A DNA stretch of 64,000 bases from Acidicapsa acidisoli (lineage in GTDB: Bacteria > Acidobacteriota > Terriglobia > Terriglobales > Acidobacteriaceae). The translations under genes were made by a program, and so were the position numbers. The notes below the pieces were generated by a model that made no database searches, had not been told where the DNA came from, and worked only from the letters and a program-made list of their open reading frames with translations. The DNA lies in NCBI RefSeq assembly GCF_025685625.1, contig NZ_JAGSYI010000002.1, forward strand, positions 1,550,001 to 1,614,000, given 5' to 3'. Every line of letters starts with the position of its first letter. Position 1 is the first letter of the stretch. This document shows, one piece after another, positions 1 to 64,000 of the stretch.

Positions 1-10
1 GCACAAGCAG

Positions 11-838
11 TTACCGATTGGCCACCGACTGAGCACGCACGGAGAATCCAGGGTCCACCTCGGTTTGCGGATATTCGCGCAAACCAGTGAGTTGCAGCAT
101 GATGTGCCAAAGAAAGGAAGAGTTATTGCGAAGATAGCGCCAAAACAGGTGACGTGGGTCTTGAATGAGCCGGTGCAGCCATTGCAGTCCCGCACTTTTC
201 ACCCACTGCGGAGCATCCTTGATGCGGCCTGTGTGAAAATCAAAGGCTGCCCCTACGCCGAACATCACGGTGGAATCTAACAGGGGTAGAAACCTCATCA
301 TAAAACGCTCTTGCTTCGGGGTGCTAATACCGACCCAGATCAGGTCTGGTTTCAAGTCGCGGATTCGGCCAGCAAGAGAATCTTCCTCTTCCTGATTCAA
401 ATCTCGATAGGGCGGTGTATGAGTACCGATGATACGAACCCATGGATAGCTTCGAACTAGCCGGTCACGCAGGTCCTCTGCCACCCCCTCCTTGCCACCG
501 TATAAGAAGTGCGTGAAGTGGGCGAACTCCTTGCGACGGAAGATTTCCAGCATCAAGTCCGGGCCTGCGACTCGCTGCATACTCGAGAACCCCTGCCAGC
601 GGCCCATCCATACCGTTGGAGTACCATCAGGTACCATAAGCGTGGCGCGGACATACACCTGGGCGAGACCTGGGTCCCGCTGTGCCTCCATAATGCCATG
701 CACACCGATGAGACAGACGTAGCCTTTGCGGTGTGCCTGCAGTTCTTCTGCGATGCGCCCCAGTGCGCTCTCCATGTCGAGCGGGTCAACGGGAATTCCA
801 AGAACCTTTACGGATTTGGATATTGTTTCGGTCTTCAT
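11..838 (-). CDS. WecG/TagA/CpsF-family glycosyltransferase (first copy)
   Basis: Glycosyltransferase of the WecG/TagA/CpsF family (GT26), which transfers a sugar from a nucleotide-sugar donor to a lipid-linked intermediate of cell-surface polysaccharide at the inner face of the membrane. Seen: the family core with the VPDGTP loop carrying the conserved Asp, then GVGAAFDFHTG, and a C-terminal stretch rich in Trp and Arg typical of the membrane-binding tail. The open frame extends to 904, but I place the start at 838 (MKTET) because AGGAGAG lies a short way upstream and the small ORF before it stops at 847. That gives about 275 aa, normal for the family. It is the last gene of a minus-strand operon with 847-1035 and 1032-2303. 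A paralogue sits at 57834-58703 in the exopolysaccharide cluster. The acceptor and sugar cannot be told. Confidence 0.9.
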   Translation of the reverse strand: MKTETISKSVKVLGIPVDPLDMESALGRIAEELQAHRKGYVCLIGVHGIMEAQRDPGLAQVYVRATLMVPDGTPTVWMGRWQGFSSMQRVAGPDLMLEIFRRKEFAHFTHFLYGGKEGVAEDLRDRLVRSYPWVRIIGTHTPPYRDLNQEEEDSLAGRIRDLKPDLIWVGISTPKQERFMMRFLPLLDSTVMFGVGAAFDFHTGRIKDAPQWVKSAGLQWLHRLIQDPRHLFWRYLRNNSSFLWHIMLQLTGLREYPQTEVDPGFSVRAQSVANR

Positions 839-846
839 ATGAGATG

Positions 847-1035
847 CTATCTCTCTCCTAGGGATAAAAATGACGCGGGACGCAATGTGGCATGGGCGAG
901 CCAATCTTCGTCCGCATCGCCGCCGGTAAACGAGATATCTGCGTCTGCAAGTGAAGAGTCAGGATCGTTGCCAGCAAGACAACGCGCGATGGAACGTCGC
1001 AGCGCTCGAATAGATGAATGGGGAAAGAGGCTCAT
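847..1035 (-). CDS. small hypothetical protein, translationally coupled
   Basis: A 62-residue ORF not recognised as any family. Its ATG overlaps the TGA of the upstream nucleotidyltransferase gene as ATGA (1032-1035), and it ends 8 bases before the chosen start of the glycosyltransferase. It therefore fills exactly the gap between two co-transcribed genes, which is the main evidence that it is real. The N-terminal half is basic (RALRRSIARCL) and could be an amphipathic helix; the second half is acidic (GGDADEDW). No signal peptide or full membrane span is visible. It could also be only a coupling device that delivers ribosomes to the next gene. Confidence 0.42.
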   Translation of the reverse strand: MSLFPHSSIRALRRSIARCLAGNDPDSSLADADISFTGGDADEDWLAHATLRPASFLSLGER

Positions 1036-2303
1036 GGGGAGAGCTCATTCCTGTACTGTCGCCAGAGAATTGACTCGCAAAGATAACGAATCCCCTCGAA
1101 AAAGTGAAAACGAAACCTGAACGAGATATAGCGAAGTTCTCGCAAGTAACGATGGATGCGTGCCAAAAGTGTCTCGCCTGCAACAGGATGGGTGATTGCC
1201 GGCGGCAGTCGACGGGGCAGTAGAGCCTGGTACGGGGAACGCTTCGCGGGCACTCCGGCTGCCTCAAGCTCTTTTTGCAGCAGGAGATACAACTTACTTC
1301 CGGGAAAACTCGCCAGAACCGTACGCCGCCCATACATATCCACCCAAAGTCTCGCTGCTGCGGGAAGGCGATCCACAGTCCAGCAGGTCAATGCCTCCGG
1401 CGCAAATGCTCCCGTCAGGCAGGAGATGAGATGGACAACTAACCCCAACCGCGCACATGTTCCCTGCTCATCTGCAACTTGCTGCCTCAATCTGTTCCAG
1501 AAGGCATTGTCGTGGCGACGCGCGACCACATGACGGCGAAACTCGATTACATGTGCAGTGCGCGAAAACTCGCTGCATAAGTGCTTGTAGAGGTGAAGTC
1601 CCTGCCCAAGGAACAAATCTACAGGCGAGAGGACCGGCATGGACACTCCGTGAAAGGAAATCCTCCGCGAGCGGGACAGAAGGGATGCACCTATCTCTTG
1701 GACCGTCTCAAGATGCAATTCCGCCGATCGGCTCATTCCGGTTTTGTACAGGCCCTTCATCCCAGATGGTCGGTCTTCTTTTCCTTTGAACTCCCAGCTT
1801 CTACCACTGATAGCATTGAGCCGATAGCCTGTGTCCTCAAGGATTCGCCGCGCTTCTTGAGCGCTCTCTTCCGACACGAGAAAGTCCAGATCGAGTTGCG
1901 ACCGCAAATGCAGCTTCGGTACAGAGATCGGCGACAGCGAGAAACCTTTGAGCACTGCGTATGAAACATGCGCCCATTGAAATCGACGTTGAATCCCTAC
2001 TGATTCCGCGATCATTGCATTGATTCGCTCTGTGTTGTCTGCCAGATTCTCCTTAAGGCGTGCAAGGACAGGCGACGGGAGGACTTCCAAGAGATCCAGC
2101 TCACTCAAACGGTCTAAAAAATAAAGCGCGAGCCCGCTGGTGTCCAGCCAATGCAACAAGTCTTGCCATTCTTTGCGAGACAGACCTAGAAGCCGCACAT
2201 ATTCCGTCGGTAAAGTCTCACAGAGAACGAGCAGCACGGCCTCACGCAGTTGCTGCGCCCGATTTAGAGAGCGTTTCCTCGAAGCTAGATGGAATGAAAG
2301 CAT
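1032..2303 (-). CDS. nucleotidyltransferase-fold protein (NTP_transf_5 type)
   Basis: 423-aa cytoplasmic protein resembling the nucleotidyltransferase-like family often found in exopolysaccharide clusters (PF14907 type). Seen: the motif LKG at residues 118-120, followed by LRSQLDLDF, whose two Asp (D138, D140) match the DxD metal site of the polymerase-beta nucleotidyltransferase fold. A long, mostly helical C-terminal part follows. The natural substrate of this family is not established. It heads an operon with a coupled small ORF and a WecG-type glycosyltransferase, so a role in surface-polysaccharide modification is inferred from context. Its start at 2303 overlaps the end of the doubtful ORF 2285-2767 by 19 bases. 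Confidence 0.82.
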   Translation of the reverse strand: MLSFHLASRKRSLNRAQQLREAVLLVLCETLPTEYVRLLGLSRKEWQDLLHWLDTSGLALYFLDRLSELDLLEVLPSPVLARLKENLADNTERINAMIAESVGIQRRFQWAHVSYAVLKGFSLSPISVPKLHLRSQLDLDFLVSEESAQEARRILEDTGYRLNAISGRSWEFKGKEDRPSGMKGLYKTGMSRSAELHLETVQEIGASLLSRSRRISFHGVSMPVLSPVDLFLGQGLHLYKHLCSEFSRTAHVIEFRRHVVARRHDNAFWNRLRQQVADEQGTCARLGLVVHLISCLTGAFAPEALTCWTVDRLPAAARLWVDMYGRRTVLASFPGSKLYLLLQKELEAAGVPAKRSPYQALLPRRLPPAITHPVAGETLLARIHRYLRELRYISFRFRFHFFEGIRYLCESILWRQYRNELSP

Positions 2304-2767
2304 AGTGTTAATGCGTGTACATCTCCGGTTCTCCGAGGCTTCCCGACTACGGCAAGTGGCGCAACTAAAACAGAATCGACCAGATCTCGTCGTCGCTCCG
2401 GGTGTTCTAGCCCGACGTTACCGAAGCCCAGATGCGGTAGATAATCCACTTCAATCGGCCGACTGTGCAGACTGCGCAAGTTTCTTGCCCAGCGGCGGCA
2501 CATGCGGTAACATGCGATCTGCAGAGGGTACGCCAATGTCCTGTTCGCCCCAATCGTGACTGACGACGCAGTAGCGGGAGAATGCCTCGTTACGATTGGC
2601 AATCCGATGGTAGCGTCGTGGAGCAGATTCTTCAGAGACCCGCGATGCATCGGGAATTGGTCCATGGCCCAGTTCATCGCGAAAGTCTCTCCTGCGGGGC
2701 GAATCGGCTTAGAGTTGGCGAACAGTATGAGGAGCACGAACGTGACAACGATAGAAGGACAGTTCAC
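2285..2767 (-). CDS. doubtful ORF after cupredoxin, possibly frameshifted
   Basis: Open frame of 160 codons beginning with GTG ten bases after the cupredoxin stop and ending inside the next gene. The first 20 residues look like a signal peptide or membrane anchor, but the rest is rich in Arg, Pro and His and resembles no family I know. In the frame offset by two bases, an open stretch of about 85 codons starting near residue 20 of this ORF reads more like a natural soluble protein end (it contains SHDWGEQDIGVPSADRM) and stops near 2430. Either this is a short secreted protein broken by a frameshift, or neither frame is coding. Low confidence that the full span is one gene. Confidence 0.28.
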   Translation of the reverse strand: MNCPSIVVTFVLLILFANSKPIRPAGETFAMNWAMDQFPMHRGSLKNLLHDATIGLPIVTRHSPATASSVTIGANRTLAYPLQIACYRMCRRWARNLRSLHSRPIEVDYLPHLGFGNVGLEHPERRRDLVDSVLVAPLAVVGKPRRTGDVHALTLCFHSI

Positions 2768-2776
2768 CTCATGCGC

Positions 2777-3142
2777 TTACTCCACAACGTGCAGGGTCAG
2801 CTTCATAGACCCGTGGCCAGAGCCACAGAAGACGGAACAGTGACCGACAAAGGTACCAGTCTTGCTCGGCGTAAAAGTAACCTCGCTGGTCTTTCCTTTC
2901 CCAGCTTTGACTTCGACGCCAAGTTCTTTGAACCGGATGCCGTGTGGGACATCGGCGCTAGTCAGCACCAATACGACCGCTTCCCCTTTTTTCACAGTGA
3001 TATCTCCGGGCGTAAAGTCGAACCGCTTCGCGGTCACTTCGATCCGGCGTGGTGCAGACTGAGCACTGCTTGGTTGAACAAGCATCAGGGCCGCTGCTAA
3101 CATTGCGGCAAATACGATCGACAAATTGATCTTAGGTTTCAA
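2777..3142 (-). CDS. secreted cupredoxin with CuA-like copper site
   Basis: Small exported cupredoxin of 121 aa. The start is taken as TTG at 3142 because GAGGAG sits six bases upstream; the longer ATG frame to 3175 would add eleven residues that overlap this ribosome-binding site. A signal peptide ends near the Ala-Gln-Ser motif around residue 28. The C-terminal end carries C102-x3-C106-x3-H110-x2-M113 with an upstream H67, the ligand set of the CuA centre in cytochrome c oxidase subunit II and nitrous oxide reductase. There is no membrane helix pair or heme partner, so it is a stand-alone periplasmic copper protein: a candidate electron carrier or copper chaperone. An 11-bp direct-repeat box lies about 155 bases upstream. 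Confidence 0.88.
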   Translation of the reverse strand: MKPKINLSIVFAAMLAAALMLVQPSSAQSAPRRIEVTAKRFDFTPGDITVKKGEAVVLVLTSADVPHGIRFKELGVEVKAGKGKTSEVTFTPSKTGTFVGHCSVFCGSGHGSMKLTLHVVE

Positions 3143-3813
3143 GTAGATCTCCTCGATTTGAGCTTTAGATGGCACCGCTCCATGTCCTCTCCCTCATGCC
3201 CCGCGGTCTTTTCTCATGCCAGGTCTGGTGCGCCCTCGCAAGCAGAAAGCGAGGGCCGGGAGTTGTCTTGACTCTAATCAGGTCGCGCCAGCCGGTTGTC
3301 ATGTCTCTGTAAGCCAATTGTCACCGCATTGTTGCGTCCCATACTTGCGTAGAGGCTGACACATAGAAGCCGCGAAGCGTGGTGGACGCGTCAATTGCGG
3401 GGATCGACGAAGCCGGTTTGAGCCATTTCAAACGAAATGACAATCAACAGACGGTCCAGCGACACATGGCACCCTAAGATCCGCCAGATTTAATGGGATG
3501 TTTCGATCGAATCACGACGCAAAATCTCGCGCGATTGAACGCGACAACCAACAGCCTGTACTAGAAGGTTTTGTCCGCCTGGGAAAAGCTCATTGCCATC
3601 GGTCTTCTGCAAGTTCGCGGCTTGATCGGTAATTTTCTGCGATTATGCGCGGCAATCAGGATATCTAGACTTGACAGTACTACCAACAGTGCGGTTTCTT
3701 TGTCGCAAGCTGAGTGCTGTCGCGCCGGTCACAATCAGTGCCATGGAGATCAACGGCTTTACACACATGCGGATTCGTGCGCGTGCCTCTCTGTTGACCC
3801 AGCGCACTTGTGC
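3143..3813. other. 671-base intergenic region with operator box and hairpin
   Basis: No credible gene; the short plus-strand frames here have no SD and odd composition. The region holds a perfect 8-bp inverted repeat (GCCCTCGC at 3232-3239 and GCGAGGGC at 3249-3256, 9-base loop, no T tract) and the direct-repeat box at 3297-3334. Both would lie in the promoter or leader of the cupredoxin gene. The part from about 3340 to 3813 shows nothing I can interpret. Confidence 0.6.
3297..3334 (-). promoter_or_regulatory. OmpR/PhoB-type direct-repeat box upstream of cupredoxin
   Basis: Read on the minus strand, the pentamers CAACA, TGACA, TTACA and TGACA occur at exactly 11-bp steps (3334, 3323, 3312 and 3301 down to 3297). 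Tandem half-sites one helical turn apart are the operator geometry of OmpR/PhoB winged-helix regulators. The order TGACA-TTACA-TGACA is the same as at 4604-4630 and nearly the same as at 19224-19261. Confidence 0.6.
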
Positions 3814-4551
3814 CTATGGGACAAATTTGTACCCTGCGCCATACACAGTCTGAAAGTACCGCGGATCGGCCGAATCCAGCTCGAGTTTCTGCCGTAGCTT
3901 TACAATCTGGTTATCCACGGTTCGCGGAGTTGGATAGGAGTTACATCGCCAGACCTCTGTCAGCACCTCCACGCGGCTTATAACTTTTCCCGCGTTTTCG
4001 ATAAAGTACTTCAATAGTTTGAACTCCAGAGCTGTAAGTGCGATTTGCTTGCCTGCGCGCCGCGCGCTCATCCTCGCGAAATCGATCTCGCATTCGCCAA
4101 AGCTGTAGGAGCATTTTGCTGTCTCTTGACTCCGCGTCCTTCCCAAGATAGTCTGCACTCTCGCCAGCAGTTCGCGGGGACTGAACGGCTTGGTCACATA
4201 ATCGTCCGCACCCGATTGCAGCAAAAGGACTTTGGCGGCTACATCGCTTATTGCGCTGACTACAAAAACCGGCACGCCTGGCTGTTCTGCTTTCATGATC
4301 TTGCAGAGGTCGCGACCAATTATGTTTGGCAGGCCCAGGTCCAACATGACCGCTGCCGGCCTCGCAGAGTGGAACGCGTCTAGCCCTGACAGGCCATCAC
4401 CGCAGACGATGACGCCGTAGCCCTGTTCACGGAAAAGTCTTCGCAGTACCTTTTGCATCTGCGGGTCGTCTTCAATAACCAGAATCTGCTCATCGCGGGT
4501 CCGCGTGTCGAGCACACCAGAATCTGTCGATGCCTTTTCGGTTGGGGACAT
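3814..4551 (-). CDS. OmpR/PhoB-family response regulator (orphan)
   Basis: 245-aa two-component response regulator. The receiver domain covers about residues 22-140 with acidic pocket D28/D29, phospho-acceptor D71 in VMLDLGLP, switch Ser S99 and Lys K121 in TKPF. A winged-helix DNA-binding domain covers about residues 145-245, ending in the usual YGAGYKF. No histidine kinase lies next to it in the window, so it is an orphan whose kinase is elsewhere. It is transcribed alone. A TGACA-TTACA-TGACA box lies 53-79 bases upstream of the start, suggesting autoregulation. It is the natural candidate to bind the five similar boxes in the window, by inference only. The receiver resembles that of the truncated regulator at 20878-21315. 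Confidence 0.95.
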   Translation of the reverse strand: MSPTEKASTDSGVLDTRTRDEQILVIEDDPQMQKVLRRLFREQGYGVIVCGDGLSGLDAFHSARPAAVMLDLGLPNIIGRDLCKIMKAEQPGVPVFVVSAISDVAAKVLLLQSGADDYVTKPFSPRELLARVQTILGRTRSQETAKCSYSFGECEIDFARMSARRAGKQIALTALEFKLLKYFIENAGKVISRVEVLTEVWRCNSYPTPRTVDNQIVKLRQKLELDSADPRYFQTVYGAGYKFVP

Positions 4552-4603
4552 ATCTCTATTGTTGCTCCACCGCTATCTTTCCAAGATGGAAGGTAATGGA
4601 AAA

Positions 4604-4630
4604 TGACAATGTTCTTACAATGGCTTGACA
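4604..4630 (+). promoter_or_regulatory. OmpR/PhoB-type direct-repeat box at response-regulator promoter
   Basis: TGACA at 4604, TTACA at 4615 and TGACA at 4626, exactly 11 bp apart, in the 173-base gap between the response regulator start (4551) and the end of the GDPD gene (4725). The pentamers read in the plus direction, opposite to the downstream regulator gene, whereas at the other four sites they read toward the gene. Autoregulation is therefore plausible but the orientation is unusual. Confidence 0.55.
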
Positions 4631-4738
4631 GATTACAGAGCCTGGTTTGGTCTTTAGATAAATCAACCAAATCCAACTTAGGAGATGCCATACGACCTCG
4701 CGTCTGAGTTTGGTCATTGAGAGATTACAGAACCGGGT
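4625..4738 (+). repeat. 22-bp direct repeat, two copies 92 bp apart
   Basis: Copies at 4625-4646 and 4717-4738 agree at 19 of 22 positions and share the core AGATTACAGA. The first copy includes the last pentamer of the operator box; the second covers the stop codon of the GDPD gene. Function unknown; it may be a second binding region or a small duplication. Confidence 0.45.
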
Positions 4739-6491
4739 GAAGACTTTGAATCTTGTCAATCGCCCAGTCGATCAGTCTCGCATCCGCAGAATCCGTCTTT
4801 CGCACATCCCGGAGAGTTGCAAGAGACTCGGTGTCGCCCTGCCATGCAACAATCCTTATCGCTCGATTCCTGAGATCTTTATTCTCATTGCGGAGAGCTT
4901 TCCGTACATCCGGCAGCACGTTCGGACCGCCCTGCACCAGCATCCATTCCGCCCGGTTCTGGACCTGAACGTCGTTCGATCCCAAGGCCTGCACCGCGGG
5001 AAGCGCGTTCAGGCCAATCCGATCCCACAACTGGAATGCCGCCACGATGCTGTCAAACTCTGCAGAATCCTCACCTGGACGAAACGCTAGTTCCTCCAGA
5101 GCCTCCATTGCCCGTGCCCCTTTCAGCATTGACATCGCCTGCACCATCTTCATCTGGCACCGGAAGTACCCCATGATCTCGTCAGTTTCCGCTTGCGTCA
5201 GTTTAGGCTTTCCGCGTCGGACGTAGTCGTCGCCAAGCCTGACGGCTGCGATCATCTCCAGCCTAAGCTGCTTCGGAATGGCTTTGAGGGCCACATCCGG
5301 CTGATGCCGCGCCAACGCCAGAGCTGCCTCACCACGAACCGTCACATCTCCATCAGACAGAATGGGCAACAACGCCTCCGCCTCAACGTCACCCTGTACC
5401 CGGCTGATCGCGAGGAGTGCCTGCCGGAGCACCTGTGGGTCCTTGTCCTTCAACAGAGGCAGCAGATTGTTTGCAGGCGCTCCCAATATCCCCAACGCCC
5501 ACGCGGCATTTGCCCGCGCATCCGCGTGCTCCGACCGCAGTGCTTCGGTAAACACAGAGATGGGTGCATGGGGGCGAGCCGTTACCAACGCGAGCGCGGC
5601 CGCCCGCGAGACGTGATCATCAGGATCCAGCAGCCAGCGAGCAAACTCGTCCTGCAATGGAAATCCCCTATATCGCGAGAGCTCCAAGATCGCTTCCGAG
5701 CGCGTACTGCTCTCGCCAGCGTTGGCCTTCATCGCCAACGCAGACAGCCTGGATTCAACTGGTCTTCCAACAGCATCCGCACCCAGGCGCGGATAGTCCA
5801 CATTGATTCCGTCTACTCCGGCGCTCACAGCGGACTTCATCGAAGCCAGATCCATCTCGTGTTCGTTGGCGGAAAAGTTCGCCACGACCGCTTTGCCCTG
5901 GTCGTGATATGTCTTCACCTGCTCGCCGGTCACACCCGGCTGAACCCACACCGTTCCGTCGCTCGCGTTGGTCGCACTCGGATGCAACTTCTTCACATCC
6001 TCCCATTCACCGTTGAACTGAACGCGCTCCAGCATGCCTTCGCGTTGCAGCAACTCGAGCACGTCGCCCCCGATGCCCTTGGTCTTGATATCCAGGATCA
6101 AGCGGATGTCCCGCTGCCGCGCCAGCCGCAGGGCATCTTCAAACAGGGCGATCCGCATTCCGCTGAATCGCTCGCCCATCCACCCACCCGCATCGAGTAG
6201 TCGCAGATCGTCGTAATAGGTCTTTTCCGGATCGCCCTCGCCATCCGTAAGCCGCTCCAGGACTCCGTCATGGTTCAGCACGATCTTTCCGTCCAACGTC
6301 CGCCGAAGGTCGATCTCCACCACGTTGCAACCCAATAGTGCTGCCTGTTCCAGCGACTCAAGCGTGTTCTCGGGTACATCCTCGTTGGCCGTACGGTGGC
6401 ACAGCAATTCCGGGTGCATGGGCTGCAATGCTCCTGCCTGGACTGCAGTCGCTGTAATAACCGTGAAAAGTACAGTACTAACTCGTCTCAT
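4725..6491 (-). CDS. glycerophosphodiester phosphodiesterase with C-terminal HEAT repeats
   Basis: 588-aa exported protein. After a signal peptide (cleavage near Ala-Gly at 19-20) comes a GDPD TIM barrel with the family's catalytic set: H32-R, P40-E41-N42-T43, E59-x-D61 and H74-D75. Known family members hydrolyse glycerophosphodiesters to an alcohol and glycerol 3-phosphate. From about residue 265 to the end the sequence is a run of Ala/Leu-rich helical repeats of HEAT/PBS type (ARANAAWALG, GEAALALARH and similar), an unusual tail for this enzyme that suggests binding to a partner. It is the last gene of the minus-strand operon beginning with the TonB receptor at 12506. In many bacteria GDPD enzymes belong to the phosphate-starvation regulon. 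Confidence 0.9.
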   Translation of the reverse strand: MRRVSTVLFTVITATAVQAGALQPMHPELLCHRTANEDVPENTLESLEQAALLGCNVVEIDLRRTLDGKIVLNHDGVLERLTDGEGDPEKTYYDDLRLLDAGGWMGERFSGMRIALFEDALRLARQRDIRLILDIKTKGIGGDVLELLQREGMLERVQFNGEWEDVKKLHPSATNASDGTVWVQPGVTGEQVKTYHDQGKAVVANFSANEHEMDLASMKSAVSAGVDGINVDYPRLGADAVGRPVESRLSALAMKANAGESSTRSEAILELSRYRGFPLQDEFARWLLDPDDHVSRAAALALVTARPHAPISVFTEALRSEHADARANAAWALGILGAPANNLLPLLKDKDPQVLRQALLAISRVQGDVEAEALLPILSDGDVTVRGEAALALARHQPDVALKAIPKQLRLEMIAAVRLGDDYVRRGKPKLTQAETDEIMGYFRCQMKMVQAMSMLKGARAMEALEELAFRPGEDSAEFDSIVAAFQLWDRIGLNALPAVQALGSNDVQVQNRAEWMLVQGGPNVLPDVRKALRNENKDLRNRAIRIVAWQGDTESLATLRDVRKTDSADARLIDWAIDKIQSLHPVL

Positions 6492-6533
6492 TACCGATAC
6501 CCCATATCTATCAAGCGAATTAAGAATCGCAGC

Positions 6534-7835
6534 CTACAGCTTGACCGGCACGCTTCGATCCATCGGGCCAATGAGCGACCAAAACAGAAGCGCCGCCACA
6601 ACGGCCAGGACCGCGATCCCGGTCAGCACAGGTGGATATCCGAAGCGCATGAACAGAGCTCCCGCTCCTGCAGTTGAGGCCGCCCCTACCAGCGCATTGC
6701 AGAACAGCGCCATCGATGAAGCGTTGCTTTGTTTCTCTTCTGGCACCTTGCTCATCAACAGGTTGTATAACCCCGGAGAACTCATCCATTGCATTCCGAA
6801 AAAAATGAGGTAAAGGACTACCGCAATCTCAGCGTTCTGTGTTCCGGCGAGCAAGCCCAGGGCCACTGCCGTCAATAGCTGAGTTACGACAACACCATTG
6901 ACAGTCCCAAGCGTGCGAAAAACTATTGGCGACAGGAGTGTGACGCAAAACTGCATCACCTGCGCCGCAGAAAAAACTAATCCGATCCGCAATAGAGGAA
7001 CATGCAAGTCGCGCGAAAGATAGACATTGGCAAACGGTGTGAAGGAAGTGACCACGACCGTCCACAGCGCCATTGCGGGCAGAAATCGTAACAGGAACCG
7101 GTCCACTCTCAAGAGTCTGCGCCAGGTGCGGTTTTCCGCCACGTTCGTGACCGGCGTAGTTACCTGAAGCGAAGGCAGCCGCATTACCGCAAACAGGCCA
7201 AGCGCGGCAATCCCGGATGAAACGAGGAGAATCAGCCGCTTTACTTCAATCGGCTGCATCCCGAATCCGGCCCTGCTCAACCACTGCGGCAGATAGCCGC
7301 ACACGACTCCGCCCAGAATACCGGTGCCGACACCTGCGGAGAATATCAGACTGAAAGCTGACGGGCGGTTCGCCTCCGTCGTAGTCCGAGCCACTGCCGG
7401 TAGCATGCATACGCCCCACGAGCACATCGCCAAACCTGACAAAAAACCCAAGATGATCTGCCAAGCTTCGCCCGTAGCCGTCGCACGCAAGGCGCACAGT
7501 AATGGTGCAATCACAAAGCAGCCGATCAGAACCGGGCGAATCCCAACCCTGCGGGCTAATGAGCCCGCAGGCAGTGTCCCTGCAACCGAGCCCAGCATCG
7601 CCGCTCCATTCACCAGCCCGATCGATCGATCATTGAAATGGAGGTCGAGCAGATATAGGTTGAACATAAAAACGTAGATCAACATTCCAAAATCAAAGAA
7701 AAACGCAGCCGCAAAGACCACCCAGAAGCCTTGGCCCAACTTCTTTTGTCGAAGCCAGGCGACAGGATTTCCCCAGAATCGATTGACGTTCTTATCGCGC
7801 GATGGCGCAGGATTGGACTCCAGCAATCGCTCCAC
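6534..7835 (-). CDS. major facilitator superfamily transporter
   Basis: 433-aa polytopic membrane protein with about twelve hydrophobic helices in two halves and a cytoplasmic loop near residues 195-225, typical of MFS permeases. The loop after helix 2 contains the family's basic motif (ARRVGIRP, residues 82-89). The start is GTG at 7835, whose first base is the last base of the stop codon of the HPr-kinase-like gene, so the two are translationally coupled. Its position after a TonB receptor and before an exported GDPD suggests that it moves the product of outer-membrane uptake and periplasmic hydrolysis across the inner membrane. The substrate is not readable from sequence. Confidence 0.9.
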   Translation of the reverse strand: MERLLESNPAPSRDKNVNRFWGNPVAWLRQKKLGQGFWVVFAAAFFFDFGMLIYVFMFNLYLLDLHFNDRSIGLVNGAAMLGSVAGTLPAGSLARRVGIRPVLIGCFVIAPLLCALRATATGEAWQIILGFLSGLAMCSWGVCMLPAVARTTTEANRPSAFSLIFSAGVGTGILGGVVCGYLPQWLSRAGFGMQPIEVKRLILLVSSGIAALGLFAVMRLPSLQVTTPVTNVAENRTWRRLLRVDRFLLRFLPAMALWTVVVTSFTPFANVYLSRDLHVPLLRIGLVFSAAQVMQFCVTLLSPIVFRTLGTVNGVVVTQLLTAVALGLLAGTQNAEIAVVLYLIFFGMQWMSSPGLYNLLMSKVPEEKQSNASSMALFCNALVGAASTAGAGALFMRFGYPPVLTGIAVLAVVAALLFWSLIGPMDRSVPVKL

Positions 7836-8851
7836 TAACGCCCCTCTCGTACCAGGGTCCGAAGCCGGTCGATGGCCCAGTCCAGATCGGTATAGAGAAG
7901 CTCCAGCACGTCGATCGTCAACAGCCGCTCGATTGTCGAATACGAAACGGCGAGTGAATGCGGCGTCCCATACAGTGTTTGTCTCAAGGCGTGGCGGGCC
8001 ACATCCTTGCGGTAAGGTCGAAGCTCAGGCGGGCCGCCTGCACGCCGATTGAGAAAGACGAGAAAATCCACCCGCGCCGACTGCGCACAAACCATCTTTG
8101 GAAAGAACGCCGTCGGCAGCTCGATCGACGGCTTGCCGACTAGTCGCGGCGTAATATCCTGTCCCTGCAACTCAGGAAACAATTCAGCCGCCGTGGGCCT
8201 GAAGCGCACCTGATGACAGGCGCCAATCACAGTTCGGTCCGTTCCGGAGTTCAACAGAAAGCTTGCATCGTCGCATACGTATGTCCAACCTGCCCGGGCG
8301 CAGGCATACGACAACGTTGATTTACCCGCACCCGAGTCGCCGCATAACATCACCCCGCGCCCGTCCAGTGCCACGCACGCCCCATGCACGGGAGTTATGT
8401 GGCGTACTGAGAGATGGGGCCCTGGCGCCGCCGCCAGAAACAAAGACCCCACGAAAAGCTTGTGCCGCATAGCCCCGCTTGTGACCGCTATATGGGTACA
8501 GTTATGCTCCAAGTCGGCGATCATGAAGTTGTCCTCATTCGCGAACGTCAGGATCAGCGGCCAGTTGAAACGGTACTTCGGGGGCGGCGGGCACTCAGTT
8601 GTCCCGCCTTCTGTCACGTGCACGTAAATGCGCACGGGCTCCGTGGAATGCTCCTTCTCGAACATTCCCCATTGTTCGGAGGCAATCTCAAACACCTCGG
8701 GTGAATTCGTGATCACTTCCACGGGGAAACCATGGAGATAGAAGACTTCCTTCAGTTGAAGCTTGGGCTCTTCTCCTGGATGCTCGATAGAATCCAACTG
8801 CTGCGAAGACAAGGCGTTACACGCGGACTCGATTTCTTCAATGGTCATCAT
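7835..8851 (-). CDS. HPr kinase/phosphorylase-like P-loop protein
   Basis: 338-aa soluble protein. The Walker A loop GDSGAGKST at residues 171-179, followed by CDDASFL around 193-199, is the signature of the HPr kinase C-terminal domain and its relatives (HprK-like serine kinases). The N-terminal 150 residues do not match the classical HprK N-domain to my eye, and no HPr gene is nearby, so the true substrate is unknown. The frame is open to 8911, but the start is placed at 8851 (MMTIEE) because GGAGAAGG precedes it. It lies between the TonB receptor and the MFS transporter and overlaps the latter by one base. A regulatory or substrate-kinase role in the uptake operon is inference. Confidence 0.78.
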   Translation of the reverse strand: MMTIEEIESACNALSSQQLDSIEHPGEEPKLQLKEVFYLHGFPVEVITNSPEVFEIASEQWGMFEKEHSTEPVRIYVHVTEGGTTECPPPPKYRFNWPLILTFANEDNFMIADLEHNCTHIAVTSGAMRHKLFVGSLFLAAAPGPHLSVRHITPVHGACVALDGRGVMLCGDSGAGKSTLSYACARAGWTYVCDDASFLLNSGTDRTVIGACHQVRFRPTAAELFPELQGQDITPRLVGKPSIELPTAFFPKMVCAQSARVDFLVFLNRRAGGPPELRPYRKDVARHALRQTLYGTPHSLAVSYSTIERLLTIDVLELLYTDLDWAIDRLRTLVREGR

Positions 8852-8915
8852 CGGTTGCCTTCTCCGGAAATTGAAATGTGCTGCGCGGTGCGGGGCTGAA
8901 CCCGAACACACCGGA

Positions 8916-11900
8916 TCAGTAAATGTATTTCAGTGCGAACTGAATAATGCGCGGGTGTGGCCCGCCTTGTTCACCCGTGATCTCGCCGAAGGAAGAACTC
9001 GCGGTTGGATTCAGCAGTGTGGGATCGCTGTAGCCCAGACTGGTGTTCGGATTGCCGAACTGCGGCGTATTCGTGAGGTTGAAGAACTCCGCCCTGAACC
9101 GGAAGCTCTTGTTCTCCGTCACTGGAATGATTCGTTCGACCGCCATGTCAAGGTTGTGTTGCCCAGGACCTCTCACAAGTCCAACACTGCTGTTGCCGAA
9201 GTTTTGATCTGCCAGGCTTGTCCCGTCTGGAGCTTCAGGTGCACGTGTGAAGGCGTTCGAGTCCAGGTAACGTCCACTTCCAACCACACGCGAGAACAGC
9301 GACCCATGCGTCGAAGGATTGCTCCCTGTGGCCTGAGCCCGGTTGTTAAAGTTTCCATAAACCGAGCCGGCGTTTCCGTCAAAGATACTGAGTGCAGCGC
9401 CCGATTGAATCAGACCGATGCCAGAGAATTCCCAATGCGAAAGGAGATAGCGCGGCAGCGACGGGGTCGATGCGAACCTCGGCACGACCCAGGTGAAGTT
9501 GACCACTGCTCGCTGGTCGCGATCGTCGCCTGCCAAACCATACGACGATTGCCGCAGATGGTGCTGATCGTTGGTCGGAAGCTGGGTCTCGAAGGTATCG
9601 TTCCCTCCTTCACCATTTAGCTCGTCCAGGTTCTTCGACCACACATAGGTTCCTTGGAGTTGGAATCCATGCGCCATCCGTTTCGTGATGCTGGTTTGCA
9701 GTGAATTGTAGTTGCCGATGAAGACCGATTCTGCGAAGAGCGATCCCTGAGGCACACCCTGGAAGGGCTGTCGCGCAGCGACATTGTTCACCGAGTTCGT
9801 CGTCTCCCCATTGATTGGATTTTGCGGACTCGCAAGCAGCGACTGGTTGAACTCGATCTGTCCCGGCCGATGCACCGACCACGTCCCCACATATCCCACC
9901 TCCAACAGGTAGTCGTGTCCAGGCGCATACTGCACGTTCAGGTTGTACTCTTCGGTTTTCCCATCCTTGATGTTCGGATCGGCTCCCTGTGTGAACGGAA
10001 GAGGTGAGGCGGAGCTTCGCGCCACGAAGATCGGATAACTGGAAGTAGGCAGCACAAGAGGATCGTAAGGACTCTGCAAGGTAGCGGCACCATTGGCAGC
10101 TCCCTGTACGATATTTCCTGTCGAATACGGCGGCTGAGATAATCCGGACTCCACAATGCCGGTCGAGTGCTGATCGAAGTAAATTCCATAACCTCCTCTC
10201 AATACCAGAACCGGCTTTTCCGTCATCTGCCACACAAATCCCAGTCGCGGCGAAACATCTCCATGCGGGGTCTTCCACAGTCCCGCAAAAGAATTCTGCA
10301 CTACGCCAGTCGGTATCTTGCTCTGAAAATTCGAGGGCACGGTAAACCCGCTGAATGTTCCCGTGGCAGGAACCGGTCCCTGCACAGCGATGTTCGCGTC
10401 GAAGTTCGCCAACCGGCCACCGGTTTCCGTCGGTGCTCCAAAAACCTCATATCGAAGACCGGCATTTATAGTAAGCCGCCGCGTCAGCTTGATATCGTCC
10501 TGTGCAAAGCCCGCGAAGTCCGTGAATCGGACGTTCCGACGGAAAATACCCCCTCCCGACTGTGTTGTCCCAACATTGCTGAATCCAAATGGGCTGCCGT
10601 TCTGCGCCGCGCTCTGTCCCAGGAGAAAATCATCGAAACTCGGGATTTGCAGCAATCCGTCCGTCTCGTTGGGTGAATTTACGTCTACTTCGTGACGCCT
10701 GAACTCCGCTCCGAATCGCATGTTGTGACGACCCGTGGTGCGAGCGATCGTATCCTGATAGATGAACGAGTTTGTCACCTGCCACTCCGACGGGGTGCCC
10801 GCGTCGCCGATCGTAAGACCTGCGACCATCAGTCCGGGACCGTTCAACGCAGGCCCCATCGCGCCCGTCGGAGTGCCTATTCCGATCGACTGGGCGGTGA
10901 GAGGACTCTGTACCCTCGACAGTCCATCAAACCTGGTGTAGCCAAACCGCGCGATGTTCAGCAGATTCGAGTTGAAGACGTGGGTATCCGCCAGCACGAA
11001 CATGGTGTTACGGCTCAGATCATTTGTGGGCCAGCCTGGAACATTCGCTGCTCCGTTGGGCGAGAACGCCAGAGTCTCTGGAGCACGCGCATAAAAGAAC
11101 CGTCCCGCCAGAGTGTTCTTATCGGTAAGTATTTGGTCGATGTCGACCGTGAATTGATCCTCCCGGTAATGTGCCGGAATCGCATATGTCGAGGCCCCTA
11201 AAGGCAATTGATCCGAAGCGTCCGAGCCGCTGTTCGGCACTGCAACCTGCGGACTTGGCACTGCAAGATTTCCGTTTGGGAGCTTCGCATTCAGAATTGC
11301 CAAAGCTACGGGGTTGATGTTCGACCCGTCGCAGGCAACCTGCGTCCCGCCGGCCACCGTCAGGTAGCCCGATGCCGGCTGCCCCTTACTGTCCAGATGT
11401 CCCGCGGGGCAGAACTGCGCTCCAAGTCCCGCTGCGGACCGGTCAGAGGTGAGCAATGGATAAACATCGTTCTGTTCATCGCCCAACCCATTCACTTCGG
11501 TCGATCCCTGGTATGCCCCAAAAAAGAACGTCCGATCCCGAATGATCGGGCCGCCAGTCGATGCGCCAAACTGGTTCTGCTTCAGATCTGCCCGCGGCTG
11601 GCCATCCAGCTTCGAGAAAAAGTCATTAGCGTTGAAGATATTGTTACGCACAAACTCCCATGCGCTGCCGTGAAACTCGTTCGTTCCGCTCTTGCTGACG
11701 AGATCAACGTTCGCTCCCGACCCACGTCCATATGCCGCGTCGAAATTGGCCGTTTGCACACGGAATTCCTGGATCGTATCGGGAGCCGGAATGGCAGTGC
11801 CAACGATCGAGCTTTCTGCGTTCGAAGCCGAGTTTTCGTATAGGTTATTGGCGTCGATGCCGTTGAACTGAAGATTGTTGTTGGTCGCTGTCGCTCCGTT

Positions 11901-12506
11901 GGAAGCAACATTCAGCGTCCCGTTTCCCAGTGCGGTCGCGACCGGGAGATCGACCACGACACCCGGCGCAAGTCCGAGGATTTGCGTGTAGTTGCGACTT
12001 GATAGCGGCAACGCCTCGATCGCAACTCTGTCTACCAGACCTCCAATCGTAGAGCTTTCCAGGTCGGCCACCTCGGCGTCTCCGCTTGCCACTTGCACAC
12101 TCGCGCTGGCCGTTGGAAGAGCCAGAGTCAAATTCAATGAGGCAGTCTCGCTCACGGTCACTTCGATCAACCGCGATGTCTTTTCGGCGAACCCAGGCGC
12201 CTTGACCGTGGCCGTATACGTTCCCGGCGGCAGAAGGGGCAGACGAAACAGACCCTCCGACGTCGTCCTTACGGTTCGGGAAAGATGGGTCGCATCATTC
12301 ACCGCAAGCACCTCCGCATCGGCAATCACTCGACCAGAAGGGTCATACACCACACCGGAGATGGCGCCAGTCCCTGGAGTTTGTCCAAAGGACGTGCCCG
12401 TCAAAACGAGCAGAAGCATCATTGATCCAGCAAGTAATCTCCGCATCCAACCCGCGGTCATAGAATTGTCACTCAATTGACTCTCTTTCATGGCTTCTTG
12501 TTCCAT
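8916..12506 (-). CDS. Oar-like TonB-dependent receptor (first of three)
   Basis: 1196-aa outer-membrane protein. A short N-tail is followed by a signal peptide (MRRLLAGSMMLLLVLTG), then a carboxypeptidase-regulatory-like beta domain at about residues 45-130 (GAISGVVYDPSGRVI). A plug domain follows at about 150-270, then a large beta barrel ending in an aromatic residue (KYIY), as required for outer-membrane assembly. Size and architecture match the acidobacterial/myxobacterial Oar-type receptors, which import large or complex nutrients using TonB energy. It heads the operon with the HprK-like, MFS and GDPD genes. The start could also be the Met at 12491. A direct-repeat operator box lies 35 bases upstream. 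Confidence 0.92.
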   Translation of the reverse strand: MEQEAMKESQLSDNSMTAGWMRRLLAGSMMLLLVLTGTSFGQTPGTGAISGVVYDPSGRVIADAEVLAVNDATHLSRTVRTTSEGLFRLPLLPPGTYTATVKAPGFAEKTSRLIEVTVSETASLNLTLALPTASASVQVASGDAEVADLESSTIGGLVDRVAIEALPLSSRNYTQILGLAPGVVVDLPVATALGNGTLNVASNGATATNNNLQFNGIDANNLYENSASNAESSIVGTAIPAPDTIQEFRVQTANFDAAYGRGSGANVDLVSKSGTNEFHGSAWEFVRNNIFNANDFFSKLDGQPRADLKQNQFGASTGGPIIRDRTFFFGAYQGSTEVNGLGDEQNDVYPLLTSDRSAAGLGAQFCPAGHLDSKGQPASGYLTVAGGTQVACDGSNINPVALAILNAKLPNGNLAVPSPQVAVPNSGSDASDQLPLGASTYAIPAHYREDQFTVDIDQILTDKNTLAGRFFYARAPETLAFSPNGAANVPGWPTNDLSRNTMFVLADTHVFNSNLLNIARFGYTRFDGLSRVQSPLTAQSIGIGTPTGAMGPALNGPGLMVAGLTIGDAGTPSEWQVTNSFIYQDTIARTTGRHNMRFGAEFRRHEVDVNSPNETDGLLQIPSFDDFLLGQSAAQNGSPFGFSNVGTTQSGGGIFRRNVRFTDFAGFAQDDIKLTRRLTINAGLRYEVFGAPTETGGRLANFDANIAVQGPVPATGTFSGFTVPSNFQSKIPTGVVQNSFAGLWKTPHGDVSPRLGFVWQMTEKPVLVLRGGYGIYFDQHSTGIVESGLSQPPYSTGNIVQGAANGAATLQSPYDPLVLPTSSYPIFVARSSASPLPFTQGADPNIKDGKTEEYNLNVQYAPGHDYLLEVGYVGTWSVHRPGQIEFNQSLLASPQNPINGETTNSVNNVAARQPFQGVPQGSLFAESVFIGNYNSLQTSITKRMAHGFQLQGTYVWSKNLDELNGEGGNDTFETQLPTNDQHHLRQSSYGLAGDDRDQRAVVNFTWVVPRFASTPSLPRYLLSHWEFSGIGLIQSGAALSIFDGNAGSVYGNFNNRAQATGSNPSTHGSLFSRVVGSGRYLDSNAFTRAPEAPDGTSLADQNFGNSSVGLVRGPGQHNLDMAVERIIPVTENKSFRFRAEFFNLTNTPQFGNPNTSLGYSDPTLLNPTASSSFGEITGEQGGPHPRIIQFALKYIY

Positions 12507-13094
12507 TGAGGCTGAGTATGAGGAGTTCGTCGCCGCGACTTGTTATCGAATTGTCACTTTTTTGCATCAATCTTTGCTGACGGCCAGAACGTGACGACAC
12601 GAATCGCAATTCGTCAGGTTCCTCTCAAGGGCGGTTCCGTGACAGAATGACGATCTCTACGGAAGTTGTTGATACCTGAGATTCCCCTCGGAACGTTGAA
12701 GTCGGAGGCGCCTCTAAGGAGAAGATCCGTTCTGCGGATCGGCAAACAATCTGGGCGCGGCAAACACTCCTGCACCGAGACCGAATGCCCTCTGAATGAA
12801 GATGCGACGATCGCTGATGACATTCCTTGTTTTGAAAATGGATCAGCGGACAGCGGAGCAACGCCTGAAAACACGCACCAAGCCATGCACTGATTCGAGG
12901 AGGGATGGACGGAACCGGATACTGAGGGAGGAGCTTGGACGCTGAAAGAGCAGTCTATTGTCGCTAGTTCGACCGAGCGGCATCCGCATCCGCTTGTTCG
13001 AGGGCTTAGGCGACCCACGGGACTTCACTGAGATTTTTGTCCTGGACGCCGCTGACTTCCTACACTCCGGCCGGGTGTTCCTGTATCTCCTGCT
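12507..13094. other. 588-base intergenic region upstream of TonB receptor operon
   Basis: Separates the end of the metal-pump operon (13095) from the start of the TonB receptor (12506). It contains the direct-repeat box at 12541-12567 and a short perfect palindrome, ACGAAT at 12599-12604 and ATTCGT at 12609-12614. The minus-strand frame 12614-13018 has Ser/Cys/Arg-rich composition and no recognisable domain, and I do not consider it a gene. Nothing else could be recognised. Confidence 0.55.
12541..12567 (-). promoter_or_regulatory. OmpR/PhoB-type direct-repeat box upstream of TonB/HprK/MFS/GDPD operon
   Basis: On the minus strand TGACA (12556-12552) and TAACA (12545-12541) are 11 bp apart, with a weaker ATGCA one further step upstream (12567-12563). 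The first ten bases from TGACA, TGACAATTCG, resemble the cupredoxin box, TGACAATTGG. The box lies 35-61 bases from the receptor start, about where a promoter activator would bind. Confidence 0.5.
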
Positions 13095-16000
13095 TTACTC
13101 CGATAGGATGCTCTTTCTCAAAGACCACTCATACAGGACAGGCAGAAGCAGCAGCGTCAACAAGGTTGATGTGAAGATACCGCCGATCACCACGGTAGCA
13201 AGTGGTCGCTGAACCTCAGCGCCGGTGGATGTCGAGAGCGCCATCGGGATGAAACCGAAGCTCGCAACGCAGGCTGTCATTAGCACTGGGCGAAGCCTGC
13301 GTCGTGCCCCAGCTAACACAGCATCGTAAGTTGTCCGGCCAGCTTCACGCGCCTGATTGATCGAGCTGACCAGCACAACTCCATTCAACATGGCTACTCC
13401 GAACAAAGCGATGAAGCCGACGGATGCTGAGAGGTTCAGGTTCATGCCGCGCAGCCAGAGCGCCGTAATACCGCCAACCAGAGCGAATGGGATATTGCCG
13501 ACTACCAGCAACGCCTGCGCGAAGGATTTGAATGTGCAGTAGAGCAAAATATAGATAAGAAGAATAACAATCGGAATGATGATCATCAATCGCCGGGTTG
13601 CGCGTTGCTGATTCTCGAACTGTCCACCATATTCGATGGAGTAACCCGCGGGCAGCTTCACCTGACGTGAAACGTTCGCCTGCACCTCTTTAACGAAGCT
13701 GCCAAGATCGCGCCCGCGCACGTTAGACATGACGACCATCCGGCGTTGCCCTTCTTCACGATCGATCTCGATGGCTGCGCGTACCACTCGCACCTGTGCC
13801 ACTTGATCAAGTTTGACCTGCGCGCCTCCAGGTGCTAGCAAGGTGATCTCCTGCATAGACTGGGGATTGACCCGGTACGACTCCGGCAGACGCATAGCAA
13901 TGTCGTATCGCTTCTGCCCTTCGATGAGCTGCGAAATGACGGCCCCGGAAGCGCCGGCTTCGACCGCCTGCTCTACGTCGGTAACATCCAGGCCATAGCG
14001 AGCGAGGGCACCACGGTCTACGCGGATGGTGAGTTCGGGGACGCCTGACGTAAGTTGAATTTGCGCATCGGCAGCCCCGCGCACGCTGGACACGGCGCGG
14101 AGAATTTGCACTGAAAGCGAATCGAGTGTATCCAAATCATCTCCGAAGACTTTAATGGCAAGGTCCGCCTTGACTCCCGAGACTGTCTCATCGACGCGCA
14201 TCGCCATCGGTTGGGTGAAGTCGTAGGCAAGGCCCGAAACCTTTGCAAGTTCCTTGTCGATTGCGTCGATTAGCTCTTCTTTGCTGTGGAAGCGATGCCA
14301 TTCACTCATCGGGCGCAACAGAAGGTAAGTATCGCCTTCGTTGATGCCCATTGCTTCAGTTGCAAAATCCGGGCGACCGATCTTGATGACCACATCGGCG
14401 ATCTCAGGAAATGCACGCAGCTTCTGTTCGATATGCTTGCTGATTTCTACTGAATCCGTCAGAGAGATGCCAGGCAACTTGCGCGTTTCAATCAGGATCG
14501 AGCCTTCATCAAGTCGCGGCATGAACTCCGTCCCGATGACGGTGAGCGACCACAGAGCCGCAACGAGAATCAGGACTGCAACGGCCACGGTGGCCTTGCG
14601 GTGTCGGATGACAGTAGCGAGCAGACACTGGTACCGGTCAGCAAGCCGCTCCAGCCACCCGGTGGAAATTCGTGTGCTCCTGGCAGGCAGACCTTTGCCG
14701 AAGGCAAACGTGGTAAATACCGGGATAGCTATGAGCGCCAAAAGCAGCGCTCCGAAGAGCGCAGAGCAGACCGTAAAGGCCATTGGCCGGAACATGCGGC
14801 CTTCGAGGCCTTCAAGGAAGAAAATGGGGACATAGACTGCAATGATGATGATGACGCCGAAGGCCATTGGCCGGGCTACATCATGGGCAGCCTCACGAAC
14901 AGCCGCAAGTCCGGATTCACCCTTCCGGCGCTCTTCCAAACGACGGATGGAGTTTTCCATCATGACCACAGCACCATCCACGATCATTCCGAAGTCAATT
15001 GCTCCGAGGCTCATGAGATTGGCGCTGAAACCGAAGAGGCGCATGTTGATGAAACTGACCAACATTGCCAAAGGGATGATGGATGCCGTAATCAATGCTG
15101 CGCGCACATTGCCGAGGAAGAGGAAAAGTACGACCGTAACAAGAATGAAGCCCTCGAAAAGGTTTTTCTTGACGGTCTGAATGGTGCCGTCGATTACGCT
15201 TGACTGGTCATAGAAAGGAACGATCTTGACTCCTGCTGGAAGGTGTATGTTTTTGATCTTTTCCTTGACAGCGGCGATGACTCGCTTGCCATTCTCACCC
15301 TTGAGCATGATGACCATGCCGGAGATTGTTTCTCCGTTGCGCAGCACCGCTCCAAGACGCGGCGCCGGACCGATACCCACCTTTGCGACATCGCTCAGCA
15401 GGACCGGAACGCCACGACTCGATAGCAGGACGATGTTGCCGATGTCCTCGACGTTCTGTGCACGACCTTCACCGCGCAGAGTATATTGCTCATCGTTGTG
15501 CTCGATATAGCCGCCGCCAAAGTTTGTGTTGTTCTCGTTAACCCGCTGCGCGACATCGTGGAGCGTCAAACCATACTGCGTCAGTAAAGCTGGATCGACA
15601 GTGATCTGGTACTGCTTGACTTCGCCACCCCAGTTGTTGATCTCGCTCACACCCGGCACAGTGCGAAGCTGACGCTTGATCTGCCATTCCTGCAGGTCCT
15701 TGAGTTCCATCGGAGTCAGGGGACCGCTGAGGGTATATTGGTAAAGTTCCCCAAATGCGGTTGCTGGCAAACCCAACTGCGGCTGAATCCCTTTCGGCAA
15801 CTGATCTGTCACCTGCTGCAGCCGCTCGTTCACCATCTGCCGCGCGAAGTACATCGATACGGAATCATCGAAGACTACGGTAATGATGGAGAGACCGAGT
15901 TTCGACAGAGAGTGGACCTCCTGCTGTTTCGGCATCCCCATCATGGCCTGTTCGATGGGATAGGTAACGAGTTGCTCAACCTCGGTTGGCGGCATGGACG

Positions 16001-16160
16001 GAGCGTCAGTCACAACTGTCACCTGATTGTTCGTGAGGTCGGGGAACGCCTCGACAGGCATGGTATAGAGCGCGTATCCGCCCGCCGCAACCAGAGCGAC
16101 AATCAGCATCAGCACGATCCAGCGAGCGGAGAGTGCAGCATCAATGATGCGATTTAACAT
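13095..16160 (-). CDS. czcA: CzcA-type heavy-metal RND efflux pump
   Basis: 1021-aa inner-membrane proton antiporter of the heavy-metal RND family, the central part of a CzcCBA tripartite exporter. Seen: N-terminal helix, large periplasmic loops with the conserved GVSEINNWGG segment, and the transmembrane helix 4 signature IDFGMIVDGAVVMMEN near residues 388-403. In the known subgroup patterns DFGx3DGA marks CzcA-like pumps for divalent cations (Zn, Co, Cd), whereas CusA/SilA copper-silver pumps have AIGx3DAA. This agrees with the RcnR-like sensor at 18665-18943. It lies two bases after the adaptor pseudogene and is the last gene of the operon. The gene itself is full length and intact. Confidence 0.93.
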   Translation of the reverse strand: MLNRIIDAALSARWIVLMLIVALVAAGGYALYTMPVEAFPDLTNNQVTVVTDAPSMPPTEVEQLVTYPIEQAMMGMPKQQEVHSLSKLGLSIITVVFDDSVSMYFARQMVNERLQQVTDQLPKGIQPQLGLPATAFGELYQYTLSGPLTPMELKDLQEWQIKRQLRTVPGVSEINNWGGEVKQYQITVDPALLTQYGLTLHDVAQRVNENNTNFGGGYIEHNDEQYTLRGEGRAQNVEDIGNIVLLSSRGVPVLLSDVAKVGIGPAPRLGAVLRNGETISGMVIMLKGENGKRVIAAVKEKIKNIHLPAGVKIVPFYDQSSVIDGTIQTVKKNLFEGFILVTVVLFLFLGNVRAALITASIIPLAMLVSFINMRLFGFSANLMSLGAIDFGMIVDGAVVMMENSIRRLEERRKGESGLAAVREAAHDVARPMAFGVIIIIAVYVPIFFLEGLEGRMFRPMAFTVCSALFGALLLALIAIPVFTTFAFGKGLPARSTRISTGWLERLADRYQCLLATVIRHRKATVAVAVLILVAALWSLTVIGTEFMPRLDEGSILIETRKLPGISLTDSVEISKHIEQKLRAFPEIADVVIKIGRPDFATEAMGINEGDTYLLLRPMSEWHRFHSKEELIDAIDKELAKVSGLAYDFTQPMAMRVDETVSGVKADLAIKVFGDDLDTLDSLSVQILRAVSSVRGAADAQIQLTSGVPELTIRVDRGALARYGLDVTDVEQAVEAGASGAVISQLIEGQKRYDIAMRLPESYRVNPQSMQEITLLAPGGAQVKLDQVAQVRVVRAAIEIDREEGQRRMVVMSNVRGRDLGSFVKEVQANVSRQVKLPAGYSIEYGGQFENQQRATRRLMIIIPIVILLIYILLYCTFKSFAQALLVVGNIPFALVGGITALWLRGMNLNLSASVGFIALFGVAMLNGVVLVSSINQAREAGRTTYDAVLAGARRRLRPVLMTACVASFGFIPMALSTSTGAEVQRPLATVVIGGIFTSTLLTLLLLPVLYEWSLRKSILSE

Positions 16161-16162
16161 GC

Positions 16163-17362
16163 CTAGTCTCCAATCGAGGATTTGAGGAGCTGCGATTTGG
16201 CGATGAAGCTGCCGTGAGTGACGACCCGCTCGCCTGGCTTCAATCCCTGGAGGATGCGGACGTTGCCGCGCACGTTTTCGCCTGTCTGTACGGCCCGCAC
16301 CTGGAATCGATCCGCCGCCAGGCGAACAAAGTCGACATCCTGGCCGTTGACCTGTTGAATCGCCTCCTGCGGCACAAGGATAGTGGGGATGCCGGCCCCT
16401 GTGTCGAACTCCGCGCTTGCCAGCATCTCAGGGCGAAGGCGATTGTCGGTGTGCCCGATCTCGATGCGTACCTCGGACTGGATCGAACTCCTGACCAAGG
16501 TTTGTAATCCTCCCCGGGTAGGCCGCATCCGGCGCGTCCGGCAGTGTGATGGTGGCGGTCTGCCCGACACGCAACTTGGACAACGTCGCCGCATCGACTG
16601 AGGCCAGCATCCACAATCGACTGAGATCACCGATCACAAAGGCGTCCGTGGAAGTAGAGATGGTTGAGCCGGGTGTAACGTTCTTTGCAATATCCGTCCA
16701 CTTGCGGGGGCTTTGATGGGGATCAAATCGGCGTCGTCCGAATCGCTGGCTGTCGTATCTGCTTTGATCCCGAGAATCTCTTCGATGTGAGCCTGTTCCC
16801 GATGTACATTGTTGTCGGACTCGCGGGTCGCACTCTGGGCGTTCACCAGCTCCTGTTTCGCGATCTAGACTTGTGAGACCGATTCAGCTTTGAGAGCGTA
16901 GAGCCGTTGACTGCGTTCGTAGTTCTTCTCGGCCAGTGCTTCGGCAGACTGCAGGCGCGTGCGTTCGGCCACGGCATTGGCGTAAGCTGCGCGGGTCTCA
17001 TGCACATCGTGGCTGTGCATACGGGCGAGCACCTGGCCCTTTTCGACGAAGTCGCCAAGATTGAAGTTGACCTTCTCCACTCGGCCTTCAGCGAGGACGC
17101 CCACGCGCCAGATCGCGTTGTCCGGCAGAGCGATATGCCCTTTGGCCCGCCGGCTCACGACGGTGGTGCCCAGTTCGACTGGCGCGGCTTCAATCTTCTG
17201 TTCAGTCTGTGCTTGCGCCGATAGCGTCACCTCATCCGACGCGCCTTTGTCCTCGACTGTTGCCGTTGTTTCACTCTTTGTATCCTGTTGTGGACTATGG
17301 CATCCACAGAGCAGGCAATACGACATCGCACATATCCATGCGACTCCTCTTTTGATCTTCAC
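16163..17362 (-). pseudogene. czcB: periplasmic adaptor (CzcB/HlyD family), broken by a stop and two frameshifts
   Basis: The whole adaptor is recognisable but not in one frame. It starts at 17362 with a lipoprotein-type signal peptide (CLLCGCHS) and a barrel-sandwich lipoyl part, and runs into an in-frame TAG at 16865-16867 between SQV and IAKQELVNAQSA. The same frame continues to IKAPASGRILQ; near 16681-16688 the reading shifts by one base to VTPGSTISTSTDAFVIGDL. Near 16468-16476 it shifts back to the first frame (VRIEIGHTDNRLRPEML) and goes on to the normal C-terminus at 16163. The second shift lies in a GGTAC-like repeat, suggesting a small deletion. The start overlaps the outer-membrane gene by ATGA. 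Three lesions in one gene with intact neighbours indicate real decay rather than sequencing error. Confidence 0.9.
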
Positions 17363-18579
17363 TGATCCGCTCCTTCGGCATAGTTCAGTGCGGCAATGCT
17401 GAGATGAAAGCCTTCCAGGGCGCGTATGTAGCTGAGCTCCGCGTCCACACGTGCTCGTTCCGCATCGATCAATCGAAGCAGGTCGAGTCCCCCAGCCCGG
17501 TATGCGGCCCGGCTGATATCCGAGATTTCGATGGCCTGCTCTCGCAGAGGCTTAAACGTCTGAAGATACTGATCACGGCGCATCTCGTACTCTCGTTGCG
17601 CTAATTCGAGCTCGGCCGCCAGCCTGTTGTGCGCCGCTCGATAATCTTCTCGTGCGGCCTCCTCCTCCGCATGAGCCGCCTCGACAGCTCCCTGATTTCG
17701 ATTGAAGAATGGAAGATCGAACTGAACTCCGGCCACCGGAGAATCGAAATTCGTGTCCCGCTTATAGCCGCCAGTGAAGAGCAGGTCAGGCCTGCCGTTT
17801 GCCTTTTGCAGCCGAGTCTTTGCTTCCGCCCCGGCAATCACTTGTTGGGCAAGTTGGCCTTCCACTCGAAGCGACGGAGCGTCTGTTCCGGATGGGAGTG
17901 ATTTCGGTTCCTCCAGCGTTTCGAAGTCCTCTGAGAGCGCCCAGGAACTGTTCGGGGCGGCATTCATCTCCTGCGCCAGTATCAATAGCGCCTTTTCCGA
18001 GTCGAGCCTTGCATTGGCCGCCGCAGCGCAAATCTGCTCTCCTTGCAGGCGGACCCGCAACAGATCCACCTCCGATATCTTGCCCTCACGGAAGCGCGCC
18101 TCGTGATACTCGATCACATGCCGAAAGTAGTCCGCATCCTGGGCATACAAAGCAGCGAGTGATTGCGCAGCCTTTGATTTCCAGTAACTTTCGCGTACCG
18201 TCAGTTCGATCTGCCGCCGTTCAAGTTCAGCCTGCAGGCGGCTCTGCTCTATACTCTGCTGCGCGACGGCGATGCGGCCTCCGCGCTTACCGGAGGTCTC
18301 GAAAAGCTGCTCTCCTTCCCAATCGGTCTGGGAGTTCTCTCCGATGTTGAGGTGATCGGTAAAATCCTCTTTACGAAATAGAAAGCGGGGATTAGGAAGC
18401 AGGCTTGCTTGTGAGCGCAGCCGCTCCGACGCCGCAGTGCGATCGTTTGTCGCTCGCAGTTCTGGACGGTGTGAGAGCGCGTAGCTGACCGCATCCTGCA
18501 CCGAGAGAACTGTCTGTCCATGACAGAAGCTAGCCCACGAGAGCATTCCTATAAATACACACGAGAGAGACCTTCTCAT
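17359..18579 (-). CDS. czcC: TolC/CzcC-family outer-membrane efflux protein
   Basis: 406-aa outer-membrane factor of the TolC superfamily, the exit duct of the metal-efflux complex. It has a signal peptide (cleavage after FCHG near residue 21), then two repeats of long amphipathic helices with the OEP pattern (VRESYWKSKAAQSLAALYAQ and LELAQREYEMRRDQYLQTFK), as expected for the alpha-helical tunnel. Length is typical for CzcC/CusC relatives, and there is no lipobox Cys. Its last four bases overlap the start of the adaptor pseudogene. It follows the RcnR-like regulator by 85 bases, so the operon order is sensor, outer-membrane factor, adaptor, pump. Confidence 0.9.
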   Translation of the reverse strand: MRRSLSCVFIGMLSWASFCHGQTVLSVQDAVSYALSHRPELRATNDRTAASERLRSQASLLPNPRFLFRKEDFTDHLNIGENSQTDWEGEQLFETSGKRGGRIAVAQQSIEQSRLQAELERRQIELTVRESYWKSKAAQSLAALYAQDADYFRHVIEYHEARFREGKISEVDLLRVRLQGEQICAAAANARLDSEKALLILAQEMNAAPNSSWALSEDFETLEEPKSLPSGTDAPSLRVEGQLAQQVIAGAEAKTRLQKANGRPDLLFTGGYKRDTNFDSPVAGVQFDLPFFNRNQGAVEAAHAEEEAAREDYRAAHNRLAAELELAQREYEMRRDQYLQTFKPLREQAIEISDISRAAYRAGGLDLLRLIDAERARVDAELSYIRALEGFHLSIAALNYAEGADQ

Positions 18580-18664
18580 CGGTAGGAGTCCTGTTCTAAA
18601 TTCGCGAAAGACCGCTGGACGTACTTGCGAATCGAGAAAGCGCCAACAGCAACTTCGCGAATAT

Positions 18665-18943
18665 CTAGTTGAAATATCTTTTGACTACGGACATCAGTTC
18701 GTCCGCAGCTTCAATCTGTGAGGGGAGGGGTTTCTGCTCGGGGGAAAGGACATGGAAGCGCAAATGCCCCTCGATCAGTTCGGCCATCAAGCCGTTCAGA
18801 GCCCCGCGGCAGGATGCCACAAGTTGCAAGATTTCCTCGCACTCTCCCTCTGCCTCAAGAGCCCGCTCAATGGCTTCGGCTTGTCCCTTAATCCGACGAA
18901 TGCGGGACAAGAGTTTTTTCTTATCTTTCGAAGTGTGTGACAA
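18665..18943 (-). CDS. RcnR/CsoR-family metal-sensing repressor
   Basis: 92-aa DUF156-family repressor. I take the start as TTG at 18943 because GAGAGG lies six bases upstream and the resulting N-terminus (MSHTSKDKKKLL) matches RcnR; the longer frame to 18994 would run through the operator. With this start the metal-binding fingerprint is H3, C35, H60 and H64, exactly the ligand positions of the Ni/Co sensor RcnR, while CsoR copper sensors have Cys at the last position. All-helical, tetramer-forming family that releases DNA on metal binding. It is first in the operon with the CzcCBA-type pump and is expected to repress it. The metal (Co, Ni or a similar divalent ion) is inferred. Confidence 0.9.
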   Translation of the reverse strand: MSHTSKDKKKLLSRIRRIKGQAEAIERALEAEGECEEILQLVASCRGALNGLMAELIEGHLRFHVLSPEQKPLPSQIEAADELMSVVKRYFN

Positions 18944-18964
18944 TGAGCACCTCTCATGCAAATA

Positions 18965-18985
18965 ATATACTCCCTTATAGTATAT
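18965..18985 (-). promoter_or_regulatory. probable RcnR-type operator
   Basis: Perfect inverted repeat ATATACT (18965-18971) and AGTATAT (18979-18985) around a 7-base GC-containing centre. On the minus strand it reads TACT-ATAAGGG-AGTA, matching the TACT-N7-AGTA form of known RcnR sites with a G run in the centre. It lies 22 bases before the regulator's TTG start, where binding would block transcription of the metal-efflux operon. Confidence 0.72.
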
Positions 18986-19223
18986 AAAAATCAAACCCTA
19001 AATGAAGTTTGGCGCTGACAGTGATGAAGATGAGCACAACAGAGTCTGTATCCTGAGTTCCAGCTACGCTATGTTCTGCCGTCCTCCCTTCATTCCATTG
19101 GCTCACCTGCGCGATGTTGGGACAGCTGGATTCAGGGCCAATCGAGAAGAGCTTCGCGTACTGCGTTAGTGTCTGGCGTAGAACTGGGCAGTAGCAACCG
19201 GAAGATCGTGATCTTGCCTTCTC

Positions 19224-19261
19224 CGACAAACAGATGACAAAAGTTTTACTTTCAGCTGACA
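19224..19261 (+). promoter_or_regulatory. OmpR/PhoB-type direct-repeat box upstream of ferritin-like gene
   Basis: Four pentamers exactly 11 bp apart in the direction of transcription: CGACA at 19224, TGACA at 19235, TTACT at 19246 and TGACA at 19257. The box ends 48 bases before the start at 19310. Order and spacing agree with the cupredoxin box almost step for step. Confidence 0.6.
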
Positions 19262-19309
19262 CCCGCTTCGATTGATAAGGTTAGGGTGTTTGGCCAAGGA
19301 GGCTCCTGT

Positions 19310-20434
19310 ATGGATATGTGGAGCAATATGAGAACCGCAGTCAATCGGCGTTCGTTCATGAAGAACGGACTGTCCGCAGCCGGCATCGGACTCCTGGCCA
19401 ATAGCTCATCTGTTTTTGCAGACGATGATGATCATGAAGAACACGATCGCCGCCTCACTCGCGGAGATGCAGCTCTGCTTCGGTTCGCGGCAGCAGCGGA
19501 AATTCTGGAGACGGACTTCTGGGTGCAATATAACGAACTGGCTGGTATTCAAGACAGCGAAGAGCCAAGTGGGAGCGGGAATGCAGCCTTCACCGCTGCT
19601 CTCTCGGTGCTGGACTCCGACATGGCCCAGTACGTACACGACAATACCGACGACGAATTCACCCACCAGAACTTTCTCAACGCGTATTTGGCTTCCAAGG
19701 GAGCAGAAACAATCGATCTTGAACGGTTTCGCACTCTACCGGGTAGCACAGCGACGGGGTCCAGCGGAAAACTACGAATTACAAACCTGATGCAGCTCAC
19801 CCTCGATACCAGCTGGTGGACTCGCTACCGCAGCAGTACGAATAATCCTGACCTCGATCCCAACTTCACATTCCCGCAGGCGATCCCAACCCTTGCGAAA
19901 GGACAGCATACGGCAATACCTCGGACCGATGCCGACACCGCAGATCCAAACTTCCTCCAGGCCATCGCAAATACTGCGGGTTTTCACTTCCCAACAATCG
20001 AACAAGGCGGCAACAGCCTCTATCCCGCAATGGCGCAGAGAGCCACTAGCGTTGAGGTCTTGCGAATTCTGATCAGCATTGGCCCCACCGAAACCATGCA
20101 TTTTCAGACCTGGTCGGACAAGGCGGGCAACGCGCCTCCCCTCACCGCAAAGGATCCAGTCACAGGGGTATCGGTGACTTTTCCAAATCTGAATGCTCCT
20201 CCGTTTGGTGGCGAGACTTTCCAGACAAACCTGATCATGCCGGAGCCATGCCCATTCCTGAGCCGCAAGCTCCCGCCATGCTCGATCATCCGTCCCACAG
20301 AAACAAGGGGGATTGCCGGGAACGTAGTCAGCTTCCTTACGGCAATGGGGCTCTTCGTCGGTCAACCGCCAGCGTTTTTCAGGTTATTGCACGATCTGGC
20401 GGCGGACGCGGACGCGGCCAGACGGGAACGATAA
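19310..20434 (+). CDS. exported ferritin-like domain protein (Tat signal)
   Basis: About 374-aa protein. The start at 19310 is chosen because AAGGAGG lies seven bases upstream; the open frame begins at 19286. The N-terminus carries a twin-arginine type signal (NRRSFMKNGLSAAGIGLL) followed by an Asp/His/Glu cluster (DDDDHEEHDRR) that could bind metal. The mature part has ferritin-like helices with Glu/His pairs (LETDFWVQYNELAG, DDEFTHQNFLNAYL, ETMHFQTW), the pattern of the ferritin_2 group of acidobacterial secreted proteins. No enzymatic role is known for this group; iron or oxidative-stress functions are only suggested by the fold. It is transcribed alone, behind a direct-repeat operator box, with a strong hairpin downstream at 20531-20573. 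Confidence 0.82.
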   Translation: MDMWSNMRTAVNRRSFMKNGLSAAGIGLLANSSSVFADDDDHEEHDRRLTRGDAALLRFAAAAEILETDFWVQYNELAGIQDSEEPSGSGNAAFTAALSVLDSDMAQYVHDNTDDEFTHQNFLNAYLASKGAETIDLERFRTLPGSTATGSSGKLRITNLMQLTLDTSWWTRYRSSTNNPDLDPNFTFPQAIPTLAKGQHTAIPRTDADTADPNFLQAIANTAGFHFPTIEQGGNSLYPAMAQRATSVEVLRILISIGPTETMHFQTWSDKAGNAPPLTAKDPVTGVSVTFPNLNAPPFGGETFQTNLIMPEPCPFLSRKLPPCSIIRPTETRGIAGNVVSFLTAMGLFVGQPPAFFRLLHDLAADADAARRER

Positions 20435-20530
20435 GCCTGCGTTGCCCATCAAACTTCAGTGACGAAAGCGCCAGCAAGTAACTCCGACGTGGGATGCGTC
20501 CGTATCGCATAGAACCACGTCTTTCAGATG

Positions 20531-20573
20531 GCACGCCCTCAGGCCACATCGGTATTTTGTGGCCGGGGCGTGC
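20531..20573 (+). terminator. strong two-part hairpin after ferritin-like gene
   Basis: Outer stem GCACGCCC (20531-20538) with GGGCGTGC (20566-20573), inner stem GGCCAC (20542-20547) with GTGGCC (20559-20564), and an 11-base A/T-rich loop. All 14 pairs are perfect, with only a 3/1-base internal loop. No T tract follows, so it may be a terminator of non-classical type or a structured RNA end. Confidence 0.55.
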
Positions 20574-20770
20574 TCAACACACTGTGCGAGCACGCAAAGC
20601 CAGCTCCTATAATGAATCGCAGGTATTTGATTTATAAAATCCTATTCGGTGTTGCACAGGGCGACAATCAGCGACCGGCTCGAGCGTTGTCTATTTCGGC
20701 CTGCAGTTGGCGTGTAAAACCTCCTGACAAAGAACATCGTTATTGCTGCGGTCACAGCCAATTAGAGATA

Positions 20771-20797
20771 TGACAAACCCATGACCTCCTTGTGACA
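20771..20797 (+). promoter_or_regulatory. OmpR/PhoB-type direct-repeat box upstream of receiver-only regulator
   Basis: TGACA at 20771, TGACC at 20782 and TGACA at 20793, exactly 11 bp apart and reading toward the gene that starts at 20878. Confidence 0.58.
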
Positions 20798-20877
20798 TCT
20801 TCTCGCGGCCAGAGCAGTACGGTGGGCTTGGGGTGGGTCCATAGCGGCTAACCTACTGCTGAAGACATGAGCTGGCG

Positions 20878-21315
20878 ATGAGCGACAGCCAACGAGCGAC
20901 AACCGTAGAGTATCGGGCCCCGCACCGGAGACGGCGGCGTAATGTAGAGAGAATTCTGGTCATCTATGACGATCCAGGATCACCGCAGACAGTGCGCAGG
21001 ATCTTGGAGGGAGCTGGCTACGAAGTTAGTATCGCCGCCTTTGATCCAATCGCAATGGACGACCTCTGCGCCACTGAGCCAGAGCTTATCGTTCTCGATG
21101 TTTGTCTGCCAGGGAAGACGACTCAGAACCTCTGTCGTCAGATTAGGGAAAAATCCCAGCATGTTTCAATTCTCGTTTTGAGCGCTATCAGCGATGTTGA
21201 GGAAGTGGTTCTACTTCTGAAGATTGGGGCTGACGACTACATGACCAAGCCGTTTAGCGCGTTGGAGTTCCTGGCTCGAATACGAGCGGCTATGCGCCGT
21301 CACGGAAACTATTAA
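20878..21315 (+). CDS. receiver-only response regulator (truncated OmpR type)
   Basis: 145-aa protein consisting of a basic N-tail (HRRRRRN) and one receiver domain at about residues 24-143. Acidic pair D31/D32, phospho-acceptor D74 in IVLDVCLP, S102 and K124 in TKPF are all present, so it should be phosphorylatable. The protein stops right after the receiver (RIRAAMRRHGNY), where OmpR-type regulators normally continue into a winged helix; no DNA-binding domain follows in any frame that I can see. Its receiver resembles that of 3814-4551 (SAISDV...LLL..GADDY.TKPFS). It could act as a phosphate sink or partner for that regulator, or be a truncated remnant. The operator box upstream argues for regulated expression. 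Confidence 0.85.
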   Translation: MSDSQRATTVEYRAPHRRRRRNVERILVIYDDPGSPQTVRRILEGAGYEVSIAAFDPIAMDDLCATEPELIVLDVCLPGKTTQNLCRQIREKSQHVSILVLSAISDVEEVVLLLKIGADDYMTKPFSALEFLARIRAAMRRHGNY

Positions 21316-21560
21316 CACTCTCGCTGAGTGACGGGGAAAGGGCTGGTGCGATGTGAAACGATCTTCATTCGGAGCGCACAAAACCGGAATGTGATCCGAA
21401 ACGGCATTGTTGTGAAGTAGATTATTTGAGGGCAATTTCGGTTCATACCTTGCTTCCTGGAAGTTATCATTTATTCGAGACAGCCTGTCCTGCATCACGA
21501 TCAGAGAATCATTACTACGCTGAATTGGAGGACTATGCTTTGCCTATTGAGATTCCATGG

Positions 21561-21818
21561 ATGAATCGGATCTGCTACTACGTCGTCCTCTGCGGACTGC
21601 TCTGGGTTACGGCACCGATGGTGTTTATTGTCCACGCGAAGATGGCTGCTTCTATGCAGATGCCCGATACATACTTCGAGCAGCGGCAACCACTAGAGTT
21701 GCAGGAAGAAGCTTGGCCCAGGGAATTCCCGTGGCCTGGCCCGTTATCGCGCAAGCCCGGCCCGCTGTTCTCGTTGGCTGCGGGAGATCGTTCAAAGCAG
21801 AGCGCCCCTGGTGAATAG
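21561..21818 (+). CDS. small single-span membrane protein before MMPL transporter
   Basis: 85-residue ORF, family not recognised. It has one hydrophobic helix near the N-terminus (YYVVLCGLLWVTAPMVFIVH) followed by a Pro- and Glu-rich soluble tail. It overlaps the GTG start of the MMPL gene by eight bases, which suggests coupling. The start codon itself overlaps (ATGA) the stop of a nine-codon upstream reading frame (21535-21564, MLCLLRFHG) that has a GGAGG just before its ATG, while the 85-residue ORF has no good ribosome-binding site of its own. This arrangement makes translation by reinitiation plausible. A longer frame to 21426 exists but has no better start. Confidence 0.45.
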   Translation: MNRICYYVVLCGLLWVTAPMVFIVHAKMAASMQMPDTYFEQRQPLELQEEAWPREFPWPGPLSRKPGPLFSLAAGDRSKQSAPGE

Positions 21819-24114
21819 GCTGGGGTTGGCCACAAAGCCGAGTTCCACTCGCCGCCGGTTCTGGCTGGCGATGTCGGGCTTCGCCCTAGCACTGGTGTTG
21901 GCGCCGTTTTCCTACCGGATTGAAAGCCGGCTGGAGACGGCAGTCCATATCCAAGGCGGAGAAGCTGAAGCGGTCGACCGGAAACTAACCGAGGACTTTC
22001 GTTCACCGTACGCTCACCGCGTCGTCGTGGTGGTTCAAGGGCTTCCCGATCCAGACTCGGCGAAGGGGATAGAAGCGCTGGATTTCATGTCGAATGCACT
22101 TCGTGCTGAATCGGGGGTTTCGGGTGTTCTGTCAAGAATGGATTTGTCCGATCCGGTCTTTCTAGGAAAAGGCGGCGGAACTTTAATCATCGTCGGGCTC
22201 GATCCAGGCAATGGTTCGGTCGAAGCGCTGGTCCCTAAGCTGCGCGCGCAAACTCGCTGGATGGAGAATCAACTGCGGGGACGGTTCCCGGCGATCAAGC
22301 TGGAATTGACAGGTGAGACGCCGCTCAATTTCGATCTGCGAAAAGCGAGTGCCGACGACGTGAGCCATGCCGAAGTGAGGGCGTTGCCGGTGACTCTGGT
22401 TCTGCTTCTACTGGCGTTTGGAAGCCTGATCGCGGCGCTTCTTCCGTTGGGCGTAGGAGTGCTGGCTATCGCAATGACTATGGGCGCGGCCGCGTTTCTT
22501 TCCAGCAGAATGGACCTTTCGATTCTGGTCGAGAATCTGGCTACGATGCTCGGCCTGGGGTTGGGCATCGACTATGCGCTGCTGATGGTCAACCGATTCC
22601 GCGAGGCCTTGGCCGAAGGCCATGATGTGGAGAAAGCTGCCGATATCGCGGCAGGACAGGCGGGTCGCACCCTCGTTATTTCGGCTTCCACTGTCGCGAT
22701 CGGATTCGCGGTCTTGTTGACGGTTCCAATCAGCGAGTTGCGCTCGATAGGGGCTGCGGGATTGCTGGTGGCCGGGATGAGCGTGATGTTATGTACATTC
22801 GTTCTGCCCTGGGTGCTGGGCTTGCTGGGCACGCGCGTCAATAGCTGGAGGCTGAATCTCTCATGGCGTCGGAAGGGCAGGCAAGGCGGCATCGTGAGTG
22901 GGCAAAATGCGGCCGAGCAAGGTAGGCATTCAGAATCGCTCTGGACACGTTGGGGAAGCCTGGTCACCGGCCGTCCGTGGACAGCGCTGCTGTTGTCCGG
23001 ATTGCCCTTGCTTTTGCTCGCGTCCCAGGCTCGACGAATCTCTCCCGGGCTTCCGCCAGGTGATTGGCTCCCAGCGACTGCTGAGTCGGTGCAAGCATTT
23101 CACTCCCTGGAAGGTATGGAACGGGCTGGAATCGTAACGTCGCTTCGAGTGGTGCTGGAGTTGCCGCCGAACGCTCCCGTTCGCTCGCAAGCCGGCTGGT
23201 CGGCCCTGGGCCGGCTGACCGCGACTCTCGCGGCAGATGCGAGGGCGGCAGAAGTGATCTCACTTCAGACTTCGACAGGAATGTCGGAGAGCGCGGAATC
23301 GGTGGACTTTGTTACGGAAGACACACGCAGAAGTTTTCTGAGCAGCGACGGATTAGCAACTTTGATGGAAGTGCTGCCGGCGGCCGGAGTCACGTCCAGC
23401 GAACAGGTACGATGGGTACGCGAGCTTCGCTCCGCAGATGTGGCGAAGATTACTGGCGTGCCCGGCGCTGTGTTGCGCGTAGGTGGCATTGGCGGCCTCA
23501 ATGCAGATTACGAAGATGTGGTTCGAAAGCGGCTACCGGCGGTGATTGAAGGAGTCGTAGGGGGCAGTTTTGTTGCTTTACTCTTGGGTCTGCGGTCTTT
23601 GTTCGCGGCGGCGAAGGCGGTTTTGTTGAATCTGCTGTCGGTGGGCGCGGCCTTCGGCGCTTTGGTGCTGGTCTTCCAGGATGGACACGGAAGCAAGCTA
23701 TTCGGTGTCGAAGCCGCCACGGTCAGCGTGTTCCCGATGGTACCGATTCTCACTTTCGCCATCGTCTTTGGACTAAGCATGGACTACGAGGTATTCCTGG
23801 TTTCGCGCGTTCTCCAAGAGAGGCGGCGCGGACTGCCGGAGAGATCTGCCGTGATCGAAGGGTTGGCGAGCACGGCAGGGCTGATTACCAGCGCAGCCGC
23901 AATTATGATTGCGGTCTTCGCGGCGTTTACCATGGGGAGCTTTCTGGTCATCAAGATGCTTGGTTTCACGCTCGCTGTAGCGGTGTTTATTGACGCAACG
24001 GTGGTGCGAATGGTGGTGGGGCCGGCACTGCTCCAACTTGCCGGGGACTGGAACTGGTGGCCCTTTGGATTGCAGGGTTCTGCGGCTGCGCCGGTAGTGG
24101 AGCGCGACCGATGA
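21811..24114 (+). CDS. MMPL/RND-superfamily transporter
   Basis: 767-aa inner-membrane protein with the MMPL layout: one N-terminal helix, a periplasmic loop of about 150 residues, a block of five to six helices (VTLVLLLLAFGSLIAALLPLG onward), then a second loop and a second helix block. The conserved helix 4 pattern GLGIDYALLMVNRFREAL and its second-half counterpart GLSMDYEVFLVSRVLQER, each with the Asp-Tyr pair that relays protons in MMPL pumps, are clear. Start is GTG at 21811, overlapping the small membrane ORF. The family exports lipids, hopanoids or other hydrophobic compounds; the substrate here is unknown. No adaptor protein is adjacent. Confidence 0.9.
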   Translation: MNRLGLATKPSSTRRRFWLAMSGFALALVLAPFSYRIESRLETAVHIQGGEAEAVDRKLTEDFRSPYAHRVVVVVQGLPDPDSAKGIEALDFMSNALRAESGVSGVLSRMDLSDPVFLGKGGGTLIIVGLDPGNGSVEALVPKLRAQTRWMENQLRGRFPAIKLELTGETPLNFDLRKASADDVSHAEVRALPVTLVLLLLAFGSLIAALLPLGVGVLAIAMTMGAAAFLSSRMDLSILVENLATMLGLGLGIDYALLMVNRFREALAEGHDVEKAADIAAGQAGRTLVISASTVAIGFAVLLTVPISELRSIGAAGLLVAGMSVMLCTFVLPWVLGLLGTRVNSWRLNLSWRRKGRQGGIVSGQNAAEQGRHSESLWTRWGSLVTGRPWTALLLSGLPLLLLASQARRISPGLPPGDWLPATAESVQAFHSLEGMERAGIVTSLRVVLELPPNAPVRSQAGWSALGRLTATLAADARAAEVISLQTSTGMSESAESVDFVTEDTRRSFLSSDGLATLMEVLPAAGVTSSEQVRWVRELRSADVAKITGVPGAVLRVGGIGGLNADYEDVVRKRLPAVIEGVVGGSFVALLLGLRSLFAAAKAVLLNLLSVGAAFGALVLVFQDGHGSKLFGVEAATVSVFPMVPILTFAIVFGLSMDYEVFLVSRVLQERRRGLPERSAVIEGLASTAGLITSAAAIMIAVFAAFTMGSFLVIKMLGFTLAVAVFIDATVVRMVVGPALLQLAGDWNWWPFGLQGSAAAPVVERDR

Positions 24115-24320
24115 CGCACATTGATGAGCGTACAGCGGCCCCCCTCGCAATACCTCCTGATCGTCGCTACTCTCCCCTACCGGATTCGGAAAGAAAAGAT
24201 GAATCGGGGAAGCTGGTTGTGCTGACCTCGTCGCAGAGATCCGTGACCGCCGGGCTCCCGCGTGATTAGAATGGATGCTTCCATCGCGCGTCTCATCCGC
24301 GTCTCGTCAAGGAGAACCGA

Positions 24321-25040
24321 ATGGCCGATAACACCGTCCTCGTCCCCGCAACAGAACTCGCCGCAAAGAACAAAGCGCACTTCCCCGACGAGAGCTCCGA
24401 ATACCGTCAGGCTCGCAACGAACTCCTGGCCGAGGAGATCGAGCTTCGACGCCATATCGAACGCGTCGCAGCACTCCGCCGCGCCCTGCCCCTCGGAGGC
24501 AGGATGCCCGACGACTATACCTTCGAAGGCCGTGACGGCGCGATCCGCATCTCTCAGCTCTTTGGGGACAAGGACACCCTTGTTATCTACAGCATGATGT
24601 TCGGCCCGCAACGCGAGCGCGCATGTCCTATGTGCACTGCAATGCTCACATCGTGGGAGGGTACCACCAGAAACCTGCGCGAGCGTGTCGCCCTCGCCGT
24701 CACCGCTCGCTCGCCAATCGAACGCCTCCTCGAGTTCAAGAAAGAACGTGGCTGGCAGAACCTGCAGATCTACTCTGACACCAAAGGTGACTACACCCGC
24801 GCTTATGTCAGCGCCGACGATGGCGATATCCCCGGCCTCAGTGTCTTTCGGCGCAGCAATGGCGCAATCCACCACTTCTGGAGCGGTGAGATAAGCGGCG
24901 AGACGGCCGACCCCGGCCAGGACCCGCGCGGAGCCCCGGACCTCGATCCCTTATGGACGATCCTCGACCTTACACCCACGGGCCGCGACGCCATGTGGTA
25001 CCCAAAACTCGAATACGTCAGCCTCACGACGATCAAGTAA
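24321..25040 (+). CDS. DUF899 family thioredoxin-fold protein
   Basis: 239-aa cytoplasmic protein of the DUF899 family (thioredoxin-like fold). Seen: the N-terminal helical start with ELL..E..LRR.IERVAALRRALP, the GYDF-like segment before the core, a CPMC motif in ERACPMCTAM equivalent to the thioredoxin CxxC, and the conserved end YPKLEYVSL. The family has no established reaction. GAGGAGA-type Shine-Dalgarno is weak (AAGGAGAACCG precedes the ATG by a few bases). It is separated from the MMPL gene by about 206 bases and appears to be transcribed alone. Confidence 0.85.
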   Translation: MADNTVLVPATELAAKNKAHFPDESSEYRQARNELLAEEIELRRHIERVAALRRALPLGGRMPDDYTFEGRDGAIRISQLFGDKDTLVIYSMMFGPQRERACPMCTAMLTSWEGTTRNLRERVALAVTARSPIERLLEFKKERGWQNLQIYSDTKGDYTRAYVSADDGDIPGLSVFRRSNGAIHHFWSGEISGETADPGQDPRGAPDLDPLWTILDLTPTGRDAMWYPKLEYVSLTTIK

Positions 25041-25612
25041 GGTTGAAGCCATCGTCCGGCGGCCTCTCTGTGCCCATCACCGCAGAGGTCAGCCAGACGA
25101 TGGGAGCGTCGTCCAGATATATCGGTGGCGATGCTGAATTTGGCGCGCGCTGCCCGGTGCTCTTCTCGATTGGTACGAGCATACGTTGAGACTGGCAGGG
25201 CTGTTCACGCGACTACGAGCGGCTCAACACTACCCTCATAAGATTCCAGGAATACATCCACCTTCGCACCGCTCAGTCGCCTCTCACTCCCACCTCCGTG
25301 GCGCTTGCCCTGATTTTCGAGCAATTCACCTGCCCAGGCAGATTTTTGTTGAATCCTGTGTCAATTTCAGAAAGGATAAAAGCAGATTCTCCCCGAACGC
25401 CTTTACGCGGTAGCGCTTTTTCTAGATATACGACTCGCGATTCATCAACTCTTTGAGTCCGGAAGACGATTGCCATCCCTGCGGACCGAAGTTCAACCAA
25501 AGAAATACGCCGTTCTGTTGAAGGGGCCGACAACCCCCTTTACACATTCACCGGGTCAATCCCGCCCGGGCACGATAAGAAGCACAAGTCCAAACCTTTT
25601 GGAGACATAGCC
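25041..25612. other. 572-base intergenic region upstream of second TonB receptor
   Basis: No gene can be supported. A small inverted repeat AAGGGG (25519-25524) with CCCCTT (25533-25538) and an AGCGCT-centred stretch near 25408-25415 were noticed; the latter faintly resembles a LacI-family operator. Nothing else was recognised. Confidence 0.5.
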
Positions 25613-28600
25613 GTGAAACGATCCCTATGGGTATCGATGCTTTGTTGCATTCTTACCTTCGCCACCCTTGCATTTGGCCAGAACGCTACCACTTCACTCC
25701 GCGGCATCGTAAAAGACTCGAGCGGCGCGCTTGTCTCAGACGCATCCGTCACCCTCGTAGATCAGGCCACCAACAACACCTACCACGCCGTCTCCAACGC
25801 TACCGGCTTTTATGTCTTTCCACTCATCCCTCCAGCAAACTACCTCATTACCATCACCTCCACTGGATTCGCCACTCAGACCCGCACCGCCGAACTGCTC
25901 GTCGACCAGCCAGCTACCCTCGATGTCATGTTGAGCATCTCCGCCAACACCGTCACCGTTGACGTCAGTTCTTCCGCCGAGACGCTTAATCTGACCGACG
26001 CAACCATGGGTAATGCCGTCGGCAATACCACCATTGAAGCCCTCCCGATGGATGGCCGCAATCCTATCTCTCTGCTCAGCCTGCAGCCCGGCGTCCTCTA
26101 CCTCGGTTCCTCCACCACCGATAGCCGTCAGGGCGCCGTAGCCGGCGGACGCTCCGACCAGGGCAACGTCACCCTGGACGGCCTCGACGATAACGACCAG
26201 GTCAACGGCACAGCTTTCACCGGCATTTTGCGCTCCACGCTGGACTCCACCGAGGAATTCCGCGTCACTACCTCCAACGGAACCGCCGCCTCCGGCCGAT
26301 CCTCCGGCGCACAGATCAACCTGCTAACCAAGAGCGGGACCAATCGCTACCACGGCTCACTCTACGAGTACTACCGCCCCACAAACACCGTCGCCAACAA
26401 CTTCTTCAACAAGAATGACGAGCTCTCTTCCGGCGAGCCGAATGTCCCGCAGAAATATATCGTGAACACCTTCGGCGGCAGCATCGGCGCTCCTATTCTG
26501 AAGGACAAGCTCTTCTACTTCTTCAACTACGAGGGGCAGCGCGTCGGCACGGATGACGTCGTAGGGGCCACCGTGCCCACCACCACGTTCATGCAAGGTG
26601 AGCTGAGTTATCCCGACAGCAGCGGCAATACCCAGATCCTATCGACCGCGCAGGTAGCGCAGCTGGACTCTCCATGCACCGGCAACACCTTCAACGGAGC
26701 TCCTGTTTGCCCCAACGGTCCCGGTCCCAATGCCGCCGTGCTGGCCTACTACAAAGGCGTACCCACCGCGACCGGCTCCATTCTTGGAGACGGCTACAAC
26801 TCCGGCTCTTTTTTCTTCGTCTCTCCCGCACCAAGCACGCTCAACACCAGCATTCTCAAGCTCGACTACAACCTGAATAACTCCAACCACATCTTTGTCC
26901 GTGGCAACCTTCAGAAGGACACCGCCTCCGGGGCTGAGAACCTTCCCGGACAGCCACCCGCAACCTATACCGACGACAACACCAAAGGTATCTCCGCCGG
27001 CTACACAGCGACTCTCCGGTCCACCATGGTTAACGACCTGCGCTACGGCTATATCCGCCAGGGCTATCAGATCAGCGGCGTCGGCTCCGGCGATTATGTC
27101 GGCATCTACGGGCTCACGCAGCCCACTGCCCAGACGCGCAACTCCATCCTCCACGTGCCGGTCAACAACATCACGGATACCTTCACCTGGACCAAGGGCG
27201 CGCATACGATTCAGTTGGGAGGCAACTGGCGCGGTATCTCCAACGAAAGCATCACCGACGCGAATTCCTTCGACGGCGCCAGCACCAACCCCTATTACGC
27301 GAATACCTCGGATCTGCCGCTGCCCGGCAACATCAACACCAGCTACGCCAGCGATTCGTGGATGTTTGCGTGGGCCAATATGATGGGAATTGTTCCCGAG
27401 GTCTTCAATGTCTACAACTACCAGATCACCGGACGTACCTCGGGCACGGCCTTGCCCGATGGCACCGCCATTGCGCGCGACTTCCATTCCAACGAGTTTG
27501 AGTACTTCGCGATGGACACCTGGCACCCCCGCGCCAACCTCACCGTGACCCTGGGCCTCCGCCACACCATCCTGCAAACCCCCTACGAGACCCACGGCCA
27601 GCAAATCTCACCCACGATCGACACCGATGCCTGGTACAAGCAACGCGAATCCGCCGCGCTTCAGGGTCAGATATATGAGCCCACCGTCTCCCTGGCTCCT
27701 TCGGGCAAGGCCAACGGAGCTCCGGGATATTGGGCCAAGCAGAAAGCCAACATCGCGCCGCGACTTGGTGTTGTCTACTCTCCCGATCCCAAGACTTCGA
27801 TCCGGGCCAGCTTCGGCATGTACTACGATCACTTCGGCGAAGCGCTTGCCAATACCTTCAGCCAGGAAGGCTCGATCGGTCTAAGCGCCGGCATCTCCAA
27901 CGGGGCAGACGAGCTCGGCTTTGAGAACTCACCCCGCTTCACCGGTCCTCACAGCATTCCCGACATTCCGCTGCCGCCTTTTTCCCCCACGATCAGCTTC
28001 CCGAATCCACCGCCAGTTGATGGCTTCGGCATCGACTGGGGCATCGACAACCATCTCAAGACCCCCTACGCCGAATCCTTCAACGTCTCGCTGCAGCACG
28101 AATTCCCCAAAGGCTTCGTCTTCGAAGAAGCTTACGTCGGACGCCTGGGCCGCCATCTTCTCCAGCAACTCGATCTCGCCGAGAACGCCGATTATGTCGA
28201 CCCCTCGGGCGGAGGCGACTACTTTGCCAACGCCAGAATCCTCTCTACCGCAGTCGACGCAGCGCCCTTCGGAAATGTCGTTGACTACCGTTCTCAGCTC
28301 GGTGAACCTGCAGGCACCTCAAGTTATCAAAAGATGAATGGTAATATCGCAGCCATTCCGTATTTCGAGAACGTTTTTCCCTACATGAAGAACCTAGACT
28401 ATGCGGGAGAGAGCGCAACCCAAGCCATCTTCAACAACGCCTGGGCTCCTGAGCGCTACTCCAACGGCGAAACCTTTTCACTGGTCATGCTTGATTTCGC
28501 GCCCTACGGCTTTTTCCCCAACATTCCCACTCAATCCCGTTTCTTCAGCAATCAGTTCTCCTCGCTCTATGCGTGGGATACGATCGGCACCAGCTCTTAC

Positions 28601-29389
28601 AACGCGTTGCAGTTCACCCTCCGCCATCCCAGTTCTCACGGTCTGACGGTCGATGCCGGTTACACGTTCGCCAAATCCCTTGATCTTGGCTCCGAAACCG
28701 AACGCACTAGCCAGCTCGGTAATACCGACAATGCCTATACCAACTTCGCCATACAGAACACCTGGAATCCCAAGCTCAACAAAGGCCCGTCGGACTTTGA
28801 CACCCACAGCCTGGTTACAGGCGACTGGGTCTATGTACTGCCGGTGGGCCGTGGAAACGCCAATTTCAGCAGCATGAACCGCTTTGTGGACGCCTTTGTG
28901 GGCGGATGGCAGTGGGCCGGCCTGATGCGCTGGACCAGCGGTCTGCCCTTCACCCTCGAATCGCCCGCGTACCCTTCCAACTACAACAATCCGGGCTTTG
29001 CGTTCAACGTAGGCAACGTCAAAACCCATAGAAACATAACCAATGGCGTTCCTCATGTCTTCGATCAGGCGACCGTCTCAGCCGTCAACTCAGGCATCTA
29101 CTTCGGGCAGACCATTCGCCTGCCTTACGCCGGCGAAGCAGGTCAGCGTAACAACCTCCGCGGAGATGGATATTTCGACATCGACTCCTCAGTCAACAAG
29201 AGCTGGGCGCTCGGCGACTGGGCCAAACTTAAATTTGCCGCCGAGGTCTACAACGTCTCAAACACCGATCGCTTCGACGTCAGTGTTGCTGGCCTCAATG
29301 CCCGAACCGCCAGCACTCTCCTCGGTACCTATAGCGGACTTCTAACCCAGTACCGCCGCATGCAATTCGGCCTTCGTCTGGACTTCTAA
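25613..29389 (+). CDS. Oar-like TonB-dependent receptor (second of three)
   Basis: 1258-aa outer-membrane receptor starting with GTG, eight bases after GGAG. Signal peptide to about residue 23 (LTFATLAFGQ), carboxypeptidase-regulatory-like domain at about 28-110 (SLRGIVKDSSGALVSDASV), plug with the conserved segment GGRSDQGNVTLDGLDDND near residues 180-200, and a long barrel closing on RLDF, a proper C-terminal aromatic. Same architecture as the other two receptors, but it is transcribed alone on the plus strand, tail to tail with the glycan operon, and ends at a shared hairpin (29413-29434). A nutrient cannot be assigned; proximity to the GH31/GH127 operon suggests a carbohydrate. Confidence 0.92.
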   Translation: MKRSLWVSMLCCILTFATLAFGQNATTSLRGIVKDSSGALVSDASVTLVDQATNNTYHAVSNATGFYVFPLIPPANYLITITSTGFATQTRTAELLVDQPATLDVMLSISANTVTVDVSSSAETLNLTDATMGNAVGNTTIEALPMDGRNPISLLSLQPGVLYLGSSTTDSRQGAVAGGRSDQGNVTLDGLDDNDQVNGTAFTGILRSTLDSTEEFRVTTSNGTAASGRSSGAQINLLTKSGTNRYHGSLYEYYRPTNTVANNFFNKNDELSSGEPNVPQKYIVNTFGGSIGAPILKDKLFYFFNYEGQRVGTDDVVGATVPTTTFMQGELSYPDSSGNTQILSTAQVAQLDSPCTGNTFNGAPVCPNGPGPNAAVLAYYKGVPTATGSILGDGYNSGSFFFVSPAPSTLNTSILKLDYNLNNSNHIFVRGNLQKDTASGAENLPGQPPATYTDDNTKGISAGYTATLRSTMVNDLRYGYIRQGYQISGVGSGDYVGIYGLTQPTAQTRNSILHVPVNNITDTFTWTKGAHTIQLGGNWRGISNESITDANSFDGASTNPYYANTSDLPLPGNINTSYASDSWMFAWANMMGIVPEVFNVYNYQITGRTSGTALPDGTAIARDFHSNEFEYFAMDTWHPRANLTVTLGLRHTILQTPYETHGQQISPTIDTDAWYKQRESAALQGQIYEPTVSLAPSGKANGAPGYWAKQKANIAPRLGVVYSPDPKTSIRASFGMYYDHFGEALANTFSQEGSIGLSAGISNGADELGFENSPRFTGPHSIPDIPLPPFSPTISFPNPPPVDGFGIDWGIDNHLKTPYAESFNVSLQHEFPKGFVFEEAYVGRLGRHLLQQLDLAENADYVDPSGGGDYFANARILSTAVDAAPFGNVVDYRSQLGEPAGTSSYQKMNGNIAAIPYFENVFPYMKNLDYAGESATQAIFNNAWAPERYSNGETFSLVMLDFAPYGFFPNIPTQSRFFSNQFSSLYAWDTIGTSSYNALQFTLRHPSSHGLTVDAGYTFAKSLDLGSETERTSQLGNTDNAYTNFAIQNTWNPKLNKGPSDFDTHSLVTGDWVYVLPVGRGNANFSSMNRFVDAFVGGWQWAGLMRWTSGLPFTLESPAYPSNYNNPGFAFNVGNVKTHRNITNGVPHVFDQATVSAVNSGIYFGQTIRLPYAGEAGQRNNLRGDGYFDIDSSVNKSWALGDWAKLKFAAEVYNVSNTDRFDVSVAGLNARTASTLLGTYSGLLTQYRRMQFGLRLDF

Positions 29390-29412
29390 CCCATCCCTTC
29401 ACAATACGCAGG

Positions 29413-29434
29413 CTGTGGGGCACTCGCCCCACAG
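29413..29434. terminator. bidirectional terminator-like hairpin between convergent genes
   Basis: Perfect 9-bp stem CTGTGGGGC (29413-29421) with GCCCCACAG (29426-29434) and a 4-base loop. It lies in the 90-base gap between the ends of the plus-strand receptor (29389) and the minus-strand GH127 gene (29480). There is no clear T tract on either side. Confidence 0.6.
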
Positions 29435-29479
29435 TTCAACTCCCATCAACCAACCTGACTAAAACCCTCCAACGAGCTG

Positions 29480-31324
29480 CTAGGTTTCCTGATAGAGCCT
29501 ATAGCTCTCGTTGGTGATTGCGGGATAAGCTTTCATACGGATTTTTCCTTGATCTGTTGCGACTTCCCACTCGCCAGAAGAAGAACTTACGCGCTGTGCC
29601 TCAAGCATCTGCTTTTGCGTCATTCTCCGTGTACCCGGCTCAATGCCAAATAGCGCGACCGGACCGTGCAGAAGCGCCACCAGGTTGGCGTGTTGAGCAT
29701 CGAGTGGGACCAGTCGCAACGGCATGTCGATCGAGAACTCCACGCGATCGCCGTCTTTCCATTCGCGATCCAGCTCTGCCCAGGCGCCAGCCCGGAGTGC
29801 CGATGCAGCAGGTTTTCCATTGACGTGAACGACGGTTTGCTTTCCCGCCCATGCAGGCACTCTCAGGGCGATGACGAATCGTTCCGACCGATCCATCTTC
29901 AAGCGCAGCGCGGTCTCGCCAATGTTGGGATAACTCGTCTCCTGAGTCAGTGTCACCCGTGCGTTGCCCTGCCGCCATGTTACACGCGACGGAACGTACA
30001 GGTTGACGTAGATGCCCTTTGGCGCGCGGAAATACGAACTAATTCCATAGTCGGCCGTCAATTGCGGAAACGTTCCGGAGCAGCAGGGCCACTTCTGTTC
30101 GTAGTCTATCTTCTTGGCGTCCATGTTGTAGTCGGCGTAGTAGAAGCTGATGCCATCCGGACGAATCGGTCTCGCCCCGAGGATCGTGTTGTAGAGCACC
30201 GCTTCCATGCTGTCGCCGTAGGTACTCTCGCCCGTGACGCGCATGAGATAACGCGCAATCTTAAAGTGACCGTAAGCGCCGCACGGCGTCTCGAAACTGC
30301 TGTGTGAGGTATGGAGTGTCTTCGCCAGTTCGTCCGTACCGGGATTACGGAAGCTTTCATCCGGGCCCCATCCGCCTGTGGCGAAACTTTGTTCAACAAC
30401 AAATCGGAAACCGTTCCGCGCAGCATCGAGATGCTTAACGCTGTTGTCCGTCAGATACGACTGCATAGCGGAACACAGCGCATTGACGTGACTGTAAGCA
30501 TGTTGACCGGGAAGCACATTGCGATTTTCCGAGAGTGGACCCAAATACGTGTCGTCCTGAAGGAAACGCTGTGCCAACTGCCGATAGCGAGCACCTGCGC
30601 CACGCTGATAGCCAAGATAGAAATTCTCGGGCAGCGTGTAGGTTTCATCCCAGGTAAATGCGATGTTCTTATGCGGACGAGCCATCATTTCTTCCCTGTT
30701 GAGCGCCTTCTCGGGAAGCCAGGGCAGCACTGCGTCTGTGGCTTTGTTCAGAACTGCGAGCGCCATAGGATCACCCGCAAACTGATGCGCGTCGATCAAG
30801 CCGCAGTTTGTCTTGTCGAAGGTGTAAGCAGGAATGCAATAGCCGTCATAGAACTTGGTTGTCACGGTTGGCGCAAAGCCGGCCACGAGTCCATGCACCT
30901 TCTCCTGCACCGCCTTATCCCCAGTCACGGCGTAGGCGCGCGCAAGGCCAGAAAGGTACTGCCCAAAACTGTGCCCCGGAATGTAGCCAGTCATGTTACG
31001 GGGAGGGTCGAATTCGCCGGATGGGGAATACCAGCCGCCCATGTCTTCGCCCGGAGCAGCCTGACCAGCAAGCTGGCGAAAAGGCTTGAGCAGATTGTCG
31101 TCCGGAAGATTCAAGAAGAGAGCCACATTTTGACGGAACTGCTCCAGCATGGGGCCATCGAGAAGCTGCACATCGGCATATTCGAACTGTATGAGCTTTG
31201 TCGCCGCCTGAGCAGATTGAGACTGATCAGCAAATGCCGCAGCCACACTACTTCGCATTACGGCGGTCCCCGCCGCCAGTGCTGCACTGGTCTTTAGAAA
31301 TTGACGCCGATTGCCAATCTTCAT
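29480..31324 (-). CDS. GH127-type glycosidase (beta-L-arabinofuranosidase family, DUF1680)
   Basis: 614-aa exported protein with a Tat-like signal (NRRQFLKTSAALAAG). It then shows the (alpha/alpha)6 barrel hallmarks of the DUF1680/GH127 family: GYIPGHSFGQYLSG, ETCGAYGHFK-like segment (SSFETPCGAYGHFKIARYL) and WPCCSG near residues 413-418, whose Cys pair includes the zinc ligand/nucleophile of characterised beta-L-arabinofuranosidases. A C-terminal beta sandwich follows (RLKMDRSERFVIALRVPAWA). Members remove beta-linked L-arabinofuranose from plant glycans and glycoproteins. It is the last gene of the TonB/GH31/GH31 operon but has a 224-base leader with a LacI-like operator, so it may have its own promoter. 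Confidence 0.9.
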   Translation of the reverse strand: MKIGNRRQFLKTSAALAAGTAVMRSSVAAAFADQSQSAQAATKLIQFEYADVQLLDGPMLEQFRQNVALFLNLPDDNLLKPFRQLAGQAAPGEDMGGWYSPSGEFDPPRNMTGYIPGHSFGQYLSGLARAYAVTGDKAVQEKVHGLVAGFAPTVTTKFYDGYCIPAYTFDKTNCGLIDAHQFAGDPMALAVLNKATDAVLPWLPEKALNREEMMARPHKNIAFTWDETYTLPENFYLGYQRGAGARYRQLAQRFLQDDTYLGPLSENRNVLPGQHAYSHVNALCSAMQSYLTDNSVKHLDAARNGFRFVVEQSFATGGWGPDESFRNPGTDELAKTLHTSHSSFETPCGAYGHFKIARYLMRVTGESTYGDSMEAVLYNTILGARPIRPDGISFYYADYNMDAKKIDYEQKWPCCSGTFPQLTADYGISSYFRAPKGIYVNLYVPSRVTWRQGNARVTLTQETSYPNIGETALRLKMDRSERFVIALRVPAWAGKQTVVHVNGKPAASALRAGAWAELDREWKDGDRVEFSIDMPLRLVPLDAQHANLVALLHGPVALFGIEPGTRRMTQKQMLEAQRVSSSSGEWEVATDQGKIRMKAYPAITNESYRLYQET

Positions 31325-31367
31325 CTGTATCTTCCCTGCCTCATTGCAACGCAGAGGCTGCTGAGCG

Positions 31368-31381
31368 AGTAACCGTTTACT
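31368..31381 (-). promoter_or_regulatory. LacI-family-like operator upstream of GH127 gene
   Basis: AGTAACCGTTTACT is a near-perfect palindrome with a central CG pair (one mismatch per arm), the form of LacI/GalR operators. It lies 44 bases upstream of the GH127 start. The right half, CGTTTACTTCA, recurs 28 bases upstream of the third TonB receptor (39841-39851). Confidence 0.5.
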
Positions 31382-31548
31382 TCAAGGTGTCCATCGAACT
31401 GGCTGCGCGTGTACCACTCCGGTTCAAGTGGAGTATACAAGGGTTCCTGGTTTTGTCATAGACACACCTGCCAGCGAACCAGGACGTTTTCGACTGTCTC
31501 AATCTACCGCAAACGTTCTCTTGACAACGTAGTTTTTACCTTCGACCA

Positions 31549-33948
31549 TCAGGGCACAGTTACACTCGTTTCAGTTCCGTTATAGCTGATTTCGCGATCA
31601 ATGCTTGTGGACAAACCACCGCCTGCTCCGTGGCCATCTGTTACGAAGACAACCTGAAAATGGCGTTGATCTATCATGCCGGGGAACGTTCCAACCCGTT
31701 CACCAATTGTAAGTCTATGGGCCGCTTCATCCCATCGGAGGGGTATGATTGAGTGCTCGCCTTTCTGGTAATCGTAGCTGTCTCCAGAGTCTTCGTATAA
31801 ATCAAAACTGCCGTTCGCGCCGCGATACACTCGGAGTTCTATCGGGCCGCCGGGGTTCTGCGTGGCGTATTCAATTTCGGGGCCGAGAGGAAGAATAGAG
31901 CCAGCACGAACAAAGAGGGGCATCCGGTTCAGAGGCGCATCGGCTTCAATCTCCTGACCGCCCTTCGTCGATGCTCCGGTCCAGAAGTCATACCAAACGG
32001 GCGAATCCGGCAGATACACCGTGCGATGAGTCGCGTTCTGCTTCATTACTGGATTGACCAGGATCGCAGGGCCGAACATGAACTGATCCCCGATATTCCA
32101 GGTCTTCTGATCCGTGCGCCAATCCATCACCAGCGGCCTTTGGATGGTGTAGTCCTGGTCTGTCACCTTCCACGCAAGCGAGTAAATGTAAGGCATGAGA
32201 CGGTAACGCAGCTTGTCGTATTCAATTAGGATCGGTTCGACCTTGTCATAGGTCCACATCTCGTTGTGCGGCCTGTGTCCATGACTGCGAAAGATAGGAC
32301 AAAAGGCTCCAAACTCGAACCATCGTGCGTAGAGCTCCTGATAGGCAGGCTCTTGAATCGCGCCGTCATACGCAGGCCAGTACCCGCCGATATCGGTGGT
32401 CCAATAGGGATATCCGGAAAGTGCAAAATTCAATCCGGCGGCGACCTGATGCTGCAAGCCCCAGTACGTGCTGTAGACATCGCCGGACCACACCGTGGCG
32501 CCTACGCGCTGCTGGCCAAGAAAGGCAGACCTGGTAAGTAGAAAGACACGCTTCTGATGCGTAGTGTCAAGCCAATGCTGCTGGATGCCGCCCGTATGCA
32601 CCAAGGGAAATACATTGGTGTATTCGGCGCCATTGCCAATCGCAAGCTTCTTGTTTCGCAGGATCGCGTCACCCATGTGCGGCCAGTATTCTTCCGGCTC
32701 CGCGCTATCCAGCCAGAATGCGTCCCAGCCCTGTGCGAAAAGCTTACCGGCAAGGTTGTTCCAATAAAAATCGCGCGCAGCAGGATTCGTGGCGTCGTAT
32801 ACATGCGCCTTCGGCACGTCGAATTTCTGAGCCGCCAACCCTTTGAAGTTCACCGAAGCCGGATCAAACAGCCCCCAAACTGAGATCATGGCGTGCATGT
32901 GCTCCTGATGCAGCGTCTCAAGATCTTTGGGAACATCGTGATAGTTGGTGTTGAAGATCGGATCGCCTTCGGTCTTCCACCAAAACCAGTCCTGAACGAT
33001 TGCGTCTAGCGGGATATGTTCGCTGCGGTAGCGTTGCGCGATTTCAAGAATCTCATCCAGAGAGACATACCGGTCTTTGGATTGAAAGAAGCCATAGGAC
33101 CACTTGGGCAGCATCGGAGAGTGTCCCGTCATGTTTCGATACTGATGAATGATGCCGTCCATCTCCGGGCCATAGAGGAAGTAATAGTCCACTGACTTAC
33201 CAGCTAGCGAGTTGAAGGAGAACTCCAGAGGGAAGCGGTTATCTTCATAGCTCAGAGATGCTGTGTTCCAAAGAAGCGCGTAGCCTTTGCTCGATATAAG
33301 GAAGGGGATGGCGACGTCCGTGTTGTTCTGGCCCAGCTCCACCGTGGCTCCGCGATAGTTGAACATCCCGTTCTGGTGTTGCCCTAGGCCGTAGATGCCC
33401 TCCGTGGCGTCCGGAGAGAACCTGTCTGTGATGTGATACGTCTGCTCCCCGTTGACTGAGTCCGGCTCATAGGTCCGCGGTACACTGCCTCCTTCGCGCA
33501 GCAGGCTCGCTCCTCGAACGCTACTGTACGTTATGTTTCCGTGAACGAGAGACAAGCTAACGACAAGTTCTGCCGTGGTCAGAGTTGCAGCGCTGTCACT
33601 CTTCGCGAACTGGAATCTGGCGCCTGGGCAGGATTGCGCAGAGTCGAGCATCCAAGGCCTCGGCGAGTCATTGGATATGGACCCATTGGGAGTTGCGACT
33701 ACATGAATGACAGAGTCTCGGCATACGGTGATCGTGAGATGTTCTTCTCCCACCGTCACACTCAGGCCGGCGTCAGTCTGGTTGACCGTGATCGTCGGTT
33801 GGTCCGGTATGGATTGGCCAGGCATCTGAGCGTGGATGCCGTGGATGGCTCCAAAGACTAAAAAGACTGTGATACCAGGCAACAGCCGCACCTTCATCCG
33901 CTGCCAAACTTTCCGATATTTGGCTTTTCGCTTATTCATGTTGCGCAT
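31549..33948 (-). CDS. GH31 alpha-glycosidase (first)
   Basis: 799-aa exported GH31 enzyme. N-terminal signal peptide after a basic stretch (LLPGITVFLVFGAIHG), GH31 N-terminal beta domain, then the TIM barrel. The nucleophile Asp is in WLDSAEPE near residue 414, the acid/base Asp in WSGD near residue 489, with TTDIGGY and FRSHGHRPHNE farther on as usual for the family. The SAEPE variant of the nucleophile motif is common in alpha-xylosidases and related enzymes rather than starch-type alpha-glucosidases. Located between a second GH31 gene (52-base gap) and the GH127 gene. Likely releases terminal alpha-linked sugars from a plant heteroglycan; substrate inferred. Confidence 0.92.
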   Translation of the reverse strand: MRNMNKRKAKYRKVWQRMKVRLLPGITVFLVFGAIHGIHAQMPGQSIPDQPTITVNQTDAGLSVTVGEEHLTITVCRDSVIHVVATPNGSISNDSPRPWMLDSAQSCPGARFQFAKSDSAATLTTAELVVSLSLVHGNITYSSVRGASLLREGGSVPRTYEPDSVNGEQTYHITDRFSPDATEGIYGLGQHQNGMFNYRGATVELGQNNTDVAIPFLISSKGYALLWNTASLSYEDNRFPLEFSFNSLAGKSVDYYFLYGPEMDGIIHQYRNMTGHSPMLPKWSYGFFQSKDRYVSLDEILEIAQRYRSEHIPLDAIVQDWFWWKTEGDPIFNTNYHDVPKDLETLHQEHMHAMISVWGLFDPASVNFKGLAAQKFDVPKAHVYDATNPAARDFYWNNLAGKLFAQGWDAFWLDSAEPEEYWPHMGDAILRNKKLAIGNGAEYTNVFPLVHTGGIQQHWLDTTHQKRVFLLTRSAFLGQQRVGATVWSGDVYSTYWGLQHQVAAGLNFALSGYPYWTTDIGGYWPAYDGAIQEPAYQELYARWFEFGAFCPIFRSHGHRPHNEMWTYDKVEPILIEYDKLRYRLMPYIYSLAWKVTDQDYTIQRPLVMDWRTDQKTWNIGDQFMFGPAILVNPVMKQNATHRTVYLPDSPVWYDFWTGASTKGGQEIEADAPLNRMPLFVRAGSILPLGPEIEYATQNPGGPIELRVYRGANGSFDLYEDSGDSYDYQKGEHSIIPLRWDEAAHRLTIGERVGTFPGMIDQRHFQVVFVTDGHGAGGGLSTSIDREISYNGTETSVTVP

Positions 33949-33999
33949 TCACACCTCGAGGCAATCGCAAATCTCAGTGTTTATAAAACAAGCAAGAGA

Positions 34000-36396
34000 T
34001 CATGGTCGCTGCACGACATCTATAACCGTGTCATCGCTCCAGGCCTGTGATCCGCTTTGCGTCAGTTTGTGAGCTTTCTCATCCCAATGAATTCGCGTCA
34101 CCTGGCTCTGGCCTTTCTCATACGCATACGTCAGCCCGTCGTCGTTGTAGAGTGTGAAATCAGCGTCCGCTCCAGGAAAGACTTTTACGTGGGCGATGCT
34201 CTGCTTGTCATGAGTACTTTCGACAACGCTCCCAAGCGGCACGATCGAACCCGCTTTCACAAAGAGAGGGATTGTATCGATGGGGGCGTTTACCTGAATC
34301 GTCTGGCCCCCGTCGAAGCGTTCACTGGACCAGTAGTTGTACCAGGCTGTGCCTGCCGGCAGATAGACGCTCTTCAAAGTTTGACCTTGAGACGTTACAG
34401 GAGCTACCAGGAAAGCTGGTCCAAACATATACTCGTCTCCCATGTCCGCCACCTTCGGGTCATTTGGAAAGTCCATGAACAACGGTCGCATGAAAGGCGC
34501 TCCAGTCTCATGCGTGTAATAGCCGAGAGAGTAGATATACGGCATCAATTCGTAGCGCAGCCGGAGATACTTTTCAAGGATCGGCTCAGCCTGCTTGCCA
34601 TAAGACCATACCTCATTATGGGGCCGTGTGCCATGCGTTCTGAAATTCGGCTGAAAGACGCCGTATTCGTACCAACGCACATATAACTCGGGATAGTCGT
34701 CATAGCCACCTACCTCGTCCCGCGCATCGGAAGGGTCGATCAAAGGTTTATTCACGGGTACATGCGTCTTCGGAAGTCCCTGCCAGCCACCAATATCGTT
34801 TCCCCAATATGCAATTCCAGAAGCGGCAACATCAAGACCGGTTGGGACTTGCCGCTGCAGCACATCCCAGGTGGGGAAGATATCGGAGGACCAGAAGATA
34901 GCTCCGTTGTGCTGCGCGCCGAGATAGGCGTCGCGTGATAGGATCAACGCTCGCGTATCGGGCATGTCCTTGCGTATGCCGTTATAAAACGCAGCGGTAT
35001 GAAAGAGGGGATAGATATTGAAGTATTCTGTTCCCGGTCCAATCTTGAAGTAGCTGCCGTTCGGAGGCAGGTCAGGTTCTGTCTCGTCTGCCCAGAACGA
35101 ATCGAAACCCTTGCTTGCGATATCTTGATGGATCACGCTCCAGTACCATTTGGCTGCATCGGGGTTGGTCGAATCGATGTCCGATCCCTGGGCATCATAG
35201 GGCATTCCATCTTCTGGCCTACCGTCGGCATGATGCAGAAAATAGCCATTGTTCTTCACGGTTTCGTAGTAGCGTGTGCCCGGCTTGAATCGCGGCCAAA
35301 CGCTGATCATCGTCTCGATATTCATGGCGTGAAGTTGACGATTCATCTCCGCTGGGTCAGGCCACGCCTCCTTGATGAAGTCCATCTGGCCCATGCCCGT
35401 GTAATAGAACCAATCAAGCACTAACATATCGATCGGTAAGTGGCGATCACGATAGCCTTTGGCAACTGCTAGCATCTCCGCCTGCGTCGAATACCTCTGT
35501 TTGCACTGGATCAATCCGTAAGCCCACTTCGGCAGCATGGGAGTATCACCTGTCAGCAGCCTGTAGCCGGCATAGATCTCATCCGTTGTCTGGCCCGCTA
35601 CGACAAAGAACGATACTCGCTGGCCGATCTGCGATATCCACTTAGTCTGCTCATTGAATCCGGGGAGAATTGCGGTCTTCGAAGGATTATCCCAGAGCAG
35701 GCCATATCCTTTGTTGGTTACCAGGAAAGGAACGCAGAAATTTGGTCCGCCTGCCGATTGGTAGTCAGCCCAACACTCCACCTTGTGCTGCCGGTGGTCA
35801 AGATAGCCTTCCTGATTTTGCCCGAGGCCGTAGTAGTGTTCGTCATCGGGCGAAGCAAACGTAGCGCCCACCCGGTAGAACTGCGGGTCCTGGGAACGGC
35901 GGTCGTTGTTGAGCTGACTGTCTCCGTCCTTATCGTTCAGCTCCGCCATCTCCCAACCCTGCATCTTCAATAAGGGCTTTCCATCGGCGGCCGTGATTAT
36001 CAAATAAGGTTCTCGTCCCACACCGTTGTAATTTTTCTTTGGACCGCGCCAGAACGACCCGTCTGGCCTCTTCTGAGGAGGAGCCGGCGCCGCAAGGAAC
36101 AATGTCATCCGGGGCGAAGTATAAGTATCTCCGGAGGCCGTCGCTTCATGAGCCCAACCAGCAGCGGCAGGCTTGGCTACAATTCCATAGCCCGGCTCAG
36201 CCGTAGCCTGATCCTTGAGCGTGCTCATGGTTACACGCAGGATATTTGGAGCATAAGGTTCAAGGGCCACCGTGGTTCCTTCGCGCTCCAGAACTAACGC
36301 GGTATTCTGCGCGCGCAGAATACCGCCCCCTAACATTACAGTCAGAATGAACAGCAGAACTCTACTTCGACTCACGGCAGAAGCCATCTCGGGCAA
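34000..36396 (-). CDS. GH31 alpha-glycosidase (second)
   Basis: 798-aa exported GH31 enzyme with a signal peptide ending near residue 29 (VMLGGGILRAQ). Barrel motifs: YGLIQCKQRYST, the nucleophile Asp in WADETEPD near residue 438, acid/base Asp in WSSD near residue 504, GNDIGGW and FRTHGTRPHNEVW. It shares the fold and order of motifs with the first GH31 but differs through most of the sequence, so the two probably act on different linkages rather than being recent duplicates. The insert carrying HHADGRPEDGMPYDAQGS before the nucleophile resembles that of xyloglucan-type alpha-xylosidases. A 21-bp inverted repeat lies 74 bases upstream. Confidence 0.92.
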   Translation of the reverse strand: MPEMASAVSRSRVLLFILTVMLGGGILRAQNTALVLEREGTTVALEPYAPNILRVTMSTLKDQATAEPGYGIVAKPAAAGWAHEATASGDTYTSPRMTLFLAAPAPPQKRPDGSFWRGPKKNYNGVGREPYLIITAADGKPLLKMQGWEMAELNDKDGDSQLNNDRRSQDPQFYRVGATFASPDDEHYYGLGQNQEGYLDHRQHKVECWADYQSAGGPNFCVPFLVTNKGYGLLWDNPSKTAILPGFNEQTKWISQIGQRVSFFVVAGQTTDEIYAGYRLLTGDTPMLPKWAYGLIQCKQRYSTQAEMLAVAKGYRDRHLPIDMLVLDWFYYTGMGQMDFIKEAWPDPAEMNRQLHAMNIETMISVWPRFKPGTRYYETVKNNGYFLHHADGRPEDGMPYDAQGSDIDSTNPDAAKWYWSVIHQDIASKGFDSFWADETEPDLPPNGSYFKIGPGTEYFNIYPLFHTAAFYNGIRKDMPDTRALILSRDAYLGAQHNGAIFWSSDIFPTWDVLQRQVPTGLDVAASGIAYWGNDIGGWQGLPKTHVPVNKPLIDPSDARDEVGGYDDYPELYVRWYEYGVFQPNFRTHGTRPHNEVWSYGKQAEPILEKYLRLRYELMPYIYSLGYYTHETGAPFMRPLFMDFPNDPKVADMGDEYMFGPAFLVAPVTSQGQTLKSVYLPAGTAWYNYWSSERFDGGQTIQVNAPIDTIPLFVKAGSIVPLGSVVESTHDKQSIAHVKVFPGADADFTLYNDDGLTYAYEKGQSQVTRIHWDEKAHKLTQSGSQAWSDDTVIDVVQRP

Positions 36397-36469
36397 TTCT
36401 CCTTTAGATAAGAGTGGGATTTAATTGAGGCCATTGCAGCGAACAGCAACAGGGAAAAATGAGGAAGGA

Positions 36470-36490
36470 GTGTCATCCGGTGAATGACAC
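36470..36490. promoter_or_regulatory. 21-bp interrupted palindrome between TonB receptor and GH31 genes
   Basis: GTGTCAT (36470-36476) and ATGACAC (36484-36490) are perfect inverted 7-mers around a 7-base centre, in the 131-base gap between the receptor stop and the second GH31 start. The form suggests a dimeric regulator site or a weak RNA stem. Confidence 0.45.
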
Positions 36491-36527
36491 GCACCCATTC
36501 ATCATTTCTCCCTGATGTCTGGCCAGC

Positions 36528-39500
36528 TCAGAAACTCGCGCGTAAATGCAGTTGCAGACTACGGGGAGGCAACTGATTGGTCGCTTTCCCAAACGAACCG
36601 CTGGACAGATCCGAACTCACAGAAACCAGATTGCTGCGGTTGAAGAGATCAAAGACTTCACCCTTTGCCTCGATCTTCAACTTCTCTCCAAAAAACCAGG
36701 GAGTGGAGAAGAATTTCTCAAAGGTGAAGTCAAGGTTGTTATATCCCGGCTCGTCGTAAGTATTGCGCCCTAGATTTCCTTCTGTTCCGAGGGTCGGCAC
36801 AGGAAATGCTGAGGCAGGAAATAGCCCAGTGAGAAATGCCTTCTTGCCCTGACCGCTCAGGTGGTTCCCGAAGGACGGCGCGTTCGGCACATCATAGTTC
36901 GATCCGTCCGCGTTATAGTCGCCGCCGGTATTGCCAATCACCTTCCCAGTTGAGTCATAGACCGGATTGAAGGCAGCGCTTGTGTAGACCGTGAAAGGCA
37001 AGCCGGTCTGCAGTATCCACACACCGCCGAACTCCCATCCACCGAGAATGTTCCTTTCCAGCGCATTGGGATAATGGCTTGGCACCATCCACGTGCCGTC
37101 GGCCGAGAACTGCTGGTGGACATCAAAGTCGGCGCGGCCACGCTGCCTCGCAAAATTGCCGTTCTCGATGATATCCGATGTAATGCCTCCCGTGATGGCT
37201 CCGCTATCCAGGGAGCCCGACTGGCTGAGAATATCCAGCGCCTTGCCAACGGTGTAGATACCGCGTAGCGCGAGGCCATGCGCGAGACGGCGTTGCACCA
37301 AGGCACTGCCGTATTGGCCAACTGAGTTACCGTTCGAAGTGGCGTAGTTGATTCCGCCAAAGTTTGGATTGAGACGTGTCAGCGTTCCATTGTTGACGAT
37401 CAGGTCTCCGGAGAAGCGGTTGAGGTCTTGATTGAATATCGGCAGGTGATGGGCGACCGACGCGGAATAGTTGAGTTCAGCGATGATACCTCCACCAAAC
37501 TCCTGCTGCACGCTGAGAGACCAGTCTTCTACCTGAGTAAGTTTGTAGTTAGGCGAATAACCACCCAGACTTGCCCTCTGACCAACGACTCCGCCACTTG
37601 AGTTGAGCACAACATTGCTGGTGTTCACCACCGGGCACGCTTCCGTAAAGCCTGTTGGAGCGCTGCAAAGCTGGAAGACAGGCGTCGTCCCCTGTTGTAC
37701 GTTAAGAGACGGCGTAAAGAAGTTTGGCAGATTGCCCGCCGTTATGTCTGTGATGTGAATGTAAGGCGGTTGATCGGAGAAGATCCCAAAGCCGCCGCGC
37801 ACGGCTGTCCTGCCCTTTCCAAAAACATCCCAGGAAAACCCTACGCGTGGATTGATGCCCCAAATACTGTGGTCGAGCACATTATTGCCCTTCGCCAGTC
37901 CGGTCACTCCGTCCGCTATCTGAGCATTTGCCGTAGGCCCCTGGCCAAGTGTGAAGTTAGTCAATTGAGGCGAAAGGATGGAAAAGAAATTTGCCATCGA
38001 ATCGTACCGGACACCTGCGTTGAGCGTAAATGTTCGCATCAACTTCCAGTCATCCTGGATGTAGACTCCGGTATAGAGTGCGCGGTAGCGCCGGTTATAA
38101 GGCGCTTCCTGCTGCGTTGTCAGGTTGACAGGAGTAGCCGATTCGCTGATTGCCTCGTCCTGGACAAAGTCGAGAAGATTGTTGAAGTTATAGGTCGGAC
38201 GATCGAAAGCGCCGTCCTGGGAATCGGCTTCGCGAATATTGAACTGGTCAAAGCCAAACTTGAGAGTATGAGTTTTTACTGTCGCCGTCATCACGTCGCG
38301 CCAGCCGAGTGTGGATTGGGTAAAGTTTCCAGGCCCCCAATTAGAAAACCCTTGCAACCCAGTCACGTTGATGTAAGGAATCGCATTGGAAGGTACTGGC
38401 AGATTGGAGCCATAGGGACGAATAATATTTGCCCCTCCCTCATTAAGAAGATGCGGGGAGAACGTGTGGGTCCAGTCCACGTTGACAAAGTCGGAACTGT
38501 TGGCTTGTGGGATATTCAGCGCAGGCCGGGGCGTCGCGCCTGCTGACGTGTCATAGGTTCGAATCGACGTAACATAAACGCGATCCTTGGCGCTGATATA
38601 GTAGTCACCTCGAACACTCCACTGGTATCCGTTCTTGGGAACGGAAAAACTGATGTTAGCGAGACCAACTGCATCCAGAGTCGAAGGGATACCTGCCGGT
38701 GGTGCGAAGAATCCGGGATTTTGTGCTTCGAGTTGACTTACGGTAAGAACGCCACTCGTTGGAAAGCTCAGGGGCGGAGCCATTGTAAGAACCTGGTTGG
38801 CCACGCTATTTGGGAGGTTAGCCGCGACCCAAGCGTCAAAGTCCTTCGTCTCAACCGTATACTGGCTGGCGCTCGTGGTACTGGAGCGGAGCACGTCAAT
38901 AGCGCCGAAGACAAACAGCTTGTTCTTGATAATCGGGCCGCCCATTGTGGCACCCATCTCATTGCGCTCGAAACTCGGAACGGAAGTTTCAAACTGAGTA
39001 AGAGCGGTTAAGGCATTATTCGTGAAATAGTAGTCGAGCGTTCCGTGGAAGTCATTCGAGCCTGAATTGGTGAAGACATCGACCGTTGCGCCGCCGTTCC
39101 TTCCCTTTTGAGCGTCGAAGTCGTTGGTCCTGATATCTACGGATTGCACAATTTCTGGATTTGGGGAAATTGAGGTTCCGCCACCGCGCGATGGGGTGTT
39201 TGTGTAGGCGCCGTCAATCTCGTATCCGTTCTGTTCCTGACGCAGCCCAGCCGCATTGATGTTGATGGCGTACTCATTGGTGTAATTATCTCCGGACGTT
39301 ACCGCGCTTCCCGTCATCCCTGGTGTCAGAGCCGATAGGCTGTAGACGTTCTGGCCAGGGAGGGGCGTCTCCTGCACCGTCTCCTCTGCGATTACGGCTC
39401 CGGTGGTCGCCGATACTGTATTGATGGTCGACTGATCGGCAGATACTGTGACATCGGTCGAGACAGACCCGACCTCGAGTACAGGTGCAAGCGTCCGGAT

Positions 39501-39812
39501 CTCCCCGACCTGTAGAGTGAGGTCCTTTTGATCCCAGCTCTTGAAGCCGCTCATCTGAATCTGCAGGGTATATGTCGATGCAGCTATGCTGTCGATACGG
39601 AAATAGCCATCCTGATTTGTTGTAGCGTTCTTCGCCACCCCTAACCGCGTGTCCGTGAGGGTGGCTTTTGCACCTGCGACCACAGCTCCGGATTGGTCTC
39701 GCGCCGTCCCTTCAATGCCGCTCAAGAACTGAGCGGATGCCGATAACGCTCCCCAAGCTAATAGGAGGAAAACAAAGATTGATATTCTCTTGACAGATTT
39801 CAAGTTGTTCAT
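36528..39812 (-). CDS. Oar-like TonB-dependent receptor (third of three), glycan operon
   Basis: 1094-aa outer-membrane receptor. GGAGAG precedes the ATG at the right distance. Signal peptide to about residue 27 (LLAWGALSASAQF), carboxypeptidase-regulatory-like domain at about 30-115 (GIEGTARDQSGAVVAGAKA), plug around 130-250 containing NGYEIDGAYTN, barrel ending in HLRASF. It is the first gene of the minus-strand operon with two GH31 and one GH127 enzymes, so it most likely imports oligosaccharides released from, or to be trimmed by, these enzymes. A half of a LacI-like operator (CGTTTACTTCA) sits at 39841-39851, 29 bases upstream. Confidence 0.92.
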   Translation of the reverse strand: MNNLKSVKRISIFVFLLLAWGALSASAQFLSGIEGTARDQSGAVVAGAKATLTDTRLGVAKNATTNQDGYFRIDSIAASTYTLQIQMSGFKSWDQKDLTLQVGEIRTLAPVLEVGSVSTDVTVSADQSTINTVSATTGAVIAEETVQETPLPGQNVYSLSALTPGMTGSAVTSGDNYTNEYAININAAGLRQEQNGYEIDGAYTNTPSRGGGTSISPNPEIVQSVDIRTNDFDAQKGRNGGATVDVFTNSGSNDFHGTLDYYFTNNALTALTQFETSVPSFERNEMGATMGGPIIKNKLFVFGAIDVLRSSTTSASQYTVETKDFDAWVAANLPNSVANQVLTMAPPLSFPTSGVLTVSQLEAQNPGFFAPPAGIPSTLDAVGLANISFSVPKNGYQWSVRGDYYISAKDRVYVTSIRTYDTSAGATPRPALNIPQANSSDFVNVDWTHTFSPHLLNEGGANIIRPYGSNLPVPSNAIPYINVTGLQGFSNWGPGNFTQSTLGWRDVMTATVKTHTLKFGFDQFNIREADSQDGAFDRPTYNFNNLLDFVQDEAISESATPVNLTTQQEAPYNRRYRALYTGVYIQDDWKLMRTFTLNAGVRYDSMANFFSILSPQLTNFTLGQGPTANAQIADGVTGLAKGNNVLDHSIWGINPRVGFSWDVFGKGRTAVRGGFGIFSDQPPYIHITDITAGNLPNFFTPSLNVQQGTTPVFQLCSAPTGFTEACPVVNTSNVVLNSSGGVVGQRASLGGYSPNYKLTQVEDWSLSVQQEFGGGIIAELNYSASVAHHLPIFNQDLNRFSGDLIVNNGTLTRLNPNFGGINYATSNGNSVGQYGSALVQRRLAHGLALRGIYTVGKALDILSQSGSLDSGAITGGITSDIIENGNFARQRGRADFDVHQQFSADGTWMVPSHYPNALERNILGGWEFGGVWILQTGLPFTVYTSAAFNPVYDSTGKVIGNTGGDYNADGSNYDVPNAPSFGNHLSGQGKKAFLTGLFPASAFPVPTLGTEGNLGRNTYDEPGYNNLDFTFEKFFSTPWFFGEKLKIEAKGEVFDLFNRSNLVSVSSDLSSGSFGKATNQLPPRSLQLHLRASF

Positions 39813-40484
39813 TGGCTCTCCTTTGAATCATTCCAGCAATCGTTTACTTCACTTGTGATTTCCGTGAGGGATTATTCCGTATGAAAAATGTTGCATTTCC
39901 CTGCTTGCTGGAGAAAAAGCGATTGCCGTGTCACTTCGCGCGGCCAGTAAAGGCTTTCCCAAATACGCGCAGAAGCATAGCATGCCGCTGAGTGGTTGGG
40001 AAGAGCCATCCTGCATCCTGTTGGCCACAGCGATTTGTAGCAATCTGGAATCGACGGCCTGACCAGGCGCTCCACAAAGGCATCGGTGACTGGCGTGACC
40101 GTATTTTCGCCTACACGCCGGAATAGTGCGGTAATCGCCTAAGCACGGAAGGCTCCGCTCACGAGTTGACCCCAACTCCAATCCCGATTGCTCAAACCAT
40201 GAGCAGTCTCTTCCATATCCAGCGGAATGACGCCCGCAAAGGCAGACTGGCATACGGGAAGGAGGTTGCACCTCATGTGCCCCCTTGACGTCAAATGTGG
40301 AAAGCGACACGCTTTGCTCCTTCGGGCTTCCATAGCTGCTGCTTGATTGAGCGATGCAGATGAAAGCTCGCCATGTTTGTGCGATTCATGTCGACGGGCA
40401 CTCGGCGGAAACAAAGCCAAGATCGCCCATCTTCGTCCAATCAGTTCTTTCGTCCAACTCCGGTTTCAACTCACATGCGCAATG

Positions 40485-40541
40485 AACTATCGATCGTGGA
40501 GAGAGGCTTTTCAAGTAGGACACTGTGTATTACAGTGTGAA
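40485..40541 (+). repeat. intergenic repeat, copy 1
   Basis: Shares a 33-base core (40507-40539) with 48076-48108; the two cores differ at only two positions. The match resumes upstream at AACTATCGA with identical spacing (40485 and 48054). In this copy the core contains CACTGT-N5-ACAGTG, a perfect palindrome, ending with a GTG that opens a short frame. The layout resembles a promoter with a dimeric operator that has lost its gene; no protein family follows. Confidence 0.65.
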
Positions 40542-40550
40542 GGCAGATTG

Positions 40551-40583
40551 CGGAACTGTTTCAGCACTGACGAAACAGTTCCG
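40551..40583 (+). other. perfect 12-bp hairpin in intergenic repeat region
   Basis: CGGAACTGTTTC (40551-40562) and GAAACAGTTCCG (40572-40583) pair perfectly around a 9-base loop. It lies 11 bases after the repeat core. No T run follows. It could be a structured RNA, attenuator or mobile-element remnant. Confidence 0.5.
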
Positions 40584-40788
40584 GCTGTGGAGAAAGCCCC
40601 GAAACGCACAGCAGGCGTGGCCGGTCACCCACATTCCTCGGCGAACGACATGCTGTCCGTCGTCCGAGCGCCAGACGGCAGAGATGGCGGTCGTGACGCT
40701 TCGCGGCTGGTGCACGATGGGTGGCGTCACTGCTACTTGAAAAGTGTCCGATCATGGACGCGCCTGCACCATGGAGTGGGACGTAATT

Positions 40789-42162
40789 ATGGGTTCGACA
40801 ACAGAAGCAATTCCGCGAGAGCAGGTTTCTGGCGACGACCTTCCCCTCGATGACCTTCAAAAATCTTCCGTCCTTCAGGAACTGGAAACGATTCTGAGCA
40901 GTCCGTTTTTTCAGGCCAGCAGACGATGCAAACAGTTCCTCTCCTATGTTGTCCACCATCGGCTGGAGGGCAATCATGATCGGTTGAAGGAGCGCACGAT
41001 TGGAGTAGAACTCTTCCAACGACCGTTGGGATACGCAACGGGAGACGATCCGGTCGTCCGAGTACAAGCGGGCGAAGTGCGCAGGAGGCTGGAGCAGTAT
41101 TACCATGCAACACCCAGTCACTCTACAGTCCGTATTGAACTTCCCGTTGGATCCTATGCACCCAGGTTCCGGTGGGCTGAACCCCAGCAACTGGAATCTC
41201 CCCAGAATAACCCGCAGCCGCAGGACACGCTCCCGCCACCTTCGCACGAGCAGGAAGCATCTCAGGCAACGATACCCGTGACGGCGGACCTGGTGCAGCA
41301 GCCGGGCAACCGCAGCCGTCGTCGCTGGGCTTTACTGGTAGTGGCATTCGCTGTGGCAGTTTCCGTGGCACTCATCGCATGGAATGTCTACCGGGCAAAG
41401 GCGTCAAAAACTGTTCTGGAAGAATTCTGGTCTCCTCCCATCGCCTCGTCCGAGCCGTATCTGATCTGCATGGCCAAACCTACGGTTTACCTTCCGTCAG
41501 CAAAACTTTACGACCGGCACTCCAAGACACCGGGAAAGTTCCAAAACATCTTCGAAAGGCTCACGCAAACGCCTGCTTTGCAACCAGATGACAAGCTGGT
41601 CTGGGGAGATATGGAAAAATATCCTGACTATGGCCTCGCAACAGGAGATGTTTACGCCGCAATTCGACTCTCTACCCTGTTGGGACAAATCGGCAAAAGA
41701 AGTCAAGTGCGAATTGGAGACAGCTACTCCTTCGAAGACCTGCGCTACTTTCCTGCCATCGTTATTGGGGCGTTTAACAACCGGTGGACGATGCAAATGA
41801 CATCAAACCTCCATTTCGGATTTATCGCAGAGGGCGGAGAGTCATTCATCCGGGAGCAGGGTCCGTCAGGGCGGCAATGGCGCTCCAAATCAGGCGCAAA
41901 TGGTGCTTCAACGGAAGACTTTGGCATTGTTACACGGCTCCTGAACTCCAAAACAGGCCAATTCGTCGTGGCTGTGGCAGGAGTCAAGTCGTACGGCACG
42001 CAGGCAGCCGGCGAACTTGTTACAAGTGAAGAGTATCTTGAGAAAGCTCTACGGGCGGCCCCGCCCGACTGGAGGCGGAAAAACATCCAAATTGTAGTCC
42101 AGACGACAGTAACCGACTCGATTTCAGGTCCCCCTCAAACCGTTGCCGTCTATGTTTGGTAG
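40789..42162 (+). CDS. membrane-anchored protein with acidobacterial N-terminal regulatory-like domain
   Basis: About 457 aa. The N-terminal 110 residues have the pattern LxxILSSPxFQxSxRxxxFLxYVVxxxLEG, then LKERTIGVELFxR and DPVVRVQAGEVRRRLEQYY, ending in RIELPVGSYAPRF. This domain recurs at the start of many acidobacterial TPR and regulator-like proteins, where a DNA-binding role has been supposed but not shown. A Pro/Gln-rich linker, one transmembrane helix near residues 180-200 (ALLVVAFAVAVSVALIAW) and a C-terminal domain of about 250 residues that I cannot assign follow. The frame is open from a GTG at 40744; 40771 and 40789 are the ATG choices, and I prefer 40789 because GGGA lies nine bases upstream. 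It is followed on the same strand by the CRTAC1 gene. Confidence 0.75.
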   Translation: MGSTTEAIPREQVSGDDLPLDDLQKSSVLQELETILSSPFFQASRRCKQFLSYVVHHRLEGNHDRLKERTIGVELFQRPLGYATGDDPVVRVQAGEVRRRLEQYYHATPSHSTVRIELPVGSYAPRFRWAEPQQLESPQNNPQPQDTLPPPSHEQEASQATIPVTADLVQQPGNRSRRRWALLVVAFAVAVSVALIAWNVYRAKASKTVLEEFWSPPIASSEPYLICMAKPTVYLPSAKLYDRHSKTPGKFQNIFERLTQTPALQPDDKLVWGDMEKYPDYGLATGDVYAAIRLSTLLGQIGKRSQVRIGDSYSFEDLRYFPAIVIGAFNNRWTMQMTSNLHFGFIAEGGESFIREQGPSGRQWRSKSGANGASTEDFGIVTRLLNSKTGQFVVAVAGVKSYGTQAAGELVTSEEYLEKALRAAPPDWRRKNIQIVVQTTVTDSISGPPQTVAVYVW

Positions 42163-42346
42163 CGAACGGACGCAGAAGACAAACCAGACCAAGCCAATTT
42201 CTCCTAATCCAATCCGCCGCCGGATGATATACCAGGGTGAACCGCAGCAAAAAGAAGTCGATGGCGTCCGTCAACCAGGTTTCGTCGCAGCGGATATTGA
42301 CTCTCGAGCGTCCAGAACAGTTATCTATACCAGAACGATAGCTTCG

Positions 42347-42358
42347 GAGAACGTTCTC
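42347..42358. promoter_or_regulatory. perfect 12-bp palindrome before CRTAC1 gene
   Basis: GAGAACGTTCTC with a central CG, 47 bases upstream of the start at 42405. The same half ACGTTCTC occurs at 31513-31520 upstream of the GH127 gene. LacI-family operators often have this form; the match is short and may be chance. Confidence 0.35.
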
Positions 42359-42404
42359 GCCGTATTGTGAAGAAAACAACGTCCGTGAGGAATTGACCAA
42401 GAGA

Positions 42405-44171
42405 ATGTTTACACGCCGCGGGTTTCTCAATTTTTCGTCCGCAGCCTTGATCGGAGCGATCTTACAGCGAGCCGGCGCGCAGCAGACAGGCGGCATGGGA
42501 GGGCGTGTCGTCGCTCCGCAGAAAAAGCCTCAGCAGTCCGGCCGCCCATTTGATGCTCGATTCATCGACGTAGCAGCCTCGGCGGGACTGACCGCTCCCA
42601 TGATTTACGGTGGTGTCGATCATGACGAGTACATTATCGAAGCGAATGGCTGTGGATGCGCCTTCCTGGACTACGACAACGACGGGTGGATCGATATCTT
42701 CCTGCTTAGCGGCACACGGTTAGGCGGCGCTCCCGTCGGGACATCCAATCGACTCTACAAAAACAATCGCGATGGAACCTTTACCGATGTAACACGGCAG
42801 GCTGGACTGGAAGCGGCCGGTTGGGCCAACGCGGTCTGTGTGGCGGACTACGACAACGATGGTTATGAAGATATCTTTTGCACCTATTTTGGTCAGAACC
42901 GGCTTTACCGCAATCTCGGAAACGGAACTTTCAAGGATGTGGCCAAAGAAGCGGGTTTAGAGAATTCCAAAGCCAGATGGGGTGCCGGATGTTCGTTCTT
43001 CGATTACAACCGCGATGGCCACCTCGATCTCTTCGTTTCTAATTATCTTGAGTTCGACTTCGACCACGTCCCACGGCCAGGATCCGGTGCGAATTGCAAT
43101 TTCAAGGGCATTCCGATCGAATGCGGCCCGCGAGGCCTTCCCTTTGGCAGGCATTCTCTTTATAGAAATAATGGAGATGGAACGTTCACAGATGTGAGCA
43201 TGGAGGCCGGTATAGGGAAGCCGTGGTCAAGTTATGGAATGACGGTCGTGGCAGCCGATTTCAATGAGGACGGCTGGCCTGATATCTATGTGGCCTGCGA
43301 CTCGACCCCCAGCCTCCTGTTCATCAACCAGCACGACGGAACCTTTAAGGAGGAAGGCGTCGAACGTGGCGTTGCGCTCAGCAATGACGGTGCAGAAGAA
43401 GCGGGCATGGGAATAGGCATAGGTGACTATAACCTCGATGGCCACTTGGATCTCTTCAAGACACACTTCGCGGATGATACGAATGTACTCTATCTCAATG
43501 ATGGGACGGGCAATTTTGATGACCGGACTCTGCAGTCGAAGATAGGCGTGGAGACCCGCTTCTCGAGTTGGGGAGCAGGCATCGTCGATCTCGATAACGA
43601 CGGCTGGCCCGACATATTTTTTGTAACTGGAAGCGTCTATCCCAATGTTGAACAGAAGTTACCGCAATACCCCAACAAGTCCCAGAGAATTCTCTTCAGA
43701 AATCTGGGCAACGGAACTTTCGAAGAGATTGCCAACGCTGGCCCGGGAGTTACAACACCCCATTCGAGTCGCGGCTGTGCATTCGGCGATTTTGACAACG
43801 ATGGAGACATGGACATCCTCGTCCTCAACATAAACGAGCCGCCCTCACTGCTGCGCAACGATTTAAAAGTATCCCATCACTGGCTTAAGGTGAAGCTTGT
43901 CGGCGTCAAATCCAATCGGAGCGCTGTGGGTGCCCGCGTACTGGCTCGGTACTCAGGTCATCTGCAAGTTCAAGAGGTATTGAGCCAGTCAAGTTACTAT
44001 TCCTGTAACGACTCCCGCCTCCATTTTGGTCTGGGACAAGCAGTTACGGCGGATCTCGAAGTTCGATGGCCGAGTGGAACCGTTGAAAAATATCCGGGAG
44101 TGAAGTGTGATCAACTCATTACGATTCGTGAAGAGCACGGCATCGTCCCCAATGTTGGCTGGGCACGCTGA
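42405..44171 (+). CDS. CRTAC1-family protein with FG-GAP repeats and ASPIC/UnbV domain
   Basis: About 588-aa exported protein. A twin-arginine type signal (TRRGFLNFSSAALIGAIL) is followed by a seven-bladed propeller: seven copies of the calcium-binding D-x-D-x-D-G-x-x-D loop can be counted (DYDNDGWID, DYDNDGYED, DYNRDGHLD, DFNEDGWPD, DYNLDGHLD, DLDNDGWPD, DFDNDGDMD). It ends in an ASPIC/UnbV domain (about 480-585, LRNDLKVSHHWLKVKL to VRWPSGTVEKYPG). An in-frame TTG at 42393 gives a longer start but leaves no room for a ribosome-binding site. The biochemical role of this family is unknown. It overlaps the following TPR gene by 20 bases, a pairing frequently seen for CRTAC1 proteins. Confidence 0.9.
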   Translation: MFTRRGFLNFSSAALIGAILQRAGAQQTGGMGGRVVAPQKKPQQSGRPFDARFIDVAASAGLTAPMIYGGVDHDEYIIEANGCGCAFLDYDNDGWIDIFLLSGTRLGGAPVGTSNRLYKNNRDGTFTDVTRQAGLEAAGWANAVCVADYDNDGYEDIFCTYFGQNRLYRNLGNGTFKDVAKEAGLENSKARWGAGCSFFDYNRDGHLDLFVSNYLEFDFDHVPRPGSGANCNFKGIPIECGPRGLPFGRHSLYRNNGDGTFTDVSMEAGIGKPWSSYGMTVVAADFNEDGWPDIYVACDSTPSLLFINQHDGTFKEEGVERGVALSNDGAEEAGMGIGIGDYNLDGHLDLFKTHFADDTNVLYLNDGTGNFDDRTLQSKIGVETRFSSWGAGIVDLDNDGWPDIFFVTGSVYPNVEQKLPQYPNKSQRILFRNLGNGTFEEIANAGPGVTTPHSSRGCAFGDFDNDGDMDILVLNINEPPSLLRNDLKVSHHWLKVKLVGVKSNRSAVGARVLARYSGHLQVQEVLSQSSYYSCNDSRLHFGLGQAVTADLEVRWPSGTVEKYPGVKCDQLITIREEHGIVPNVGWAR

Positions 44172-45714
44172 TTCTGTGCCTTCGGAAAAGTGCAATGTCC
44201 TGAACGCTCGGCGGAGAGTTGGTACTTCCACGTTTCGCGCCAGTTGCGCGCTCTTCTTCGTATTATTTGCGTCTCTTATTCTTCAAAGTCAAAGCGGTCC
44301 AGTAACTTCCATCGCATCGATTGAGTCGTTGATCCGTAGCCGGGAGTATGACCAGGCGCTGCAGAAGACAATATCTGCGCTCAAGGAATCACCGAACGAC
44401 TACCGTCTCTGGACACTGGAAGGTATTGTATTTTCGATCAAAGGGAAGAATCAGGAGGCGTTAAGCGCCTTTGACAAATCGCTGCAACTTTCACCAAACT
44501 ACGCGCCAGCCTTGAAAGGTGAGGTGCAACTCCTGTATCAAGCCCAGGATAAGCGAGCGATTCCCCTACTCGAAAGGATACTCAAAGCCGATCCAAACGA
44601 TGAGACCGCGCACGAAATGCTTGCAGTATCAGAGGCGCGACAGAGTCAATGCAAAGTTGCGAATACTCAGTTTCTTCTAAGCGCGCACGCCATCGACACT
44701 CATCCCAACTCGCTGGAGACATACGGTAACTGTTTGGTGCAAACCGGAGAATCTCAAAAGGCGATCCCAATATTCGAGCAGCTCGTCACATTGCTTCCAC
44801 AACGGACTTATCCAAAATATGATCTCGCGGTCGTAATGGTCGAGACCAAGCAGTATGAGGCCGCTCTCAAGGTATTAGAACCTTTACTAGCCGTAGAGCC
44901 ATCCGACCCTGATATCCTGAGTCTCGCCTCTGACGCATATGAAGCAGTCGGCGAAACGCCCAAAGCAGTGTCTCTCCTTCGCAAGGCAATTGTGCTCAGT
45001 CCGGCTACTGCCAGTTACTATAACTCCTTCGCCGAACTGTCTCTTAATCACGAATCGTTTCAGGTTGGAATCGACATGATCAATGCTGGCCTGCAGCGAA
45101 TTCCTAATAATCCGTCGTTGTATATCTCACGTGGTTTGCTCTTTGCCCAGATGGCGCAGTATGACCGGGCTGAAGCCGACTTTACGACGGCCGAACACAT
45201 GGACTCGAAATTAAGCATCACATCTTATGCCATCGATCTCGCAGAACTTCAAAAGAACAACTCCGCGAACTCTCTACCGCAAATTCGCGCGCAGCTTAAG
45301 CGCCATCCAGACAGCGCCCTGTTGCATTTCTTGCTGGCGAAGCTTCTTTCAAGCTCAGGGTCCGATGCAGACAGCAAGGTCCCTGAAGAAGCGATACGAT
45401 CGGCGCTGTTGGCAGTAAAGCTTAAGCCAGATTTGACGGAAGCGAGAGATCTACTCGCGAGCATGTACTCGCGTTCTGGCCAATACGATCTTGCGATCGA
45501 ACAATGCAGGCTTGCTCTGCAAACAAATCCGTCCGACGAAACCGCGATCTATCATCTCATCGTTGCATTGCGCCACTCCGGCCAAACAGAACAGCGCAAT
45601 GAGATTCCGGCGCTAGTAAAGCGCATTTCTGAACTACAGGCCGCCTCCCGTAAATTGGAAACTGACAGGAAGCGATTCACGTTTGTAGAGCAGCAGACTG
45701 CGCCAAAGCAATAG
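44152..45714 (+). CDS. exported tetratricopeptide-repeat protein
   Basis: About 520 aa. After a signal peptide or anchor (CALFFVLFASLILQSQSG) come about eleven 34-residue TPR units covering almost the whole chain (for example DYRLWTLEGIVFSIKGKNQEA, followed by PNYAPALKGEVQLLYQ, and near the end TEARDLLASMYSRSGQYDLA). TPR arrays bind other proteins. The ATG at 44152 overlaps the end of the CRTAC1 gene; a GTG at 44107 and another at 44176 are alternatives. Co-expression with the CRTAC1 protein suggests that they work together in the periplasm or on the cell surface, by inference only. Confidence 0.86.
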   Translation: MLAGHADSVPSEKCNVLNARRRVGTSTFRASCALFFVLFASLILQSQSGPVTSIASIESLIRSREYDQALQKTISALKESPNDYRLWTLEGIVFSIKGKNQEALSAFDKSLQLSPNYAPALKGEVQLLYQAQDKRAIPLLERILKADPNDETAHEMLAVSEARQSQCKVANTQFLLSAHAIDTHPNSLETYGNCLVQTGESQKAIPIFEQLVTLLPQRTYPKYDLAVVMVETKQYEAALKVLEPLLAVEPSDPDILSLASDAYEAVGETPKAVSLLRKAIVLSPATASYYNSFAELSLNHESFQVGIDMINAGLQRIPNNPSLYISRGLLFAQMAQYDRAEADFTTAEHMDSKLSITSYAIDLAELQKNNSANSLPQIRAQLKRHPDSALLHFLLAKLLSSSGSDADSKVPEEAIRSALLAVKLKPDLTEARDLLASMYSRSGQYDLAIEQCRLALQTNPSDETAIYHLIVALRHSGQTEQRNEIPALVKRISELQAASRKLETDRKRFTFVEQQTAPKQ

Positions 45715-45832
45715 GCAGTCCGGGAAATCAGAGGTCGAAGCGTCTTTCGCCACTCCTTGAATAAGAGCGCACGATGCAATGCCTGTTCTAAGTTGCTAGA
45801 CAGATGCTTGAGACGTGATCGGCTGCCTTCCG

Positions 45833-47863
45833 CTATTTTCCTGGCTTTAAAGATCCGCCTGCTTTGTCCTGTTCCAAGTACTCAACATATCCAAGCAGAG
45901 CTCCCCAATGGTAAAAGCGGTCGCTATTGGAAACATCATCGCCTGTTCCCAGCATAGCGTTGTAGTTCTCGTGAACATGGCCCTTCTCGCTCCACTCCTT
46001 GAGAAACAAACTATAGGATTTTCGCGCGAACTCTGTACGCACGGTTGCGTTGTCGTAGTTGCACAGCCCCAGGTAGACGAGATAGTTCATCGGTCCCCAG
46101 ATTCTGCCGCGCCAGTAATTCTGGTCGTTAAAGGCCGGGTCATCCCGCTCGATGGATGGAATGACCCACTCGCCCCAGAATTCATTGGTGTTTAGCATGT
46201 GCTTTTCGATCATCGCTTTTGCTTGTTCTGGGGTAGCAGCATGAGCCAGCATGGGGTAGAAGTTAGTCGGCGAAAGGCGCGTATTGAATTGTCCGGTATG
46301 TAGATCCTTATTGAGGAAAATTCCTGCTTGGTCATCCCAGAGCGTCGCCAGACTAGTCCTGTAATGTGCACCTCTTTCCTTTAGCTCCTTTGCCTCCGCA
46401 GGCTTGTCCAAAGCGTCAGCAATTTCTGCGAGAGCATCGCAATCGGCAATATACATGCCCATCAGCCCCACATCGGCATACTCCAGTAGGTGAGACTGGA
46501 AGTTGTAGGTTGTCGAGTCGTACATCGGACTGTTATCTAGGCCAGATTCAAGAATCGCACCGGCGCGCTTGCCACGCGCGCCGTCGTCCAGGTTGCCTGG
46601 CTTGTTGTCCCCATCGCTGCCCCATGCCAGATACCCCTGGATATCGCGATGTTCGGACCACCAGCGATTCCAACGTAGCAGAGGTTCAAAGGCCTCTTCG
46701 ATAAACCAGCGATCATTGAATTTCTTATAAAGGCCAAGAACGGTGATCGAGCCCACTGGAGGCTCTGAACGGTCGAAGCTGCTCCAGCCTCCAGCGCGCG
46801 CGTAATTTGGCACGAATCCCTTATCTGTCGATTCGCGAAGGGTCTCAATCGCATCGGCATAAGCAAGATCTCTATCGCCGATACCTGCCATGGTGGCTGC
46901 GAAAAAGGTGTCCCAGTCGAAGATCACATACCCGCCCCAGTCCACGCTCCACACGCGACTCACAGGCGAGATAACTCGCTGCCTGCTCGGCTCATAGATC
47001 GTGTCCCAGCCCAGCGTCGTCTCAATTGCGTCAATGATCGGAGCATTCGAGCCTGCCATGGAAATGGACTGGCGGTACGCTTCTTTTTGCTGCGCAATGA
47101 GCGCCTCGATCTCGCTTAGCGTGCGGCGCTTGCCCGTGCTGAGGCCAACCGGTTGAACCAGATCGGACGCAAAAAAGGGTCCGCCCATCGGAATATCGAG
47201 ATACTCACTATCCGATTTAACCTCCGTGTCCGAACATGTGCAGTAGACAGGGATAACTCCGGACGTACCCTGCGTCTGGATGAAGCCAGGGCGCTTCAGC
47301 GCCGTGCCTGAGCGATTCCAAAGGAAGTCGACTGAGAAGACAATCGTCGGTGGGAGGGCTGATTTGGCCGCCACAGTCAGCGGAGTCGCAAGAAGTACCA
47401 AGTCACTTCCGTCCCTCGCGCTCTGAATGCTCAGCATGTGCCCCCTCCAGGAGATCTGAAGGTCGGTATAGCTGCCGTCCCACGAGTGTGCGCCGGGAAC
47501 AACCTGCTCTGCGCCCGGCGTAAGTCTGCCAATCAGCACGTCCTTGAGAAACGCGTCTCCGTATTCAGTCGAGTTGTGCTTGAGCCCGACATGAATCGCC
47601 AACCCTTCGGGGAGCAGCACCTGGGTCGTCACGCTGTTAACGTCCCAGGTGTTCCAACCCTGCGCCAGTCGCTGTTGCACCTGCTGGTAGCTCTTTGACG
47701 CCGGTCTTGCACTGCCCGGTCCGCCGGCTGATCTCGACGTTTTGTTGGTCGTAACAGCATTGACCGCCTGAGCCAACGCGCAATAAGGCCCGTAGCCGAG
47801 TAGCAGGCATGAAATGAGGTAAGGTGCGGCAACTGCAATTGCTTTAATTGCGGTTTTCATCAT
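45833..47863 (-). CDS. GH63/trehalase-fold glycoside hydrolase, exported
   Basis: About 676-aa exported enzyme. Signal peptide (AVAAPYLISCLLLGYGPYCALAQ), a beta domain of about 200 residues, then an (alpha/alpha)6 barrel of the GH63/GH37 clan. Conserved landmarks: DWGGYVIFDWDTFFAATMA, ESGLDNSPMYD (general acid Asp), RGRIWGPMNYLVYLGL and GHVHENYNA (general base Glu). Members include mannosylglycerate hydrolases, trehalases and alpha-glucosidases, so the exact substrate is open. The frame is open to a GTG at 47872; the ATG at 47863 is preferred. It is transcribed alone, away from the GH31/GH127 operon, next to the second copy of the intergenic repeat. Confidence 0.88.
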   Translation of the reverse strand: MMKTAIKAIAVAAPYLISCLLLGYGPYCALAQAVNAVTTNKTSRSAGGPGSARPASKSYQQVQQRLAQGWNTWDVNSVTTQVLLPEGLAIHVGLKHNSTEYGDAFLKDVLIGRLTPGAEQVVPGAHSWDGSYTDLQISWRGHMLSIQSARDGSDLVLLATPLTVAAKSALPPTIVFSVDFLWNRSGTALKRPGFIQTQGTSGVIPVYCTCSDTEVKSDSEYLDIPMGGPFFASDLVQPVGLSTGKRRTLSEIEALIAQQKEAYRQSISMAGSNAPIIDAIETTLGWDTIYEPSRQRVISPVSRVWSVDWGGYVIFDWDTFFAATMAGIGDRDLAYADAIETLRESTDKGFVPNYARAGGWSSFDRSEPPVGSITVLGLYKKFNDRWFIEEAFEPLLRWNRWWSEHRDIQGYLAWGSDGDNKPGNLDDGARGKRAGAILESGLDNSPMYDSTTYNFQSHLLEYADVGLMGMYIADCDALAEIADALDKPAEAKELKERGAHYRTSLATLWDDQAGIFLNKDLHTGQFNTRLSPTNFYPMLAHAATPEQAKAMIEKHMLNTNEFWGEWVIPSIERDDPAFNDQNYWRGRIWGPMNYLVYLGLCNYDNATVRTEFARKSYSLFLKEWSEKGHVHENYNAMLGTGDDVSNSDRFYHWGALLGYVEYLEQDKAGGSLKPGK

Positions 47864-48320
47864 GATTCTCACACATTGTCTAGATGACTGCCGAAAATAT
47901 GTTCAGGTCATACTCGCGTCGCGCATTGAGCAATGGTAAGCGGCCGCAAATTATATCCAGAACTGCTTCTTCGCTTCATAGCTCGTGGCCGGTCTGTGTC
48001 AGCTTTAGAAAAAATTCTACTCTGAGCAGTACCTGCCCCGTCTTGTCCAGGGAAACTATCGACTTCGCTGGAGGACTTTTCAAGTAGGACACGGTGTATT
48101 ACAGTATGCTGGCGGAGTTGGTGGTGTGGCGCGAGGTCGCCCAATTGCTTTTTGCTGTGAGGTTTGAGCTCAGTTCGCGAAGCTGAAAAGCCAGGGTGAC
48201 TTATTTCCAGTCGAGCACACACGCCATACAACTTCCATCCAGTCGGAGGCAAGTCCAGCCCTTCGGCCAAAGCTCGGATGTGAAAAATCATCCCCTTCTA
48301 GTTTGCGCATCTGGCATACA
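47864..48320. other. 457-base divergent intergenic region with repeat copy
   Basis: Divergent promoters for the GH63-type gene (minus) and the O-antigen ligase (plus) must lie here. It holds the second intergenic repeat copy (48054-48110). A 24-codon frame opens with the ATG at the end of the repeat core (48106) and stops soon; it has no recognisable product. Confidence 0.5.
48054..48110 (+). repeat. intergenic repeat, copy 2
   Basis: Second copy of the 40485-40541 element. The 33-base core at 48076-48108 (starts CTTTTCAAGTAGGACAC, then GGTGTATTACAGTATG) differs from copy 1 at two positions, and in this copy the inner palindrome is imperfect. The two copies are 7.6 kb apart in the same orientation. 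Confidence 0.65.
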
Positions 48321-49634
48321 ATGATCGCGTTGCCAGTTATCTCCATTCGCGCGGATGCCGGGTTGGATCGTCCGGCAGTCAGGGCTGACAGACGCACGCC
48401 GGTAATTGTGGGCGTGTCCCTGTTTCTCTTACTTGCCTTTTCCACCGCAACCGTCTTTGTGCGCGAGGCCTGGGCTCCGCAATCCTTTCAGATCGGCATC
48501 TACGCCCTTCTCGCCTTGTATCTTCTTGCGGGTATTCGCCGGGGGCGAGACTACCCGGACCGTGGCATGATGTCATGGCTCGTGTACATGATCCCTCTCT
48601 GGGGCATCCTGCAGATCCTTGTGCATACCACCGCTTCCACCGTGGAAACACGGGAAGCTGTCTTGCGCTGGGGCGCTCTCGCGGGCGTGTTTTTCCTCAC
48701 GCAAAATATCGCCGTCAATCGCACGGCTCGTCGAAACTTGCTCAGCGCGTTTCTCTGTTTCGCGACGGCGATGGCTTTGCTCTGCCTCACACAATTGTTC
48801 ACCTCCGAAGGTCGCGTTCTCTGGGTTTTTCCGACCGGATATCCGGATGTCTACGCAACGTTTCCCTCATATAACAATTACGCACAGTTTGTAGAACTCG
48901 CCCTGCCGATCGCCCTCTGGCGAGCTCTACGGGAGGGTTGGCGATGCTGGTGGTATGGGCTTTCCGGAGGCTTTCTCTATGCATCGGTGATCGGCTCTGC
49001 TTCACGAACCGGCGCGATCCTTTGCACGGCGGAAGTGTTCGCGATGCTTGTGATTGGTTTGGTGAAATTGCGAGATCCAGAGACCGGCCTGACTTCGCGC
49101 TCAACAGCAGCAGTCCTGTTGATGATTCCTTTGCTTGCGATTTCGCTCACTGCCGCTGTTGGATGGGAGAGGGTCTGGCTCCGTTTTCAGCAGAACGGCT
49201 CCTATCTCGCGCGTCGGGAGTTCCTTGCGGCTGCCACCGATATGACGAGACAGCGGCCGCTGACCGGTTACGGCCTCGGCACCTTCCCGGAGGTTTATCA
49301 GCGATACGCAGTCAAGGATTTTCCGTTTTACGCCAATCATGCCCACAACGACTGGGCTGAGTTTGCCGCGGACGGCGGAGTTCCTTTTCTACTGATAGTA
49401 TTGATTCCCTTCGCCGCTTGCATTCCCGCGGCGATTCGAAATCCATGGGGTCTGGGGCTAGTCACGATCCTGTTGCATGCATGCGTAGATTTCCCCTTTC
49501 CCCGGCCGGCTGTCTCAGGCTGGATCTTTGCCATCCTCGCGCTCCTTTCTATAACGCGAACCGAGGACCGGCTCATGCAGAGCAAAGCCGCGCCCCCAAT
49601 CCCGACAGGCTCACCTGCAAAAGGGTCTGCATAG
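48321..49634 (+). CDS. O-antigen ligase/polymerase (Wzy_C family)
   Basis: About 437-aa polytopic inner-membrane protein with ten or more hydrophobic helices and one large periplasmic loop near residues 280-360. That loop contains RREFLAAATDMTRQRPLTGYGLGTF and HNDWAEFAADGGVPF, the hallmark of the Wzy_C/O-antigen ligase family. Depending on the member, such proteins polymerise exopolysaccharide repeat units or join O-antigen to lipid A; in this cluster the polymerase role in a Wzx/Wzy system is more likely. An in-frame TTG at 48303 is an alternative start; neither has a strong ribosome-binding site. It opens the exopolysaccharide region. Confidence 0.9.
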   Translation: MIALPVISIRADAGLDRPAVRADRRTPVIVGVSLFLLLAFSTATVFVREAWAPQSFQIGIYALLALYLLAGIRRGRDYPDRGMMSWLVYMIPLWGILQILVHTTASTVETREAVLRWGALAGVFFLTQNIAVNRTARRNLLSAFLCFATAMALLCLTQLFTSEGRVLWVFPTGYPDVYATFPSYNNYAQFVELALPIALWRALREGWRCWWYGLSGGFLYASVIGSASRTGAILCTAEVFAMLVIGLVKLRDPETGLTSRSTAAVLLMIPLLAISLTAAVGWERVWLRFQQNGSYLARREFLAAATDMTRQRPLTGYGLGTFPEVYQRYAVKDFPFYANHAHNDWAEFAADGGVPFLLIVLIPFAACIPAAIRNPWGLGLVTILLHACVDFPFPRPAVSGWIFAILALLSITRTEDRLMQSKAAPPIPTGSPAKGSA

Positions 49635-49686
49635 CCGGTGTAAGAACGACCGCAGCGGCTAAGTTACGATGAGCTATCTCCCAGAA

Positions 49687-50061
49687 TCACACGAACTGGC
49701 CTGGGAGCCTGATCGACTGAGAACTCGTGGGCGCAGCATCTGGCGAAGAGATTCGGTCGGTCGTGAGATAACGCAGAAAATACCAGAACACAACGAACGC
49801 CGCTGTAAAGATTGAGATCACAATCAACCGGCGTGCCAGGCGCTTCTTGCTTCGCGTGCTCATGAGCTTTGCAGGACGATGAGTGCGACTCGATTGAACC
49901 ACCGATCCGGAGCCGGATGCAGAGGAGTTAGAAGCAAAAAAACGCAGCCTGCACTTTCGGCAACGAAAGGCCTCCCGCCCGCGAATGCTCTGGAAAGCGT
50001 CGCTCCAGCGGAAGCTCTGCGATGCGCGTATCTCGTAACTACCACAGGTTGGACAAGTCAT
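49687..50061 (-). CDS. zinc-ribbon membrane protein
   Basis: 124 aa. N-terminal zinc ribbon with CPTC (C3, C6) and CRKC (C34, C37) knuckles, a Ser-rich linker, a basic patch (STRSKKRLARR) and one transmembrane helix near residues 80-97 (LIVISIFTAAFVVFWYFL). It starts three bases after the stop of the TPR protein 50065-51267, so the two form a minus-strand pair inside the plus-strand exopolysaccharide cluster. Family function unknown; the topology rule (basic side inside) puts the zinc ribbon in the cytoplasm. Confidence 0.75.
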   Translation of the reverse strand: MTCPTCGSYEIRASQSFRWSDAFQSIRGREAFRCRKCRLRFFASNSSASGSGSVVQSSRTHRPAKLMSTRSKKRLARRLIVISIFTAAFVVFWYFLRYLTTDRISSPDAAPTSSQSIRLPGQFV

Positions 50062-50064
50062 AGC

Positions 50065-51267
50065 TTACAGATGAGCCTCGATTTGAGTTGAAAGTACTAC
50101 GAGAGTTCCCGAAATCCGCGGTGTTCCGAGAGCGCGTCGATATCCAAGCCGCAGCCGGAGGAAGGAAGCCCCAGACGGGACAGAGAATGCCACTGTTGAA
50201 TGCTTCAATTCATCGCTCGAAAGATCCGGAGAGTCGAGGAGGATATCATTCGACTTCGTATCTACTATCTGCCACCGGATTCCCGTAGCAGGTGGGATAT
50301 CGGTAGTGCGATAGGCGTAAGTCATCGTGTAGCTGCCAGGAGACAGGACCATCGCTTGTTCGGCAACGGTGCAATCCTCCGGCTCGTTTCCGCTGAATTC
50401 GATCTCCAGGCCGGAAGAACCTGGCCAGGAATTGAGCCCCGGATACTCGGGAAGGGACCAGTCGAAGGTGACCGGCAATGGTTCCCGAACGAAGTTGGCA
50501 TTGTTCGGCAAAGTATTGTCGGCCACAGCCCAATGCTCCTCAACCAACAAGCGCCATAATGTATTGGCCGCTGCCGTATTATTGGCTGCGACCAGCCGAT
50601 TTACAACAGAGAAAAGCTGAGAACGATCGGAATTTGGATCACCGAAGCGGGCAAGGCGCGCGGCAACGATGGCAACAGCTTGTAGTTGGTTCTTCGCAAG
50701 CAAGAATCCGAGATATTGACGAATCAGCTCAGGCCTTTCGTTCAGGATAGCCATCGTGATCGTCTTGGGATCTGGTGACACCCGCCAGCAGAGTTCAAAT
50801 AGCGGACCAATGTCGTCCGCGGGCATTTCGGCAGCACTGCGAGCCCACTTCCAAAATGCGGGCAAGTTGTCGCGGCGAAAATAATAGTTAGCCAGACTCC
50901 AGCGGGGCAGATAGGTATGGTCCACCTCAAAGGCAGCCAGCAGCATTTTCTCAGCCTTGGCATAATCGCCGTCTGCCTCATATTTCAGCCCCAACTCAAT
51001 ATCTCCCTGAGCGTTGTAGTGGTTCAAGCCCACCGCAGTGGCCAGCAGGTCACGGGCATGCTCGCGATCGAATTGAGCGAGGCGCATATAGTACTCCCAA
51101 CCGTCTGGCACCAACTGGATCGCCGAACGAACTGACTCCTCGGTGTCCTCACGGAACAAGCGATCGGCTCGGGCGAATTCCAGAGAACACCAAATTCCGA
51201 CGCAGCATGCTCCAGAGATGGCTATCTGAAGTGCGACATTTACCGAGCGGCGAAAATGAGACGTCAT
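50065..51267 (-). CDS. TPR-like membrane-anchored protein of exopolysaccharide cluster
   Basis: 400 aa. One N-terminal helix (VNVALQIAISGACCVGIWC), then helical repeats of TPR type (about 40-260, e.g. GDYAKAEKMLLAAFEVDHTY), then a C-terminal beta-rich domain of about 130 residues (LPVTFDWSLPEYPGLNSW to YRRALGTPRISG) resembling carbohydrate-binding jelly-roll domains in its pattern. Proteins of this composite type are common near O-antigen ligase-like genes in Acidobacteria; their role has not been established. It precedes the zinc-ribbon gene by three bases. The region 51268-51606 upstream is a divergent promoter region shared with the FecR-like gene. Confidence 0.72.
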   Translation of the reverse strand: MTSHFRRSVNVALQIAISGACCVGIWCSLEFARADRLFREDTEESVRSAIQLVPDGWEYYMRLAQFDREHARDLLATAVGLNHYNAQGDIELGLKYEADGDYAKAEKMLLAAFEVDHTYLPRWSLANYYFRRDNLPAFWKWARSAAEMPADDIGPLFELCWRVSPDPKTITMAILNERPELIRQYLGFLLAKNQLQAVAIVAARLARFGDPNSDRSQLFSVVNRLVAANNTAAANTLWRLLVEEHWAVADNTLPNNANFVREPLPVTFDWSLPEYPGLNSWPGSSGLEIEFSGNEPEDCTVAEQAMVLSPGSYTMTYAYRTTDIPPATGIRWQIVDTKSNDILLDSPDLSSDELKHSTVAFSVPSGASFLRLRLGYRRALGTPRISGTLVVLSTQIEAHL

Positions 51268-51606
51268 AAGTCAATCCGCAAGCATAACACCTGAAATAAT
51301 GCTGTCAACACACGGAAATTCACTCCCAGTTCCATTTTGAAACTCACGCTGGCCCACCTATTCCGCAGTGTGCAACCGTCCGCGGGATACGACGACTTCA
51401 GCTCAAACTCAACAATATATAGCTCTTGCCCTCAGAATCGCCTTCGTTTGCATTCTTACTAAGTCATTCTGCATGACATATGTATTACGCCACTAATTGA
51501 ATTTAAAGGAGAAGCTGCTTGATAGCTGCATCGTTCAGGCGTATACAGGAAGTGCCACGCGCGATAAGAGTCACCGTAACTGCATTGTGCGGTGGGGAGG
51601 CAAGAA
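51268..51606. other. 339-base divergent promoter region
   Basis: Lies between the TPR-like gene (minus) and the FecR-like gene (plus). A/T-rich stretches near 51415-51420 and 51470-51500 could hold promoters. TGACA at 51474 followed 11 bp later by TTACG is a weak two-unit version of the direct-repeat box seen elsewhere; I do not call it a site. Confidence 0.4.
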
Positions 51607-52434
51607 ATGTTCAAAAAACTGCAGGTCTTAGCAGTTCTGTTGTGCACGGTCTCCTATTCGACTGCCGGGACAGTTTCGATTGGAACTGCCAGCGCTCGTG
51701 GAGACATTCGCGTAGACAACTATCTCGTCAAGAGTAATACAACGCTCTTTGACGGATCGGTAGTGGAAACCGGACAGGCTACCGCGGATCTGCGCCTCGA
51801 CAAAGACACCCGGATTACGATGTCAACAAATTCACTCGCTACCTTATACAGAGATCATCTGGTGCTGCAGCGAGGAAAAGGCGAACTGGCAGGCCCCACT
51901 TCGTTTCAGTTTGAGGTAAACGGCCTGCATGTAGTTCCGAGTGAGCCGGATTCGCGGGGCGTGGTGTCATTGACGACGGGAAACACCGTCCAAGTCGCGG
52001 CGTTGAATGGTAGTTTTGGGGTTAGTAACGATCACGGCGTCCTCTTGGCGAGAGTTCACTCGGGCTCACTGGTCTCCTTCGCGAAGCAAGCGGCCGAAAA
52101 CGTACAGGCAGTCACTGATATGCCTGGCATGGTCAGCTACGAAAATGGCCATTACTACATCACTAGTAGTGAAGATGTTACATATGAGATCACTGGCAAA
52201 GCCCTCAAGAGGTATGTAGGAACCAAAGTTGTGATTTCCGGAGTATTGCGGGGTGAAGCGACCAAAGGGGAAAAATCTGTTCCCGTGATCGATCTGAAAT
52301 CAATTGAGCTTAACGGTGGCGAGATGGCTCTGGGCACGATTATCCTCATTGGCGGTGTAACTGTTGCGGCCGCCGCAGGGATCGCAGTCTGGGTTTACGA
52401 AGCGAACCAATCCCCAACTCCAGCAAGTCGCTAA
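51607..52434 (+). CDS. FecR-like domain protein, exported
   Basis: About 275 aa. Start at 51607 because GGGGAGG lies six bases upstream. Signal peptide (LQVLAVLLCTVSYSTAG), then a FecR-like beta domain (about 25-175; typical segments GDIRVDNYLVKSNTTLFDGSVVETG in order, with TADLRLDKDTRITMS), an unassigned middle part and one C-terminal transmembrane helix (LGTIILIGGVTVAAAAGIAVW). In this family outside siderophore signalling, FecR-like proteins occur in polysaccharide export loci, possibly as envelope scaffold or sensor. No anti-sigma N-terminal segment or ECF sigma gene is adjacent, so classical FecR signalling is unlikely. It stands just upstream of the export genes. Confidence 0.8.
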   Translation: MFKKLQVLAVLLCTVSYSTAGTVSIGTASARGDIRVDNYLVKSNTTLFDGSVVETGQATADLRLDKDTRITMSTNSLATLYRDHLVLQRGKGELAGPTSFQFEVNGLHVVPSEPDSRGVVSLTTGNTVQVAALNGSFGVSNDHGVLLARVHSGSLVSFAKQAAENVQAVTDMPGMVSYENGHYYITSSEDVTYEITGKALKRYVGTKVVISGVLRGEATKGEKSVPVIDLKSIELNGGEMALGTIILIGGVTVAAAAGIAVWVYEANQSPTPASR

Positions 52435-52991
52435 CCTAACGTTGGCGACGCAAGACGCTATAACTCTGTCACGTAAACCAGCTTCGTATCATGATCGCTC
52501 TTTACTCCGGGCAAGCGAAATCCATGCTCCAGCGCGTCCACGAGGGATGATAGATTCCCCATCTCTCGCTCTGGCTTCAGCGTCTCACCATCCATGGAAC
52601 GCATCTCTCTTGCACGCTAACTTCGCTTATCCGCTTTCGGCGTATGGTGTCATACAAGTGGCATATTATGTCTTACGCAATTTCTTGCACATGCGTGATA
52701 TGGTTTGTGTGAAAAACAACTGTACTTTGTCCGTGCGCTACATCGCACTTCGCTGTAAGTCAGCCCCGGATGAAATACTTCCATCGCTAAATAGCCTGCA
52801 CACTTGATCTGCCTTGGATTCTCCCGAATGCCTGGGACAGACGGGGGCGAAGCCCGGTCAAAATTCGCTACCGGCTGTGGATATCTGGTCGGGCGTAGCC
52901 ACGACAATATCATCTCCTTTCATCGTCGACTGCTCACTGTCCGTGAGTAACTAGAGTGGTCGGCAGCCTCTGAACAATAACTGACTCTGGT
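52435..52991. other. 557-base intergenic region before export genes
   Basis: No gene supported. At its right end TGAAC (52971), TGACT (52982) and TGACA (52993) are 11 bp apart, but the last overlaps the start codon at 52992, so this is only a weak candidate for the direct-repeat operator. An 8-bp stem with one G-U pair (52428-52435 with 52441-52448) overlaps the stop codon of the FecR-like gene and might terminate it. Confidence 0.4.
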
Positions 52992-53264
52992 ATGACAGTT
53001 CTGAAACCGCGGTCACGCATGATAAGTGTCCGGCTGTCCGAAGAGGAGTATTCGGCGCTTAGGCGGCTTTGTTCCGATACTGGAGCGCGGAGCGTTTCAG
53101 ATCTTACTCGTGACGCCATGCGTGCGTTGCTAAATCGTCCGCAACCAGGAGATGAGGGAGACATAGATATGGCAGAATTTCGCGCACAAATGAGAAGCCT
53201 CGACATTAAGGTAGAACGACTGGCTGCGGAGATCACAACGATCAAGACGGACAGTGGCCATTAG
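52992..53264 (+). CDS. ribbon-helix-helix protein with coiled-coil tail
   Basis: 90 aa. Residues 10-48 follow the CopG/MetJ ribbon-helix-helix pattern: a beta strand (MISVRLSEEEYSALRRL) and two helices (SVSDLTRDAMRALL), which dimerises to bind DNA in the major groove. The tail (AEFRAQMRSLDIKVERLAAEI) is a heptad-type coiled coil. An internal ATG at 53019 would start right at the strand. No toxin gene is adjacent, so it is not an obvious antitoxin. Placed 73 bases before the OPX gene and transcribed in the same direction, it may regulate the exopolysaccharide operon. Confidence 0.8.
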   Translation: MTVLKPRSRMISVRLSEEEYSALRRLCSDTGARSVSDLTRDAMRALLNRPQPGDEGDIDMAEFRAQMRSLDIKVERLAAEITTIKTDSGH

Positions 53265-53336
53265 ACAAATTTGTCAAGGTCCCATCGAGTTTCTTGAATG
53301 GTTCGTGTGCCGCAAACCGGCATCCGGGAGCCGCTT

Positions 53337-54314
53337 ATGAGATATTCTCTCCTCTTGCTTTTCGCCTTTACCTTCACCGCTTTGGTCTCCGCACAACAGC
53401 AACCAACTGCTGGCCACGTAGGCGCTGGGGCTAGTTCTCTCAGCGAGGACTCCAATCTTCCAGTAGAGAAGATTGGCAACAATGACCTGATTGGCATCAC
53501 TGTTTATGATGAACCCGAGTTGACACGCACTGTCCGCGTTGGTTCCGACGGCGAGATCAGGTTACCGATGTTGCAGCGCCATATCCAGGCCGCCGGCATT
53601 TATCCTGCAGAACTTGAAGCTGCAATTACGAATGCCCTTGTAGAGGAGAATGTCCTTGTAGAACCCATTGTGACCGTGTCGGTAATTGAGTATCGCAGCC
53701 GGCCAATCACCATTGCGGGAGCGGTGAAGAATCCGGCGACATTTCAAGCCATCGGCACCGTGACCCTGCTTGATGCCATTTCAAGAGCAGGAGGACTTAC
53801 CGATAATGCTGGTTCGGAAATACTGGTGAGCCATCCTGCAGGGAAAGGGGACGACAAATCGCCCATCCTGACTGAGCGCGTTTCAGTAGCCTCCCTGTAT
53901 CGTGCCGAAGATCCAGCATCGAACTTAACCCTGCAGGGCGGAGATAACGTTCGTGTTCCCGAGGCCGGCCGAGTCTTCGTCGCGGGCAACGTTAAGAAGC
54001 CAGGCGCGTTCTACATCACGGATGGCTCCGAAAGCAGCGTGATGAAGGCGCTGGCTCTTTCAGAAGGTTTGGATAGTTTCGCATCTCATAAGGCATATAT
54101 CTACCGTGTTGAAGGCGGCAGCGGCGGCAGGAACGAAATACCCATAGAACTGAAGAAGATTTTGAATCGCAAGTCACCGGACGTACCGCTGTTGGCAAAC
54201 GACATCCTTTACATCCCAAATGCGACCGGCACGCAGGCCAGTCTTAAGGTCTTGCAAACAAGCGTCGGTCTCGCTGCCGGCTTCGGCACCGCACTGCTCT
54301 ATCTATCCCGATAG
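53337..54314 (+). CDS. wza: polysaccharide export outer-membrane protein (OPX, Wza-like)
   Basis: About 325 aa. Start at 53337 (MRYSLL) because GGGAG lies six bases before; the frame is open from 53298. Signal peptide (LLLLFAFTFTALVSAQ) without a lipobox Cys. The Poly_export domain follows (about 45-120, LIGITVYDEPELTRTVRVGSDGEIRLP), then two SLBB-type ligand-binding domains (about 125-200 and 215-290), and a hydrophobic C-terminal helix (VGLAAGFGTALLYL). It forms the periplasmic/outer-membrane channel for the polymer made by the Wzy-type system. It precedes the co-polymerase/kinase by 18 bases, the normal Wza-Wzc pair. Confidence 0.93.
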   Translation: MRYSLLLLFAFTFTALVSAQQQPTAGHVGAGASSLSEDSNLPVEKIGNNDLIGITVYDEPELTRTVRVGSDGEIRLPMLQRHIQAAGIYPAELEAAITNALVEENVLVEPIVTVSVIEYRSRPITIAGAVKNPATFQAIGTVTLLDAISRAGGLTDNAGSEILVSHPAGKGDDKSPILTERVSVASLYRAEDPASNLTLQGGDNVRVPEAGRVFVAGNVKKPGAFYITDGSESSVMKALALSEGLDSFASHKAYIYRVEGGSGGRNEIPIELKKILNRKSPDVPLLANDILYIPNATGTQASLKVLQTSVGLAAGFGTALLYLSR

Positions 54315-54332
54315 GTTCTTCGAAGGGTATCC

Positions 54333-56576
54333 ATGCCTGATCAAGCGCGCCTGGCGGAAATAATACCTCCAGAACAGTCCCAAAATCTCTCCGCAGTATC
54401 CTCTTACCCGCCGATTGCTTCTCGGCAGGAATTTGAACCGGAGACGCCTGCAGTTCCCTTGACGCACTACCTGTGGATTCTTCGCAGGCATCGCTGGAGG
54501 ATCGCCGCATTCGTTGCGACCTGCATCCTTGCTACCGCTGTAGTCTCCGCGCGGTTGCAACCGATCTATGAGTCGACAACAACGGTGGACATCGACCGCA
54601 AGGCTCCATCCGAAGTTGTTGGGCAGGACTCGACACGCGTGGGCGCCGACGACACCGAAGCATTCCTGATGACGCAGATCAAGCTCATTCAATCAGACTC
54701 AGTGCTGCGCCCGGTGGCGGAGCAGTACCATCTGCTGAATCTCGAAGGCCGGTACTCCCACGAAAATCCGAAGAAAGCCCAGGAATTAGCAGCGGCGCCG
54801 GTTTCCCTAAAGCGGCTTAAAGTGAGCCGTCCGACTGGAACCTATCTTCTTCTCATCAGCTATCGAGCCACGGACCCGCGCCTTGCCGCAGACGTCTCCA
54901 ATGCAATTGCGAACTCCTATCTCGCTCACACATACAACATTCAGATTCGGTCCTCTGCCAGCTTGTCGTCATTCATGGAAAAACAACTCGATGAACTGAA
55001 GGCAAAGATGGAGCAGTCCAGTCATGCGCTTGCACAGTTTGAGAAAGATCTGGATGTCATCAACCCGGAAGAGAAAACGAACATTCTCTCGGCGCGGCTC
55101 CTGCAATTAAACACGGAGTACACCAATGCGCAGGCGCAAAGAGTCGGCAAGGAAGCCGCATGGAACGCCATAAGATCCGGGTCAGTGGAAGCTGCTCAGG
55201 TATCGTCGCAAGGGGAATCGCTTGCAAAACTAAGCGATACTCTCAATCAGGCACGCCAACGCTTCGCGCTCGTCAAGGCGACCTACGGCACCACCCATCC
55301 TGAGTACCGCAAAGCTGCTTCTGAACTAGCCGAAGTAGAGAAACAGTTCGAAGACACGCGAAACAATATCGTCGAGAGAATAGCGGTGGAGTATCGTCAA
55401 GCGCTGAATCGCGAACAAATGCTCCAAAAGACCGTTACCGACACAAAGGCTGAATGGGATCGTCTCAACTCCCGTTCGTTTGAGTATCAACAGTTGAAGC
55501 GCGAGGCGGAAGCCGACAAGAACTTGTACGACGAACTTATTCGGAAAATTCGCGAATCGGATATAAATGCCGGCTTTCAGAATAACAACATCAGCATTGC
55601 CGATACTGCGCGGCCGCCACTGCATCCTGTGTTTCCCGACATGACGCTGAATCTCCTGATGGCCCTTCTCGCTTCGACTCTACTTGCGATCGGAGCTGCG
55701 GTGCTGCTGGATTCCATCGACACGACGCTTCGCGATCCTCAGGAGGCAAGCCGGTTTCTCGGCGTGGACGTCATTGGGACGCTGCCCGTTGACCGCGTCG
55801 CCGCTCAACTTCCGAGACCGGCCGTCCCCATACGGACTGAGGCTTTGATTCCGAAAGTTGTTCCAGGTCGCAATCGAAACGGCTACTACAAGACGACCTC
55901 GGACTTTGAAGAGGCTGTTCGAACCTTGCGCAATACCATTCTACTGTCCGACTTCGAAGGAAGGCTCCGTTCGATCGTCCTCACAAGTGCGACCCCCTCC
56001 GAGGGCAAGACAACTATGGCAGTCCACCTTGCGATTGCGAATGCCGATCAGGGTAAGAAGACGCTGCTTGTAGATGCCGACCTGCGGCGCCCCAGCCTTC
56101 ATGCCAAATTCGGGCTTGCTCCGCGAGAGGGTCTTTCCAATGTGTTAACAGGGGAAATGGCATGGCGAGATGCAGTTGTTACGATTGAAGGCAAGCCCAA
56201 CCTGACTCTGTTTCCTGCCGGGCCCGGCTCCCATCGCGCCGCCGATCTCATCGGCCCAAGGCTCTCGTCTTTGCTGGATGAGTTTGCGAAGGAATACGAC
56301 CTGGTGATCCTGGATTCACCGCCACTGCTGGGCTTTGCGGAGTGCCTCCAAATGGCCACCGCAGCCGACGGAGTGCTCATTGTCGCAAGAGCGGGTGAAA
56401 CCAGGCGTAAAGCCGTGGCCGCCGTGGTCTCAGTATTGCATCGGCTACGCTCCAATATTATTGGCGTGGTTCTTAATCAGGTGAGCCAAAGCACATCTTC
56501 CGATGGTTACTCCTACTATGGCTATTACCGCTATGGCCACTATCGTTACGGGCAAACCGAGAAATCGGAAGTATGA
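54333..56576 (+). CDS. wzc: polysaccharide co-polymerase with BY-kinase domain (Wzc-like)
   Basis: 747-aa inner-membrane protein that sets chain length and couples polymerisation to export. Wzz domain with first transmembrane helix near residues 55-75 (IAAFVATCILATAVVSARL), long periplasmic coiled coil (about 180-420), second helix near 435-455 (LNLLMALLASTLLAIGAAVLL), then a bacterial tyrosine kinase. The kinase has Walker A with SEGKTT near residue 555, Walker A' VDADLRRPS near 580 and Walker B VILDSPPL near 657. The last 20 or so residues carry eight Tyr (YYGYYRYGHYRYG), the autophosphorylation cluster whose cyclic phosphorylation controls oligomer assembly. Kinase and co-polymerase are in one chain, as in proteobacterial Wzc. 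ATGA overlap with the next gene. Confidence 0.94.
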   Translation: MPDQARLAEIIPPEQSQNLSAVSSYPPIASRQEFEPETPAVPLTHYLWILRRHRWRIAAFVATCILATAVVSARLQPIYESTTTVDIDRKAPSEVVGQDSTRVGADDTEAFLMTQIKLIQSDSVLRPVAEQYHLLNLEGRYSHENPKKAQELAAAPVSLKRLKVSRPTGTYLLLISYRATDPRLAADVSNAIANSYLAHTYNIQIRSSASLSSFMEKQLDELKAKMEQSSHALAQFEKDLDVINPEEKTNILSARLLQLNTEYTNAQAQRVGKEAAWNAIRSGSVEAAQVSSQGESLAKLSDTLNQARQRFALVKATYGTTHPEYRKAASELAEVEKQFEDTRNNIVERIAVEYRQALNREQMLQKTVTDTKAEWDRLNSRSFEYQQLKREAEADKNLYDELIRKIRESDINAGFQNNNISIADTARPPLHPVFPDMTLNLLMALLASTLLAIGAAVLLDSIDTTLRDPQEASRFLGVDVIGTLPVDRVAAQLPRPAVPIRTEALIPKVVPGRNRNGYYKTTSDFEEAVRTLRNTILLSDFEGRLRSIVLTSATPSEGKTTMAVHLAIANADQGKKTLLVDADLRRPSLHAKFGLAPREGLSNVLTGEMAWRDAVVTIEGKPNLTLFPAGPGSHRAADLIGPRLSSLLDEFAKEYDLVILDSPPLLGFAECLQMATAADGVLIVARAGETRRKAVAAVVSVLHRLRSNIIGVVLNQVSQSTSSDGYSYYGYYRYGHYRYGQTEKSEV

Positions 56577-57823
56577 CCGGGTCCACGCCCTCGCCAAGCG
56601 AAACGGCAAATCCAAACGACGATAGCGTTGTGTGTCGCTCAGGCAGCGAGACCTTTCCTTCTTTTGAAGCACAGACTCATTACACTCTGGGAGATTCTGC
56701 AACATCATGGCAGCGATGCCAGGTGACTCAAGATCTCCCGAACCTTGATTTTTTGCGCGCAGTTGCAGTCGGACTCGTCTTTGCAGAGCACATGATGAAT
56801 GTGATGAAGATCCGGGGCCTCGGCGATATAGGGCACTTCGGCGTCCTTCTATTCTTCGTCCACACATCCCTTGTGCTGATGTTGTCCATTGAGCGTCTCG
56901 GCCTTTCTGGCCAAAAGCTATTCACCACATTCATGGTTCGAAGGATATTTCGAATTTATCCACTGAGTATTTTCATCATTCTGTTGTTTATAAGCTTCAG
57001 TATCCCTTCCGTACCCTGGGCGGGGAGATTTGTGCAGCCGGGCTGGCAAGAACTTATTTCCAACTTTCTGCTCGTTCAAAACATCACACAAAGCAGGTCA
57101 ATCAACTGCGTTCTCTGGTCATTGCCTTTTGAAGTGCAGATGTATGTTGTTCTGCCGCTCATTTACTCGTGGACGCGCCATTTCCCATCTCTACTCAATA
57201 TTTTTGTGATATGGCTTGCAGGCGTTGGTGCTGCCGGCCTCGAGTATGTTCTGCGAAGCGGCAAGTGCGACCCCGATTTTCTGCTCCTTCGTTATTTTCC
57301 TTGCTTCCTGGCAGGCGTCTTTGCATGGAGGCTCATGGCGAACCGGACGAAATCGCTTCCAGGGGGCCTTTGGGTATTTGTTCTCATGTTCCTTGTCGCG
57401 CTTTACCGATTGGTAGATGCGCTACGAGTTTATGGCCCGAACTTGTTTGTCCCTCTGAGTGGCGCGCTCAGAAATGATCACCGGATCTGGTGGCCACCAT
57501 ACCTTGACCTCGCAAGCGATTGGGTATTTTGCTGTCTGAGTGGAATCGCAATTCCTCTCTTCGCGAACATCTCAAATGACCGGCTGAACAAACTTAGTAA
57601 GAAGATCGCCCAATATTCCTACGGCATCTACGTGTGTCACATTCCCATCCTTTGGCTTTGTTTCATAAGACTGCATCTCGGATATTTGGCTGCCAGCGCA
57701 ATCCTATCCATCTTCCTGACGGCGCTCGTTTCGTTTGCCCTCTACCACTGCATCGAGGATCCCGCCATTCGATTTGGAAAGCTTCTCACCACGCGGTTAA
57801 CCGATGGCATTGCTCTCGCATGA
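56573..57823 (+). CDS. acyltransferase 3 family membrane protein
   Basis: 416-aa polytopic protein of the acyltransferase-3/OatA/NodX type, which moves acetyl or other acyl groups onto sugars across or at the membrane. Seen: a 60-residue soluble N-tail, then LDFLRAVAVGLVFAEHMMN with the conserved Asp, Arg and catalytic-type His, about ten hydrophobic helices, SRSINCVLWSLPFEVQMYVV (the W-S-L-x-x-E-x-x-x-Y pattern of the family), and YSYGIYVCHIPIL near the end. The ATG overlaps the co-polymerase stop as ATGA. Likely acetylates the repeat unit of the exopolysaccharide. Confidence 0.9.
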   Translation: MTGSTPSPSETANPNDDSVVCRSGSETFPSFEAQTHYTLGDSATSWQRCQVTQDLPNLDFLRAVAVGLVFAEHMMNVMKIRGLGDIGHFGVLLFFVHTSLVLMLSIERLGLSGQKLFTTFMVRRIFRIYPLSIFIILLFISFSIPSVPWAGRFVQPGWQELISNFLLVQNITQSRSINCVLWSLPFEVQMYVVLPLIYSWTRHFPSLLNIFVIWLAGVGAAGLEYVLRSGKCDPDFLLLRYFPCFLAGVFAWRLMANRTKSLPGGLWVFVLMFLVALYRLVDALRVYGPNLFVPLSGALRNDHRIWWPPYLDLASDWVFCCLSGIAIPLFANISNDRLNKLSKKIAQYSYGIYVCHIPILWLCFIRLHLGYLAASAILSIFLTALVSFALYHCIEDPAIRFGKLLTTRLTDGIALA

Positions 57824-57833
57824 GGCTCATTTC

Positions 57834-58703
57834 ATGAATACCCACGAGCCTCAACTTTCTCCGAGTGCAGAACCGTTTGTTCACGTACTCGGTTCGCGCG
57901 TTCATCTCATCTCTGTTGAGCGTACAGTCGATCACATCGAACACTGGATCGGGATGCGGGATCAACGTTGCCGTCAGGTAATCGTGACTGGTTTCCATGG
58001 GCTGCTGGAAGCTCACAAGAGTTCCCGCATCAGGTCGATTCTCAATGAAGCAGAGCTTTGGGTGCCGGACGGGATCGCTCCAGTCTGGCTGGCCAGGATG
58101 CGTGGACACCGCAATGCGGTCCGGGCGCCGGGCGCCGAAATCATGCTGGAGTTTCTTAGGCGTGCGGCGCAAAGGAACTTGAGCAGCTTCTTTTATGGCG
58201 ATACAGAACAGACTCTTGCCGCGCTGTGCGAGTCGGTGGCCCGTCACTACCCGGGCCATAGGATTGTCGGCAGCTATTCTCCGCCATTCCGCCCGCTCGC
58301 GCCATCTGAGGATGCCGCAATCCTCGACCGGATCAATGCAGCCCGGCCGGATGTTCTTTGGGTCGCATTGGGAATGCCGAAGCAGGATATCTGGATCCAT
58401 GACAGGCTCAAGAAACTCAACATATCGGCCGCGATCGGCGTTGGAGCCGCGTTCGCTTTCGTCGCCGGGACCGTTCCTCGCTGCCCCGAGTGGATGGGCC
58501 GTGCAGGGTTTGAATGGGTCTTCCGCTTTCTCAAGGAACCTAAAAAGCTTTGGCGTCGGGACCTGCTGGACGGCCCCCAATTCCTCTTTCACGCGGGATT
58601 GGAAATCATCCGGAGTGGACCGCAAATGACACAACGGCAATTACTGCAAAGTGATCCGCGCGGAGCCAATTTGCACACCCTGGAGAACCGATCAGTCAAG
58701 TGA
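57834..58703 (+). CDS. WecG/TagA/CpsF-family glycosyltransferase (second copy)
   Basis: About 289-aa GT26 transferase that adds a sugar to a lipid-linked intermediate of the polysaccharide. Start at 57834 (MNTHEP) because GAGG precedes by eight bases; an in-frame ATG at 57804 would overlap the acyltransferase end. Motifs: VIVTGFHGLLEAHK, WVPDGIAPVWLARMRG with the conserved Asp, DVLWVALGMPKQDIW, and GVGAAFAFVAGTVPRCPEWM, then the Trp/Arg-rich tail. Clearly related to the protein at 11-838 in all these blocks, though diverged. The last codon and stop overlap the flippase start (GTGA). Confidence 0.93.
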   Translation: MNTHEPQLSPSAEPFVHVLGSRVHLISVERTVDHIEHWIGMRDQRCRQVIVTGFHGLLEAHKSSRIRSILNEAELWVPDGIAPVWLARMRGHRNAVRAPGAEIMLEFLRRAAQRNLSSFFYGDTEQTLAALCESVARHYPGHRIVGSYSPPFRPLAPSEDAAILDRINAARPDVLWVALGMPKQDIWIHDRLKKLNISAAIGVGAAFAFVAGTVPRCPEWMGRAGFEWVFRFLKEPKKLWRRDLLDGPQFLFHAGLEIIRSGPQMTQRQLLQSDPRGANLHTLENRSVK

Positions 58704-60331
58704 AACGTGCCGGAGTCATTGCGCGCCTGCTCCACGGAACGGGTGCGGGAGCCGTCGCATATGGTCTGGGGATTGTCAGCAATCTGCTTCTCCTGCCGCT
58801 GTATCTGCGCCTGTGGTCTGTTGCAGCGTATGGAGAGTGGATGGCTCTTTACTCCGTGGTGAATTATCTGGCCAACCTCGACTTTGGAGTGACAACGGCC
58901 GCAATCAATGCTGCGACGATGGCATACGCAGCGAAGGACTGGGACACTTTCAAGCGCGTACAGGGCACGGCATGGACCACTTCTCTGTTGATCGCAGGAC
59001 TCGGCGGTGTTCTCGTCATCACCTCTTCCCTTTTCTACTTCCGCGTCAACCGATGGCTCGGCCTGACTGTTCTGAGTCAGCGCGACGCCCGCCTGGTCTT
59101 CTGCGGCCTGGCTGTCTCACTCCTCGCCAATATCCCGGGACGTCAACTGATTGCCGTGTACATCGCAATCGGAGAATTCGCGAAGTACCAGTGGATTTAC
59201 AACGCCTTTGCTCTCCTGACGTGCATCGATACAGCGATTGCATTGAGCATGGGCGCAGGTCCTGTAGCGCTCTCCGTGGTAATCGCGTGCAGCACCCTGT
59301 TCACAATAGTCTTCTCAGCCTGGTTCCTCGACAGGCAGGGCATCGGCTTGCTGCCGCACATCCGGGACTCGGACTGGCGCACGGCCAGGAATCTTGCAGC
59401 GCCGACGAGCCAGTTTGGGCTTTCCATGATTGCAAGCGCACTTACCTTGCAAGGCCCGGTGGTCATACTGAGCCACGCTTTAGGAGGTCCTGCAGTCGCA
59501 CTATTCACCACGACGCGAACTGTCTCGAATGTGGTCCGCGGGACAGTAGTTCTGCTGCGAGCGCCACTGCGCCCCGAACTTGGAGCGGCTTCAGCCCGAC
59601 CCAGCAAGGATTCGTTACGTAGGCTATTTCGAATTGCGGTCGGCATAGACGCGGCCATCTCAATTAGTCTGTCCGCAGTTCTTTGGTCGGGAGGCGCGTG
59701 GCTCATTCAATTCTGGTCGCACGGTCGCATTCACACAGATCCAATGCTTCTACATCTGCTGCTGATCGTCGTCGCTCTGGAGGGCTTTCTCCAGGTCCTG
59801 GCGATATCGGGGACATCGACCAACAGGCTCCAGGCGGTGTCGCTCGGGCAACTTGCAACTGCGATCATTTCTCTCATCCTCGCCATCGCGCTCCTCGGAC
59901 GAATGGGTCCGTCAGCAATCCCTTTCGCAACAATAGTTCCTCTGATTGCGATCATGACACCGCTGGTCGTACGAAATGCGCGAAGCGAGGCGCACCTGAC
60001 GCTTCGGTATGTGGTCGGCCGTCTCCTGCTCCCCTTTCTTTTACTTGCCGCATTCACCATCGCATTTCCCGCGTGGATCACGAGCCTGGGGATAACTCCG
60101 ACATGGCTCGGCGCCGTTATCTCTGCGGTGGGAACCTGCATTTTGGCCTTCTTCACTGCCGGCTCCGTGTTCCTCACATCGGACGACCGAAATGAAGTAC
60201 GCAAGCGTCTTCTGCATCTATTCAGAAAAACCCATCATGGAGTTTTCGCCCGCGAAACGCCAGCTCCATTCTCCCCTGCATTCGAGGATGAACAGAGTAC
60301 TGCCACTCCCGCTCTTTGGCCGAAAGGATAA
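58700..60331 (+). CDS. wzx: polysaccharide flippase (Wzx/MATE-like, MOP superfamily)
   Basis: 543-aa protein with about 14 hydrophobic helices and the Wzx/O-antigen translocase beginning (AVAYGLGIVSNLLLLPLYLRLW followed by SVAAYGEWMALYSVVNYL). It flips lipid-linked repeat units across the inner membrane for polymerisation by the Wzy-type protein. The helix-linker pattern with few charged residues and the cytoplasmic basic tail fit the family. GTG start overlapping the TGA of the upstream transferase. With the OPX, co-polymerase and Wzy-like genes it completes the core of a Wzx/Wzy-dependent system; a priming glycosyltransferase was not seen in the window. Confidence 0.88.
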   Translation: MKRAGVIARLLHGTGAGAVAYGLGIVSNLLLLPLYLRLWSVAAYGEWMALYSVVNYLANLDFGVTTAAINAATMAYAAKDWDTFKRVQGTAWTTSLLIAGLGGVLVITSSLFYFRVNRWLGLTVLSQRDARLVFCGLAVSLLANIPGRQLIAVYIAIGEFAKYQWIYNAFALLTCIDTAIALSMGAGPVALSVVIACSTLFTIVFSAWFLDRQGIGLLPHIRDSDWRTARNLAAPTSQFGLSMIASALTLQGPVVILSHALGGPAVALFTTTRTVSNVVRGTVVLLRAPLRPELGAASARPSKDSLRRLFRIAVGIDAAISISLSAVLWSGGAWLIQFWSHGRIHTDPMLLHLLLIVVALEGFLQVLAISGTSTNRLQAVSLGQLATAIISLILAIALLGRMGPSAIPFATIVPLIAIMTPLVVRNARSEAHLTLRYVVGRLLLPFLLLAAFTIAFPAWITSLGITPTWLGAVISAVGTCILAFFTAGSVFLTSDDRNEVRKRLLHLFRKTHHGVFARETPAPFSPAFEDEQSTATPALWPKG

Positions 60332-60342
60332 CGGTAGCTGAG

Positions 60343-61269
60343 ATGTTTATGCGAGAAATGGCTCGAACAACGTTCGCATCCGCGGTCCATAAGTTGAATA
60401 CCGTGAAGGTGGGCCATCGGATAGCTGATTCGCGGCTTGCCGCGTGGGTATGCGGCGAAGGTGCGGTGGTCGCAAAGCTTCGCTTCGGTGCCCAGGCAGT
60501 TGTATTCGTGAACGAATACAATGGCCGATCCATGTATCTGTGGGGAGAACATGACCCGCGGATCACTGCGGTAATCAATGCGGTGCTACGGAATGGCGAC
60601 ACGGCCTTGGATATCGGCGCCAATTTTGGTGTAACTGGCCTTTTAGCCGCGAAGCGCGTTGGGCCAGCCGGAACTGTGCATCTATTTGAACCCCAACCGC
60701 TTGTTGCATCGTGCCTCCGAACTTCATTACTGATCAATGGCTTCGCGAATGCAGTGGTGCACGAGTGTGCGCTCTCGGATCGCAAGGGCTCAGCTGCGAT
60801 GACAGTATTAGACACGACGAACATGGGCATGACAACACTGTCTCCGCCTAATCGGGACACTAACACTCCATTACGCTCCTTCAGTGTTCGAACGGAGAAC
60901 GCCGGAGAATACGTACACGCGCTCGGGTGTAAGAAGGTAGCCCTTATCAAAATCGACGTAGAGGGCCATGAAGCCGTGGTCCTTGCATCCATGAAGGACT
61001 GGCTCTCCGAGGTCCGGCCGCCAGTCATCTTGTTCGAGTGTCACCTGAATGGAGGCAGCTTTCAGGAACAGCATTCGGTCCGCATATTATCTGAACTCGG
61101 CTATGAGTTCCTCGGCTTTGATACGAAGCCTCTCTGGCATACACGTCTGTATGCCATAAACGGAATGCGACATCCGGTCGGCTATGATTTCGTCGCAATC
61201 CGTTGGCAGGAGCTGAACGAAGACCGCAGAAAAGTGTTGGAAGCCATGATGGCCAGGCGCGATGGATAA
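60343..61269 (+). CDS. FkbM-family SAM-dependent methyltransferase
   Basis: About 308-aa methyltransferase. The SAM site LDIGANFGVTGLLA lies near residues 89-102, followed by the acidic loop LFEPQP, and the FkbM segment LIKIDVEGHEAVVLASM (about 202-218) with the conserved Asp-x-Glu-Gly. The family O-methylates sugar hydroxyls. An in-frame TTG at 60316 inside the flippase end is the longest start; ATG at 60343 follows GAG and is preferred. It overlaps the next glycosyltransferase by eight bases. In this cluster it probably methylates a sugar of the repeat unit. Confidence 0.9.
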   Translation: MFMREMARTTFASAVHKLNTVKVGHRIADSRLAAWVCGEGAVVAKLRFGAQAVVFVNEYNGRSMYLWGEHDPRITAVINAVLRNGDTALDIGANFGVTGLLAAKRVGPAGTVHLFEPQPLVASCLRTSLLINGFANAVVHECALSDRKGSAAMTVLDTTNMGMTTLSPPNRDTNTPLRSFSVRTENAGEYVHALGCKKVALIKIDVEGHEAVVLASMKDWLSEVRPPVILFECHLNGGSFQEQHSVRILSELGYEFLGFDTKPLWHTRLYAINGMRHPVGYDFVAIRWQELNEDRRKVLEAMMARRDG

Positions 61270-63646
61270 CCATACGAAGAATGCCCGCCTCAAGGTTGCA
61301 ATCGGCCATCCGCGCCTGGGCCGCGGGGGATCAGAAGCACGCGTGATGTGGCTGATCGAGGCGCTGAAGAGGGACTCTGAAGTGACAGTCGTGACGACAG
61401 GCGGCTGGGACTTGGCGGCCCTGAACGGCTATTACGGGACATGCGTTCGAGAAGACGAAGTTAAAGTTCGCATCGCCCCCGTTCCGCGATTGTTTCGCAA
61501 TCTAAGCGTCGCAGCCCTTCGCGGCGCATGCTATCAACATTTTGCGCGCCAAATCGCGGAGGAATACGATGCACGAGTTAGCGCGTACAATCCCACAGAC
61601 TGGGGACTGCCAGCGGTGCACTTCATCGCGGACTTCAGTTGGGATCGGGAGCTTCGCGAACGACTCGATCCTCCGTCGCCGGGCCTGATATACCGCGATT
61701 CCGTTGTGCGCAAAGCCTATCTGGGAATCGCTTCCGCATATGGCAGCCCTTCCGGCAGAGATGTGCTACGGGACGATCCGGTGATCGCCAATTCCCTCTG
61801 GACGGCCAATCTCATGAAGGAGTCTTTCGGCGTGGACTGTGCCGCAATCGTGTACCCATCCGTCTGGACAGAGTTCCCCGATATTCCATGGGAGCAGAAG
61901 GAAGACGCCTTTGTGATGATCGGGCGCATTGCGCCGGAGAAGCGGCTTGAACTGGCGATCGCCGTTCTGGAAGCTGTACGGCTTCGTGGCCACGTAATTC
62001 GGCTTCACCTATGCGGGCAAATTGGGGATGATCTCTACGGGAGACGCATCGCGCGCCTCTGCCAGGAGCACGCAGACTGGGTTGTTCCCGAGGGAAAGGT
62101 AAGTGGAAGTAGAAAGGCTCAGATTCTCGCTAGTTGCCGGTTTGGAATCCAGACGCGTGCCGCGGAGTCCTTTGGCATCTCGGTTGCAGAAATGGTCAAG
62201 GCCGGCGCGATTGTCTTCGCTCCCAACGATGGCGGACAAACCGAAGTCGTCGACCACTCTGATCTCCTCTTTGCGGACATGGCCGATGCAGTGGAAAAGA
62301 TCAGCGCGCTGTTATCAAGTCCTGAGAAGCAAGTGGCTTTGCGTGCCCATCTGGCGCAGCGTTCTGAGATCTTCAGCTCTGCAAAGTTCATGGAAGCGGC
62401 TCGTCAGCAGGTAAAGAGAACGCCTTTTCACCCACACCCTGCTCAAAGCTGCCGCCATCGTCAGAAGGTCGTCATAGGCCACCCTAGGCTGGGATTTGGC
62501 GGCTCGGAATCCACGGTGATGTGGTTGATCGAGGCGCTGAAGAGGGATTATGAAGTAACAGTCGTGACGACCGGAGGCTGGGATCTGGCAGCCTTGAACA
62601 ACTATTACGGAACTCGGATCAGGGAAGACGAGGTCAAAATTCGTCTCGCCCCGGTGCCGTTTCTGATTCGCCATCTAAGCGCCGCAGCTCTGCGGGGAGC
62701 GTGTTATCAGCGTTTTGCGCGTCAGATCGCCGGCGAATATGATCTTCGAATCAGCGCGTACAATCCAACGGATTGGGGCCTACCCGCAGTGCACTTCGTG
62801 GCTGACTTCAGTTGGCATCGCGAGCTTCGCAAACGGCTCCATCCTCCGTCGCCGGGCTGGATTTATCGGGAATCGCCGGTCCGCAGAGCCTATCTGGGGA
62901 TCGCTTCCACATATGGCAGGCCTTCCGGTCGGGATGCATTCCGGGACGATCCAGTCATCGCCAATTCCCGCTGGACTGCCAGCCTCCTGAAGCAGTTTTG
63001 TGAAGTCGAGTGCAGGGCCGTCGTGTATCCATCTGTCTGGACAGAATTCCCGCATGTTCCGTGGGACATGAAGGAACAGGCGTTTGTCATGATTGGCCGC
63101 ATCGTGCCACAGAAGCAGGTAGAGCGGGCCATCGCCATCCTGGAAACCATACGGCAGCGCGGGCATGCAATTCGGCTTTACCTGTGTGGTGAGATTGAGA
63201 ACGATTCTTACGGGAGGCGAATCGCGCAGCTCTGCAAGGAACGCGCCGACTGGATTGTTCTCGAAGGGCGCGTCAGCGGCAACAGAAAAGCGCAGATCCT
63301 CGCCAATTGCCGCTATGGAATCCAGACTTGCGCCGCGGAGTCCTTCGGCATCTCGGTTGCAGAAATGGTCAAGGCAGGCGCAATTGTCTTTGCCTCCAGT
63401 GACGGAGGCCAGACTGAAATCCTCCGTCACTCCGGCCTGTTGTTCTCATGTGTCGATGAAGCGGTTGAGAAGATTCAGGCCGTCCTTGAAAAGCCATCAC
63501 TCCAATCTGCAATGAGAGCCCACCTGGCGGCCCAGGCACAAAGATTCAGCTCAACGACTTTCATGCGAGAAGCGCGCGCCTGCATTGAGAACAAGCCGGC
63601 CGTAGATTACACAATCAGTTACAACGCCATAAGCCAAAGACCATGA
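61262..63646 (+). CDS. double glycosyltransferase, two fused tandem GT4-type copies
   Basis: 794-aa protein made of two complete copies of the same glycosyltransferase, with a repeat period of 391 codons (the AAG codons at 61292 and 62465 are equivalent). Copy 1 covers about residues 11-385, copy 2 about 402-780, joined by a short Pro/His linker. Each copy has the glycine-rich start IGHPRLGxGGSE, DWGLPAVHF, VMIGRI, and ESFGISVAE, the E-x7-E donor-binding motif of GT4 enzymes, so both domains look catalytically complete. In the first 100 aligned residues 82 are identical by hand count. ATG overlaps the methyltransferase stop; the last codon overlaps the GT2 start (ATGA). Two successive, similar sugar transfers by one chain are inferred. 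Confidence 0.93.
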   Translation: MDNHTKNARLKVAIGHPRLGRGGSEARVMWLIEALKRDSEVTVVTTGGWDLAALNGYYGTCVREDEVKVRIAPVPRLFRNLSVAALRGACYQHFARQIAEEYDARVSAYNPTDWGLPAVHFIADFSWDRELRERLDPPSPGLIYRDSVVRKAYLGIASAYGSPSGRDVLRDDPVIANSLWTANLMKESFGVDCAAIVYPSVWTEFPDIPWEQKEDAFVMIGRIAPEKRLELAIAVLEAVRLRGHVIRLHLCGQIGDDLYGRRIARLCQEHADWVVPEGKVSGSRKAQILASCRFGIQTRAAESFGISVAEMVKAGAIVFAPNDGGQTEVVDHSDLLFADMADAVEKISALLSSPEKQVALRAHLAQRSEIFSSAKFMEAARQQVKRTPFHPHPAQSCRHRQKVVIGHPRLGFGGSESTVMWLIEALKRDYEVTVVTTGGWDLAALNNYYGTRIREDEVKIRLAPVPFLIRHLSAAALRGACYQRFARQIAGEYDLRISAYNPTDWGLPAVHFVADFSWHRELRKRLHPPSPGWIYRESPVRRAYLGIASTYGRPSGRDAFRDDPVIANSRWTASLLKQFCEVECRAVVYPSVWTEFPHVPWDMKEQAFVMIGRIVPQKQVERAIAILETIRQRGHAIRLYLCGEIENDSYGRRIAQLCKERADWIVLEGRVSGNRKAQILANCRYGIQTCAAESFGISVAEMVKAGAIVFASSDGGQTEILRHSGLLFSCVDEAVEKIQAVLEKPSLQSAMRAHLAAQAQRFSSTTFMREARACIENKPAVDYTISYNAISQRP

Positions 63647-64000
63647 TGCACCGAATTTCACTCGTCGTCGCTACCAAGGATCGGCCTGACGACTTGCGAA
63701 AGCTCATGGAGAGCTTACGCCGCCTAACGATTGCGCCCACCGAAATTGTCGTGGTTGACGCCAGCCGCGAACCCGTCGAGCCCGTTATAGCCGAGTTTCC
63801 CGAGCTGACAACACGTTATCTTAGGCATTGGCCGCCATCGGCTTCAGCCCAGCGAAACGCGGGCATCCGAGCCTGCGAGCCTTCTGCGACACTTATCGGC
63901 TTTGTCGATGACGACACCACATTCGAACCACTCGCGTTTGCAAACATGCTCAGCTTCTGGAGAGATGCAGCGCCGGATATCCTCGGAGCAGCCTTCAATC
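63643..64000 (+). CDS. GT2-family glycosyltransferase (partial, runs off window)
   Basis: First 119 codons of a family 2 glycosyltransferase. ATG overlaps the TGA of the double glycosyltransferase (ATGA). Translation shows the GT-A start (ISLVVATKDRPDDLRKLMES), EIVVVDAS with the nucleotide-binding Asp, a QRNAGI segment typical of the family, and IGFVDDDT, the DxD metal-binding motif. The rest lies beyond position 64000, so acceptor specificity cannot be judged. It continues the exopolysaccharide operon. Confidence 0.9.
   Translation, partial: MMHRISLVVATKDRPDDLRKLMESLRRLTIAPTEIVVVDASREPVEPVIAEFPELTTRYLRHWPPSASAQRNAGIRACEPSATLIGFVDDDTTFEPLAFANMLSFWRDAAPDILGAAFN

Follow-up and report, generated by a model that had tools for sequence, protein, structure and literature searches.

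Phased direct-repeat boxes at a fixed distance from a -10-like hexamer, probable operators of an OmpR/PhoB-family two-component regulator at EPS loci of Acidobacteriaceae

Acidobacteria are abundant in soil, and among the open-licence papers listed for the topic none was found that, by title or abstract, describes an EPS regulator or operator in these bacteria. The kind of system considered here, an OmpR/PhoB-type regulator with 11-bp tandem sites, is already known, and it is the regulon that is new. In the pho box of Escherichia coli, the CTGTCAT core reads towards the -10 with about 11 nt between them. PhoB, a member of the OmpR/PhoB family, recognises 11-nt units in which this core is TGACAG on the other strand (PMC4415409), and the sites overlap the -35 (PMC3348028). 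For ArcA, also from E. coli, three to five direct repeats with an 11-bp centre spacing are reported at 92 of 158 sites, in variable layouts, with 74 operons repressed and 11 activated (PMC3798270). CenR of Rhodobacter sphaeroides, which has many envelope genes among its targets, is described as using direct repeats of two half-sites (TGA-N8-TGA) that lie upstream of the -35 and are co-directional with the gene in 28 of 31 cases (PMC9275681).

The boxes analysed in this study share the family and the phasing of these systems and depart from each of them in layout. Unlike in the E. coli PhoB system, TGACA itself reads towards the -10, with 20-21 nt between, the putative targets are EPS genes, and the pst/pho genes are without a box; unlike the ArcA sites, they keep an almost constant position with respect to the -10; and three to four half-sites are present instead of the two of CenR. 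They were recognised in a window, the whole stretch of DNA under analysis, which spans 64 kb (G000:C2:1550001-1614000) of a 7.1-Mb genome and includes the following genes.

11..904, minus strand: probable WecG/TagA-type glycosyltransferase, named by eye from its sequence; relatives sit in EPS loci
1032..2303, minus strand: NTP_transf_5 protein, following the cytochrome c remnant in the same orientation
2314..2603, minus strand: cytochrome c gene remnant, split over two reading frames
2777..3175, minus strand: cupredoxin, first gene after box 1
3814..4551, minus strand: OmpR/PhoB-type response regulator (RR), Pfam Response_reg and Trans_reg_C both over cut-off; candidate box binder
4725..6491, minus strand: GDPD with HEAT repeats
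6534..7835, minus strand: MFS transporter
7835..8911, minus strand: HprK-like protein, scoring below family cut-offs
8916..12506, minus strand: TonB-receptor-like outer-membrane protein, the gene that box 3 directly precedes
19310..20434, plus strand: Ferritin_2 (PF13668) protein, 30.8 against a cut-off of 24.7 bits
20878..21315, plus strand: receiver-only relative of the regulator

The five boxes of the window are these.

3297..3323, minus strand: box 1, TGACA-N6-TTACA-N6-TGACA, pointing at the cupredoxin/EPS operon; a weak fourth half-site (CAACA) extends up to 3334; -10-like hexamer TAGAGT at 3271-3276
4604..4630, plus strand: box 2, TGACA-N6-TTACA-N6-TGACA, at the regulator gene and inverted relative to it; no -10-like hexamer at +20/21
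12541..12567, minus strand: box 3, ATGCA-N6-TGACA-N6-TAACA, preceding the TonB-like/HprK-like/MFS/GDPD operon; CATACT at 12515-12520 (+20, position counted by hand) as the -10-like hexamer
19235..19261, plus strand: box 4, TGACA-N6-TTACT-N6-TGACA, in front of the Ferritin_2 gene; a further half-site, CGACA, one step upstream (19224-19228); -10-like hexamer TAGGGT at 19282-19287
20771..20797, plus strand: box 5, TGACA-N6-TGACC-N6-TGACA, upstream of the receiver-only gene; -10-like hexamer TACGGT at 20818-20823

Our analyses give good confidence, as far as sequence can, that these boxes are operators of the two-component regulator encoded at 3814-4551 and of its orthologues and paralogue, with EPS, cupredoxin, ferritin and other genes as putative targets. 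The half-site is TKACA, and both direct reading and a scan found three copies at exact 11-bp steps in four of the five window boxes; two of the five are perfect, and the four good ones carry at most one mismatch. At this tolerance the three-half-site pattern occurs four times in the 64-kb window and not once in 60 Markov shuffles, and no three-half-site match was found in the window at any other period from 6 to 21. The original prediction of five boxes with 11-bp phasing was thereby confirmed, together with its half-site orders (TGACA-TTACA-TGACA in boxes 1 and 2, TGACA-TTACT-TGACA in box 4) and its observation of a box at both the full regulator gene and the receiver-only gene. Its claim of intergenic placement upstream of a gene likewise holds at all five sites for the accepted genes, short overlapping ORFs being treated as spurious; the box points towards the gene at four sites and away from it at the regulator. 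Box 3 is weaker than the other four, with two good half-sites (TGACA and TAACA) and a weak third. Box 3 is conserved, its layout recurring before the TonB-like genes of three other loci, with CATACT at +20 in L099 and L100 and GATACT at +21 in L032 (offsets counted by hand). Because of the position of CATACT in the window, the true start codon of the TonB-like gene probably lies downstream of 12506. Boxes similar to box 1 precede cupredoxin and NTP5 genes in relatives.

Genome-wide, TGACA-N6-TTACA-N6-TGACA gave 18 matches with up to two mismatches against one in the backwards control, the version with TGACA in the middle 29 against three, and the third pattern 22 against two. Seven of the 18 fall at C2:1534-1571 kb (window sites included) and two at C4:431-441 kb; single matches lie at C2:873 kb and, in front of a ferritin paralogue, at C1:1381 kb. 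These 11 lie in two EPS islands, at a regulator-kinase locus or before the ferritin paralogue, and the other seven outside regulon places. Since boxes occur at other places of the genome and recur in Acidobacteriaceae, the regulon is not the local one that had been proposed. The contrast between intergenic and coding DNA, set earlier as a check, came out clearly. In 35 fetched stretches (674 kb, of which 549 kb coding), 35 of 37 boxes with up to one mismatch, overlapping ones merged, were intergenic, and the reversed control gave none; coding here refers to simple ORF calls, namely ORFs matching the reference set or of at least 200 aa, with the first 60 nt ignored. Of the two remaining boxes, one falls inside a 236-aa ORF that runs antisense to a cupredoxin gene in L019, and the other right at the end of an ORF in L102.

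By Pfam, the EPS/glycan genes of the two islands comprise Poly_export/SLBB, Wzy_C, GT87, NTP_transf_5, an ABC exporter and radical SAM/B12 proteins; others we take, by eye from their sequences, to be Wzz, Wzx and some glycosyltransferases. The regulator-kinase locus (L032, C2:865-878 kb) starts with a box followed by TonB-like, HprK-like and MFS genes, and continues with a porin-like gene diverging from a box, a cupredoxin, a regulator, a histidine kinase and genes for proteins of 545 aa and 245 aa. The predicted structure of the porin-like protein has a mean pLDDT of 81.7, and porins were the best among the PDB matches listed; that of the 545-aa protein, at a pLDDT of 60.9, was too weak for a structure search. 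The putative EPS/glycan targets would include Poly_export, Wzz, Wzx, Wzy, glycosyltransferases and NTP_transf_5, and the others the cupredoxin/cytochrome c pair, the porin-like protein, the ABC exporter, the B12/radical-SAM genes, the TonB-like/HprK-like/MFS(/GDPD) operon and part of the Ferritin_2 genes. This agrees with the earlier idea of a single response insofar as the targets would form one regulon, but EPS/glycan assembly dominates it, and not cupredoxin, GDPD and ferritin alone.

A Pho-like signal had also been suggested, under which the boxes would be pho boxes of PhoB and the genes would answer phosphate starvation. Such a reading draws on the resemblance of the boxes, on the other strand, to direct repeats of 11 nt built around a CTGTCAT core (PMC4415409) and on the GDPD gene in one target operon. 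Yet no box, defined as three half-sites with up to two mismatches or two exact half-sites, was found at the phoB/phoR-like and pstSCA genes (L033, 20 kb) or at a second pstS-like locus (L043, 13 kb). With 163.7 bits the window regulator stays far under the PhoB NCBIfam cut-off of 296.2, which the pst-linked regulator, at 239.8, does not reach either, and GDPD is labelled in only 4 of 55 named loci (stretches of up to 10 kb on each side). We consider a Pho regulon very improbable, and the Pho-like signal is not supported.

A regular feature of the boxes is their distance to a -10-like hexamer. In a set of 98 distinct boxes from 71 sources, found by half-sites alone and with boxes of identical 60 nt dropped, 67 are followed by a TANNNT that starts at exactly +20 nt and 13 by one at +21 (80 together), no other offset from 0 to 49 being represented more than twice; the other 18 boxes are without a -10-like hexamer at 20/21. 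The share with the hexamer declines as the half-sites worsen, being 30/38 with no mismatch, 55/77 with one, 49/153 with two and 42/255 with three, against 1/118 in the reversed control, in counts of registers with overlapping ones counted apart. A column profile revealed, in addition, a weaker fourth half-site upstream of the box. Taking the hexamer as the -10 (placed at -12 to -7) puts the proximal half-site at about -37 to -33, overlapping the -35. A -10 at fixed spacing, a feature unused in finding the boxes, supports their being functional. We propose that the phosphorylated regulator would occupy three half-sites, and often four, in tandem on one face of the helix, the proximal one lying 20-21 nt before the -10 and overlapping the upstream part of the -35, and would activate transcription by direct recruitment of RNA polymerase. 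The same data bear on whether the boxes recur only through copied islands, a repeat or duplication artefact for which the related islands of this genome might speak. We give it practically no credence, given that boxes stand before unrelated genes, with different spacers and in many genera, and that the geometry persists in 69 of 87 boxes (+20 in 57, +21 in 12) after removal of similar downstream flanks.

The protein encoded at 3814-4551 combines a receiver with a winged-helix Trans_reg_C domain, the architecture of the OmpR/PhoB family. Its best matches were MtrA and RegX3 in the PDB and RpaB in NCBIfam, with scores for RpaB, MtrA and PhoB all under the NCBIfam cut-offs; to our knowledge, MtrA, RegX3 and RpaB have no link to such EPS loci. 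The phospho-acceptor Asp and the conserved Lys (D71 and K121) are invariant across the 10 sequences of one alignment. The closest relative is found in strain KBS 83 (G054; 69-74% depending on method), and a paralogue with 56% identity is encoded at L032 in the same genome.

Across 100 genomes (own included), the box (up to one mismatch) was found in 30, the porin-like protein in 18, and the regulator at E<=1e-50 in 41. A box is present in 24 of the 31 genomes with a close regulator orthologue (E<=1e-66, a cut picked after the hits were seen) and in 6 of the 69 without (P=1e-11); at E<=1e-50 the figures are 24/41 and 6/59 (P=3e-7). Within the same family, at the stricter cut, the counts are 21/26 with an orthologue vs 4/34 without, and in genomes of at least 4 Mb 20/25 vs 3/29. 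The exceptions are seven of the 31 regulator-positive genomes, which have no box with up to one mismatch, and the six negative ones with a box, of which three are only 54-76% complete. Part of the absences may be misses, since no more than 27 first-look candidates were scored for the regulator in any one genome. The 55 named loci (1.03 Mb) contain 74 boxes against none in controls, with at least one box in 38, and gene-specific boxes recur in relatives, so that the check on conservation in related genomes, set earlier, had a positive outcome. A similar cluster, with boxes before separate operons, is found in KBS 83, Acidicapsa dinghuensis (G001) and others. Among 17 named porin-like loci below 45% identity, a box occurs in eight of the ten with a cupredoxin/cytochrome c nearby and in none of the seven without; seven fetched stretches with distant porin-like genes (L108-L111, L113-L115) are devoid of any box.

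Because its orthologues co-occur with boxes and carry an upstream box, the regulator at 3814-4551 is supported as the best candidate for binding them. Several related OmpR-type regulators might instead do so, with the window regulator as one among several or in a secondary role. TKACA repeats precede two other RR genes (L035, L036) and are generic to the regulator family, six regulator-negative genomes have boxes, and first-look RR candidates range from 17 to 124 per genome. The boxes nonetheless follow this particular orthologue across genomes, the regulator, kinase and boxes share loci, and those at L035 and L036 have no -10 at +20; we therefore judge shared binding unlikely and retain the 3814-4551 regulator and its orthologues as the main candidates.

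The original description of this regulator as lacking a kinase is accurate for the window but does not generalise. A histidine kinase adjoins its paralogue in the same genome and the regulator in 21 of 24 named regulator loci, the regulator standing at the end of the fetched stretch in the remaining three; in KBS 83, the kinase and the 545-aa and 245-aa genes lie directly downstream of the closest relative. The missing kinase therefore looks like a local loss, and the paralogous kinase (L032:14420-16306; C2:874-876 kb) would likely be the partner of the window regulator in trans.

The inversion of the box at the regulator gene is widespread. Boxes were searched within 450 bp upstream of regulator genes, as three half-sites with up to two mismatches or two exact ones. 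Of the 54 matches listed, 30 regulator loci were fetched as a first set, in which 21 have only a reversed box, one has only a forward box, one has both and seven have none (reversed-sequence control 3/30). The second set of 24 genes, made up of 22 of the 24 named regulator loci plus L032 and L098, with the split L192 gene counted once and L182 and L190 left out as lying on the same contigs as two in the first set, gave 22 reversed and two without a box (control 0). Overall the box is reverse only in 43, forward only in one, both in one and absent in nine, the latter being eight distinct genes, because L098 duplicates L120 of the first set. Just one of the 22 reversed boxes of the first set has a -10 at +20/21. 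Among these 22, the closest ORF upstream shares the direction of the regulator in 14 and opposes it in seven, and was not found in one; divergent targets therefore do not explain most inverted boxes. Elsewhere in the 55 named loci, boxes pointing away from a nearby target were counted 22 times at porin-like genes and five times at TonB-like genes, with single cases at others; in 28 of 34 such cases the box points to a gene on the other side, and in the other six a -10 lies in the direction of the box in an allowed register; the three regulator cases have neither. An AT-rich element (TAAGCT or AAAATAG), conserved in part of the orthologues, stands some 39-47 nt downstream of the inverted box, though it is not a clear -10. 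Repression by covering the regulator's own -10 was considered and not adopted, as this element would place the promoter downstream of the box. The inverted box, with no -10 at the usual distance, may instead serve autoregulation of either sign.

Could the boxes be mainly repressor sites? OmpR-family proteins can repress, as does ArcA (PMC3798270), and two of the three sites reported in repressed units of CenR are inverted (PMC9275681), as is the regulator's own box here, so that CenR is a partial precedent for the split in orientation. At the targets, however, the half-sites precede the -10 by a single fixed distance and face downstream, like the co-directional CenR sites, which are predicted to be activated (PMC9275681), and a repressor would presumably need no fixed spacing. 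We find predominant repression improbable and favour activation of the targets.

Ferritin_2, the family of the box 4 target, includes the plant protein PCC13-62 and Deinococcus DRB0118, whose inactivation is reported to lower desiccation survival, and its tardigrade and Deinococcus members are credited with metabolite phosphatase activity (PMC11616004). Fourteen homologues of the window protein were found in 61 genomes, eight with a forward box within 260 bp upstream (control 1); among the six without one at that distance, one is a fragment and three are paralogues in the window's own genome. The paralogue at L034 scores 20.2 for PF13668, under the cut-off of 24.7. Judged by gene content, the combination of EPS and Ferritin_2 targets suggests a response to drying or to envelope conditions, the likely purpose of which would be to build an extracellular matrix. 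On balance, we lean towards the Acidobacteriaceae having a dedicated two-component system, which would switch on a matrix/desiccation programme (EPS assembly, cupredoxin/cytochrome c, porin-like protein, TonB-like system, PCC13-62-type ferritin) through operators of three to four half-sites at a fixed -10 distance, with forward operators at the targets and an inverted one at the gene for the regulator itself, a distinction that would hold across genera. The fixed box/-10 layout allows the regulon to be predicted from sequence, the difference in orientation between targets and regulator gene offers a natural series, and Terriglobus roseus, Edaphobacter and similar strains would allow the connection of a two-component system with EPS and a desiccation-type protein to be tested.

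The receiver-only protein retains the phospho-acceptor Asp and the Lys, and Tyr replaces the first residue of its acidic pocket. The window island is in part decayed: its cytochrome c lies in two frames (2314-2603), the kinase, 545-aa and 245-aa genes are missing from this place, and no more than a faint trace of a kinase (E=0.008) is seen in 3176-3813. Despite this partial decay, the boxes persist.

TKACA repeats resembling the boxes were also found upstream of two other OmpR-type regulator genes, one of them divergent from an RND pump, at positions 5488-5514 and 6471-6497 of two fetched DNA stretches (L035 and L036, respectively). No -10 hexamer starting at +20 was present downstream of either repeat, and both are probably the sites of other regulators. 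The upstream regions of the regulator genes at L131, L135, L137 and L141 have GGTAGTAAGCTTG in common, and at these genes the inverted box pair, which points away from the gene, is followed by TAAGCT at a distance of about 39 nt on its downstream side.

In the receiver-only protein encoded at window positions 20878-21315, the first residue of the acidic pocket is replaced by Tyr, with the phospho-acceptor and the Lys retained; it might represent a degraded or phosphorylation-independent relative. The response regulator orthologue of Terriglobus roseus DSM 18391 (L192, 15278-16020) is apparently divided between two ORFs in the deposited genome.

The cytochrome c gene adjoining the cupredoxin gene (window positions 2314-2603) is spread over two reading frames, reflecting either a frame-shifted copy or a sequencing error. 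The porin-like gene of the island is fragmented at L019 (3555-4663), where one fragment contains a stop, whereas intact copies were identified on contig C4 and at 872 kb of contig C2. Finally, L103, L104 and L106 harbour several radical-SAM-like genes in runs, together with an HprK-like gene, close to a box, possibly constituting a modified-glycan or natural-product cluster.
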